A stretch of DNA of 64,000 bases from NCBI GenBank assembly GCA_026874595.1, contig CM049315.1, forward strand, positions 71,841,416 to 71,905,415, written 5' to 3'. Numbering within the stretch: the stretch's first letter is position 1; each line of letters starts with the position of its first letter. The stretch is from Sipunculus nudus. Lineage: Eukaryota; Annelida; Sipuncula; Golfingiida; Sipunculidae. This document shows positions 1 to 64,000 of this stretch, piece after piece. Both the position numbers and the translations under genes were made by a program. The notes beneath the pieces were generated by a model. The model made no database searches. It had not been told where the DNA came from and was given only the letters and a program-made list of their open reading frames with translations.

Positions 1-111
1 GATAAATAAAGACACAATCTAAAATTGTGAAATATAAATCAAGTATTTTTTTTTTATATATTTATTGTATCCCCAGACAAAGTCGGGGGATACTATGTTT
101 TCATACCGGTC

Positions 112-142
<31 letters not shown>
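112..142. repeat. (CCG)n microsatellite
   Basis: About ten CCG triplets in AT-rich surroundings. The flanking sequence gives no gene. Confidence 0.9.
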
Positions 143-239
143 ATATAAATCTTGTTGGCGTGATAACTCAAAAAATATTCCACGGATCTTTACCAAACTT
201 TATATATGTATAGATATGGGTGAGAGGACGACACCTATT

Positions 240-1262
240 TAAAAAGAGGTCATGACCTTGACTAGGAGAGTGTCCTTGACCTTGAATATGTCTAATTTTG
301 GGGAAAATCACACAAATTCTTAAATATCTCAAGAAATCTTGCATGGATTGATCCCAAAATCAAGTTGATGGAAGATCATGAATAGGGTTGTCATGTTCGA
401 GAAACTGGTGGCGTCACCTATTATTCTTTACTTGTTGTCATGCCGTTTAATACCCCCAAAATTGGTACTTGACAGTACTGTGAGCATTATAAGTAAAAAA
501 ATAATGGACAGATTTCTTTTATATTATGCATATACATAAATATGGGTTATGGGATGATGTTTATTTAAATTGGGGTCATGACCTTTCCTATGAGTGGCCT
601 TGACCTTGAATATTGCCATATATGGTGAAAATCACACAAAATCATTAATATCTCAATAAGGGATGCATGGATTGGCCCAAAAATCAACTTGACCGAAGAT
701 CAAGGATAGTAATGTCATGTACCGGAAACAGGTGGCGCCACCTATTATTCGTTTACTTGTTTTCGTGCCGTTTAATACTCTCATAATTGCCACTTAACAG
801 TACTGTGGGCATTATAAGTCAAAAACTATCAGACAGATTTCTTTCATATTATGCATGTACATAGACATGGGTTATGGGATGATGTATATATAAATTGGGG
901 TTATGACCTTTCCTATAAGAGTGGCCTTGACCTTGAATATTACCATATATGGTGAAAATTACACAAAATCCATTAATATCTCAATAATGGATGCATGGAT
1001 TGGTCCAAAAATCAACTTGATCGAAGGTCTTGGATAGTATTGTCATGTACCGGAAACAGGCGGCGCCACCTTTTATTCTTTTACTTGTTTTCGTGCCGTT
1101 TAATACCCCATCATTGCCACTTAACAGTACTGTGAGCATTACAAGTCAAAAACTAATGGACAAATTTCTTTCATATTATGCATATACAGAGACATGGGTT
1201 TGGGATGATGTATATTGAAATTTGGGTCATGACCTTTTCTATGAGAGTGACCTTTTCTATGA
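240..1262. repeat. Three degenerate tandem copies of a ~325-bp dispersed repeat
   Basis: Copies share 'catgacctt...gagtggccttgaccttgaat', 'ggatgcatggattggtcc' and 'aggtggcgccacctattatt', the last near 408, 731 and 1059. The style matches the aaggtcatg family seen again at 19.5-21.5 kb. Confidence 0.8.
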
Positions 1263-4200
1263 GTGTGGTCTGATATTAATTGTTGCTGAAGATGGGGGGC
1301 CTATTCATAAAGAGGGGGGGGGGGGATTGTCTGGGGATCCTATGACACCTGCGGTGCCAAGAAATATCTAGTTGTTTTGCAGATTTAAAGATTTATTTTT
1401 GTGGTAAAAAATAAATAAACATTTGTATGCATGATGTGGTGTTAACTGACAAGATTGAGATTTATGAAAATGCAATTGAAAATTATGAATCAACTTTTAT
1501 ATTCAGTTATATATGTTATATTGGAAATGTATAGACATGTAAACTTATAATAAAAAAATTTGATGTGATAAAAAAATGAGGATCTAATACAAACATTTGT
1601 TCATTATTTTCCTGCCTCAGCAGAATTGGAGATCAGCCATTATTTACCCTGTATTTATGTTGTTAATTAGATATATTTCAACTGTATACATTTCATAAAA
1701 TAAAAAAATACATATATATTAAATAATATATATTATGCAAAAAAATAGATTCAATTAAACAAATGTGTACACTACTGAAATGGCAACAGTTAATCAAAAG
1801 TCCAACTTATGATCATGGTAATAGTACAGATCATTTGTTCACAAACTGCTCACGCTTCAGTTTCAACATTAGGAAACTCATGGTTAGGTCACATAATATT
1901 ATTTGCAACAATTTCTTGCTCATCAGTATTAACAAATCATATAAACCAACCATAGCCTATATTACCTCTTCCTCTTACACTTTATCTCCATTTGATATTA
2001 TTTTAGATTTTTACCTTCAAGGTCAACTTCAGCTGAGCACAGTGACCCATGGGTCCCTTGTTTAATACATGTATTAGATCATTAAAATACATGGATCAGA
2101 ACACCCAGTAAATTATACAATAAATAATGAATTTAAGATGGGCATGTTAAATATTTATTAACTGAAATAAAAACATCAATTGTATGAATTCATATCAACC
2201 TTTACAATAAAAACAAAGGTTTACATATATAATGTGACCATTGAAACCTATGTTGGTTATAGCAAGGCCATGCCAGCACCAGTCATGACAGGTTATGTAA
2301 CACACTCTTAGAAATAAGGGTTCCATGGGCATCCCTGGGGAACTCTGTAGTTTCAGGTGGAAACTTGGTGGTTCTGTATGCGTTAAAATGGTTCTGTGCA
2401 AGCGACAGCATTCTTTACAATAAAGCAGGTTCCACAGCCACGTGAAGGGTTCCTCAGACGGAGTCATGTGACCTTTTGCGCACGATACACGATACCCGTG
2501 TTTTCTTTGCTAAAAGAAGCTGAATGTGGAAAGGGCACAGTACTGAAGAATATTTGAAAATCAGATAAGTATAAGACTTTTTAACTACCAGAAACTATTT
2601 GATCTTGATTTATAAATTGTTGGAAGCACACCCGACTGTAATATTTATTATCAGCAGGTTTATCTGATGGACTGGCTTTAATTGTCTATCTGTTGTACTG
2701 GTCAGTCCTGGCCATCGGTGACCTTAATAGACCCGAAATGACAAGATGGCAGGTTTCCTGCTGGAGGGATAAATATACGGCCCACTAGTAGTGTGAAGAT
2801 TCAGGAGGTCGGACATGTTTATTGTTGGACTGTATGTATGACTATGACATTGCTGTGTATACATTTTGTTTCAATGAAGACCCAGCTTGGCCTGCTGTAC
2901 AGCGATTACCTTTAGAATACCCTCCCATGCAGACAACATTCACTTTTGACTTTTCCACCATGATTGACCAGCTGCCTTTCTTACAGAAGAACATGATGTG
3001 ACCAAATTTCATTATGAGCAGAACATAATTTGTTTGAAATGCAATAGAAATATTTATCGAAGAAAATGTGGTTACAATAAGTGACCAATTTTAAGATATA
3101 AACACAGTAGAAAATGGGCCTTCATTCAAAGTAGTACTATTTATTTTTATCAAAAATGCTATCTCAAATATTATGGGAAATTTATACAGTACCATAAATA
3201 TTATGGATATTATTAGGACCCCCTCCCCCTTGAGTCCCATGTTATGAACAAATAAATAATAAATAAATATTAATGATTACAAAATATATTATATGAATGT
3301 TTATACAATTTTTTTTTTTGCCATTTTCACACATTTATTCTTTTTAACTTGCTAAATGGCTTGGCCGGAGATCTCAAAGAATATGGTGTAATAGTTGTAA
3401 CATTTTACAAAGTTGCTTCAAATTTGTACAAAAATAAACCATTAATTTCCCAACAAAATCATGCTCGGGTTTGCAATTCATTTTGATCTCATATTTATCC
3501 ATTGTTTGATTAAAATGGTGCCATCTTAAACTTTTTTTAAATTTAAAAAAAAATTTTTTAATACTTACAGGCTTCATTTGCTCATCATTCAGCATTTTGC
3601 CTTGGAAAATGAAGTCGTGCTTTCTTTTTCTGTCATCATGCAGAGTTTAAATTGAAATAGCCAACAAGTTTTTTTTTCATTTTTTTGGGGGGGGGGGTAT
3701 AAGTATGAAATTGAATAAAGGTTTATGCAGACATATATTTATTAATTCCTGAAATTTGCAATACATTTCTCCAAAAATGTTACAAACAATTGTGTAAATG
3801 ATAGACTAATATATATAATGTGGAGCGTTATGACAATGGGTCACATATTTCTATGTCATTAAGGGATGATATACATGTAAATGAACACACTGATTCGTAG
3901 GTAACTCCATTGATTTAAATAAAAAAAATAATGTCACAATTCACATCCGCTCAATCTAAATAAATATTGTTCTATATTTTCAGGGTGAGTGAAGACTCTT
4001 CGCTAAACAAAAGACCAATTATGAAGTATGAAGAGCTGAAGACGAAATGTTGAAATTTGTCATGGTGGTAGTATCAAAGCAAATTATCTTGCCAAGTGCA
4101 AAAACGCATGCAGCATTTAAAATAACAACAAAAGTCCCAGCAACAAGAAAACCAGCTCTGAGCAGATTGTCATAAACTATACATTTATTATATATTTTAT

Positions 4201-5360
4201 GATTGTCTATAACACGTTTAATTTGTCCTAGACTGATATGACCAGCTTTATTATCTTCTTGAAGTCATCTGAGCTTTTCATAAAATGAAGTTTGGCACAT
4301 GCATTTTGTGTGTATGAGGCCAGCGCATTAACTGTTAATGTCTAACAGGAAGTGAAGGCAGGCACATACTGAGTGAAAGCAACCAAATTTCATCTTGATA
4401 TCTAAGAGGGAGTGAAGGTAGGCACATTCACATCGAGTGTGAAGCCAGCCGCATTTGCTGTTTTTTATCTGATAGTGAATGAAGGTAGTCACACACATTG
4501 CGTATGGCTAAACTCATTATAGAATTTGTTAATATATTTATTTCTTTATTTAGAAATGTGTTTAATAATGTTAATAAGAACACTTCACCTACTTTGAGTT
4601 TTCTCATTTGAAACAATTTTATTATTTTTTTCATCAATTACACTTTATTCAAAAAACTTTGTTAAACTGCTTGGCTTTAAATTTGAGAATGTCCCATTCA
4701 ATAATTCAAAAGAGAATAATATTACAGTAAAAATGTCAAGTCAAATTCATCTAATTGCTTGCTTACAATTGAAAATTTAAATTGTCTCTTTGACAGGCTA
4801 TTATGCAGTTGGTTGATATTAACCTACGATGTCCTGCCATATGCTGCCAAATCAACAATGATGCTGGTGTTATAGAATCGATAGCAGAAGAATCATGTCA
4901 TGCTTTCATCTTTGCTGATAGTATTCATGGAGAAAGTGGATGCAGAGCCACGTTTATACGAATATGAAATTGATGGCTGCGTATATTGCATTATAAGCCT
5001 CAACTTGCCTAAGAAGGACCAACTAATCAGGATTTTTACAGTTAAATGTGTAAAGGGAAACAGAAAACCTATTCTATAAAGTTACTGCAGCATAAACTTT
5101 GAAGCACACATATAAGAGGTAATACCAATTTTAGGATTTCTGTAGTACCCTGTGTCACCATTCTAAGAGAGAAATCCTGAATGCTACATCCAATCATTTG
5201 CTTGTTCTGAACTGCACATATGTAGTATATTAATTGCTTCGTTTAAAGTAAAATAAAGTATGTTTACCCCCGTATTTTATTCTTGTTTTTTTTTACAGTT
5301 ACTATCCATTTGATAAAAAAAGTCCCCCATTAAAGTGTCATAATATCCAAGTGGAATGAC
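1263..5360. other. No recognisable gene; AT-rich intergenic DNA
   Basis: No credible coding frame was seen. It contains a poly-G run near 1310-1325, one copy of a dispersed repeat at about 1850-2065, and an imperfect duplicated stretch around 4280-4500 (gtgaaggcaggcacat / gtgaaggtaggcacat). Confidence 0.6.
1850..2065 (+). repeat. Dispersed bivalve-style repeat, copy 1
   Basis: Shares 'aaccaaccatagcctat', 'cctcttcctc', 'tagatttttaccttcaagg' and the end 'atgggtcccttgttta' with 5850-6005. Confidence 0.65.
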
Positions 5361-5599
5361 ATGCCAGTTGAGGGCATACCTCCGCCAAGGAAAAGGAATC
5401 GTGCTAGATCTGTTCCTTTATCTCGCCCTGCAGTGAATTTGAATTGGTCCTGTCTGGTTTGGTGTAATAGGTTCACCCAGAATATGTATAAACTGTCAAA
5501 GTTCCTGTCGGAACAAATAAGTCAAGGAACCCATTTAATGTCTGTAGAACCATTCCTGGTTATTTTTAAAAAGGACCTTAATAATGGTTTTGCAAAGAC

Positions 5600-5790
5600 C
5601 CAGCGGAAGTAATTAGCACCATACAAGGTTCCTCAAGGAACCAAAAATGTATTTACAGAACCTGAAAGGTTCCTCAGGGAACCCATTTTGAGGGTTCCAG
5701 AAGGAACCTACATTCAGGGTTCCTCAGGGAACCAAGATGGGTGCCAAATATGTGACAAGCCAATTAACCAAAATGGGTTCCACTTAGAAC
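5600..5790. repeat. Cluster of GGTTCC...GGAACC palindromes
   Basis: Repeated short inverted repeats (ggttcctcagggaacc and variants) occur about four to five times in 190 bp, followed by the agctcagctgac repeat. It looks like a foldback-type or MITE-like fragment. A diverged related stretch lies near 2325-2460. Confidence 0.6.
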
Positions 5791-5804
5791 CCTTTATCAG
5801 CTCA

Positions 5805-6010
5805 GCTGACTATAAGTCATCTGAGCTATAGCGATCACTCTTTGTTTGATCACTCTTATTCCTTACTCATCAATATAAACCTAGCAGGTCAACCAACCAT
5901 GGCCTATGTTTCCTCTTCCTCCATGACATCGCTATGTTATTATTATAGATTTTTATCCTGGTCAACTTCAGATGAGCACCGTGACACATGGGTCCCTTGT
6001 TTTATAGTCC
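5805..6010 (+). repeat. Dispersed bivalve-style repeat, copy 2
   Basis: Starts 'tcagctcagctgactataag' and ends 'atgggtcccttgtttta'. The same opening sequence occurs at 19440. Confidence 0.7.
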
Positions 6011-6735
6011 CGCCATCAGTCATCAGTAGAATTTCTTGTTAACAAGATAAATTTATCATAAACAAGTATTGCATTTCCCCCCTCAAATGTGAAACAAGTA
6101 TAATTTATCCATTTCCTGAATCGAGGTTAATTCTGAGGAAATCTATGATAATTGAGACTCCTGTCACATATGAGGTACTGATGATTTTTCCTCAGATTTG
6201 ACACACAAGATGTTTCCTTCAAGTGTTAGAAGTGTTTGAAAACTGGTGACTTGTGACCTTGATATTCAAGATCTAATCTACAGAAATCTAGGATGATTGC
6301 ATATAACCCCCTAACCTTTGAGATATTTTCTTTAACTGTTGGGGGAGGCCGATTGGGATTGGAGACATTTATATCTTAAACAAAGCCATACTACTGAATT
6401 TATTCTTTTATCATGTGTAAATAATTTTCACAAAACCAAATTAAGGCTGTTTTGTTTTAGCTTGTCTGAAGACTTTTAACAAAGAAGATCGAATAACGCC
6501 AAGAAGAGCCAGAGAGGATGTTTCTCACATCTGTCCTATCAGAAGTGTCCAGACAAAAAGAAGTCTTTTTGGCCAATGCTAATACGGGACTGAGGCGGGC
6601 AGCAAATAAGTGAAAGGAGAAGTATTCCGATATCATATATGTCGTGTGTAACATTCAGTGCAACCTGACATACTGTGAAACATTAGAAATAAACTTTATA
6701 ACTTTATGTGTCTTTTCTGATTTGGATGTTTTGCA
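6011..6735. other. No recognisable feature
   Basis: AT-rich sequence without credible coding frames or clear repeats. Confidence 0.5.
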
Positions 6736-6739
6736 TATT

Positions 6740-6792
6740 AGGTGTGTGTGTGAGGGAGAGAGAGACAGACAGACAGACAGAGAGAAAGAGGT
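6740..6792. repeat. GT/GA/GACA simple repeat
   Basis: A gtgtgtg run followed by gagaga and gacagacagaca tracts, directly before the 180-bp satellite. Confidence 0.85.
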
Positions 6793-6794
6793 GT

Positions 6795-7915
6795 CATGGT
6801 GATATCACAAAATGATCATCATGTGACCTCAGCATGTGACATCTCTGTGACATGAAGAGAGTGCGATCAAGGTGAAATTACAGTATCACCATGTGACCTA
6901 AGCATGTGACATCACTGGGTCACCAGTGTGAGGTTACAAAATCCATGTCACAGTGAGGTCATAGCATGAGGTCTGTGTGAGCTAATCTGTGATGTCGTGG
7001 TGACATCAGCATGTGATATCTCTGTGACATCGAGATAGACAGATCATGGTGAAGTCACAGTATGATCACCATGTGATCTAAGCGTGTGACATCACTGTGT
7101 CACCAGTGTGAGGTTACAAAATTCATGTCACACTGAGGTCACAGCATGAGGTCTGTGTGAGCTAATCTGTTATGTTGTGGTGACATCAGCATGTGACATC
7201 ACTGTGACATCGAGATAGACAGATCAAGGTGAAGTCACAGTATGATCACCATGTGACCTAAGCATGTGACATCACTGTGTCACCAGTGTGAGGTTACAAC
7301 ATTTATGTCACAGTGAGGTCACAGCATGAGGTCTGTGTGAGCTAATCTGTGATGTCTTGGTGACATCAGCATGTGACATCTCTGTGACATCGAGATAGAC
7401 AGATCATGGTGAAGTCACAGTATGATCACCATGTGACCTAAGCATGTGACATCACTGTGTCACCAGTGTGAGGTTACAAAATTCATGTCACAGTGAGGTC
7501 ACAGCATGAGATCTGTGTGAGCTAATCTGTTATGTTGTGGTGACATCAGCATGTGACATCACTGTGACATCGAGATAGACAGATCATGGTGAAGTCACAG
7601 TATGATCACCATGTGACCTAAGCATGTGACATCACTGTGTCACCAGTGTGAGGTTACAAAATTCATGTCACAGTGAGGTCACAGCATGAGGTCTGTGTGA
7701 GCTAATCTGTGATGTCGTGGTGACATCAGCATGTGACATCTCTGTGACATCAAGAGAGAGATATCAGGATGAAGTCACAGTATGATCACCATGTGACCTA
7801 AGTGTGTGACATCACTGTGATACCAGGGTTAGGTTACAGATTTCATGTCACAGTGAGGTCACACGATGAGGTCATGTGATATAATATGTGATGCCATTGT
7901 GAGATCACCGTGATG
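6795..7915. repeat. 180-bp tandem satellite, about six copies
   Basis: Units align every 180 bp (tctgtgacatcgagatagac at 7021, 7201, 7381, 7561; diverged at 6841 and 7741). Each unit is built of smaller TGTGACATCA/TGATGTCACA-like pieces, giving strong internal dyad symmetry. The edge copies are the most diverged. Confidence 0.93.
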
Positions 7916-7977
7916 TCAAATTCCCGACTGGGATATTATTAACATTTCCTTAAAAGACACCCCCCCCAACCCCAACC

Positions 7978-8267
7978 ACGACTGTGAAGTTCGACGGACG
8001 TCCGACGTCCATTTTTCGTGAAAATGCTCCGTGAATGCCTGCTCTTCCTCCGCTTTTAGCCGGAAACATATTTCCCTGACCAGCCTTCTGTTCACCGCTT
8101 TGCAGTGTATTTCGCTGATCATCGCTGCCCTCAAGGCTTCGTCAAGATCATGTATATCAAACGGTGCCAATACACGCTTTCTAATAGACAAATTTCACTA
8201 TTAATAAACACTAATTATGCGACTATTATTCTTTTTTTTTTAAATCTGCTTGATATAAAAAATGTTA
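7978..8267. repeat. Left inverted arm of foldback element
   Basis: Begins acgactgtgaagttcgacgg and contains on the minus strand an open frame of about 70 codons identical in protein to that in the right arm. One base difference was noticed (gtcaggg versus gttaggg). Confidence 0.88.
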
Positions 8268-11200
8268 TAAAATTTTAAATACGCTAAACAACCCATCAAG
8301 TTTGGTATCAACGGAAAGTACTTTTCACAGGTAGTCGCATGGTATGAATTTTAGAGTGGCACAAGTGAGCGTTTTAGAGAAGTCAAATACGACTTTTATT
8401 CAATTTTATTTTAATTTAGCGTGAATTTTAAAGTGTTATAAAATTTTAATTACGCTAAACAACCCATTAAGTATGGTATCAACGGAAAGTACTTTTTACT
8501 GGTAGTCACATGGTATGAAATTTAGAGTTGCACAAGTGAGCGTTTTAGAGCAATCAAATACGACTTTTATTTAATTTTATTTTAATTTAGCGTGAATTTT
8601 AAAGTATTATACATCTTTAAATACGCTAAACAACCCATCAAGTTTGGTATCAACGGAAAGGACTTTTTACTGGTATTCACATGGTATGAATTTTAGAGTG
8701 GCACAAGTATGCGTTTTAGAGCAGTGAGATACGACTATTATTCATTTTTTTTTAATTTAGCGTGAATTTAAGAGTGTTATTAATCTTTAAATACGCTTAA
8801 CAACCCATCACGTTTGGTATAAACGGAAAGGACTTTTTACTGGTATTCACATGGTATGAATTTTAGAGTGGCACAAGTGACCGTTTTAGAGCAGTCAAGT
8901 ACGACTTTTATTCAATTTTTTTTAATTTAGCGTGAATTTTAAAGTATTAAACATCTTTAAATACGCTAAACAACCCATCAAGTTTGGTATCAACGAAAAG
9001 GACTTTTTACTGGTATTCACATGGTATGAATTTTAGAGTGGCACAAGTGTGCGTTTCAGAGCAGTCAGATACGACTATTATTCATTTTTTTTAAATTTAG
9101 CGTGAATTTTAAAGTGTTATTAATCTTTAAATACGCTAAACAGCCCATCACGTTTGGTATAAACGGAAAGAACTTTTTACTGGTAGTCACATGGTATGAA
9201 TTTTAGAGTGGCACAAGTGAGCGTTTTAGAGCAGGCGGATACGACATATATTCAATTTTTTTTCAATTTCGCGTTGATTTTAAAGTGTTATATATATTTA
9301 AATACGCTTAACAACTCATCAAGTTTGGTATCAACGGAAAGTACTTTGCACTGGTAGACCCATGGTATATAAATTAGAGTGGCACAAGTGAGCGTTTTAG
9401 AGCAGGCGGATACGACTAATATTCAATTTTTTTTCAATTTCGCGTTGATTTTAAAGTGTTATATATATTTAAATACGCTTAACAACCCATCAAGTTTGGT
9501 ATCAACGGAAACACTTTAAATAACACTTTAAAATCAACGCGAAATTGAAAAGAAATTGAATATTAGTCGTATCCGCCTGCTCTAAAACGCTCACTTGTGC
9601 CACTCTAATTTTTATACCATGGGACTACCAGTGAAAAGTACTTTCCGTTGATACCAAACTTGATGGGTTGTTAAGCGTATTTAAATATATATAACACTTT
9701 TAAATCCAAGAGAAATTAAAAAAAATGAATAATAGTCGTATCTGACTGCTCTAAAACGCTCACTTGTGCCACTCTAATTTTTATACCATGTGACTACCAG
9801 TGAAAAGTACTTTCCGTTGGTACCAAACTTGATGAGTTGTTAAGCGTATTTAAATATATATAACACTTTAAAATCCACAGGAAATTAAAAAAATGAATAA
9901 TAGTCGTATCAGGCTGCTCTAAAACGCTCTCTTGTACCACTCTATTTTTTATACCATGGGACTACCAGTGAAAAGTACTTTCCGTGGATACCAAACTTGA
10001 TGGGTTGTTTAGCGTATTTTAAAATATATAACACTTAAAAATCCAAGAGAAATTAAAAAAAATGATTAATAGTCGTATCTGACTGCTCTAAAACGCTCAC
10101 TTGTGCCACTCTAATTTTTATACCATGTGACTACCAGTGAAAAGTACTTTTCGTTGGTACCAAACTTGATGGGTTGTTAAGGTATTTAAATATATATAAC
10201 ACTTTAAAATCCACAGGAAATTAAAAAAAAATGAATAATAGTCTTATCAGGCTGCTCTAAAACGGTCACTTGTGCCACTCTGATTTTTATACCATGTGAC
10301 CACCAGTGAAAAGTACTTTCCGTTGATACCAAACTTGATGGGTTGTTTAGCGTATTTAAAGATATATAACACTTTTAAATCCAAGAGAAATTTTAAAAAA
10401 TGAATAATAGTCGTATCGGACTGCTCTAAAACGCTGACTTGTGCCACTCTAATTTTTATACCATGTGACTACCAGTGAAAAGTACTTTCCGTTGGTACCA
10501 AACTTGATGAGTTGTTAAGCGTATTTAAATATATATAACACTTTAAAATCCACAGGAAATTAAAAAAAATGAATATTAGTCGTATCAGGCTGCTCTAAAA
10601 CGCTCACTTGTGCCACTCTAATTTATATACCATGGGACTACCAGTGAAAAGTACTTTCCGTTGATACCAAACTTGATGGGTTGTTAAGGGTTTTTAAATA
10701 TATATAACACTTTAAAATCAACGCAAAATTTAAAAAAAAATGAATAATAGTCGTATCTGACTGCTCTAAAACGCTCACTTGTGCCACTCTAATTTTTATA
10801 CCATGTGACTACCAGTGAAAAGTACTTTCCGTTGGTACCAAACTTGATGAGTTGTTAAGCGTATTTAAATATATATAACACTTTAAAATCCACAGGAAAT
10901 TAAAAAAAAATGAATAATAGTCGTATCAGGCTGCTCTAAAACGCTTACTTGTGCCACTCTAATTTATATACCATTGGACTACCAGTGAAAAGTACTTTCC
11001 GTTGGTACCAAACTTGATGAGTTGTTAAGCGTATTTAAATATGTATAACACTTTAAAATCCACAGGAAATTAAAAAAAAATGAATAATAGTCGTATCAGG
11101 CTGCTCTAAAACACTCTCTTGTGCCACTCTATTTTTTATACCATGGGACTACCAGTGAAAAGTACTTTCCGTGGATACCAAACTTGATGGGTTGTTTAGC

Positions 11201-14200
11201 ATATTTTAAAATATATAACACTTAAAAATCCAAGAGAAATTAAAAAAATTAATAATAGTCGTATCTGACTGCTCTAAAACGCTCACTTGTGCCACTCTAA
11301 TTTTTATTCCATGTGACTACCAGTGAAAAGTACTTTCCGTTGGTACCAAACTTGATGAGTTGTTAAGCGTATTTAAATATATATAACACTTTAAAATCAA
11401 CGCGAAATTGAAAAAAAATTGAATATTAGTCGTATCCGCCTGCTCTAAAACGCTCATTTGTGCCATTCTAATTTATATACCATGGGACTACCAGTGAAAA
11501 GTACTTTCCGTTGATACCAAACTTGATGGGTTGTTTAGCGTATTTTAAAATATATAACACTTTTAAATCCAAGAGAAATTAAAAAAAAAATGAATAATAG
11601 TCGTATCTGACTGCTCTAAAACGCTCACTTGTGCCACTCTAATTTTTATACCATGTGACTACCAGTGAAAAGTACTTTCCGTTAATACCAATCTTGATGA
11701 GCTGTTAAGCGCATTTAAATATATATAACACTTTAAAATCAACGCGAAATTGAAAAAAAATTGAATAATTGTCGTATCTTACTGCTCTAAAGCGCTCACT
11801 TGTGCAACTCTAATTTTTATACCACGTGACTACCAGTGAAAAGTACTTTCCGTTGGTACCAAACTTGATGAGTTGTTAAGCGTATTTAAATATATATAAC
11901 ACTTTAAAATCCACGGGAAATAAAAAAAAATGAATAATAGTCGTATCAGGCTGCTCTAAAACGCTCACTTGTGCCACTCTAATTTTTATACCATGGGACT
12001 ACCAGTGAAAAGTACTTTCTGTTGATACCAAACTTGAAGGGTTGTTTAGCGTATTTTAAAATATATAACACTTTAAAATCCAAGAGAAATTTTAAAAAAA
12101 TGAATAATAGTCGTATCTGACTGCTCTAAAACGCTCACTTGTGCCACTCTAATTTTTATATCATGTGACTACCAGTGAAAAGTACTTTCCGTTGGTACCA
12201 AACTTGATGAGCTGTTAAGCGCATTTAAATATATATAACACTTTAAAATCAACGCGAAATTGAAAAAATTGAATAATTGTCGTATCTTACTGCTCTAAAG
12301 CGCTCACTTGTGCCACTCTAATTTTTATACCACGTGACTACCAGTGAAAAGTACTTTCCGTTGGTACCAAACTTGATGAGTTGTTAAGCGTATTTAAATA
12401 TATATAACACTTTAAAATCCACGGGAAATAAAAAAAAATGAATAATAGTCGTATCAGGCTGCTCTAAAACGCTCACTTGTGCCACTCTAATTTTTATACC
12501 ATGGGACTACCAGTGAAAAGTTCTTTCTGTTGATACCAAACTTGAAGGGTTGTTTAGCGTATTTTAAAATATATAACACTTTAAAATCCAAGAGAAATTT
12601 AAAAAAAATGAATAATAGTCGTATCTGACTGCTCTAAAACGCTCACTTGTGCCACTCTAATTTTTATATCATGTGACTACCAGTGAAAAGTACTTTCCGT
12701 TGGTACCAAACTTGATGAGTTGTTAAGCGTATTTAAATATATATAACACTTTAAAATCCACGGGAAATAAAAAAAATGAATAATAGTCGTATCAGGCTGC
12801 TCTAAAACGCTCACTTGTGCCACTCTAATTTTTATACCATGTGACTTCCAGTGAAAAGTACTTTCCGTTGGTACCAAACTTGGTGAGTTGTTAAGCGTAT
12901 TTAAATATATATAACACACTAAAATCCACGGGAAATGAAAAAAAATGAATAACAGTCGTATCAGGCTGGTCTAAAACGCTCACTTGTGCCACTCTAATTT
13001 ATATACCATGGGACTACCAGTGCAAAGTACTTTCCGTAGATACAAAACTTGATGGGTTGTTTAGCGTATTTAAAGATATATAACACTTTTAAATCCAAGA
13101 GAAATTTAAAAAAAATGAATAATAGTCGTATCCCACTGCTCTAAAACGCTCACTTGTGCCACTCTGATTTTTATACCATGTGACCACCAGTGAAAAGTAC
13201 TTTCCGTTGATACCAAACTTGATGGGTTGTTTAGCGTATTTAAAGATGTATAATACTTTAAAATTCACGCTAAATAAAAAAAAATGAATAATAGTCGTAC
13301 CTGACTGCTCTAAAACGGTCTCTTGTGCCACTCTAAAATTCATACCATGTGACTACTAGTAAAAAGTTCTTTCCGTTTATACCAAACGTGCTGGGTTGTT
13401 TAGCGTATTTAAAGATTAATAACACTTTAAAATTCACGGTAAATTTAAAAAAAATGAATAATAGTCGTATCTGACTGCTCTGAAACGCACACTTGTGCCA
13501 CTCTAAAATTCATACCATGTGAATACCAGTGGAAAGGCCTTTCCGTTGATACCAAACTTGATGGGTTGTTTAGCGTATTTAAAGATGTATAATACTTTAA
13601 AATTCACGCTAAATAAAAAAATTTGAATAAAAGTCGTACTTGACTGCTCTAAAACGCTCACTTGTGCCACTCTAAAATTCATAACATAAGACTACCAGTG
13701 AAAAGTTCTTTCCGTTGATACCAAACGTGATGGATTGTTTAGCGTAATTAAAATTTTATATCACTTTAAAATTCACGCTAAATTAAAATAAAAATGAATA
13801 ATAGTCGTATTTGACTGCTCTAAAACACTCACTTGTGCCACTCTAAAATTCATACCATGTGAATACCAGTAAAATGTCCTTTCCGTTGATACCAAACTTG
13901 ATGGGTTGTTTAGCGTATTTAAAGATGTATAATACTTTAAAATTCACGCTAAATTAAAAAAAAAATTAATAACAGTCGTACTTGACTGCTCTAAAACGCC
14001 CACTTGTGCCACTCTAAAATTCATACCATGTGAATACCAGTAAAAAGTTCTTTCCGTTTATACCAAACTTGATGGGTTGTTTAGCGTATTTAAAAATTAA
14101 TAACACTTTAAAATTCACGCTAAATTAAAAAAAAAAATGAATAATAGTCGTATCTGACTGCTCTTAAACGCATACTTGTGCCACTCTAAAATTCATACCT

Positions 14201-16480
14201 TGTGAATACCAGTAAAAAGTCCTTTCCGTTGATACCAAACTTGATGGGTTGTTTAGCGTATTTAAAGATGTATAATACTTTAAAATTCACGCTAAATTAA
14301 AAAATTTGAATAAAGGTCGTACTTGACTGCTCTAAAACGCTCACTTGTGCCACTCTAAAATTCATACCATGTGACTACCTGTTAAAAGTACTTTCCGTTG
14401 ATACCAAACTTAATGGGTTGTTTAGCGTAATTAAAATTTTATATCACTTTAAAATTCACGCTAAATTAAAATAAAATTGAATAAAAGTCGTATTTGACTT
14501 CTCTAAAACGCTCACTTGTGCCACTCTAAAATTCATACCATGCGACTACCTGTGAAAAGTTCTTTCCGTTGATACCAAACTTGATGGGTTGTTTAGCGTA
14601 TTTAAAGATGAATAATACTTTAAAATTCACGCTAAATTAAAAAAATTGAATAAAAGTCGTACTTGACTGCTCTAAAACGGTCACTTGTGCCACTCTAAAA
14701 TTCATACCATGTGACTACCAGTAAAAAGTTCTTTCCATTTATACCAAACTTGATAAGTTGTTTAGCGTATTTAAAGATTAATAACACTTTAAAATTCACG
14801 CTAAATTAAAAAAAAAATGAATAATAGTAGTATCTGACTGCTCTAAAACGCTCACTTGTGCCACTCTAAAATTCATACCATGTGAATACCACTAAAAAGT
14901 CCTTTCCGTTGATACCAAACGTGATGGGTTGTTTAACGTAATTAAAATTTGATAACACTTTAAAATTCACGCTAAATTAAAAAAAATGAATAATAGTAGT
15001 ATCTGACTGCTCTAAAACGCTCACTTGTGCCACTCTAAAATTCATACCATGTGAATACCACTAAAAAGTCCTTTCCGTTGATACCAAACGTGATGGGTTT
15101 TTTAACGTAATTAAAATTTGATAACACTTTAAAATTCACGCTAAATTAAAAAAAATGAATAATAGTCGTACCTGACTGCTCTAAAACGGTCTCTTGTGCC
15201 ACTCTTAAATTCATACCATGTGACTACCAGTAAAAAGTTCTTTCCGTTTATACCAAACGTGATGGGTTGTTTAGCGTATTTAAAGATTAATAACACTTTA
15301 AAATTCACGGTAAATTTAAAAAAAAAATGAATAATAGTCGTATCTGACTGCTCTGAAACGCACTCTTGTGCCACTCTAAAATTCATACCATGTGAATACC
15401 AGTGAAAAGTCCTTTCCGTTGATACCAAACTTGATGGGTTGTTTAGCGTATTTAAAGATGTATAATACTTTAAAATTCACGCTAAATAAAAAAATTTGAA
15501 TAAAAGTCGTACTTGACTGCTCTAAAACGCTCACTTGTGCCACTCTAAAATTCATACCATAAGACTACCAGTGAAAAGTTCTTTCCGTTGATACCAAACT
15601 TGATGGGTTTTTTAGCGTAATTAAAATTTTATATCACTTTAAAATTCACGCTAAATTAAAATAAAAATGAATAATAGTCGTATTTGACTGCTCTAAAACA
15701 CTCACTTGTGCCACTCTAAAATTCATACCATGTGAATACCAGTAAAAAGTCCTTTCCGTTGATACCAAACTTGATGGGTTGTTTAGCGTATTTAAAGATG
15801 TATAATACTTTAAAATTCACGCTAAATTAAAAAAAAAATTAATAACAGTCGTACTTGACTGCTCTAAAACGCTCACTTGTGCCACTCTAAAATTCATACC
15901 ATGTGAATACCAGTAAAAAGTTCTTTCCGTTTATACCAAACTTGATGGGTTGTTTAGCGTATTTAAAAATTAATAACACTTTAAAATTCACGCTAAATTA
16001 AAAAAAAATGAATAATAGTCGTACTTGACTGCTCTAAAACGCATACTTGTGCCACTCTAAAATTCATACCATGTGAATACCAGTAAAAAGTCCTTTCCGT
16101 TGATACCAAACTTGATGGGTTGTTTAGCGTATTTAAAGATGTATAATACTTTAAAATTCACGCTAAATTAAAAAATTTGAATAAAGGTCGTACTTGACTG
16201 CTCTAAAACGCTCACTTGTGCCACTCTAAAATTCATACCATGTGACTACCAGTAAAAAGTACTTTCCGTTCATACCATATTTAATGGGTTGTTTAGCGTA
16301 ATTAAAATTTTATAACACTTTAAAATTCACGCTAAATTAAAATAAAATTGAATAAAAGTCGTATTTGACTTCTCTAAAACGCTCACTTGTGCCACTCTAA
16401 AATTCATATCATACCACCTGTGAAAAGTACTTTCCGTTGATACCAAACTTGATGGGTTGTTTAGCGTATTTAAAATTTTA
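8268..16480. repeat. ~165-bp satellite array with orientation switch near 9491
   Basis: Units share cgctcacttgtgccactcta, tactttccgttgatacc and cttgatgggttgtttagcg (or the reverse complement to the left of 9491). The switch has arms 9413-9462 and 9521-9570 around a spacer of about 58 nt. Subfamilies differ along the array: 'taatttttataccatg' to about 13.3 kb, 'taaaattcataccatg' after it. Confidence 0.93.
13280..16390. repeat. Large duplication within the satellite array (~1.87 kb shift)
   Basis: The diagnostic unit 'gtacctgactgctctaaaac' followed by 'ggtctcttgtgcc' and 'cacggtaaattt' occurs at about 13296 and again at about 15168, and following units correspond in order (for example the 'aacactcacttg' unit at about 13825 and 15697). 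About 11 units were copied as a block. Confidence 0.75.
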
Positions 16481-16768
16481 TAACATTTTTTATATCAAGC
16501 AGATTTAAAAAAAAAGAATAATAGTCGCATTATTAGTATTATTAATAGTGAAATTTGTCTATTAGAAAGCGTGTATTGGCACCGTTTGATATACATGATC
16601 TTGACGAAGCCTTGAGGGCAGCGATGATCAGCGAAATACACTGCAAAGCGGTGAACAGAAGGCTGGTTAGGGAAATATGTTTCCGGCTAAAAGCGGAGGA
16701 AGAGCAGGCATTCACGGAGCATTTTCACGAAAAATGGACGTCGGACGTCCGTCGAACTTCACAGTCGT
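16481..16768. repeat. Right inverted arm of foldback element
   Basis: Reverse complement of 7978-8267. Sequence similarity stops exactly at cacagtcgt (16768), after which the flanking sequences differ apart from the direct repeat. Confidence 0.88.
16555..16767 (+). other. Conserved open frame in the inverted arm (also 7979-8191, minus strand)
   Basis: Encodes about 70 residues containing VLAPFDIHDLDEALRAAM and ICFRLKAEEEQAFTEHF, identical in both arms. No ATG opens it; a TGA lies at 16549. It is preceded by tttgtctattag, which resembles a splice acceptor, so it could be the last exon of a lost or captured gene. The family was not recognised. The frame runs past the element end into different flanks. 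Confidence 0.35.
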
Positions 16769-16854
16769 ACCCCAACCCCACCCCTCTTTTTGCCAAAGCG
16801 TGCCATGGGGCTCAAGCATCCTGACTCTCTGCCTGTCCTCCCCTCTCTCACCGG

Positions 16855-16938
16855 TTCTCTCTCTCTCTCTCCTATCCTCCTAATCTGGCTCTGTTGTCCC
16901 ATTTTGCCTGTCCCTATATATAACTCTCTCGATCACTC

Positions 16939-16980
<42 letters not shown>

Positions 16981-16983
16981 GAT
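16855..16983. repeat. (CT)n-rich microsatellite
   Basis: Long tctctc runs at 16857-16871 and 16943-16980, just outside the foldback element. Confidence 0.92.
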
Positions 16984-16989
16984 AAAGCA

Positions 16990-19105
16990 GCAAACATAAT
17001 AATATCTAAAAAAAAAAAGAATTAAAAAAGTGTAAAAATTCATAAAAAAAGAATAAAAGGATAATAAAGCTGCATATAATCTTGCAAGATCTGACACAGA
17101 GGAAATTCTATATTTTCCAGTATGTTCATGCACTGTGATATGTGACATTACCTTTTTTGCTAAAGCACTCATTTTAAATAAAAAAAAAAGAACCGGTAAG
17201 CCACTTTTTGGTTTACTAATATGACAATCTCTCAAAAGCCTCTTTTGGGTTTCCCTCTGTCATATTTCTGCCTAACTTAAAACTTAATTTTGAGTCTAAA
17301 AAAATTAAGAATTTCATTTTTCTTGACCAGATAGAAACATGATAGAGGAAAAACAAAAAAAAAATGGCTCTTTAGATAATGTCACATAGTTAAATATTAG
17401 TCTAATAAACAGTGGCTTGCTATTACATGGTGTCTAAAATTGGGTACCTTTAAATTTTTAAATTGTTCAAATTGTTAAAAAAATCATTAACATGAATGAA
17501 AAGTTTTAAAATATATATATATATATATGTATACAGCCATACCATTAGAAAGAACATTGTATCAGGTTTAAAATAATGTACACTTTATGGGGTCTTTTAT
17601 AAATTAAAAAAAAATTTTGATTGATTTAAGATAAGAGGGTATTGCCAGTTATGCTACCTTAAGACACCCACATAAGAAGCAAATAGAATGGCACTTATAT
17701 TGAGCTCATTCCTCCACCAAGGGAAACCATTATCATACTATATATCAAAGCTCTGGCAACAATTCTTTCAGAGACCTTGATTCATCATTTGTGAGTGTAC
17801 ATGGTCTTAGGGCCTGACCTTCCCATTAATCCTGCTGAACGCTCACCCAACCATGAAAAATTTTAAAGTGGCCTATTCAGATAATATATCCATTGAACCA
17901 TTTACATATGAATAAACCAAGACATTACTAGTTCCATAGTGATCCTGCTGACTGTTTTGTTTATGTACAAATGTATACATGTGGGGGCCCACCATGCTAA
18001 TGGTAATACAAACACTTCCAGCAAGAATATATAGTGGCAAATCTGATGAACCAAAGGTTTGAAAATGACAAAAGATGGTGTTGCTTCAAATGCTCTCACC
18101 AACCACAGCTAGTGTGCAGTTAATGACCTCAGGTTACATGTTTATCTTTCTGTTTGTCAACATGGGCCTGTTTACTGTTTACTAACAGCTACATAAAAAA
18201 GCCCATGCATAAATTTCAGTGGTGTTATGAGAACTTTTTATGACAGCAATTAATTACAGGTCATGAATTTGTACCAGTGGTGTCAATTTATTATCAAGGG
18301 TGGGGTGGGGGGATGATTCACAGTATTATGTTTGTAGGAAATGGTAATTCTAAACCAGGTCTAGATATATAATATTTCATAGTAAACACAGAAATAGAAC
18401 CAGTATATAATTTCAAACTGTCTTAAATTTAAAATATATGAATATTATTCTCTGAATATCAGACAGGATTATTACATTGACTTATACTCCCCCTTGCTAA
18501 AAATGTCAGACAATATATATCCCCATCCTCCCCTTGTATTGACGCCCCTGATATTTATTCAGAGTAAGCCAGAAATCACATAAACAATACAAACAAGACA
18601 GAGGAATAGCTGGCTTTAATATGCCCTTGTCATTGTTGGGCATAGAACATCAGATTATGTTTTGTCATATTAATATTTTTGCACAGGTCTTAGTGAGGTC
18701 TTATAATTATTTAAAAACTCTTGACATTTGGTGTCCTTGATAAGTGATGCCTTCATTTATCCACTTGACTGATGTATGTCTGATTACAATACTCATTTTT
18801 TTATAAGCTGATAAAATTATCAAATTGCAGTGCGATACTTAAAGCAAAAAAAAATATTTGCTCTCTCTCTAAAAAAAAATTGCTCTCTCACTTCATATTT
18901 GTGGACCCACAATACTATAAGTAAAATTTGCTTTTGTGTTAGTTACCTTTTATTGAGTGTAGAATGTCAAGAACCTGTCACAGTCGACACCATGACAGGG
19001 GCTAAGCTTCAGTGTAATGCACTGGATGACCTCAATTGACATGATGGTTTTTATGATTGATTGTGCAAACATCTATACCTCTAGCCTCACAATCAAGCAT
19101 TTTGA
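16990..19105. other. No recognisable gene
   Basis: AT-rich intergenic DNA with an (AT)n run near 17511-17528. A stretch at 18120-18190 (ggttacatgtttatctttctgtttg...) resembles one at 29410-29465 and is probably a dispersed repeat. Confidence 0.55.
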
Positions 19106-19116
19106 AAGACATGCAG

Positions 19117-19341
19117 AAGCGGATCCAAGGGGGGGGGGGGGGGTCCAGGGGGTCTGGGCCCCCTTCCCTTTTTTTACCAGAAGCAACCTATTTTACAGGT
19201 GTCAGACAAATTTTGCGGCCTGTCTGGATTTCCCCCCCCCCCCCCACTTTTCTAGACCTGGGGACCTTTTTTTTTTTGATTTTTCATTTAATAAGTCCTC
19301 TTGGGTGGCCCCCCCTTTTCTGATTCCTGGATCTGCCCCTA
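19117..19341 (+). mobile_element. MITE A, copy 1 (cggatcca termini)
   Basis: Runs from gcagaagcggatccaagg to cctggatctgcccct with long G, C and T homopolymers inside. Related copies lie at 45612-45804 and, inverted, at 52800-53025. The ends are imperfect inverted repeats resembling hAT-type caggggcggatcc termini. Confidence 0.75.
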
Positions 19342-19439
19342 AAATATTTTGTTTAGTCTTATCATAGCCATATGCATTCTTTGATAAAATATGATTAGTC
19401 AGGCCTATCCTGATAAAGCATGATATAACTCTGATTTTT

Positions 19440-19600
19440 AGCTCAGCTGACTGTAAGTCAACCGAGGTATAGGAATCGCGCTTTGTCCGTCGTCCGTGAG
19501 GCGGTCCGTTAGCAGGGCACAAATCGTAACTGCTGGCCTAGAAATTTCTTAGTGAATATCCAGGGAGGTCAATAAAAAATCTCCTTGGAAACCTGAAATT
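19440..19600 (+). repeat. agctcagctgac dispersed repeat fragment
   Basis: Opens with agctcagctgactgtaagtc and contains 'gcgctttgtccgtcgtccgt' and 'gcagggcacaaatcgtaac', a sequence type widespread in bivalve genomes (from memory, not searched). Confidence 0.65.
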
Positions 19601-19919
19601 AGGTCACTGCGACCTATATCCTTTGACCTATGGGGCTTGAAAGTACCCCCCCAGAATAATCAAAAATATAATTCAAAACCTCCAATATCTTGATAATTAA
19701 TGCATAGATTGTCATGAAGATTGCCTTGAATATTGACCATGACTAGTTTTGTCAGTTCCCGAAAAATGTGGCACCACCTGTATTTTTTGTTATTTTAATG
19801 AATATTTAAAAAATCTTTTTTACTGTAAAATGACAACAATCATGTCAGTTTCTCAGCTGTAATTACATCTAGTGTCCCAAAACCTGGTGTGTTTATTGAT
19901 CACAAGTGGATGCCATAAA

Positions 19920-21475
19920 GTTATCACTGTCTGTCTGTCTGTTTGTCTTTCTGTCTGTCCATCCGTCCATCTACACAAATTTGTTTCCAGATGATAACTC
20001 CAGGTTGTATTGACACATGGATTTCAAACTTGACTTACATATGGCCCACCACTAAAGCAATAACATATATGATTTTGGGGTCATGAGGTCAGAGGTCAAC
20101 GTCACATGACTCACTTTTTTAAAAAGATTATGGCTGCATTTTAAGCCAAGCTTTTCATCCAAAACTTTCCATTTTGCACATTTAGCTGACTTGCCAGTAT
20201 AGGGAGAGCATAGATGAATTTGGGGTCACATGGTCAAAGGTAAAGGTCAGAGGGGCCATCTGTCCACATATTTGTTTCTGGATGATAACTCCAGTTTGGA
20301 TTGATATATTGGTTTCAATTTTGACTTATATATGACCCACTGTTTACATATTAGTTTTCAGATGATACCTTATTGGTTTCAAACTTAACTTATATATGAC
20401 TCACCACTAAAGTAAGAACCATGTGGATTTTGGGGTCCAACGGTCAAAGGTCATGGTCACAGGACTCATTTCTTTAAAAAGAATGCATATGCATTTGAAG
20501 CCAAACTTTTTATCCCAAACCTTCCATCTTCAAAATATTGCTAACCTGCCAATAGGGGAAGATTCTGTTCAATTTTAGGGTCATGAGGTCAAAGGCCAAG
20601 GTCACAGTACCCACTTATTTAAAAAGATTGTGGATGCATTTTAAGCCAGACTTTTCATCCAAAACCTTCCATCTTGCACATATAGCTGAGCTGCCAGTAG
20701 GGGAAGAAACTGATCGATTTGGGGGTCACAAGGTCAAAGGTCATCGTCACAAGGGGCCATCTGTCCACATATTTGTTTCTGGATGATAACTCCAGTTTGG
20801 ATTGATATATTGGTTTCAATTTTGACTTATATATGACCCACCAATAATGTAAGAACCCTTTTGATTTTTGGGTCATAAGGCCAAAGGTCAAGGTTACAGG
20901 ACGCACTTCTTTAAAAAGATTATTCATGTAATTTTAGCCAAACTTTCTGTCCCAAACATTCTTTCTTCCAGATGTTGCTCACCTGCCAATAGTGGAAGTA
21001 ACTGATGGATTTTGGGGTCACAAGGTCAAGGTTATTGGGGTCATCAATCCACATATTAGTTTCCAGATGATAACACTATAGCTAGTTTAGTTTGAAATAT
21101 TGGTTTCAAACTTGACTTATATATGGCCCACCAATAAAGTAAGAATTGTTGATTCTGGGAACATGAGATCAAAGGTCATGGTCACAAGACCAACTACTTT
21201 AGAAAGATTGTGGATGCATTAAAAGCCAAACTTTTTTTATCTCAGTCCTTCAATTTTCAACATGTGGTGCACCTGCCCATAAGGGAAGTTTCCTTTTGAT
21301 TTTTGGGTCATAAGGTCAAAGGTTAAGGTCACAGGGCCTATCCATTCACAAATTAGTTTATCGATGATAACTCAAGTTTGGATAGACAGGTTGGCTTCAA
21401 ACTGATCACAGGACCAATATTTTGGAAAACCTCATAAACAAATGCCCTTATAGACAAATGCAGCATGGGTCCCTA
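19920..21475 (+). repeat. Degenerate tandem copies of the aggtcaaaggtcaaggtcac repeat
   Basis: About four to five copies of a 300-420 bp module: 'gatgataactccagtttgga', 'gacttatatatgacccacc', 'ttttggggtcatgaggtcaa', 'aaaaagattgtggatgcatt' and 'gccaaactttttatcccaaa'. A tgtctgtctgtc run at 19928-19962 precedes it. Confidence 0.8.
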
Positions 21476-21647
21476 GTTTGGTTATCTATTTATCTTGACA
21501 GAATATATTATTTTTTATGCAGGGATCACATTTTGACCCTTTATGAACCAATATATTTATATCATTCCCATTGTTACATACCTTATAATGGATAGAAGCT
21601 GATTTTATACACCTCCAGGATTCAGGTTATTTTGAATTACATAAATA

Positions 21648-21990
21648 AACTTGAAATCTGCATTCAAAGGAATGCAAGCCTTCGCCACATGTGAGTCCCT
21701 ATTGTGGGATGCTCCCCAACCCATGTTTGCATTCACATATTCAGCCCATATTCCCAGGTTCATTAGTGCATAATTGACTTAACATTTGTTAACATTCCTT
21801 GACGACATTCCTGTTTCTGGATCTTGTGCCAGATCAACACCAAAATCTGATCAATTCTAAAATGGCCCATTCCAGAAATACCCTGAAATTTTCAAGAGAT
21901 TCAGTTCATGAGTTATGAGTTATGTTGTGAACAAACACGCAAACACATGAACTGGGATGAATGTATAATCTTCTGGCAGAGGCATTAAAA
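21648..21990 (+). repeat. Dispersed repeat E, copy 1
   Basis: Shares 'gaaatctgcattc', 'cccatattcccaggttcatt', 'gacattcctg' and 'gtgccagatc' with 49862-50190 (intron 18). Confidence 0.75.
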
Positions 21991-22344
21991 CTTGATGCTT
22001 AACCGCCCTCATGGACATCAGCTTCAACTCTCAAGTTCAATCAGTGCATCCCTCCATGATATTTTTTAAAACCATGTATATACAGACAAATGGACATACA
22101 GACAAACAGGGGGAAAACATAATCTCATTTTGTCTTTGTTGGTAGAGATAAAAGTAATCTGTTCAGGATTGCTCATTTTTTACGCTTCAGAGAAAACAAA
22201 CAGTAAAATTTGATCAACATTTGTCAATAAAAATGATTTTCCCAGGCACCAACAACAGCTGCACAAATAAAGTGATATTTCACTTAAGTTCAGACAGACA
22301 GTTGATACAGGGGGAAATATTGGCCCTAATTAATCTTGTTATCT

Positions 22345-23045
22345 GTTCAAGGTTGGCCAAAGCCAGCTTTTACTCATATTGTCTGGGCCAGTGGCTGTAG
22401 CTGGCTTTAGCTGGCGAATACTGGCTGTCACTGGTCAATACCAGTTAATGTAATGATTATCTGATAAATCATTCACACAATATTCTTTATAACTCAGGCT
22501 TTTAAGTAGTTGCAGTGATATACTGGTCATCTGACAAACCATTCTTAGACTGTGGCTGTTATATGAGTTTACAGACACAAAGCCTAACTCTGGACTAGTG
22601 AAGTTAACCATGTGTTTACTAGATGGACAGGTGGAAGTGAGACAGTTATGTGACCAAACTTAATTAGTCTTCATTTGATTTTGAGCACAAAACTGGATCC
22701 ACTGTATGGCTCCCTGATAATCACTTTTTGTTATACAAAACTGACTTGCATCATTAAAGGATGTTTAGTTGTTAACCCAGAGGCTGTGGGGATGGAGATA
22801 AATTGAGTGAGCAAGATCAGAGTCAGTTTTGAGTCTATTTCAGTCTTGCCTAGACTTAAACTCCATTTAGTAACATTTAGTGATAAGCCACCAAGTTGGT
22901 GGTTTAGGGCATATTTTAAAATTCAATATAGGAATATTTAGCCAGTAATAGCCAGTATTTGCCACTTTTGAAGTATTGACCAAGCCGGCTAAAGCCGGCT
23001 TTAGCCAGCGGTTAAAGCTGGGGGTGGCTCTTACTGGCGAACACA
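22345..23045. repeat. Inverted-repeat-bounded segment (gccggc/ggctttagc)
   Basis: Both ends are rich in 'ggctttagctggc'/'gccagtaatagccag' pieces: 22350-22445 and 22930-23045. It could be a MITE with long, decayed ends; the exact termini are not clear. Confidence 0.4.
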
Positions 23046-23049
23046 GTAT

Positions 23050-26000
23050 CTGTTCTTATAAATTACGGTATAGTAGTATAGGTCTAGTGACACAGATTCC
23101 AAGGTGTAGAAGGCCAGAAGCTGAAGGTTGAAGTCTGATAAGAAAAGCAAACCTTGGACTATAGTCACACCACATGTAGGAACCAGTGGGAGATATAAAC
23201 ATACCCTGACATTAAGTCAATTGCACCAAAGCTAATGTCAGCGTTGCACGGACCTTCTATGGTTTGATTTGGGTGAGTGGAATTTTGTGGGGTTTGAATT
23301 ATAATTTTTTAGCATGAGGCTTATCAATGAAATTTTTTTCTGATTTATATGGTTTCAAATGAGGGTGTACTTCAGTACTGTAATTTACATGCCCTTTAAT
23401 CTGTACTTAATGTAAGATATATCGCTAACCTAGCCATACCTACTGACCTGTCTATCTGTTATATGTTCTTTTGTTCACTTGGTCGATCCGTCCCCCCCCC
23501 CTGTCTCTGTCTCCATCTCACTATCCACTGAAAGATCAAGATAAGGGCTGGGTTGTTGATTTTTAATTGTTGCACAATGATAATCTTTAAAGCTGTTCAT
23601 TATTTTGTGCCCATCTTTCTTATATTTCCAACAGAATTATCCTATCAGAATAATATGACTTCTTTGGGTTTGAGTGGTTTATCTTGTATAACCATAATAT
23701 TTTTGAAGAATCAATTATTTTTTTTTAATACACTGGTTATTATAGTATATGACAAATAGTGAAATAATATGTCTATATAATTTGAGAGAAACTGTATCCA
23801 AATTATACAAATAACTGAGTGTGAATGGCTTATCTTGTGTAAGCATTGTGTTTTTGAAAAATTAGATAGTTTTTTTAACTGGTTATTATAATGTATGATA
23901 AATATTTAATAATTAATGTCTACGGGTCTGTTAAGAGATACAGTATACAAATTATACAAATCTTAAAATAAGAATAGTTTACAGTGCTTCCCATGTTATA
24001 CATAGCTTTATATCGTTATAGACTTAATAAAGATCAAATTGAATAAAATAACAAAGAAATGAACAGTCCTACCCTCTCATAGCAAAATAATGATTCCCTT
24101 AGTACTTATTGACCGGTTTATGATTAGAGCTTTGTTCAAGCTATCTATACATTGTATTACTATTAGCTGATAAGCTGCGGGTGGTCCTTTGTCAGCTTAG
24201 GTCAGGTTTTGTTAGTTTTGGTATGTGGATACATTGATGATCCAGATTATTAGGGCTAAATGATAATATATCCCATAATATAATGTATATTGTGATTCTT
24301 AATTCAATCAGGATATGATTTTGTTACAACATGATTTTGTGGGTGTTTCACTTGTAACATAGGGTTACAGAGACACAAGACAAGCTTGGTAGACACTTGA
24401 TTTTATTCCAGTTCAATTGACATGTTGTTAATATTACAGCAGAAGGGTGGTCTCTGTGCAATCTGTGCCTCTCTGCCAGAAACGCACACCATGAAAGACT
24501 TTTTGATACAGAGTTTGGAATGACATTCTTGATGCATATTCATTTACCCTCAGTCACATAACTGATAAAAGCTGCTATTGGATCTGATGGTAATGGTGAC
24601 CTGACATTTGACATAATTATGTATGTGGTTATTTTACGTTGGAATATATTAGCCTGGATAACATTCATTTATAGATTGACCTGCACTCTATTTTCCAGAC
24701 ACATATAAACATGATCTGATGATCTCATCATGCAGATCAATTTAGAGCGAACTTGTGAGAGTCCAGTAAGGATGTAAAAACATATCTGACTTTTAATTAG
24801 ATACTTTGTCTTCTGATGGCTGTTAATGTTCTTTGCTCTGTCTAAATATCAGGCCCTGTCAGTCTCTGATATTGATCTGAATATTTCTGTCATTCTGTGT
24901 ATTTATGTTTTGTCAAAAACTAATTTTTAAAGTTACCATTTCATAACAATATATGATGGTAGGTATACTGTGATTGCCTTTTTGTTTGCAAGGGTATTAT
25001 GTTTACAATGTTCGCTAAAGAGAAATTATTATTAAAAACCTTATGACTAAGAAACTCCATTGTTGAAGGCAAGTCAAAAAGTGAAGATTGATATTGTAAA
25101 TAATAATTGATCTTGTACGTTTCTGTTGATCTAATCAGATCTTAAAAATTGTCTGCCAACAATTTTACTCCTATGATATTAACTTTGGTCCCTGACCAAG
25201 TTTTTTTATTTTGTGCATATATTTCTTTGTAAAATTTATTAATAAAATGATGGATATATCCTGAATAGGTTATTGTTGTGTGAAATAATGAAAAAATGAA
25301 ACCATGCAAACCATTGAATAGGTGAAAACAGCAAAATGTTAACTTGTGAATAAAATGTATCACAGTTCATAAAGCCAAAGATCATCGTGATAGATATGAC
25401 TATATCCTTATTAAAGTTTTAAAAAAAACATTATTCATGAGATACATGTTCTGCCATATAATTTCATAAACCTGAAGACTTAATTTGAAGAACTGTTTTT
25501 AATTTAATTTATTTATTAATTCAAATGGTGAGCAGGGTATATGTTTTGATAATTAAAGCAAATTTATCTGTTGTACGATTCAATAAAAAAAACTTATTCA
25601 AGATACTGAAGCTCTAGCTACAGTCTTGTCTCTCAAGATGCTCAAAACCAATTTATATTATACAACTTATGAACCAAATGATAGGTATCCAATCTGGTCA
25701 CTTTAATAGTTTAATAGTCCAGAATATTTTGCTCTATTTATCTCAAATTACTTAATACTTACTGGTAGGCCTTGGTAATGGTAGCCTTATATTGGTAATT
25801 CTGTATGCAATATATTTTAATGATGAAAAGGTGTTATTAAAGGTTGTTATGAATTTTAATTGCTCGGAGCAGTTGTACATATTAGTATAAGCAGCAGAAC
25901 TTGCCTAAAAGATCACCTGTCTAATAAGACCACCCTTGGGTGAACTAAAAGCATAAACTTACATTGGTTATGACTGACCAGCCTAATGTGACCACCTATG

Positions 26001-26070
26001 AATAAAGTTTGGCCTGGCCCACAGTTGGTCTATTATACATTTAATATATGTATTATTGTTTTTCACATTT
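23050..26070. other. Upstream region of the reductase gene; no clear promoter found
   Basis: AT-rich, without credible coding frames. The first non-coding exon and promoter of the gene may lie here or further upstream. The stretch 25900-26040 resembles the 'gaccacc...' repeat family. Confidence 0.4.
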
Positions 26071-26094
26071 TTTTTAGGCTTAGTCCAGTTGAAA
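26071..26094 (+). promoter_or_regulatory. 3' splice acceptor and short 5' UTR before the start codon
   Basis: A T-rich tract ends in AG at 26077, 17 nt before the ATG. This suggests the transcript starts in an upstream non-coding exon that I could not locate. The ATG context is gaaaATGG, with A at -3 and G at +4, favourable for initiation. Confidence 0.55.
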
Positions 26095-26338
26095 ATGGAG
26101 TATGAACATCTTGGACTTCTTCAGGACATGTTCCAGAGACAGTGTCTCCGGACTCCGGATAAAACAGCTGTAGTGACAGCTGACGGCAGACACATGACAT
26201 TTAAACAGCTTGATGAAGCAACAGAAGTCCTAGCAACACAGCTCCGCCTCCAGGGGGCAGAACCAAACAAAATTGTAGGAATCTACATGGAGCGCTGCCT
26301 GGAATATGTGGTGTCATATATTGCCATTCTGAAGTCAG
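26095..26338 (+). CDS. Coding exon 1 (A domain N-terminus)
   Basis: Starts at ATG 26095 ([13 protein letters not shown]) and ends at the donor CAG|GTACGT, phase 1. It encodes the N-terminal subdomain, including TPDKTAVV and the A1/A2-like stretch ending AILKSG. A pyrimidine-rich tract and AG precede the ATG, so the exon probably begins at 26078 with 17 nt of 5' UTR. An upstream in-frame ATG at 26056 falls inside the presumed intron. Confidence 0.9.
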
Positions 26339-29300
26339 GTACGTAAAGGTGACATCTATGTAGTTTTGCCATTCATGAGTGTGTGTGTGTGTGTGTGTGT
26401 GCATCTGTTAATCCTGTTCCGGCGTACAAGAATACCTTTAATGACATACTTTTATCCTGATATGGCACACCCTCTGTTGTTGAGTACTACACTGAAAGAG
26501 AAGGGAGTTAGATTAATCTCCGAAGTACAAGAGTCCTAGAAATCATATTTTTTATTTTTATAGTGTATCTCCAGGTGCTCCACATGAGAAACAGTGTTGC
26601 ACACAATGGAAGCACAATTTCCAAAGGTGCATGTGAACACATCTTCTTAATTCACAACTTAATGGTGATGCCATGTAGCAGTGCACTCAGTCTACATAGA
26701 AATATGAGAAATGCCATTAAGAGATGTATGTACAGGTAGGTCATATCAGGATTTTTGGTACGCCAGAAAAGGCAAATCAGTGTAAGACTTCACAAACCAT
26801 TTCAATGTGGAGGTGTGTTGACCCTTTGCAAAGAATTAAAGTTCTTACTGGTACCATGATTGCATTTTCCCTTTTTTTTTTAATTTTTATTTTAAATCTT
26901 ACATGTAAAGCATTTTTATAATAAAGATATAAATGTATGTAGGACAACCTCATATTAAATGCATGGATAATTAATGTTCTTAATTTTTTTATAGCCATAA
27001 AGTGATTTTTGCTGTGATTTTTTTTCCAAATTTAATTATTAATATTTCTTAAAATTTCGAACTCACACAGGCAGTGGATACATAGATTGTTCACAGAAAT
27101 AAAATACGGTTGACAGGAATCTTATAGCTATTTTAATGAAAGTGTAATTTCCTCTAGTACTTAAGAGTACTTTATTAAATTAGATTTTTTACTACCAGTA
27201 CTTAGATTTTGGTGTGTATGTGGCAAATGACCAAGTTTCATTAACATCATAGAATATTCACAAACATACAGTCACCTATTCACAAATGAACCTTGGAATA
27301 TGAGCCTAATAAGTGAATACAAACACAGTTTTGGGAGCTTACCACAAAAGGGATCCCCCCTCATAAGCAGATGCCTGCATTCTACCTACATTCCAAAGAA
27401 TACAGCTGTCATGTTCATTTAATATTTAGAAAACATTTGTTTAAAATATTTTATATAAAACTGATCTTTAATCAAGGGAGGATCCATCTCATTTTTTCAC
27501 TCATCAGTACTAAAGATGACATTGTATTTGTTAGTGGTGTGCTAATTAATCAATTAAATTGAAGATTGGTCATTTCTTTCATAACCAATTATAAATTGGT
27601 TAATGTTTTGCATGTTCTATCGTAAATGATTATATATTTACATATTATCAAGACAACATATTCTTATATTGTCAGGGATTTGAATAAGATAGGGCACATT
27701 AAACAGCGAAGAGCACTAAAACTTTTAAAACCTTGTGCAATGAATAATGTCAACAACTGGCCCATTACCTTGACCTTACAGCTTTATTTACAAGTTTGGC
27801 TGAATTTATACAGTCAATATTTTCGATATAATTCTATACAGCAAATTTTATGGTAACCCAGATGATACATAAAATAATCAATTAAGGCCAAAATAAAAAA
27901 AAGTATGGTTCTCAGGGATTTTTTTTTCAGAAATCAATGTGGGCGGGCGTTTTATTTAATTTTTTTTTGTATGTTTCGATAAAAATGTCAAATGATAAGG
28001 GAAAAACATGATAATAACAGATGTATTTTGCTAAACAAGCTAAAGCACTACATAACAAAGGAAATTGTATGATTTTATCTTCTTGAAAGAAATATCCGAG
28101 CAGCTGCCGCTCAAAATCAGTATGTTTCCGTTGAAAATTGAAATAAAAATTTTTGATGCGGGTGGGGGGGGGGGGGGTTAAAATTGATGCGGGCGGTGCC
28201 TGAGAACCATACCTTTAACTTTTTTTGGCCTAATAATTGATCATCGGTCTCGTTTTGTCTTTTAGTTATTGGATATGATTTTTCAGATGATTCCTGCCAC
28301 TAGTATTCATATGTTAATTTTCTGCTTTTTTCTCTTTCTTCAGGAGGTGCCTACATGCCGATGGACCTCAGTTACCCAGCTACTTTAGTCTCATCCATTT
28401 TGAGTGATGCAGAGCCAGTGTCAATCATAACATTCTCTCATCTCCGTGACAACCTGACAGGTATCTGCAACACTCTACCTATATTTGCATGCAAGATTTT
28501 AGAAGTTGAGAAGTTAAGTGAAAGAATGCTAAAACATTGAAAAATTTGAAACATGCTTGTGTAAGACATCAGAACTACCTACCACCCCTCATATATATAA
28601 GTGGACTGACCCATTCACAGTCTATCTCTATGGTAGACTGCCCTGGAGGTCAGGAAGACAGCCCTTCATATGTTCTCTAGCTCTTGAATGATACAGACGT
28701 GGGCCCAGCTCTGGGAGGGCACTTGGTCAAGTCACTTTGCTGTGCTAAGGGGCCAAACATTAATTCTATTAATAGTATTCTATTCTGTTATTGTTATTTA
28801 TGTTGTCTTTTATAAAAGGGAAACCTTTTGATAGAAACCACCTTGATTGTTATAGCTCTTTGACCATCATGACTAACTAATAGACTGGCAGTATATGTTT
28901 TGACTTAATAATAAAAAACATGCCAAATTCAGGCAGACGTTTCACCAATTAGGTGATTTAAAACTTAAACTACTTTTTCTTTTTTAGCATGGGGGGGGGG
29001 GGGGAATCCTACTTTGGGACTATCCTACACCATTGTATGATGGATAATATACTTGTTAATGAATATTCTGACTTTTATCAAAGGATAAGCGTTCTTTTGA
29101 ATAAAAATATTTATGTTGTATTGAATAAAATGTCATATTTGCTCAGATCTATTGCTAAAAAATATATCTGGCCTTTTTCATAAATCAGATGCCAGACACA
29201 TAACACTTCTGGACAAGGGATGGATAGATAAAATGAAGCAAGAAAACAGGAAGCACCCAGCCCCACCTGCGTTTGAAATGGGACTGGATGACATGGCCTA

Positions 29301-32300
29301 CACTGTCTACTCCTCAGGCACCACAGGGAAACCAAAAGGTAATGGAGGGTTCACATTTGCGATACTCTCAAAAGAAGGGAATATCATGAAAAAAAACCTA
29401 CCACCTGAGGTTACATGTTTTTCCAGTTTGTCAACATTGGTGTGTTTACAAACATGTTGTTGATAAACAAGTTCAAACATCCTCCACAAAGGCCGTATAA
29501 AACCTTTTTACAACCAAAATTACTCTTAGATCATTTATATATACACAAATGAAGCCAGAAATCATATAAATTCTTTATCAAATGTTAGGTGAATGGGCAC
29601 CTTTAAGGACTCGGACTTGCATGATTTAGACCCAGATGGCTTGAACTTGTACTTATACTTGGACTCAAATTATATGGACTCGGCTACATCACTGTGTGCT
29701 TGATTTCTGTTTATTTACTCAGGCATCAAGTGTCCACATCGAGGAGCGGTGTTTTCTTATCACTGTCTGTTTATTTACTCAGGCATCCAGTGTCCACATC
29801 GAGGAGCTGTGTTTTCTTATTACTGTCCATTTATTTCCTCAGGCATCCAGTGTCCACATCGAGGAGCGGTGTTTTCTTATCACTCGCTGTTTACTAACTC
29901 AGGCATCCAGTGTCCACATCGAGGAGCGGTGTTTTCTTATCACTCGCTGTTTACTAACTCAGGCATCCAGTGTCCACATCGAGGAGCGGTGTTTTCTTAT
30001 CACTGTCTGTTTATTTACTCAAGCATCCAGTGTCCACATCGAGGAGCGGTGTTTTCTTATCACTCGCTGTTTATTTACTCAGGCATCCAGGGTCCACATC
30101 GAGGAGCGGTGTTTTCTTATCACTGTCTGTTTATTTACTCAAGCATCCAGTGTCCACATCGAGGAGCGGTGTTTTCTTATCACTCGCTGTTTATTTACTC
30201 AGGCATCCAGGGTCCACATCGAGGAGCGGTGTTTTCTTATCACTGTCTGTTTATTTTCTCAGGCATCCAGTGTCCACATTGAGGAGCGGCATTTTCTTAT
30301 CACTGTAAGTTTATTTACTCAGGCATCCAGTGTCCACATCAAGGAGCAGTGTTTTCTTTTCACTGTCTAGTTATTTACTCAGGCATCCAGTGTCCACATC
30401 GAGGAGCGGTGTTTTCTTATCACTGTCTTTTTATTTACTCAGGCATCCAGTGTCCACATCGAGGAGCGGTGTTTTCTTATCACTGGAGACATGAGAATTA
30501 TCCTTACAAAGATGATGACAGAGAGGCCTGTAATGTCTTCTTTGTTTGGGAAATGCTGCGGCCATTATTGAGAGGTGAGACAATTAAGGTAGCACAATAG
30601 GGAAAAACTCCTAAATCTAAAATCAGTCCAAAAGTTGTTTTAAGTCTATATTAGACCCATAAAGTATGCATTATTTTAAACCTGGTACAGTGAACAGTTG
30701 GGTGTAATACATTTTTATGAACTTTTCAATTATTTTAATTATTTGTAACATTTAATTAGGTACACTATTATAAGCACCCAGTAACAGTAGGCCACTTTTC
30801 AGTGGACTAATATTAAACTACATCAAGTCTTTTTCTCTCTCTCCTATGTGTCTTATCTTTTTAAAAAAAAATTTTTTTTTAATTGAATCAAAATCTAAAA
30901 TTTCATTTTAAGACAGATAGAGATATAATGGCGGATTATCGTTTGTAAGCACCTATCACATGATCTGGAACCAGAATGGAATTCTGCAGATGTACATAGT
31001 GTTATGTTAAGCAAGCATTAAAAAATGTCGATGGTCACCTCCACCAAAAAAATCTAAAAAAAAAGAATGTTGTTCATTTACATTGTTTTGCAGTTAAAGT
31101 CATTAAATAGTTATTAGACAGGTGTAACATCAGTTATCTGTTGTAGGAGTAACCTTGTATGTGATCCCCGACACTGTTATTTATGACCCGACCTTGCTGT
31201 GTGAGTTCATCAAGGAACACCAGATTACCAGGCAGCTTTATACACCATCTCTGCTAGAGACCGTCATTGACAATGCGGGGGACCTTGTCCCGCAGGCGTT
31301 CAAGAGTATGAGGTTTGTATCTAAACTTTGTAATGCTTCTCATGCAGAGGTTATACACTGCAGTCATCCCAGTTCTCCTCTTGTGTAACTGCTGCTTTGT
31401 GTAACAAGGTTTTCTGGGTCTGAACACCAGGATGTGCACAGATCAAGGAATTGTAATCAGACCAATGAGAGCAGGGTATCACATTGTGCATCCAGCTCCA
31501 AATTTTAAATATGTGACACCTGCTCTCATTGGTCTGATTACACTGTTCTGGCCAAAAGTCCAATAATAAGACCAATGAGGGCAGGTGCCCCAATCTCCTA
31601 ACAACATGAAAATTAATATATGCTTATAAATTCATCACAGAGGTGTTATATAAGAATCTTTCTCGATAGTACATATAACCAAAAGTTTATTTGTACACAA
31701 GCTAAATGTCTCATACATTGTACTGATATAAATCAGGTAAATACTGTGGTTGGCTTTATTTTTGCGAGGCTGAAATGAGAGGATTTCTTAATTTTGAATG
31801 TTTCACGAGGGTTTCATTTTCGTGATTGCACCAGAACCTGTAAAATCTAGTAAAGCAGGTTCTGTATTGATTTAGAGTTTAGAAAAAATCCTATAATACC
31901 TTACTAATTTCTGGTTCAGTCATTAAATCAGAACTTGTTCTCACTTTCGATATGTATCACAGTCTGTGTGTACAGCTAATGAATGGGCCAGTTTCAAAAC
32001 CAGGCACAAATTTGAACTTGTTTATCAGAGGTCATCTTAGTTGATTAGGCATCATATTCCCAAGTTTCATATTAGCCAATATAGTAAAATTAAAACCCTC
32101 GTGAATAAAAAGACAACCACAGTAGCTGGCTTTGAAATATAAATGTATATGTAAATGTGCAGAATAAAGTTTAAGTTGTCTTAAAAGTTTGCGTACATGT
32201 ATATTATACAGTTTGTATATGTGTCTTTTGCCAGGACTATAATATTCTGTGGGGAGGTAGTGACCACTGCCCTGCTTGACCGCTGCATTAAAGCCATGCC

Positions 32301-35300
32301 ACACATCCAGTTTGTTAATCTGTATAGTATCTCGGAGGCCCATGACGTCACTTGTGCTGATCTTACACAGTGGTACAACTCAAAACAGGTACACAGTAGG
32401 CAGCAATATATTTGCATGGGCAGGATACCCTATTTAATATGATAACTGTACTTTACCCCTATTTTGTGTGATAGAATAAAATAGATTATTAAAACAGAGC
32501 AAACTTTCTGTGGGCACATTTAGCTGAAATTGATAAGGATGCAATATATTTGACTCATTTATGGTAATTCATTGCCATGTTTATATCAATAATTTACTTC
32601 TTTTCATAAAAAATAAAACTTGCCATGGATGAAAGTTGATGTTGTAATGTGTTAGCACACCCTGTCCAGCAAATTTTTAGCCAAATGGCTGTCTAATGCT
32701 AAAAAAAAGTATTAGAGTACTTGATTCCAGGTAATACTCACTGAATATTCAAGTCCAAAATTTATACTCAAATACTTGTGTCTACATGCATTTAATTGAA
32801 AATTGCTGTAAACTTTGATCATTCACCATTTATCAAGGGTTAGGGTTAGTACCCTTATCTCAGTGACAAGCACTTAAGGTTAGATATGCCAGGGCCACAG
32901 GGCGTTTGCTGAATAAATACATTTTACATTGTTTTTATTTAAATTTATATAGTCTTGTTTGCCTTCATTCAGCTTTTCCTGCCAATAAAAATAATAGCAG
33001 AAATGACTAATGACTTTGTTTTTAAAGTTTTCCATAAAATTCATATGTCTTAAGAAGAGTATTTTTTACAGGGTAACATAACAGACCATAAGTTCTGCCC
33101 AGTGGGTAAACTCCTGCCAGGTGTGAATATTGTGATTCTGGATGAGAAAAGGGAACCTCAGCCAGTTGGAGTGCCAGGAGAGGTGAGTGAATATTGTGAT
33201 TCTGGATGAGAAAAGGGAACCTCAGCCAGTTGGAGTGCCAGAAGAGGTGAGTGAATATTGTGATTCTGGATGAGAAAAGGGAACCTCAGCCAGTTGGAGT
33301 GCCAGGAGAGGTGAGTGAATATTGTGATTCTGGATGAGAAAAGGGAACCTCAGCCAGTTGGAGTGCCAGGAGAGATGAGTGAATATTGTAATTCTGGATG
33401 AGAAAAGGGAACCTCAGCCAGTTGGAGTGCCAGGAGAGGTGAGTGAATATTGTAATTCTGGATGAGAAAAGGGAACCTCAGCCAGTTGGAGTGCCAGGAG
33501 AGGTGAGTGAATATTGTAATTCTGGATGAGAAAAGGGAACCTCAGCCAGTTGGAGTGCCAGAAGAGGTGAGTGAATATTGTAATTCTGGATGAGAAAAGG
33601 GAACCTCAGCCAGTTGGAGTGCCAGGATAGGTGAGTGAATATTGTAATTCTGGATGAGAAAAGGTAACCTCAGCCAGTTGGAGTGCCAGGAGAGGTGAGT
33701 GAATATTGTGATTCTGTATGAGAAAAGGGAACCTCAACCAGTTGGAGTGCCAGGAGAGGTGAGTGAATATTGTGATTCTGGATGAGAAAAGGAATCCTCA
33801 GCCAGTTGGAGTGCCAGGAAAGGTGAGTGAATATTGTGATTCTGGATGAGAAAAGGGAACCTCAGCCAGTTGGAGTGCGAGGAGAGGTGAGTCAATATTG
33901 TGATTCTGGATGAGAAAAGGAAACCTCGATCAGCCAGTTGGAGTGCGAGGAGAGGTGAGTAAATATTGTGATTCTGGATGAGAAATGGGAACCTCAGCTA
34001 GTTGGAGTGCCAGGAGAGGTGAGTGAATATTGTGATTCTGGATGAGAAAAGGGAACCTCAGCCAGTTGGAGTGCCAGGAGAGGTGAGTGAATATTGTAAT
34101 TCTTGATGAGAAAAGGGAACCTCAGCCAGTTGGAGTGCCAGGAGAGGTGAGTGAATATTGTAATTCTGGATGAGAAAAGGTAACCTCAGCCAGTTGGAGT
34201 GCCAGGAGAGGTGAGTGAATATTGTGATTCTGTATGAGAAAAGGGAACCTCAGCCAGTTGGAGTGCTAGGAGAGGTGAGTGAATATTGTGATTCTGGATG
34301 AGAAAAGGAATCCTCAGCCAGTTGGAGTGCCAGGAGAGGTGAGTGAATATTGTGATTCTGGATGAGAAAAGGGAACCTCAGCCAGTTGGAGTGCCAGGAG
34401 AGGTGAGTGAATATTGTGATTCTGGATGAGAAAAGGAAACCTCGATCAGTCAGTTGGAGTGCCAGGAGAGGTGAGTGAATATTGTGATTCTGGATGAGAA
34501 ATGGGAACCTCAGCCAGTTGGAGTGCCAGGAGAGGTGAGTGAATATTGTGATTCTGGATGAGAAAAGGGAACCTAAGCCAGTTGGAGTGCCAGGAGAGGT
34601 GAGTGAATATTGTAATTCTGGATGAGAAAAGGTTACCTCAGCCAGTTGGAGTGCCAGGAGAGGTGAGTGAATATTGTGATTCTGTATGAGAAAAGGGAAC
34701 CTCAGCCAGTTGGAGTGCCAGGAGAGGTGAGTGAATATTGTGATTCTGGATGAGAAAAGGAATCCTCAGCCAGTTGGAGTGCCAGGAGAGGTGAGTGAAT
34801 ATTGTGATTCTGGATGAGAAAAGGGAACCTCAGCCAGTTGGAGTGCCAGGAGAGGTGAGTGAATATTGTGAATCTGGATGAGAAAAGGAAACCTCGATCA
34901 GCCAGTTGGAGTGCGAGGAGAGGTGAGTGAATATTGTGATTCTGGATGAGAAATGGGAACCTCAGCCAGTTGGAGTGCCAGGAGAGGTGAGTGAATATTG
35001 TGATTCTGGATGAGAAAAGGGAACCTCAGCCAGTTGGAGTGCCAGGAGAGGTGAGTGAATATTGTAATTCTGGATGAGAAAAGGGAACCTCAGCCAGTTG
35101 GAGTTCCAGGATAGGTGAGTGAATATTGTAATTCTGGATGAGAAAAGGTAACCCCAGCCAGTTGGAGTGCCAGGAGAGGTGAGTGAATATTGTGATTCTG
35201 TATGAGAAAAGGGAACCTCAGCCAGTTGGAGTGCTAGGAGAGGTGAGTGAATATTGTGATTCTGGATGAGAAAAGGAATCCTCAGCCAGTTGGAGTGCCA

Positions 35301-38300
35301 GAAGAGGTGAGTGAATATTGTGATTCTGGATGAGAAAAGGAAACCTTGATCAGCCAGTTGGAGTGCCAGGAGAGGTGAGTGAATATTGTGATTCTGGATG
35401 AGAAATGGGAACCTCAGCCAGTTGGAGTGCCAGGAGAGGTGAGTGAATATTGTGATTCTGGATGAGAAAAGGGAACCTAAGCCAGTTGGAGTGCCAGGAG
35501 AGGTGAGTGAATATTGTAATTCTGGATGAGAAAAGGAAACCTCAGCCAGTTTGAGTGCCAGGAGAGGTGAGTGAATATTGTGATTCTGGATGAGAAAAGG
35601 AAACCTCAGCCAGTTGGAGTGCCAGGAAAGATGAGTGAATATTGTGATTCTGGATGAGAAAAGGGAACCTCAGCCAGTTGGAGTGCCAGGAGAGAGGTGA
35701 GTGAATATTGTGATTCTGGATGAGAAAAGGAAACCTCGATCAGCCAGTTTGAGTGCCAGGAGAGGTGAGTGAATATTGTGATTCTGGATGAGAAATGGGA
35801 ACCTCAGCCAGTTGGAGTGCCAGGAGAGGTGAGTGAATATTGTGATTCTGGATGAGAAAAGGGAACCTCAGCCAGTTGGAGTGCCAGGAGAGGTGAGTGA
35901 ATATTGTGATTCTGGATGAGAAAAGGAAACCTCAGCCAGTTGGAGTGCCAGGAGAGGTGAGTGAATATTTTGATTCTGGATGAGAAAAGGGAACCTCAGC
36001 CAGTTGGAGTGCCAGGAAAGATGAGTGAATATTGTGATTCTGGATGAGAAAAGGGAACCTCAGCCAGTTGTAGTGCCAGGAGAGGTGAGTGAATATTGTA
36101 ATTCTGGATGAGAAAAGGGAACCTCAGCCAGTTGGAGTGCCAGGAGAGGTGAGTGAATATTGTAATTCTGGATGAGAAATTCAAATATAAACCAGTGGGA
36201 ATGCTAAGGAGAGGTTATTATTGAATCTGCCACAGTCAGACTTCCAAAATATAATTACAAAGAGTCATTCATTCACTTTATACTTCAGGAATAGTTACCA
36301 TTATAAACAAAAGGTCAGTGGGTGAATATTTTAAGTCATTTCGATGAGGTATTTAATTAGAGTTTACTTCAGGTAAATCTGTACAGATCTCTCCAGGCAG
36401 TCCAGGACAGTATAGTTGGTACATTAATATAAAATATATAATACTGGTATATATTAAAATACAATGTATATTTTATATGATAAATTTACAATTTAAGGAT
36501 GCTATGACATTTATAATAAATATGATTGCTTTTGGCCTTATTATTAGAAGGAAATTGGCTAGCTTCATTTAAAATATTGTAAATAAATCTGATATAGTAG
36601 CTTCATTGGGAAGCTTGTAATGTTATTTATTGGTTATTTAAGGATGGAAGGATTGTTTGGGTTGTGCTACCTGCACTAGAAGTCCAGTATGCCTCATTTT
36701 TCAAAACTAACCTTTGGTCAGAGTTAATTATCTCGCCAGTAAAAGATAAAGTGCACCAAAAAATTATTTTTGACCTCAACCTATTTTAAAAAAAGTGACT
36801 TAGGGTAGCTGTAGGCCCCTTGATCTTTAGGAGTTTGAACAGGATGATTTTGACCACATATCAGTATTATCAGTTATTACTGTTATTTTGCTACTCAATG
36901 TTCAACAAGATTTTCTACAATAGTCTGTCCCATTCCTTCATGTCCACCTGTTACAAATGGTAATGTAAAGTGAAAGATTAAAGGAAAAATCTTCAACAAG
37001 GTGAAGAAATACCTGCCTTACACCTAATTTAAGAAACAGAATTATTTAATTAAAATATGAGAAAACAGGCTACATTTTATAACATATCAGCCCCACATAT
37101 GGCGGTCAGGTCACTTGTCACTATCAAGACCATCCTCATTTGACAGCTGCTAATTGGATGATGTCATGCAAACACTAAAAATATTAATCAGCTAACACAA
37201 AGATCAATACTCGTGGAGGGACACATCAGGTCTGTCACATAACTGTTAAGATTCAAGGCAAGGTGAAACATAAACTAGAGATTTATTGTAAAATACTTAA
37301 TTTCTTTTTTTTGCCCATTATTTCCATATGCACCTTTCTAAGATATTTTTGTATAAATAGGCTATAAACTTTTAAGAAAATTATCTCCAATAACAGGTGG
37401 ACACATGTTGGTGGAATAGATGCTAGTAAATGCTAGACCAATATTATTATTACCATAAACTTTCCATTTATAACCTTGGAAACCGTACGCTTTCAGATCT
37501 TTGTTGGAGGACCTACTTTAGCCATTGGCTATTTGAAGAGACCTGAGATCAACAAGAAGAGATTTATAGCGAGACCAGCCTGTGTACCAGCTAAGGTTGG
37601 GGACCGCTTGTACAGCACGGGAGACAATGGTTACATACTGAGTGACGGCAGCCTGGAAATATGTGGACGTCTTGACAGCATGGTCAAGATCAGAGGCTAC
37701 TCCATAGAGATACAGGTTATATACACAGTTTGTAATCTCACTGTGTATATAGTTTTAATTTATATTTGCTCTAGCCATTTTAGGTCATGTTCCAGGCTTA
37801 TTAATGATTTAATTAGATAAATGGCAGTATACCTACCTTCTTCTCAGATTTATAAATTGTACATATGGTAAAGAGACTTACTCACTTACATAAACACTTT
37901 CACTTCCAGCCAAAGTGATCATGTTACATGGTTGGTTGACTGCCATAATTCAGGACAGGAATCTTGACAAAATGCCTTCAGTTTAGCAGCCCACATGAAA
38001 TCAGCTTTGAAAGCAGCGGAGGCTGAGGTGGCTCTGATGGTTTAACTTCATCAGAAAACGGACTTTACTGAGTCGTGGTTGTTCTCAAACTGTATCAACA
38101 ATGCCTAGGAATATTGAACCAAATGCCGACTGATGCGCAGTACTTCCTAAAGCCCAAAACACACTAATGCGCACATCACACGTGTGTCAAGCATCACGTG
38201 TCATGCATCCCGAAAAGTCGCTCCCCTCTATTTATCAATGACAAAACAGATTAATGTGATGCGGGCTTCAAGCATCAGCTATTGCCCCTGGAGAGATATT

Positions 38301-41300
38301 TTACGCGTGATGTGCGATTGCTGAATGGGGATTCCTGATAATGACATAACTTAAGAGAGGGTTTCCCTCCCCAGCATGAGTGCGCGTTAGTCTGTTTTGG
38401 GCTTAACACACCACAGAAACTACATTCACAGCTAATTAAGGCCATGTCAATTAGTGCAATGATTTTATGTGTGCCCATCTGACCAATAGGTATATGCTGG
38501 CATGGGCAAGTGGTCCTTACCAACCAGTGGTCAGGATACAGGGATTCATTTGATGGTCACAGGCTGAAGAAAGTGGTCATTGGTCATTGTAGCAGGGTGG
38601 TTGTGTTAGCAGGAGTTTTTATATGATGATTTATATAAGATTTGTCACTGACCGCAAAAGTAGTCATCTTGATGGGGTGGTCGTGATAGCGGGATGGTCG
38701 TCATGGAGATTTCACTTTACTGTATGAGCTACATTGTATAGCCTCATTGGCCAATCAGGACTCTGAGAACTGGAGCACATGATCACCATTTCCTACTCAG
38801 CTGTTGTTGTATTACGCTCACAAACATTCCAAACACTGTACTGGTTAATGAATGTCATTTATAAAGGATAGACAAGGAACAAATATATTTTGTATTCACA
38901 ACAGAAATGAAAAAAAAAATTGCTTGAAAAATGTGATAGATGTACAAAGAAGATGTGAGAGAGACTGTTGTTATTGTTGAAAACTACTAGCAAATGTAAT
39001 CTACCAGAATAAAGTTAACTAAGCCTCCCAATAACCCAACCCCTTCATTTGATATTAATCATATTGATGGTATGTTTGTTATATCTCCTATAATCACCCA
39101 GAAGCATACTATATGTCCCCTAAGGGAGTGGTCTTTTCACAGATTATTTAAGATAAACCTAATTAAGGTGGCATAGAAAGTTAATAAAAAAGTTCAGAAA
39201 GTCTAGATTTTTGATTGTATGTTTCATTTTTAAGCCGCAGTCATAAAATAGGGATCTACAGTATTTCATATATTTTCAGGCTGTAGAGAATGCTTTGCTG
39301 GACTTGACCATGGTTAACACCTGTGCTGTTCTAGCACAGGGAGAAGAAGGACAGGACAAATACCTGGTGGCATACATAGTACCCGAAGGACAGACAAGCA
39401 AGAGGGAGGTCAGAGCCGCCCTCAAGAGGAAGCTGCCCTTCTACATGATACCATCACACTTTATTTTCTTAGCCAGGTAGGATCAGTTACCACTCCAGCT
39501 GAAATCTGGAAGATTTTTAAGAGGTTGTTCAAGCTATGACTTCTTTTCTGTGCATAAATATTATTGTTTTCAGTTTCTTTGATTTTAAGCTTTGAGGCTT
39601 TTGAGCTAAGGGGCCCCCAGTTCAATCCATGCAAGTGCCTCCAAAGCAGTGAGAACAAAATGGAGATTTGTTTCTTTTTAAAAATCTTTTTTTTTGTTAT
39701 TGGAAGTAATCATCTCCATAATATGCAAATGCAGTATTCCATTCCTGTTTTAGACAACATGAGAGTGCAGTAGCACATGCTTCCTCTCATTTTGTATCCT
39801 GGTGTTAATCAGGCCTGGTGACTACTGCACCAGCAGGCCCTGTGCAGGTTTGTGTGGGTGTCCCCATTGCTGGGTAATGCCACCAGGGAACCCCAAAAGG
39901 GACAGTTATTTGTGAGTGAAACATACAGGCTGTGAACCTCTCTTTTATAACAAGTTATGAAGTGAAACAAAAATCAGAAAATGTTGATGTAGATTTTTGT
40001 CTTAATGTTTAACGTAGCATAGAACAAGTATAACACTGCTGTACTTGAAAATTTGACAAATATTCTGATTATTGCTCAAATGTCCTACTCATGAAGCTTA
40101 CAAATTGTGAATGGTAACAATTTTGAGGTTCTAAGGACAACCTGCAATTATCGATCATTTTTCTTTGGCAGAGAGTGTGGTCACCCAAAGCAGAGCCCAC
40201 TGTAGGTACATTTGATATGCTATTAGATTTACAGCCACATTTTGATTTTCCACAGTCTGCCAGTGCTGGCATCCTCTGGTAAACTGGACAAGAAGCAGCT
40301 GCCTCCTGTCAGCCGGGACGACCAGGAAGTCAGTACAGAAGGGCTGCCCTCCACGGAGACGGAGCAGCGGATCGTCCCAGCCTGGGCAGATGTGTTACAG
40401 GTCAAGGCCGTAGATGTCCAAGAAAGCTTCTTTGACATGGGAGGGTTAGTGTTGCAGAAAAAAAATCCTGATTTTGTAATCTGTAAATTTGTTTTTGTAT
40501 TTCTGTATTTGTAATTTCTTTTATATGTAATAAGTGAGATGGTGATAACAATTTTCCTTAATTATTATGACTGTTTTCTACTAGGTAGTTACAAGCAGCA
40601 TATAAAAATTCTTAATGAATTTATAATAAAAACTTTCCCCAGCTGTAAACTTTATCTGTCCTACATATGTTTTATTCATGGTGATCTTTGTTTTGTGCTT
40701 CTCTTATGCAATACTGATATTAATAAATAATATAATAATTATGTATAATTTATGGATTGTTTACTTCTGCTGTCAGCCATATAAAAGTAGAATTAATTAC
40801 CTATTTTAACTTGTTAAGAGATTGCTTCATTTAATGCACCTCTTCTGGACAAATCAATATCTGTATCAGAAAAGGACCTTTTTCAGGTTTCTCTTGCAAG
40901 GCATACACAATCTGTCTCCATTGTGGTCAGTATATTGAACTCTGTCACCATTGATGTACATGCAGAATTTTCCAGCAATTTTATTTTCTTTTATCTATAT
41001 ACCAGGCATTCACTTCTGGCCACAAAACTGCTACTGAAAGTTAAAAACATATTTGATGTGGAGCTGACAGTGAAAGATCTTTTCATGTACCCATCAATCC
41101 AGGCCATGGGCAAGTTGATTGACAGCAAGAAATCAACCAATCAGAGCCCAAGCCCCAGGGCAGCCACACCCACATTAGATCTACTTAAGGAAGTGGACTT
41201 GCATGACCAGGCAATGATTAAGTAAGTCATATTACTGTACTTTACTGAACTGTAATATATTCTTCAATAATATTAAACTCAAATGCTTTACTTGCCATAA

Positions 41301-44300
41301 ACCCCTATATAGAGTACTGTGAATTATATATTGTTTTGAGACCCAACTTTGCATTAACTGAATAATCAAATTGATTATACAGTGAAATCTTGAAATTATA
41401 TACACCAACAGGACCTTGTTAAAGTGTACACATTTTTCAAAGTGGTCATCTTGGTGAGGTCTTGTTTAAAGAGCAAAAATGAATTTGGACCAGGATAAAG
41501 TGGTTGTTACTTTTAGGTGGTCACTAAACCATGTGTGTCATTAGGTGAGGGTTCACTTTAGTAGTCCACTGGTTATCCAAATAGGTCATGTGTGTAACTG
41601 TTAGTTAGACATAGCTTAGTGGTTAAGGCATTGAATTTCAGAGCTCAAGGTCCCTGATTCAAGCCCTGCTGGTGCCTCTGTAGCCTCCCTGCCTATACAG
41701 CACAACGCTCTGAGGGTTCATACTTAGGAGTTTGGGTCAAATAAAAAATTGATGACACTCATGCTTCAGGCAAACAAACACATAACTTCTAAGTAAGTTG
41801 AAATAATTACTTTCAACAGAAGAACAGGACATGACTTGAATACAAAAATAGTGGGAACCCACAAAAGTTTCATAGGGCCCTCACGAAGTCCGGCGGTCCC
41901 ATGGAGGGTGGCCATCTTTAAGAGACACAAGACTGCCGAGAGAATTTAAAACCTTTCTCAGGGCCATAGATGGTAACTGGGCCCGATCCAGTTTGACTGT
42001 TTACATGTGCAACACACCAAGGTGTCCTTGTCTTTAACTAGACTGTTCCAGTTTGCCAGCTCACTAATCTTATAATGCATCCTCTAGGGAATATTTGTCT
42101 GATTATCTACAAGCTGACTTAGTGGATCCTTTTCACCTCCAGCCCCCCCCCCCCATACCATAAAAACTCGGCTTTACGATAAATACACAAAACACTTTAG
42201 GCAGGCACCTCAATGACATAATGGTGAAATCTCGTTGAACCTCAGATATTCGCTCATATACGTTTTAACAACAGGTTATGACTTCTTGATTTTTTTTAAC
42301 CCCATTCATACAAAACCTGAAAAATCTCAGTTCTAATGGTGTATCATGTCTGTCACAGAATAGATATGCAGCTGCGTGCTTTCTGGCGCTCAAAGCAATA
42401 TGGTGACCGGTGGAACCGAGCTCGTGTGATGCTGACGGGAGCTACAGGTTTCCTCGGGACTTTCCTTCTCCGAGATCTGTTGATACAAACAAAGGTCTGT
42501 ATAATTTTACTAAATAATAATACATTATTCTACAGTATTCTAATAGCATGAGTATTTTGTACACTTCTTTAATTGTATAAAATGGTTAGTTTTATTTTCA
42601 AATATACCCTTTTATGTCAAAATAAAAATCAGCAAATTTTACATTTTGTTAAAAGTTCCTTTCTTCTTTGAGAACTTTCATGATATCCATCAACCACCAA
42701 CCTAACATCAGTGCTGCCCTATACCTGTATTCCTGGATCAATACTGCATTAGATGCAAACAGGGACATACATATGATTAGGCTTGATTGTTCATCTTTAA
42801 TAATGTTTATTTCGCTGACTTTTTTACAGACTCAGATCTTCTGTGTAGTGCGTGCCCTGCCTGACAAGGAGAGCAAGGACAGATTGTTAGACTCCATGCA
42901 TCAGTTTGGTATCCTTACAAAAAGTCAGTCCCCCAGCGAGTCAGAGCAGAGACTACGAAAGTTGCTGAGTGAGAGGGTCACCACCATTGCAGGTCAGAGA
43001 AAGAAAATTTATAGGTAATATTACATAAAGGTATCAGGAATAAGAAAAGGAATTGTGTATCTGTAAACTAATAGGATAACTGTAAAGTAAAAGTGCACCT
43101 GTAAAGGTAAAGGAAACCTGAAAAGGAATAGTGTACCTGTAAAGGAAGAGTGCACCAGTAAATGAGTAGTGCACCTGTAAAGGTAAAGTTTACCTGTAAA
43201 GGCATACTGAACCTGTAAAGGCATAGTCCAGCTCTAAAGGAATAGAGCACCTGTAAAGGAATAGTGTAGCTGTAAAGGCATAGTCCAGCTGTAAGGGAAT
43301 AGAGCACCTGTAAAGGAATAGTACATCTATAACAGAAAAGTGGACCTGTGAAGGCATAATGAACTTGTAAAGGGATAGTCCAGCTGTAAAGGAAAAGAGC
43401 ACCTGTAAAGGAATAGTGTAACTATAAAGGAATATTGTACTTGTAAAGGAATAGTGTACCTGTAAAGGAATTCTGTACCTGTAAAGGAATGTTGTACCTG
43501 TATAGGCATAGTGTACCTGTAAAGGAATAGTAAATCTGCAATGGAAAAGTGTACCTGTAAAGGCATAATGAACCTGTAAAGGCATAGTCAAGCTGTAAAG
43601 GAAAAGCGTTCCTGTAAAAGAATAGTGCATCTGTAAAAGAATAGTGTACCTGTAAAGGAATACTGCACATGTGAAAGAATACTGCACCTATAAAGGAATA
43701 CTGCACCTATAAAGGAATAGTAGACCTGTAAAGGAATAGTGCACCTGTAAAGGCATAGTCCAGCTGTTAAGGTATAGAGCACCTGTAAAGGAATAGTGTA
43801 CCTTTAAAGGCATAATGAACCTGTAAAGGCATAGTCCAGCTGTAAAGGAATAGAGCACCTGTAAAGGAATAGTCCAGCTGTAAAGGTAAAGAGCACCTGT
43901 AAAGGAATAGTGTACCTATAAAGGCATAATGAACCTGTAAAGGAATAGTCCAGCTGTAAAGGTATAGAGTACCTGTAAAGGAATAGAGCACCTGTTAAGG
44001 AATAGTGTACCTGTAAAGGAAAAATACACCTGTAAAGGAATAGTGCACCTGTAAAGGAATAATGTACCTGTAAAGTAAAAGTGTACCTGTAACAAAATAG
44101 TGTACCTGTGATAATATAGTGTATCTGTAAAGGAACAGTGCACCTTTAAAGGAATAATGTACCTGTAAAAGAAAAGTGTACCTGTAACAATATAATGTAC
44201 CTGTGACAATATAGTGTACCTGTAAAGGAAAAGTGCAGCTGTAAAGGAAAAGTGCATCTATTAAGGTAAAGTGCACTTGTTAAGGAAGAAATACTGCTTC

Positions 44301-47300
44301 TGTAAAGGAAAAGGCCTACCTATAAAAAGAAGGAATACTACACCTCTAAAGGAATAGTGCACTTGTAAAAGCTTGTGTACCTGTTAAGAAATACTGTACC
44401 TATAAAGGAATAGTGTACCTGTAAAGGAATAGTGCACCTGAAAAGAAATACTGCACCTATAAGGAATACTGCACCTGAAAGTAATAGTGTACAGTAAAGG
44501 AAAAGTGTACTTGTAAAGGAATGGTGCACCTGTGAAGGAATAGTGTACTTGTAAAGGAATAGTTTACCTGTAATGGAATAGTGTCCTTGTAAAGGAATAG
44601 TGTTCTTGTAATGGAATAGTGCCCCTGTGAAGGAATAGTGTACCTGTAATAGAATAGTATACCTATAATGGAATAGTGTCCCTGTAAAGAAATAGTGTAC
44701 TTTTAATTGAATACTGTACTTGTAAAGGAATAGTGCACCTGTAAAGGAATAGTGCACCTGTAAAGGAATAGTACACCAGTAAAGAAATAGTGCATCTGTA
44801 AAGGAATAGTGTACCTGTAATGGAATACTATACTTGTAAAGGTATAGTGTACCTGTATAGGAATAATGCACCTGTAAAGGAATAGTTTACCTGTAATGGA
44901 ATAATATATGTGTAAAGGAATAGTGTTCTTGTAATGGAATAGTGCCCCTGTAAAGGAATAGTGTACTTGTAAAGGAATAGTGCACCTATAAAGGAATACT
45001 GTTCTTGTACATGTAAAAGAATAGTGTACCTGTAAAGGGAAAGTGTTCCTGTAATGAAATAGTGTACCTGTAAGGGAATAGTGTACCTGTAAAAGAATAG
45101 TGTACCTGTGAAGGAATAATGTACCTGTAAAGGAAAAGTGTACCTATAAAGGAATGGTGTACCTGTAAAGGAAAAGTCCTTAATAGCATGATGCAATATG
45201 TTCCACCAATCATTTTCTTTCTTTAGGTCTTTTAATATGCTTTTAAACTTTGACATCTCCATTGTAGGTGATGTGGCCTTGAACAACCTTGGTTTGACTG
45301 AGGATGAATACATGTACCTGTCTACAGAGATAGACATGGTGATCCATGCAGCAGCCCAGGTCAACCTTATCTACCCATATCAGGTAGGATTAAAAACTAA
45401 ATATGTTACATATGTGATAAAATGGATTGACAGAAGGTCAAATTTGCTGATATATAGGATTTTGTGAACCCCATAACTTTTTAAGTACCCTTAAATATCA
45501 AACTAAATGACAAAATCTCAAAACATCTATTTTGTTTTGCTCTTATCAAGTTTCTTTCTAACATAAAATTGAATTTTTAAATTTTGATTCTGGATATTTC
45601 AATCACAGTTCAGAAGTGGATCCAGGGGTCCAGGGGGTCTGGACCCCCCTTTTTCACCCGAAGCAACCATTTTTAAAGGGTTTAAGATGAAATTTTGCAG
45701 CCTGGACCCCCCCTTTTCCGGACCTGATGACCTTTTTTTTAAGGATGTTCATGATTCCTCTAGATTTGCCCCCCCCTTTTCTAAATCCTGGATCTGCCCC
45801 TGCAGTTCATATTGAAATATCCAGAGTTGTGGGGGAAAAGATGTTTGATATCACAAAAAAGTCTTTAAGAAGTGTAGGAGCCCTGTAATTACAGTGCAAC
45901 CACCTTTGGAACTGACCAAAGTGGTCCTAATTTGGGGATGGTTGCAAAAAATTCTAAAGTTACCTGGATTATATATCCGGGTCCAAGAAAAGTGGTTGTA
46001 ATTTGTAGGCCAGGTGGTCGCAATTGTGGGGTGGTCCTAAGGTGGGGTTCAACTGTAAATTATATATTTATTTATATTAAGTGATGAGAAAGTCCTGTGT
46101 AGAATGTGTATTCAGGGCATCAATGTTAAGATATATGGATTATTGCATGCTTTATATATCTATGGCACTAATGTGAAATATGTGAATGTGATATATATAG
46201 ATTTTAGATATGATTCTCTTTCAGAATATCAAAAATATTTGATGATTACAACTGTTGCCTCATATGTTTTATTGTGTATATTTCCTTTTTCAGGCTCTTC
46301 ATGGAACCAATGTCCTTGGAACACAGAATATTATTCTATTTTCCCAAACAAACAAGATCAAACCACTTCACCATATCAGGTTTGTGTTTAAAACTGATAG
46401 AAATTCCTTTGGAATATTCTCTCAAGATAAATGCTCTCAGTCACCTTTGCTGTGGCCACCATTGCATAAATATGGAAGCTGAAACTGAGAAAATAAGTTT
46501 AAACAAACAAGTTCATGGAATGTTTTGTTCTTTGCTTCTGCCTCTTGTTATTTAGCTTCCTGTGATCTTCATGCTTGCTTCTCAATATGTTATAGTTTTT
46601 ATTTATTTTCCCCCGAAGATGTCACCCGTGTCAATTGTCCCCTTAAGATGTCTCAACATGTAATAGTTTTTGTTGTGAATTGGGAACAAAAGGGAAGGTT
46701 TCTATTTGTTTTGGAGCTGGTGATAATAATTTTCGGACAGAAACTTCAAAACCAATCCCAACCAAGTTATGCATGAGAGCAATCACTGACCTGAATTTGA
46801 ATGAAATCGGATAATATTTAGGAAAGTCTTCTCGGAAATGAAAACCTGACAGGCGGACAGAGAGAGGGACAGACGGATGGACAGACAGATGGACAGACCG
46901 ACAAACCTAAATCAATGTCCCCCATTTTGCAGGAGCAAGGCACAAAAAGTGAAGATAACCTAATCAGGCTGTGACTTTTAAGTAGTTGGGCTGATGCTGT
47001 GAGAAATTATAATTTCAATCATTGAATTGTAGGATCAAGTCGACTTTTTAAGGACTTTGACTCGTACTGTGACTGGAGGGTCCTAGACTTGGACTTGTAC
47101 TCAGACTCGGAGGTAAAGATTTAAGAAATCAGGATGAGCCCATGTCCAATCCATCAGAAAAAAACTCTGTCTCAGAAGGCCTAACATTCATGTTAGAAAT
47201 TCCACCATAAAGACCTACAGGTGGCAGATAATGACAGAGTATTACAAAATCAAGTTTAGACTATGTACCAAACTCAATCTCTATGTTGGAAGTTAAATGC

Positions 47301-50300
47301 AATTCACTATTAAATTAAAAACCTTGCCTTAACTTACTTAAAATACATGTGATGATCTCAAATATGAATTATAAGGTGATTTAAATAAAAACATTTTGGA
47401 CTCGGACTTGAACATGAGTTCCAGAAGACTCAGACTCAAGAGAAGTCAGACTTGGACTGAAAGCTCAAGGCCTTAGACTTGGATAGTTGTTAGTGTGGAC
47501 TCAACCACATCACAAAGTATTGGTAAAAATTTGATGACCAGTTATGGATAAAGTATTTTTAAAAGCAGTTTGTATAATTTGGTTTATGTCTTTGAATAAT
47601 GTAAAAATTAAACTCTGTGCTGGAATTAGTGGTTAAACAATTGAAGTTTAGGTCACCAGTTGGGAACAAATAAGTGCCTGCAAAATGGAAAAAAACAAGG
47701 TGCCTACTATTTCAAGGTTTAAATATATGGTTTAAACAGCAAAAAAAAAAATTTAAGGGGGCTGCCATGCCAAGATGGTAGCTAGGTAAGTTTTTATTGT
47801 AGCAATATTGAAGTAATTAATAGGGGTTGTTGATCAATAAAACAACTTCCTTCAAATATGTTGATAATAGATTTTCATGTTTTTTATTGTTTAATGTGTA
47901 ATACAGATTTGTAAATTTCTAAAAAAAACTCCAGTCCGATGCCTGAATTTACCACTTTTGTATGTATTTTGAAATAGTTTTTCTCATTAGTAGACATTGA
48001 TGATTATGATGATTCTTCTAAGAGACATCAATTACTGGATCATTTAAGAGAATTTGATGCTCATATATGTAAATACATATATTGATGTACATAAGAACAG
48101 ATTGGTCATTAAGAGTAATGTGTTGAAAATATAATTATATATTTTACATGAATTATCAGGACTGGATTATTAAAAAAAGGTGTTTGGCTGGTTTGTTTGT
48201 TAGCAGCTTTACAACTTATTAAATTCAGTTTTATAAAAGAATATAGAGAGTACGAGTAACACCCAAGGAATAATCCATCGAATTTTTGTTCAAATGCTTC
48301 TTTACCATTGTGAGATAGATATAGGATAGTATATTTATATGTGGTATACATCTGGTCCCTGACAACTTTCTACTTTATCCAATGTAAGGATGTGGTAAAA
48401 ACAAGTTAAGTGTCTTTATCTGCAGCACGGATGGTGTGTTCCCTGAGGGATGTAAGAACTGTGGTGAGGATGCAGACATGATGTCATATGTCAGTCAACT
48501 ACAAGATGGATACTCTCAGTCAAAGTGGGTGGCCGAGCAGCTAGTTCAGAGAGCTAAAGACAGAGGTCTCCCCTGTACAATATACAGACCTGGTAGGGGG
48601 CACTTCAGAATAGAATTGACCTAACTTTGAACTATGCATGACCTTAATATCATATTCATTAAATGAATAATCATGAGCAGGGCAGTTGTGAGCAATCAAT
48701 CAGGTTACTGTTGGCAGTGTAAATAATCAGTCACCTGCCAAATGCAAAATTTGTATAATAACCTCCTTTGTTACTTCTTGTGAGGTCCTTATTGTCTTGT
48801 AAACATCTCTCACAACAATAGACATGAAAATCCTTTTGTCTAATAGTTTACTGTATCTCATAAAAAGTGAAATCTTGAAGAAAATTTAAAAATAAAAATA
48901 CCACATGTACTTGGAGATATAAAACTAACATGACTTCTTATGTCATTGTCCAGGGAACCTCTCAGGAGACAGTGACAAGGCCTGCTGGAACCCCCAGGAC
49001 TTCACGCTCCAGGTGCTCCGGGCCTGTGTCCTGACTAAATCTGCTCCGGATGTTGACTGGAAGATGGAGATGACTCCAGTTGACTTTGTCAGCTCTACGG
49101 TAGTCAGGCTGACTCAGAAGTCAGCGCTGTCCCTGGGCAAGGTCTTCCATCTGATTAATACTAACCCATTAGAGTTCAAGTAAGACAGTATTTATTGCTA
49201 ACATTTTATTCACTGTAGCTCTTATATCAAGGTTTATGGATTTTCTGTAAAATAAGAATGGCATATTTTTTTTAAGTTGTCATTTCACAGATAAATATTT
49301 TAGGGACACAAGATTTTAAAACTGAAAGATGAAAGTGCTGTGGTTTAGAATAGCTTCTGCATGCATTATTTGACATTATATATCCATTTTATATCATTAG
49401 GTATCATTCAATAAACAAAATATATGTTAGTGTACAGTGTATATTAACCTATCAATAATAATACAAATTAGAATACACTAAAATATACTATTGAACCAAT
49501 ATCTCAACAAAATTTATATTAAACATTAGATCTTTCATCTCTCACCAGGTGGCTTTGTGACTGGGCAGGTGCTCATGGCTACCCCATGAAAAAGATACCA
49601 TACAAAGACTGGGCAGAAAGGTATTTCAGATGTTTAGTTCTCAATTAATGATGAATCTTCATTAGATTTGAATGATACCTTTATAATATGTGCTGAGTAA
49701 CAGAAGTCAGCATTTTATTTCCTTTTTTTGTACATTATATATTATTAGGTTTTTTATTACCATGCCTATGTTATGTGTATAAACAGGGTTACAGAAATAT
49801 TACTAACTTAAATGTACTTAATCATAAAACTTTAACCAACAAATTATGTAAAATATGCCTTAACTAGAAATCTGCATTCTGAGGAATGCAAGTCCCTAGT
49901 GTGGGATACTCCTGAACCCATGGTTGCATTCTCTTTGCATTGGCCCATATTCCCAGGTTCATTCATGCATTAGTTACTGTACATTTGTAAATATTCCTTT
50001 ATGACATTCCTGAATCTGTCTCATGTGCCAGATCCACACCATAATCTAACTGATTCTTAGTTTGCCCATTTTAAGAATGTGCTGAAAATTTCATTAAATT
50101 TTGTTCATAATTGCCTGAGTTCTGTTGTAATAAACACAAACACACACACAAACACACAAATGGGAATGAACACATCCTCTCCTGGAAGTGGTAAATAATT
50201 AAATTACAATAGTGAATAATATGTATATATACTTTCAGGTGCCGCAAGCTTGCCAGCGATTCAGGGACAAATGGCTTATTGCAAGGAATTATTGACGACA

Positions 50301-53300
50301 TGATCAGGTACACATACAGTTGATTTTTTTTCCATATATGACATGCCTAACTGCTTATTGCATAAAGGTAAGAGATCCCAGCGGTATGATCCAGTTAAAC
50401 TATGCAAGCATAAAATTAAAATTAACAAGTTAATGCTGAACTCTGAGAGGCAGATTATCTTTCTGATCTCAGTTTTATCATAATTAGAGCATGTTATAAT
50501 TGATTTATAAATCTTCTTTCAGTGATTTAAGACTTGGGTCCTGGATTCTGGACCTTAGTCTGCTATCTCTGTGTCTCAGACTTGAACTAGATGTTCCTGG
50601 ACCAGATTTGCTTTTGAGAAATCAAGTCCAGTCTGTTTTAAGTCCAGTAGCATTTGTCTCTGTTGTCTACTTTGTCACGTTAAGATTGGTTAAGTAAAAA
50701 AAACCTGCATTAACTAACATATAATACTCATGATTATCTCTTTTTTTACATTTTTAAAATATATTTTTATTGGACTCAGACTTTGACTTTTGTTTCTAAA
50801 AGACCAGGACTCAAAGATGGTAGACTAAAATGGACTCAAAACTTAAATGATCAGACTAGCACTTCATCTCGGAGAGTGTGGACTTGTCTACTGCACTCTG
50901 TCCACTGTCACGTATCCTGTGTTTACCATTTTATACATTACAGGGATGAGTCTTTCTTCACCTCACTGAGTACCTACACAAATGATGGTTTCCAGTCAGT
51001 GTTAAAAACTCTGGACATTTCATACCCAGAACTCAGCTACGATCTCATCAGCCGCTACTTCCAGGGTCTGACGGCTCAGGGAATCCTCCCTAAACCTCAG
51101 CGTACCTTCATGTCAGGTGAGACCAACAACTCCAAAACTATATGTTAGAAAAATAAGAAAAGGGTAGAGACATGCACTGTCAATACGTGTTTTCCCAGAT
51201 CACAAGCTGGCCCAATCACCTGTAAAGCTGCATCAAAGCTTGCTGACAGATGTATGAGGTGTTTATCTATGCCCTTTGCAAAATCTGGTTGACCTGATAT
51301 GCCGACAGATGTCTTTGCCGAGTGAGCTATTGGATCAGCATTTTCTGATATTATCTTTTAGTTAAAGGGGCCCAATCATCTACAAAGCAGGTTGAGTTAA
51401 CATGAAAAATAGCTTATTCCCTTTTAAATAAATCTGTAGCTGCCAAAATATTGCCTTGAAACCATTTGCTTACTCCTGTAAACGAGTGTTAAAAACAGTG
51501 AACCGGGTGCGATCGCAGGTGTTAACATAAAAACAGTGCATTGGGCCATGTGCTGTGTGGAGCCACAATACATGCCAATTAGGAGATGCCCTGACTTACT
51601 TGGCTAAAAAAATGTAATACATGTTCCTGCTGGCTGAAAGACCACGTGTTGCCCCTTAATCGGACCTCCGGTCACGCGGTCTTGATATGGTAAACAGACT
51701 GTGTTTAACAACAAGCAGGGCTATAACAGGGTATTAAACAGTCGAATGCAAGGAAATGAGGCTGTGTGCTGGAATGTTTAACTGGGGAAACTTTTGTATA
51801 AAGCAAAACTGAACTGATAGTGTGAAAGAATAGGAATAATATTGCTCCTGATTATGTCTCTTTAATAGATGTCAGATTTCTCAGATATTGGAACAGATCC
51901 CATTAACTTTGCTGGCCAGACAAGGTTTACAAGTCTCAGCTGGAAACTGGGTTGACATGTTGGAGGGGGGTTAATATTAGATATTAAATAAATGATTTAA
52001 GTGATAAGAGCATGTTTATATTACTTACTTTCCAAAGTCCACTGAGTGATTATCAGGAAAATAAGGTTTTATAAAGAACAAGACAAGTATATTTGAATAA
52101 CCACACTTGTACTTTAGCCAGAGCAAGTGGCATTTAAGTTTCATTATCCCGAGAGTGCATCTTTAAATTTCAGTGGCAGATTGATTCCATAATATTGTTT
52201 TTATTGGTTTCATACATTCTCCATGTAGATCATATATCATGCTTTTTTTCAAAATTGCCCCCATTCAATGGGTAAGACATAAAAATTTACCCAATAGTTT
52301 TCTCCCAAGTAACCTGTAATATGGTGACATCTGCAGGGAGATTTTTACACTAGAACTCACATAGTTTGTTGTTTATACAGCAGATGGCAGCACAATTATT
52401 ATGCAACTGGTATTATATTTTACCATTTCTATTGCACAACATTGAGTGTGGCTTGAGTACTTTAAGATTATAAAACATATATATTGTTACAGTTACAATA
52501 TATTTTTTAAAGTAAGTCAATCAAGACTGATCTGATCATGGAAAGTAAATTAACAGACAACAAAGCAACTCAGCATGGTGGGTATGTATTTATGACATTG
52601 CCAATCACTGGTGAAAATGTAAATACACCAGGTATTATAATCATTTTTTATTAATGTTTGATTTAAAAATTATTGATGTTTAAGTCCGAATATCACATTA
52701 TCATCTGATGCAGGACAAGGATTGGCTTTCTGATCATGCAGAAATCTTGAATTTTTCATTTCAACTTTGATTGTCATTTGGTTTGAACCAAAATCCATGA
52801 TGGGGGGGGGGGGGGGGGGGGTTATTCAGGGTTCGGGAAAGGAGAGGGGACTGCAACCCAGGGAAACCAAATTGGGAAATCCTTATAATCTAGGTCCGGA
52901 AAAAGGGAGTCTAGACCAGAAACATTGGTTTTAAACCCTTTTATTTGTTGCCATGGGGGGGGGGGGCTGCTAAGGGGGGGGGGGGGGTCCCTGTTTGTCC
53001 CCTCTGCATCCACTACTGAAATTTTGGTGTAACCTGTTTACATTTATTTTCGATTTCCAACAAATTTTGACACTTTACATTAACAAAAATTTAGCAGTAT
53101 CTTTTTTTCAACTTTGTTGTATAGATATTTACCAAATTTTCAACAGCTTTTACTGAGACTGTTTACTTAAGGTTATTTGGAATCTTTGAAACATTAAAAT
53201 AAATATGCAATAATGTTTGCCCTTAAAGAGTCTAGCCATAAAAGGAGTTTTAGGTGCCAAATTTTAGTGTGCTATAGTGAGGCTGTAAATTGTAAAGGGT

Positions 53301-56300
53301 TAATTAAGGCACCCAAATGATTATTTGTAACCTTTTGAGAACTTCACAAGGTTAAATTTGATCTATTACAGTAAGTCCACCCTTCCCTCTCCTAAAAATT
53401 AAGAAATTAATTAAAATAGTGCTTGCACAGTGAAACCTCGAAATTATGACCACCATTGGACCAAGATAAAGTGGTCACATTTTCAATGTGGTCATCTAAA
53501 CAAGGTCTGACTTAAAGAGCAAAAAAAAATGGGACCATGGAAAAGTGGTTGTTATTTTGAGGTGGTCACTAAACTGAGGTGGTTGTTTAAGGCAGGGTTT
53601 TACTGTAGTTACTTTTGACTTTCAAATACAGGAGCAGCTCTTGCTGGGAAGGTTGCCATAGTGACAGGTGCATCCAGTGGAATCGGGGCAGCAGTTTCCA
53701 AGGCACTGGCTAAAGCAGGATGTAAGGTTGCTATAGCAGCAAGGAGGATAGAAAAACTGCAGCAGCTGAAAGATGAGATTGAGGCTTCGGGAGGAATCGC
53801 TCTGTCAGTAAAAACAGATGTCACAAACAAAGAGGAGGTAATTATTTTATTGTAGACAAACATAAAATGTGGAATAAACTGTGGTTTTTCAGAATATCAC
53901 TGCACATGAATAAAGAAAACCCAGTAGTTATAGGCTAAGGCCATGAATGACACTTTATAGTCAGTATATACCTGGGCCGGATCCAGAACTTTTGGAAGGA
54001 AGGGGTTTCAAGTTACACTGATGGATTAATGCCTTAGCCTTAAAAGTAATTTTTCATAGGATTGAGTTAATCTCGGCCCCCCCCCTTTAGATTAGATACT
54101 ATCAGGGTTAGAACCCATTAATTAAACAGCCAGACAAACCTGTGCATGATCAAATTGTTTGAAAATTGAAATTGGTCACTATGACTTGGTTAAAATTTGC
54201 ATTACCTTTTTAGTACACATAGAGTACAGAGTTTTAATTAATTACTCAGTCACATAAGTATTTCTGAGGATGATATTTCCCAGAAATTCCCAGAAGGGAG
54301 TATTTCCCAGGTTGGGAATTCCCACAACAAGAGTTCCCAAAAAGAGTTAAGATTGCGTTTCATTTTTCTTCTTTATTCAAGTTTTTTATTCTTCCACATT
54401 TATGCTCAGTGAAAGGCTCCAATGGTTGGTTTTATTGTGCAGTGGGTAGCCAGTCAGATGCTGCTTAACTGATTTGTGGCCAGTGATGTTTTGCCTCGCT
54501 AATGCTGGGCCATCGACTGTTATTAAAGGCCAGATGTCACCAGTTAAAAGTCAGACTTTCTTTTGGATTGTCATATTTTGTCAGTGTATCAATCTGGGGC
54601 CTACTGACCATATTGATATAATATTTGACTTTATATTGCAATGTAGTCGGGCACTGGTGAATCTGTACAGCCCTGATAATCAGTGGTGATTAACACATAT
54701 TTGGCAGAGAGGCACCAAACAACTTCATTTACTTAGGCCAAAAAAAAAATAAGGTATGGTTCTCAGGCACTTTTTTTCAGAAATCAGTGCGGGCGAGCGG
54801 TATTTTATTTTTGACCTTTTTTTGAGTGTCTCCATAAAAATGTCATATGATCAGGGAAAAGTATGAAAATAACAATTTTTTTTGCAAAACAGGGAAAAGC
54901 ACTACATAAATTGTAATATTCATCTTCTTGAAAGATAAAAATCAAAATAAAAATTGTTGATGGGGGGGGGGGGGGGTAAAAATTGATGCGGGCGGTGCCT
55001 GAGAACCATACCTTTTATTTTTTTTGGCCTTAGTGGTTTGTAGTCAGCTGTGGTTGACTACCAATTAATGTTGGTTCTTTTGTTACCCAACAATTTTTCA
55101 TAATATGGTCTGATTGGTCAAGAGCTTTGTGGGCAATGCCATATATGGCATATATGGCATTGTGTTTGTTCACGCATGATGCCCTAGCCATTTAGCTGAA
55201 TTATTAGACTAGTTAGTAGTCACCTCCACTGACCCATGCTTGGCATGATAACCTGACGGATGTCTTGTCCTGCCTCACTGGTCACAAGAAATGGGCTGAA
55301 AACTGGCTACACAATACAGGCTGAATATGAACAATAAAAGGTCAATATTTTTTTTTATTTTGAATAATTTTCCATAAACATTAATTTTTTTCAGAAACCT
55401 TCAGTTCCTGAGCTTTCAGGAAATGTTTTATTAGGGCCTCGCTTGACAAGCTGGAGCCCTATAGTGATCACCATGTCAGTCTGTCCTTCCGTCCATCCGT
55501 CCTTCCTTCAGTGACACTTTCTTTCACGCACTATAACTCAAGAACAACATACTGCAGCTTTCCCAAATTAACGGGGTTGATTGGTACCTATGAGGGCTCC
55601 AGACCTATCAAATTACAGACTTGTCTGAATTCCATTATGGCTGGCACAGCCCAAACGCTGTTTTCTTTTGTGCGTGATAACTCAACAACAACATTCTGCA
55701 GCTTTCCCAAATTCACAGGAATAATTGTTACCTATGAGGGCTCCAGACCTATTGAATTACAGACTTGTCTGAATTCCAGTATGGCCGCCACAGCCCAAAT
55801 GCTGATTTTCTTTCGCACGATAACTCAACAACAACATACTGCAGCTTTTCCAAATTCACAGGAATGATTGGCACCTATGAGGGCTCCAGACTTATTGAAT
55901 TACAGACTGGCTCAAAATCAAATGTGGCCAACAGATTACATTTGGTGATTTTCTATTGCACACATTATTTCAGACATATCTTCTTTAATATCATTTGATT
56001 CAGTAGGATTTTTTTCCCTCATGCATATGGATAAAAACCTGTTTCTGTTTGTCATATTTTTCAAATTTTACTTAATTTTTCACCCATGTGAAAACTGGTC
56101 CAGCACTTGCAGAAACGTGGGGCCCTCTGAGGACCATTGTCCGACCATATCTAGTTTTATAATAGGACCATGTTCAGTATTTTTTCTGGTAAATCTATTT
56201 TGAGCTGGTAGATTTATGGTTGAACCTCTGTGGTTACAGGTAGAGAACCTGGTCCAGCAGACAGAGTGTATACTGGGACCTGTAGACATCCTTGTCAACA

Positions 56301-59300
56301 ACGCCGGGGTCATGTACTACACCATGATGAAGAACCTGCAGGTGGACCAGTGGATGAGGCAGGTGGATCTCAACTGCAAGGCAAGTACATGTGTGCCTGT
56401 AATTAAAATGAAAGAAACTTTCACCTGATAAAGTTGTTGATCTCTACTGCAAGGCAAATACATGTGTACCTGTAATTAAAATGAAAGAAACTCTCACCTG
56501 ATGAAGTTGATGATTTCAACTGCAAGGCAAGTACATGTGTGCCTGTAATTAAAATGAAAGAAACTTTCACCTGATAACGTTGTTGATCTCTACTGCAAGG
56601 CAAGTACATGTGTACCTGTAATTAAAATGAAAGAAACTCTCACCTGATGAAGTTGATGATTTCAACTGCAAGGCTAGTACATGTGTACCTGTAATTAAAA
56701 TGAAAGAAACTCTCACCTGATGAAGTTGATGATTTCAACTGCAAGGCTAGTACATGTGTACCTGTAATTAAAATGAAAGAAACTCTCACCTGATAAAGTT
56801 GATGATCTCAACTGCTAGGCCAGTACATGTGTACCTGTAATTAACATGATAGAAACTCTCACCTGACAAAGTTGATGATTTCAACCTCAAGGCAAGTACT
56901 TGTTTACCTGTAATTAAAATGAAAGGAAGTCCCACCTGATAAAGGTAATGATCTCAGCTGCAAGGCAAGTACATTTTTACCTGTAATTAAAATGAAAGAA
57001 ACTCTCACCTGATAAAGTTGATGATTTCAACTGCAAGGCAAGTACATTTGTACCTGTAATTAAAATGAAAGAAACTCTCACTTGAGGAAATTGATGATCT
57101 CAGCTGCAAGGGAAGTACATGTGTACCTGTAATTAAAAAGAAAGAAACTCTCACCTGATAAAGTTTTATTAATTCAACTGCAAGGCAAGTACATTTGTAC
57201 CTGTAATTAAAATGAAAGAATCTCTCACCTGATAAAATTGATGATCTCAACTGCAAGGCAAGTACATGTGAACCTGTAATTAAAAAGAAAGAAACTCTCA
57301 CCTGATTAAGTTGATGAATTCAACTACAAGGCAAGTACATGTGTACCTGTAATTAAAATGGCAGGCATTGTATATTGGACCAGTAAACATAAATTGTGCC
57401 TTGATACAAGCCACACAGGGGAATGCACTGCAAGGCTATCCATCCTGTTGTATAGATATGGTGGTGAACAGGGCTCCAATAATCTGAATATTAGGCTCAG
57501 ATTGATGAATTAACAGAAAAGAATACATGGGGAACTCACAAACCAATGTGAAAATCTGTCTTAATAGTAAGGAGACATTTCCTGTATTATATGCAAGTTG
57601 GCTATTGTCCATTAACCCCTGGAAGCCATGCTTGTATTTCATGTGGTCAGAAAATCAGCAAACATGGAGGTGGAGTTTCCAAATGCTGTGTTAAAACAAA
57701 ATTTTTCTTGCACATGGTAGATGGTGTTTTAAAGTGTAGTAAAATAGCTGACAGTTAGTCTGGTTTATATCAAGTGACAGTGTACTTGTCGCCATGAGGC
57801 ACTGTAAAAAAGTCTAGCATAGATTCAGACCCACACCTCCCAGTGCATCAGTCTAGTAGTCAGGCTAACCTGTCATCAACCATGACTGGTTTTATATCCA
57901 CATTAATATAATATTCATGTTTCATCTTAATTTCATCAGGAAATTAATATATTAATTGCAAAATGTTTTAATTCTGTTCCAGAATCTACTTTTTGAACAA
58001 TTTTACGTTCTGTTACTTTTTGATTATATCAATTTAAAGTCATGTTTCTTGGGTTTTATTCCCAAATGTGATGATATGATCCTACCATATTGATTTTATA
58101 TCAGTTATATTTTATATAACCACATTGGTTCAGAACATGTTATTTTACCTACAAATATGCTTTAAAAGTCAAAAGACAGTTGTTATTATTTATCATTTTG
58201 CTACAACAGGGTATGCTGAACTGCGTGGCCTGTGTGCTGAACGGTATGATTGCCAGAGGTGAAGGCCATATTGTTAACATGTCATCAGATGCTGGTAGAA
58301 AGGTATCAGTAATATTTTTATCAGTTATTAGTCCCACAGTGGGCTCTCCTTTGGGCGACCATCCTTTCTGTCAATGAAATATGGTTTATAATTGAGGTTG
58401 ATTGTTTAACTGGTAACCATTTACAATTTGTTAGCTTCATGAAACAGAAATCGGCGCAAAAATCAGAGTATTTAACAAATTTTCAAGTACAGCATAGTTA
58501 TATTTCCTGTATGCTACCTTAAACTTTAAGATAAATTTTATTAACCAAAATAGATCAGAGTAAATATATAGTGATTTAGATATACAAGTATATAAAGTTA
58601 ATGTTCAACTTTGATGGCAACAGGACAATTACCCCCTGGACAATATCCCCCGGATAATTACCCTCCAAACAATTACCTCCAGACTATAACCCCCAAGTTA
58701 ATTTGTTTTTAATTATTGACATTATCAATATTAACAGGTGCTGGTGTCAAAGACTAATATTATGAATAATGTGACATTATTACATTATCTGCTGTTTCAA
58801 GAATTTCCAGTTCTTCAGCATCCCCTTCATCCATCTAGAAGGTATATAGAGCATTATTTAAATATTTCATGCAATAAAGGATAGAGTCTACATTATGTCA
58901 AAATATAATATGTGGGGTTTACTGTATTGTGAGACTGTGAAAATGAAAACCTCACAAAACACTGTAAAAGTTGAAATTGTGAAATTTTATCCTCGCAAAT
59001 ATGAAGCCAACCACATTAATTACCCAACTCCTTTAAATGCAGTTGTATTTGCATGTATTACAAAAACAATAGTTCTCTTTGTTGGTGTGAATATGTTTTA
59101 ATCAAATAAGAAATTGGTTTTAATTCTAAAGGTGAAGAACATTTGCAATGTGCTTTATATCATGCCAAAAGCTTATTTTTGCTGAATTCAAAAGTTCTTA
59201 GCAGACCCATCCTGGCACAAGGGCTTATCATCTCCAGTTCACCCAATTTATTCATTGTTATGGTCCTGTGTGTGAGTAAACACAGTCCATATGTATCTGT

Positions 59301-60034
59301 TTACCATAACATGACATACAGCAAAAATACTAATGTGAATAAAAGAAGGGACAAAGAAGAAACAGGGGTTTGAAGCTTGAAAAATCTTGTTTTGTAAAGT
59401 TGCACTGTATGGCCACCAGGTGGCATTGGCTAAATTTATATTTTGCACCACTGATCACACCTGGTTCAAGCTTTTTCCACTTCTTACTGGAGCAGGTGAA
59501 AGGTTTAAGAATGAAAACATTTTATGGAGAAAACAATTTATTTCTTGTATATTTAACATACCTGGTATGTGAAAATGTCCCTTTAAGGTATGGTATTCAA
59601 GACACTCATGGCCTCTTGCACAGACTAGACAGTATCTTGAGAATAAACTTAACCTTTGACCACAGGCTAGCCTGATACATTAATCATCTTTAGCCTCATA
59701 TTTGTCTTTGCAGGGTTTTCCAGGTCTGGCTGTGTACTCAGGGACCAAATTCTTTGTAGAAGGGACATCCCAGGCCATGAGACAGGAACTGTGTGGGTCA
59801 GGGGTCAAGGTCACCTGTATACAGCCAGGAGATGTGAAAACAGAACTTCTCACTCACACCACAGATACAGAGGTAAGCTGATGAGCGTGGTTTTTAATGT
59901 TTTATATGGATGACTAATTTTCTCTGATATGTGCTCCTATAAACTACAAATATTTTACTCACATTGGAAAGAGAGAGGGACAGAAAATTTGGTATACACA
60001 CAAGATACACACACATACATACATAGTTACATAC

Positions 60035-60096
<62 letters not shown>

Positions 60097-60866
60097 GTGA
60101 AAATATAAATTCCTGGGTAGTCTGTGAGATTGAACCCACACAGCCTGTACAAAATTCCAGCGCTCTACCCCCTACACCAATAATGCTAGCTTCATTTGTG
60201 AAGCCAGTAGGAATTCTTTTATATGCACCATCACATTAATATATATAAGATTGTGGCTTCATTGTACTGTGATATTCAGGAAAAGAACTTTCTGTAATTG
60301 CGTTCTTCAAAATATGATTGACAGATGGGAAGCCATTCTGTATGTAGGCAAACTTGATTCCGGAACACACATTTTATTTTGATAAGGGAGCCTAAAAGAA
60401 TAAACAAAAATCTAGAGGATACTCTTCAGAACCAAAGGTTATATCTTAATATCTTGGTTATCTTGAATATTTTAAATTTATCTGTGGTAAAATACTTTAC
60501 TCTCTGTAAGATTAATCATACATATTTTTCACCTAGGAGATAAGAGAAAATAGTTAATTTGTCCTTAATTGTGAGTAGCCAAAATATTATTACAGCATGT
60601 AACTATTATCATGTTTTGTGTAAATTTTTATTTTTAATGTTTCCAATAGGTTCTTTAAAGGTTGTCTTTTCTTTAAAATGTCATAAATCTAATTAATTTA
60701 CAAATTTTTCTTCCATTATCAGGCTCGCAGTCAGTATGATGGCAGTGCCACCACAAAGATATTGGAACCAGAAGACATTGCAGGAGCTGTGTTGTATGCC
60801 GTTACACAGCCCCCGTATGCTGCTGTCAATGAAATCTTAATAGAACCGAGGGAGGCACCAGTCTAG
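26095..60866 (+). CDS. NRPS-like A-T-R1-R2 reductase, 25 coding exons (candidate glycine betaine reductase)
   Basis: The joined exons give 1281 residues with no internal stop. Seen: an adenylation domain with [10 protein letters not shown] (162-171), [10 protein letters not shown] (299-308), YSTGD (397-401), KIRGY (422-426) and GKLDKK (505-510); a carrier domain with FFDMGGHSLLA, Ser562 being the phosphopantetheine site; a thioester reductase domain with TGATGFLG (658-665) and GYSQSK (Tyr828, Lys832); and a classical SDR with TGASSGIG (1046-1053), NNAG (1123-1126), Asn1148, Ser1176 and YSGTK (1189-1193). Known: the same order in fungal ATRR performs two hydride reductions, glycine betaine to aldehyde to choline; Lys2 and carboxylic acid reductases lack the final SDR. 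Inferred: cytosolic enzyme using ATP and NAD(P)H and needing a phosphopantetheinyl transferase. No signal peptide or membrane segment is visible. The ATG at 26095 was chosen because it follows a 3' splice acceptor (ag at 26076-26077) by 17 nt and begins the A-domain N-terminus; a non-coding 5' exon is therefore likely upstream. The substrate is not proven; another acid is possible. Confidence 0.93.
26379..26402. repeat. (GT)n microsatellite in intron 1
   Basis: About 12 GT units starting 40 nt after the exon 1 donor. Confidence 0.93.
27886..28230. mobile_element. Harbinger-like MITE B, copy 1 (intron 1)
   Basis: Ends are inverted repeats (ggccaaaataaaa... / ...ttttttggcc, and further in 'ggttctcagg'/'cctgagaacc'). 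It is flanked by the direct repeat TAA (27883-27885, 28231-28233). It contains a poly-G run. Confidence 0.82.
28344..28460 (+). CDS. Coding exon 2 (A domain)
   Basis: Acceptor tttcttcag at 28343; donor ACAG|GTATCT. Phase 1 to 1. The junction codon makes [14 protein letters not shown], the A2/A3-like motif of adenylating enzymes (usual form LKAGGAYVPLD), which confirms the splice. Confidence 0.92.
29189..29338 (+). CDS. Coding exon 3 (A domain, ATP-binding loop)
   Basis: Acceptor ataaatcag; donor AAAAG|GTAATG. Phase 1 to 1. It carries [14 protein letters not shown], the A3 phosphate-binding loop, with the last Gly split over the intron to exon 4. Confidence 0.93.
29701..30480 (+). repeat. 60-bp minisatellite spanning the acceptor of exon 4 (13 copies)
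   Basis: Each 60-bp unit holds about 18 nt of intron end (polypyrimidine and tcag) followed by the first 42 nt of exon 4. All 13 units keep the AG and near-identical sequence. The unit is 20 codons long. In the exon's frame the only stop is TGA at 30280-30282 in copy 10. Copy 10 also ends in a new donor-like GTAAGT at 30305. Confidence 0.95.
30443..30574 (+). CDS. Coding exon 4 (A domain; duplicated acceptor)
   Basis: The most downstream of 13 tandem copies of the same acceptor is assigned as the real one because it joins exon 3 without insertion, giving [11 protein letters not shown], as expected just after the A3 loop. Phase 1 to 1, donor AGAG|GTGAGA. It contains NVFFVWEM (201-208), the A4 region that lines the substrate pocket; Val202 stands where amino-acid-activating domains have Asp. 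Two of the upstream acceptors would add 20 or 40 residues in frame. Confidence 0.88.
31147..31312 (+). CDS. Coding exon 5 (A domain)
   Basis: Acceptor ctgttgtag; donor ATGAG|GTTTGT, a weak donor. Phase 1 to 2. It encodes [11 protein letters not shown] and the helix-strand region ending [10 protein letters not shown]. The pocket residue equivalent to GrsA 278 is Leu245 by eye alignment. Confidence 0.9.
31453..31541. repeat. 23-bp perfect hairpin in intron 5
   Basis: 31453-31475 is the reverse complement of 31519-31541, with a 43-nt loop. A third partial copy (gaccaatgagggcagg) follows at about 31570. It could be a small MITE remnant or an RNA hairpin. Confidence 0.8.
32235..32388 (+). CDS. 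Coding exon 6 (A domain, A5)
   Basis: Acceptor ttttgccag; donor ACAG|GTACAC. Phase 2 to 0. It encodes [10 protein letters not shown] and [11 protein letters not shown], the A5 motif; Cys275, Leu299, Asp307 and Val308 fall at pocket positions. Confidence 0.92.
33072..33182 (+). CDS. Coding exon 7 (A domain; amplified donor)
   Basis: Acceptor ttttttacag; donor GAG|GTGAGTG. Phase 0 to 0. It encodes the A6-like region from GNITDH to VGVPGE. The last 57 coding nt plus the donor form the first unit of a 64-bp minisatellite filling the next 3 kb. Use of the second donor would read into an in-frame TGA within the first repeat. Confidence 0.92.
33126..36190 (+). repeat. 64-bp minisatellite spanning the donor of exon 7 (about 47 copies)
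   Basis: The unit is the last 57 nt of exon 7 plus gtgagtg of intron 7. Almost every copy keeps a consensus donor (gag|gtgagt). Variant units recur as blocks of about 390-520 bp (units with ctcgatcag near 33924, 34440, 34893, 35344 and 35726, each followed by an aaatggga unit), so the array grew by multi-unit duplications. Confidence 0.95.
36191..37496. other. Rest of intron 7; nothing recognised
   Basis: AT-rich intron between the 64-bp array and exon 8, with no credible coding frame or clear repeat. Confidence 0.5.
37497..37715 (+). CDS. Coding exon 8 (A domain, A7 and A8)
   Basis: Acceptor cgctttcag; donor ATACAG|GTTATA. Phase 0 to 0. It encodes [27 protein letters not shown] (Asp401 binds the ATP ribose in this family) and [15 protein letters not shown], the A8 hinge. 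Confidence 0.94.
38151..38403. mobile_element. MITE D in intron 8 (TAA duplication)
   Basis: Terminal inverted repeats of about 24 bp with two mismatches (agcccaaaacacactaatgc / reverse of gcgttagtctgttttgggct), flanked by TAA on both sides. The interior holds CACGTG and other palindromic pieces. Confidence 0.78.
39280..39476 (+). CDS. Coding exon 9 (A domain C-terminal subdomain)
   Basis: Acceptor tattttcag; donor GCCAG|GTAGGA. Phase 0 to 2. It encodes [19 protein letters not shown] and [13 protein letters not shown], the A9 motif. Confidence 0.93.
40000..40215 (-). repeat. Dispersed repeat F, inverted copy (intron 9)
   Basis: Reverse complement of a segment like 58330-58545: 'cagtgggctct.ctttggg.gacca', 'ttacaatttgt.agcttcatga' and 'aaattttcaagtacagca' are shared. 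Confidence 0.75.
40256..40444 (+). CDS. Coding exon 10 (A10 and start of carrier domain)
   Basis: Acceptor ttttccacag; donor GGAGG|GTTAGT. Phase 2 to 2. It encodes [16 protein letters not shown] with the catalytic Lys506, then the first helix of the carrier domain ending ESFFDMGG. The carrier motif is split by the intron just before its Ser. Confidence 0.92.
41006..41221 (+). CDS. Coding exon 11 (carrier domain)
   Basis: Acceptor atataccag; donor ATTAA|GTAAGT. Phase 2 to 2. It completes [11 protein letters not shown], where Ser562 is expected to carry the 4'-phosphopantetheine arm, then [22 protein letters not shown] Ser/Pro/Thr-rich linker follows towards R1. Confidence 0.94.
41390..41560 (+). 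mobile_element. MITE C, copy 1 (cagtgaaa termini, intron 11)
   Basis: Runs from cagtgaaatcttgaaattat to agggttcacttta. Shares 'aaagtggtcat', 'ttaaagagcaaaa' and 'aaagtggttgttac' with 53428-53605. Confidence 0.7.
41600..41700 (+). repeat. tRNA-like SINE head (intron 11)
   Basis: Contains an A-box-like tagcttagtggttaaggc and a B-box-like gattcaagccc about 45 nt later, spaced as in a tRNA. No intact cloverleaf was confirmed, so it is read as a SINE remnant. Confidence 0.5.
42359..42494 (+). CDS. Coding exon 12 (R1 nucleotide-binding start)
   Basis: Acceptor tctgtcacag; donor ACAAAG|GTCTGT. Phase 2 to 0. It encodes [20 protein letters not shown], the Rossmann glycine motif (TGATGFLG, 658-665) of the NRPS/Lys2-type thioester reductase domain. 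Confidence 0.94.
42830..42992 (+). CDS. Coding exon 13 (R1)
   Basis: Acceptor ttttttacag; donor TTGCAG|GTCAGA. Phase 0 to 1. It encodes [19 protein letters not shown], the second Rossmann strand with the Arg that contacts the cofactor in this family, and a helical segment. Confidence 0.92.
43020..45182 (+). repeat. 19-bp minisatellite filling intron 13
   Basis: About 110 degenerate copies of a 19-bp unit close to cctgtaaaggaatagtgta. The array begins about 30 nt after the exon 13 donor and stops about 85 nt before exon 14. It contains few stops on the minus strand, so it produces long periodic spurious reading frames there. Confidence 0.95.
45268..45383 (+). CDS. Coding exon 14 (R1)
   Basis: Acceptor ccattgtag; donor TATCAG|GTAGGA. 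Phase 1 to 0. It encodes [15 protein letters not shown] and [16 protein letters not shown], typical of thioester reductases (GDL...LGL...IIHNAA.V). Confidence 0.94.
45612..45804 (+). mobile_element. MITE A, copy 2 (intron 14)
   Basis: From gaagtggatccagg to ggatctgcccctg, with the 7-bp direct repeat cagttca on both sides. Confidence 0.78.
45892..46055 (+). mobile_element. MITE C relative, copy 2 (intron 14)
   Basis: Starts cagtgcaaccacc and ends ggggttcaactg, with the same 'aaagtggtcctaatt...gtggttgtaatt' interior pattern as the other copies. Confidence 0.6.
46294..46379 (+). CDS. Coding exon 15 (R1)
   Basis: Acceptor cctttttcag; donor ATATCAG|GTTTGT. Phase 0 to 2. It encodes [16 protein letters not shown] and NKIKPLHHI, leading into the catalytic S/T of exon 16. 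Confidence 0.93.
46848..46912. repeat. gacagacggatg simple repeat
   Basis: Repeated gacaga/gacgga units in intron 15. Confidence 0.85.
47035..47525. repeat. 'ggactcggacttg' dispersed repeat (intron 15)
   Basis: Many gacttggactc-like pieces. Related stretches lie at 29610-29695 and 50520-50880. The three share the style 'gactcggacttg..cttgtact'. Confidence 0.6.
48426..48592 (+). CDS. Coding exon 16 (R1 catalytic Tyr/Lys)
   Basis: Acceptor tatctgcag; donor GACCTG|GTAGGG. Phase 2 to 1. It encodes STDGVFPEG (S799/T800) and [14 protein letters not shown], where Tyr828 and Lys832 form the YxxxK active site, then CTIYRPG. Confidence 0.95.
48954..49179 (+). CDS. Coding exon 17 (R1 C-terminal part)
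   Basis: Acceptor cattgtccag; donor TTCAA|GTAAGA. Phase 1 to 2. It encodes [17 protein letters not shown] and [15 protein letters not shown], the substrate-side region of extended-type reductases ending in [12 protein letters not shown]. Confidence 0.93.
49549..49620 (+). CDS. Coding exon 18 (R1)
   Basis: Acceptor tctcaccag; donor GAAAG|GTATTT. Phase 2 to 2. It encodes [23 protein letters not shown], matching the usual GYP...V.Y..W region near the end of these domains. Confidence 0.92.
49862..50190 (+). repeat. Dispersed repeat E, copy 2 (intron 18)
   Basis: Matches 21648-21990 over its length and ends in a cacaaacacaca run. Confidence 0.75.
50239..50307 (+). CDS. Coding exon 19 (R1)
   Basis: Acceptor atactttcag; donor GATCAG|GTACAC. 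Phase 2 to 2. A short exon of 69 nt encoding [22 protein letters not shown]. Confidence 0.88.
50944..51116 (+). CDS. Coding exon 20 (R1 end and linker)
   Basis: Acceptor acattacag; donor ATGTCAG|GTGAGA. Phase 2 to 1. It encodes [16 protein letters not shown], a helical end of R1, and [15 protein letters not shown], the linker to the SDR. Confidence 0.92.
51117..52795. other. Intron 20, first part; nothing coding recognised
   Basis: Intron separating the R1 and R2 coding regions. No credible coding frame. It holds one CTCF-like motif at 52377-52390. Confidence 0.5.
52800..53025 (-). mobile_element. MITE A, copy 3, inverted (intron 20)
   Basis: Poly-G tracts and 'aggtccggaaaaaggg' correspond to the reverse complement of 45690-45730. 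The far end near ccctctgcatccact matches the cggatcc terminus poorly. Confidence 0.6.
53428..53605 (+). mobile_element. MITE C, copy 3 (intron 20)
   Basis: From cagtgaaacctcg to agggttttactg, giving imperfect terminal inverted repeats. It ends only 26 nt before exon 21, so it may contribute the branch-point region. Confidence 0.72.
53632..53837 (+). CDS. Coding exon 21 (R2 SDR start)
   Basis: Acceptor tcaaatacag; donor GAGGAG|GTAATT. Phase 1 to 0. It encodes [16 protein letters not shown] (cofactor loop 1046-1053), then [13 protein letters not shown], where the two Arg suggest NADPH preference, and [10 protein letters not shown]. Confidence 0.95.
54736..55029. mobile_element. Harbinger-like MITE B, copy 2 (intron 21)
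   Basis: About 36-bp terminal inverted repeats (ggccaaaaaaaaaataagg ... accttttattttttttggcc), same interior as 27886-28230, flanked by TTA on both sides (54733-54735, 55030-55032). TWA duplications are typical of PIF/Harbinger elements. Confidence 0.85.
55500..55935 (+). repeat. Three tandem ~145-bp copies in intron 21
   Basis: Each copy has 'ataactcaacaacaacat.ctgcagctttcccaaatt', 'acctatgagggctccagac' and 'tacagacttgtctgaattcc'. Confidence 0.85.
56240..56380 (+). CDS. Coding exon 22 (R2; GC donor)
   Basis: Acceptor tggttacag; donor TGCAAG|GCAAGT, a GC donor otherwise matching the consensus perfectly. Phase 0 to 0. It encodes [18 protein letters not shown] (NNAG 1123-1126) and QVDLNCK with Asn1148 of the SDR tetrad. 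The next exon continues KGMLNC, as expected, which supports the GC splice. Confidence 0.93.
56366..57360 (+). repeat. 73-bp minisatellite spanning the GC donor of exon 22 (14 copies)
   Basis: The unit contains about 15 nt from the end of exon 22 (gatctcaactgcaag) plus 58 nt of intron starting gcaagtacatgtg. Fourteen copies of the donor region were counted from 56374. Most keep aag|gcaagt; copies 5, 6, 7 and 11 have changed it. Confidence 0.93.
57361..58209. other. Rest of intron 22; nothing recognised
   Basis: AT-rich intron sequence without clear repeats or coding frames. Confidence 0.5.
58210..58302 (+). CDS. Coding exon 23 (R2, catalytic Ser)
   Basis: Acceptor gctacaacag; donor AGAAAG|GTATCA. 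Phase 0 to 0. It encodes [19 protein letters not shown] and [12 protein letters not shown]; Ser1176 lies 13 residues before the catalytic Tyr. Confidence 0.94.
58330..58545 (+). repeat. Dispersed repeat F, direct copy (intron 23)
   Basis: Counterpart of the inverted copy at 40000-40215. It begins about 28 nt after the exon 23 donor. Confidence 0.75.
59413..59426 (+). promoter_or_regulatory. CTCF-like motif (intron 23)
   Basis: CCACCAGGTGGCAT matches the bilaterian CTCF consensus CCASYAGRKGGCRS at 13 of 14 positions. Confidence 0.4.
59714..59872 (+). CDS. Coding exon 24 (R2, catalytic Tyr/Lys)
   Basis: Acceptor tctttgcag; donor ACAGAG|GTAAGC. Phase 0 to 0. It encodes [17 protein letters not shown] (Tyr1189, Lys1193) and [16 protein letters not shown], the usual PG motif after the active site. 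Confidence 0.95.
60003..60090. repeat. (CATA)n and (AT)n microsatellite (intron 24)
   Basis: acatacatacatac followed by about 40 nt of alternating AT. Confidence 0.93.
60105..60195 (-). repeat. tRNA-like SINE head (intron 24)
   Basis: On the minus strand: A-box-like gtgtagggggtagagcgctg, then a B-box-like gggttcaatctc about 45 nt later. The AT microsatellite beyond its 3' side could be the SINE tail. A functional tRNA is unlikely because the acceptor stem cannot be formed clearly. Confidence 0.55.
60723..60866 (+). CDS. Coding exon 25 (R2 end, stop)
   Basis: Acceptor cattatcag; phase 0; ends at TAG 60864-60866. It encodes [29 protein letters not shown], the conserved C-terminal SDR segment (EDIA.AV...QP..V.VNEI), then a short tail. 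Confidence 0.95.
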
Positions 60867-60895
60867 TTAAAAATGAATATGAATATATCAGTCTA

Positions 60896-61006
60896 ATTAA
60901 AATCAAAGCACTGGTCATATTTCAGTTAAAATGAGATGTACTAGTTTATATGTGGCAGTGCAACAGTCAGTTTCTCTTTTGAAGGAGGATAGGAATGGGT
61001 ATTAAA
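60896..61006 (+). terminator. Candidate polyadenylation signals
   Basis: ATTAAA occurs at 60896-60901 and 61001-61006, 30 and 135 nt after the stop. A canonical AATAAA appears only near 61124, inside a dispersed repeat. Choice between them is not possible from sequence alone. Confidence 0.4.
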
Positions 61007-63170
61007 ATTGTGCCTGATCTTAATTAAGTATACAGAAATACAGGTCTAACTCCTGTGTAAAACTGTTGTTTTGACATACTAATACAATGAAACTTGTTTA
61101 ATAAGACCACCTGTGGGACTGGCCAAAATAAATGGTTTAAATTTAGTGGTGGTCTCATATAAAACCTGTAAGACAGGTCAGTTAACACCAATGTGAATGC
61201 ATTCAGTGCACTCAAGAGTCATATTAATATAATGTAGTCTTCCTAGACAGGTGGTTTTTCAGACAGGTTCTAGTATATCAATGCCTGATAACAAATAATA
61301 TTTATATCTAGTAGACTTATTTAAAAAAACCCTGAGGATATGCTTGAGATGTAAAGTGTATCAGCTTGTATCTGACTTGCATATCATTGATGTAGTGAGA
61401 TAACCAGTATGTAATAACGGTAAAAGTTTGAGACCGTAGGATCTGAGGAAAAGGGGTGTAAGATATGTGCAAGATGCATGACATTGTAATTTACTTACAA
61501 ATTACAATGTCATTTACTTACAAATGATAGTATTTATGTTAGCCAGCAGATGGCAGGACTTGTCTCAGTTTTTGCAAAGTCATGATTGTGACAACAGATG
61601 ATGCTAGTCGCCTGTTTTATGGATAAGTAACATAGAAACAACAGAACTGGGCTGCAGGCCTGTAAGTCAAAGTTATCAGTATTAAAAGTTGCCCTTTTGA
61701 ATGTGTATAAGTCATAGGAAACTCTGGGAGATAAGGGGGGGGGGGGGAGGGGTTGGCCTGGAATATCACTGAATATGTCTTTCATTGTTGCACAAAAGCT
61801 GAATAATTGATATTATTAACATTATTTTGGGCTGTAGGGTAATTATAGATTTATGCATCTCAGTCATGTTGTGTGCAGGCTCAGGGAAAAATGATTATGT
61901 CATTGGCACATACATATACACACATGTATATATATAACGTTTTAATATCCTTCCAGTGGCCCGGCATGAACCCTGGCTTATATCATGTCGTTAATTGATA
62001 CTAAGTTAAAAAAGTATTAAATGATAAGTGTCAGAACCATACATGTGGCCTGTCAATATAATGTGTTTACGTATAGGGCATTGTATAGTCCTTATATCAT
62101 GCAGAAGCAAATATAAAGAAGGATGTAAAGAAAACTTTGCTAGGTAGTGTATACAAAAAGTCTCGGGTACATTTCATGTTATCCATGAAGTATCGTGGTT
62201 CTTGACTGTTCTTCATTGTGGATGTAATCAAACGTGTCAAAAGATGCACATATGATATGTACTTGGGTGTAAAATACATGTAAACATTTGTCTCAAATTA
62301 ACTAATTAACTATTTAGCAAAATATCATAGTTCATATATCCTCGAAGGAAATAATCATAGTATTAAGTATTCCATTCAGGTAAGCACACTCTTATGGGGA
62401 ACCTTTGTATCAAAACCAGATTATGGCTCTCATCACAAAATATCCACGAAACGTTTCATTTCAGTTTCAAGCTGTGCCATATAAGGGTTTTTTTGTTACT
62501 TACTGGTCTGTGAGTTGTTTATTTGTAAACATTCCAAGATCTTTGTTTGGTGACTAATGAACGGATTCAACTGTGCTAGAAAAAATTTAAAAAATTAATA
62601 AAACACTTAAAATGATCTGCTCGTAGGAATCTTTGTTTTTTCCCCTGTCCTGTGAATACACCAGACTTTCCTAGCAAGTCTTATACCAAGGAGGTAAATA
62701 AATGACAGGAGACAGTATTTTGAACGTTGTCCAGTATCAAAGGGACCTGCGTCCCTGTCCCATGGTTTTAATGTTGTTACCTATTGTGCTACGGGGGTTC
62801 CCATTGTACACGCGATCTGTCGTTGTCGCGACACCTCGTAAAAGTCACTGCAGTGACTGTGTCCGATGTGTTATAATTTGTTTGCTGGATGATTCCCATG
62901 AATTTTTTATGACATTTTATGCGAACGGAAGTTAAAAATTTAATGCATGCTCTTTCTGTAGTTAAAATACTCTTTAGCGCACAGTCACTGGCGACCGAAT
63001 CTTTATATACCGGTTGCCATACCGAGTGATTTAGGGAGTCCCGCTGCTTTCATTCTCAGCTTGTCGAAGTAGTCTGGGGTTTAATATACATGTATGTAAT
63101 ATTGGACAGAACTGTGAAATTTTAGCGAACCTGTGAGCTTATGCGATGGTGTGGCGTTGTCCGGCGTTTG
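61007..63170. other. 3' flank; no recognisable gene
   Basis: Contains a 'gaccacc'-type repeat at about 61085-61270, a short direct duplication 'acttacaaat...attacaatgtcat' at 61484-61530, and a poly-G run near 61736. The stretch 62720-62880 is richer in CG dinucleotides but holds no credible exon. Confidence 0.5.
61543..61556 (+). promoter_or_regulatory. CTCF-like motif (3' flank)
   Basis: CCAGCAGATGGCAG matches the CTCF consensus at all 14 positions, about 680 bp after the stop codon. A 13/14 match (acagcagatggcag) lies at 52377-52390 in the same orientation. Confidence 0.45.
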
Positions 63171-63174
63171 TCGT

Positions 63175-63720
63175 CTGTACGTTAAACCATACTCTCTCAA
63201 AAACGGCAGGAGCTATCATCACCAAATTTTATGCAAAATACCAGTCATCTAAAAAAGTACGAGATTTGGCTAATATTTTGCTATCTGCATTTACTGATAT
63301 TTTATAGGGAAAAAGCAAAAAAAAAAAAAAAATCTTCGACGAAACTGTCCAGCCAAATTGTTCAATATTTCACGGGAATAATATCTGAAACAATCTCAAG
63401 TTTGTTAGAATGGTTTCAGTTCGGTGAATTTTGGCAGAATTAATGGAAGCTGACCTTAGTCATTTGGCTAAAAAAGGATACTAAAATTACAATATCAGAA
63501 ATGGCTGGAGCTATCTTCACCAAATGTTATGCAAATGTTGGTTACATGACTCATATATGAATTTGAGATATTGGTGACGCCATCAACCTTTTCTGTACGA
63601 GGGTTATCGGTCATTAGTACATTAACCCATAATTCTCAGGAATAGCAGGAGCTAGCATCCCCAAAATTTATTAAAAAATCAGTCACATATCAAATGTTGT
63701 GCGACTGAGCTTGTGCGCAC
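63175..63720 (+). repeat. Degenerate copies of an 'ggagctat.atcaccaaat' repeat
   Basis: Three related stretches (near 63206, 63500 and 63645) with 'caggagctatcatcaccaaa', 'ggagctatcttcaccaaat' and 'caggagctagcatccccaaa', each followed by 'cagtcat'-like sequence. Confidence 0.65.
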
Positions 63721-64000
63721 CCATGCCATTATTTCAGTAGTGATGTTTTTTGTAATTGGTTCTTGTATAAAATGTCTAGTACTTGCATTGTTCATTTACA
63801 TTTTACACATGTACTTGAAAAGTAATGGTCCAGCATTAAAGCCTTATACCTGGTGTATAAACCATTGCACAGGTTCACAATAGGGCTGTATGCTTTGTGA
63901 TATTACCGCACAGTTACACTGTTCTTTTAAATTTTCCGTTAAAGTTAGGTGTATCAGCATGCCATTTTTGTAATTTCTTATTTTAACCTCCTTGGTCCGA

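What the first reader, a model, noticed from the sequence alone, without database searches (positions are those of the whole stretch)
26095..60866. Animal A-T-R1-R2 NRPS-like reductase, a candidate glycine betaine to choline reductase
The exons join into one frame carrying adenylation, carrier, thioester reductase and a full classical SDR with intact catalytic residues. This order matches fungal ATRR, whose product is choline. Animals are known to oxidise choline to betaine; a reverse reductive route in a bivalve, where betaine is a major osmolyte, would be a notable metabolic addition. The architecture is seen directly; the substrate is inference.
Basis: partly seen in the sequence, partly recalled or inferred. 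Interest (0 to 1): 0.88.

Follow-up and report, generated by a model that had tools for sequence, protein, structure and literature searches.

The report
Animal betaine-to-choline reductase gene (ATRR)
This animal gene encodes a four-part enzyme of the ATRR kind, which most likely turns the salt-stress protectant betaine back into choline; such enzymes are already known from fungi and nematode worms, so this is a good new example of a known kind.

Summary
At 26095-60866 (+) 25 exons join into one 3840-nt frame of 1279 aa; the 24 introns all end in AG, 23 start with GT and one with GC. Pfam finds AMP-binding, PP-binding, NAD_binding_4 and adh_short in that order: A-T-R1-R2. The SDR cannot start by itself in exon 21.

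A new test bears on the substrate. The A domain lacks the loop that carries Asp235, which binds the amino group in amino-acid A domains: 34 residues from PKG to W, against 38-40 in 48 of 53 bacterial comparators. The five comparators with the short loop are its sister group (100/100). PMC7496086 describes such a loop in glycine-betaine-activating ATRR-A and DMSP-activating BurA-A. Lys2 and CAR models score far under their cut-offs.

The substrate is therefore probably a betaine. Glycine betaine to choline is the best reading, unproven. The claimed novelty shrinks: a nematode ATRR with yeast evidence is in print, and that paper says invertebrate atrr genes were seen in 2019. New member of a known kind.

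The parts
26095..60866 (+). Whole coding region, 25 exons, 1279 aa, order A-T-R1-R2
   Evidence: join, phases, splice sites; Pfam
26095..40444 (+). Adenylation (A) domain, exons 1-10: 26095-26338, 28344-28460, 29189-29338, 30443-30574, 31147-31312, 32235-32388, 33072-33182, 37497-37715, 39280-39476, 40256-40444
   Evidence: AMP-binding aa 13-371, AMP-binding_C aa 433-500
30443..30574 (+). Exon 4: A-domain stretch with the shortened loop NVFFVWE in place of the usual FDxSVWE (Asp235 lost)
32235..32388 (+). Exon 6: carries YSISEAHD with Asp307, the acidic residue three after the conserved Glu
40256..41221 (+). Carrier (T) domain, exons 10-11; phosphopantetheine site Ser562 in DMGGHSLL
   Evidence: PP-binding aa 534-597
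42359..51116 (+). Thioester reductase R1, exons 12-20: 42359-42494, 42836-42992, 45268-45383, 46294-46379, 48426-48592, 48954-49179, 49549-49620, 50239-50307, 50944-51116; GATGFLG, YSQSK
   Evidence: NAD_binding_4 aa 657-901; TIGR01746 276.1 bits, over its cut-off of 213.35
53632..60866 (+). Classical SDR R2, exons 21-25: 53632-53837, 56240-56380 (GC donor), 58210-58302, 59714-59872, 60723-60866; [12 protein letters not shown], Ser1174, YSGTK

Best explanation
An animal ATRR-type NRPS-like glycine betaine reductase. Proposed working: the A domain uses ATP to activate a betaine carboxylate. The phosphopantetheine arm on Ser562 takes it as a thioester. R1 uses NADPH to release it as betaine aldehyde. 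R2, a classical SDR in the same chain, reduces the aldehyde to choline. Shown here: intact gene, domain order, catalytic motifs, loss of the amino-group-binding Asp loop, and grouping with A domains that share that loss. Inferred: glycine betaine as substrate, NADPH as cofactor, choline as product, expression, physiological role (recovery of choline from stored betaine).
For: Intact 25-exon frame. A, T, R1, R2 in order. R1 is over the thioester-reductase cut-off. The best PDB match of R2 is clavulanic acid / clavaldehyde dehydrogenase (E 5.8e-54), and sulfoacetaldehyde reductase is further down the list: aldehyde-handling SDRs. The A domain is 5 residues shorter exactly at the Asp235 loop; 5 of 53 bacterial comparators have the short loop, and those 5 form a clade with it at 100/100. 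[quoted passage not shown] D307 here is three after the conserved Glu, as in the 5 clade mates. Same four domains in the same order, and nearly the same length, as nematode MiATRR (1306 aa). R2 has no start of its own in exon 21. The same genome carries a choline dehydrogenase frame over the betA cut-off on C11 (776 against 732.1 bits), so the opposite reaction is encoded too.
Against: No fungal or nematode ATRR sequence was available, so neither identity nor the ten-residue pocket code was compared; the 2019 PNAS paper is not held. DMSP-loading BurA-A is described with the same loop, so the loop marks a class of onium acids rather than glycine betaine alone. Loss of the FD pair alone is not telling: 6 of the 48 comparators of ordinary loop length lack it too. 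An acidic residue three after the Glu also occurs in 3 of those 48 (L034, L041, L042), and where D307 falls against GrsA 330/331 depends on a gap. The tree tool flags the query, L003 and nine other rows for unusual composition. Many names in the R2 PDB list are 3-oxoacyl-ACP reductases. R1-R2 pairs also occur without A-T: the bacterial model PRK07201 (NF005539) matches aa 655-1233, under its cut-off, and a 679-aa frame on C113 matches 692-1264. No RNA evidence.
Confidence: 0.68

Rival explanations
1. Same enzyme kind and chemistry, but the substrate is another onium acid: DMSP, beta-alanine betaine, gamma-butyrobetaine or carnitine. The product would be the matching alcohol, not choline.
For: BurA-A, which activates DMSP, is described with the same short hydrophobic loop and acidic residue. 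The nearest bacterial A domains found sit in thioesterase-A-T-ketosynthase proteins of unknown product; two of the five were checked by Pfam. A reference title in PMC10577664 names beta-alanine betaine in marine invertebrates.
Against: The A-T-R1-R2 architecture is the one reported for glycine betaine reductases in fungi and, with a yeast test, in a nematode. Glycine betaine is abundant in clams and other molluscs (passage in PMC10577664), if this animal is one.
Confidence: 0.2
2. An aminoadipate reductase (Lys2-like) or a general carboxylic acid reductase (CAR) with an extra SDR.
For: Both kinds are A-T-R, and both models match the protein.
Against: Lys2 model TIGR03443: 414.9 bits against a cut-off of 1030.1. 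CAR model NF041592: 187.4 against 1300. The Asp235 loop is missing.
Confidence: 0.05
3. Two neighbouring genes, an A-T-R1 enzyme and a separate SDR, wrongly joined.
For: Intron 20 is long (2515 bases) and no RNA is at hand.
Against: The phases fit (1 to 1). Exon 21 has a stop just upstream in its frame, and no Met before TGASSGIG. The joined order equals published ATRR.
Confidence: 0.05

Closest known systems
Fungal ATRR (glycine betaine reductase of Aspergillus nidulans, 2019; paper not held, known here through PMC11050029)
   Same: A-T-R1-R2 order; short hydrophobic loop in place of the D235 loop, as described for ATRR-A in PMC7496086
   Different: Animal gene with 25 exons; sequence identity and pocket code not compared because no fungal sequence was available
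Nematode MiATRR of Meloidogyne incognita (PMC11050029)
   Same: Animal, four domains in the same order, 1306 aa against 1279 here
   Different: MiATRR has yeast, RT-qPCR and RNAi data, this gene has none; sequences not compared
BurA-A, the DMSP-activating A domain (PMC7496086)
   Same: Short hydrophobic loop without Asp235, by description
   Different: Part of an assembly line, not a reductase; sequence deliberately not fetched
   Same: Sister clade to this A domain, 38.8-41.6% identical; short loop in 5 of 5
   Different: Thioesterase-A-T-ketosynthase architecture in the two checked, no R1 or R2 in the stretches read
Clavulanic acid (clavaldehyde) dehydrogenase, PDB 2jah/2jap
   Same: Best PDB match of R2
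   Different: Chain of 247 aa on its own, not fused

Membership tests
ATRR glycine betaine reductase | Domain order A-T-R1-R2 in one chain | tested here: met
   no transcript
ATRR glycine betaine reductase | D235 loop replaced by a shorter hydrophobic loop | tested here: met
   34 residues PKG-to-W, NVFFVW; 48 of 53 comparators have 38-40; description from PMC7496086
ATRR glycine betaine reductase | Acidic pocket residue for the onium group | tested here: inconclusive
   D307 three after the conserved Glu; shared by 5 of 5 clade mates but also by 3 of 48 others; exact GrsA position depends on a gap
ATRR glycine betaine reductase | Ten-residue pocket code of fungal ATRR | not testable with these tools
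   The text of PMC11050029 that I saw points to a figure for the code; PNAS paper not held
ATRR glycine betaine reductase | Groups with fungal or nematode ATRR in a tree | not testable with these tools
   No eukaryotic sequence collection besides the window's own genome
ATRR glycine betaine reductase | Activity: glycine betaine to choline | not testable with these tools
   bench work
Lys2 aminoadipate reductase | Passes the TIGR03443 cut-off | tested here: not met
   414.9 against 1030.1 bits
Carboxylic acid reductase (CAR) | Passes the NF041592 cut-off | tested here: not met
   187.4 against 1300 bits
Thioester reductase domain | Passes the TIGR01746 cut-off | tested here: met
   276.1 against 213.35 bits
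Alpha-amino-acid A domain (ordinary NRPS) | FD of FDxSVWE (Asp235) | tested here: not met
   NVFFVWE here; FD present in 42 of 53 comparators; TIGR01733 just under its cut-off, 311.3 against 317.4

The most novel reading that the evidence does not exclude
The enzyme belongs to a wider, little explored class of onium-acid A domains shared by animals, fungi and bacterial NRPS-PKS proteins. In this animal it reduces a marine onium acid such as DMSP or beta-alanine betaine, alone or besides glycine betaine, to an alcohol not yet described in animals.
Probability: 0.15. Interest if true: 0.72.

Novelty: new member of a known kind. Interest (0 to 1): 0.46.

Why it matters
The usual animal route runs from choline to betaine (CDH and BADH; passage in PMC11702833). 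An intact ATRR in an animal that, if it is a marine mollusc, stores much betaine would let it turn osmolyte back into choline for membranes, for example when salinity falls. The genome also has a choline dehydrogenase frame, so the cycle could run both ways and can be tested directly. The short-loop A-domain clade also offers a simple sequence marker for betaine-activating enzymes in animals and bacteria.

Tried and rejected
Fungal ATRR paper: not held. Close relatives by peptide patterns: genome contigs gave 2 loci at 22% identity, viral contigs none. Bacteria with the full order: 93 of 398 genomes of one phylum have a match at E <= 1e-60, with at most 2 candidates scored in the rows shown; the listed matches end at residue 1012 or before, so none enters R2, which starts at about 1033. 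Plasmids: 754 of 72,556 records match and 4 cover 80% or more in one place; the 15 rows that I saw of 754 end at residue 1028 or before. A-domain query from G123 at E <= 1e-95: 1 of 48 genomes of its class, itself; 0 of 199 genomes of another phylum, without a positive control. That limit is strict: the rhizobial relatives in the plasmid search lie at 3e-95 to 1e-105. These searches do not show absence in bacteria.

Second copy in the own genome: none seen among the 36 scored of 379 candidates. Rfam: 0 matches in the window. Flanking ORF lists were read by eye only and not searched against families. The bacterial promoter and terminator scan of the 3' end says nothing about an animal gene. No structure prediction was tried: the tool takes proteins that the DNA gives letter for letter, and this one is spliced. 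The idea that D307 is diagnostic was weakened by the control (3 of 48). Lys2 and CAR were rejected on cut-offs. One literature search on exon-derived minisatellites found nothing with 5 of 6 terms.

Rows dropped: L001, L002 and L049 were left out of the A-domain set (L001 and L002 are 22% hits, L049 repeats L003). The 46 unnamed comparators are L003-L048: the 6 loci that cut out plus 40 hits that I chose by hand from its list, mostly from its upper part, with some second hits of a genome skipped and a few lower hits added. The 7 named ones, L050-L056, were chosen from 25 listed plasmid hits. So the set is not a random sample.

GrsA position numbers, motif names (A3, A10, FDxSVWE), the SDR Ser-Tyr-Lys roles and the NADPH preference are recalled, not from a call.

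Full report
What is there. I rebuilt the gene from the sequence. Peptide cores of each exon were located, then joined at splice sites. The result is 25 exons, 26095-60866 on the + strand, 3840 nt, 1279 aa, no internal stop. All 24 acceptors are AG; 23 donors are GT and one (exon 22) is GC in the context AAG|GCAAGT. The window lies in G000:C10, in a genome of 1.43 Gb. Twenty-four spliceosomal-type introns of 341 to 4314 bases speak against a bacterial gene.

Domains. Pfam: AMP-binding aa 13-371, AMP-binding_C 433-500, PP-binding 534-597, NAD_binding_4 657-901, adh_short 1039-1231. NCBIfam (best 25 of 337 families shown): the thioester reductase model TIGR01746 is passed (276.1 against 213.35 bits). 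The Lys2 model (414.9 against 1030.1) and the CAR model (187.4 against 1300) are not. The general amino-acid adenylation model is just missed (311.3 against 317.4). PDB by sequence: A-T resembles linear gramicidin synthase subunit A best (60 of 228 shown). R2 resembles clavulanic acid / clavaldehyde dehydrogenase best (E 5.8e-54); sulfoacetaldehyde reductase is in the list, but many names there are 3-oxoacyl-ACP reductases (60 of 649 shown). Motifs are complete: Y161[11 protein letters not shown]506, carrier Ser562, R1 Y826SQSK830, R2 T1044GASSGIG, Ser1174, Y1187SGTK1191. The roles of these residues are recalled knowledge of the families.

Is the SDR part of the same protein? Exon 21 enters in phase 1, as exon 20 leaves. 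In the frame of exon 21 a stop lies a few codons upstream of the splice site, and the first methionine of R2 comes at residue 94 of that piece, after TGASSGIG. So R2 cannot begin in exon 21 by itself. Only RNA can settle it.

Substrate. In the PDB alignment the query lacks five residues at the place where linear gramicidin synthase has the FSFDGS loop, with the aspartate that binds the amino group (Asp235 in GrsA; numbering recalled). To see whether this is unusual I searched 398 genomes of one bacterial phylum with the whole protein: 93 of 398 have a match at E <= 1e-60. The best by score, in G123 (L003), is 44% identical over residues 9-470. I fetched 40 more hits and aligned 46 A domains with the query, then added 7 from named plasmids: 53 comparators. 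From PKG to the tryptophan the query has 34 residues. Of the 53 comparators 46 have 39, one 38, one 40; five have 32-34: L003 and four from Mesorhizobium and Sinorhizobium plasmids. A maximum-likelihood tree of the 54 rows puts the query with exactly those five at 100/100, on a long stem (0.92 changes per column). The indel and the tree agree, though both come from one sequence set. Composition is flagged for 11 rows, the query and L003 among them, and the comparators are best matches, not a random sample.

The literature gives the meaning. In PMC7496086 (passages), ATRR-A, which activates glycine betaine, and BurA-A, which activates DMSP, are said to have the conserved D235 loop replaced by a shorter loop with hydrophobic residues, plus an acidic residue placed to meet the positive charge. 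The query has NVFFVWE at the loop. Lack of the FD pair alone is not special: 6 of the 48 comparators of ordinary length lack it as well; the shortening is what sets the clade apart. The query also has D307, three residues after the conserved Glu; all five clade mates have it, but so do 3 of the 48 others, so I count it as weak. The loop therefore says 'carboxylate without a free alpha-amino group, probably an onium acid', and does not by itself tell glycine betaine from DMSP. Of the bacterial relatives, L003 and L050 were checked by Pfam: thioesterase-A-T-ketosynthase, product unknown to me.

How it most likely works. ATP-dependent activation of glycine betaine, transfer to the carrier, reduction to betaine aldehyde by R1, reduction to choline by R2. 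This is the published scheme for ATRR (PMC11050029; I read parts 1 and 2 of 6, abstract to results 2.6, and passages). Shown here are gene, order, motifs and the loop. Substrate, cofactor and product are inferred. The genome also holds a frame over the cut-off of the choline dehydrogenase model on C11, so the oxidative direction is encoded too. Fused R1-R2 pairs are not unique to ATRR: a frame on contig C113 of G000 matches residues 692-1264 and the bacterial model PRK07201 matches 655-1233 below its cut-off.

Known or new. [quoted passage not shown] It also says that five of ten pocket sites in those nematodes differ from A. nidulans. PMC10531068 (passages) surveys animal NRPS, molluscs included; the word 'betaine' does not occur in its main text. 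In the rows that I saw of searches (some lists were cut, for example 20 of 124 and 15 of 5,324) no title told of a molluscan or bivalve ATRR; the library lacks most subscription journals. So it is a new member of a known kind: a well-formed animal case that makes betaine-to-choline flux testable.

Doubts. No fungal or nematode sequence could be compared. Comparison was with bacteria only. There is no RNA. The absence of bacterial four-domain proteins was looked for in limited samples only; the searches looked for the A domain alone.

Noticed in passing
window 29706-30485 and exon 4 (30443-30574): 60-bp minisatellite (13 copies) that runs 43 bases into exon 4 and repeats its acceptor; 11 acceptor copies counted. 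The two copies just upstream (30323, 30383) would add 40 or 20 aa in frame without a stop, inside the A domain.
   Followed up: partly
window 33123-36179 and exon 7 (33072-33182): 64-bp minisatellite (47 copies) that starts 60 bases before the end of exon 7 and repeats its donor; 38 donor copies counted. Of the first five donor copies only the first gives a frame without a stop.
   Followed up: partly
window 56366-57360 and exon 22 (56240-56380): 73-bp minisatellite (13.6 copies) that starts in the last 15 bases of exon 22 and repeats its GC donor (7 exact copies). With the two above, three arrays in one gene straddle an exon edge; whether that exceeds chance was not tested.
   Followed up: partly
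window 43046-45177: 19-bp minisatellite, about 112 copies, filling most of intron 13; it does not reach exon 13 or exon 14.
   Followed up: no
G000 C1:78473175-78785964 (L057 = C1:78676000-78685999): Open frames of 716-2534 aa that match NRPS A domains in a 110.9 Mb contig of the same genome; the 1933-aa frame in L057 has two stretches each of AMP-binding, Condensation and PP-binding (GC of L057 0.40). Further A-domain frames of 676-1923 aa lie on C3, C4, C8, C11, C16, not examined. Animal NRPS genes or transferred ones.
   Followed up: partly
G000 C61-C75, C89, C113, C118, C133 (several of these contigs): Contigs with enzyme frames uninterrupted over whole domains, some matching with identical scores on several contigs; they look bacterial (symbiont or contaminant strains), which was not tested.
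   Followed up: no
L003, L050-L053: Bacterial proteins with a betaine-type short-loop A domain, thioesterase-A-T-ketosynthase in the two checked (L003, L050); in Sinorhizobium numidicum and S. mexicanum the VW of the loop is altered.
   Followed up: partly
window 6823-16824: Large satellite arrays upstream of the gene (180-bp unit, 6 copies; 171-bp, 7.6; 169-bp, 41). Two frames in opposite directions, 7916-8194 (-) and 16552-16824 (+), that start with the same 72 residues flank the last two arrays, so an inverted repeat encloses them.
   Followed up: no
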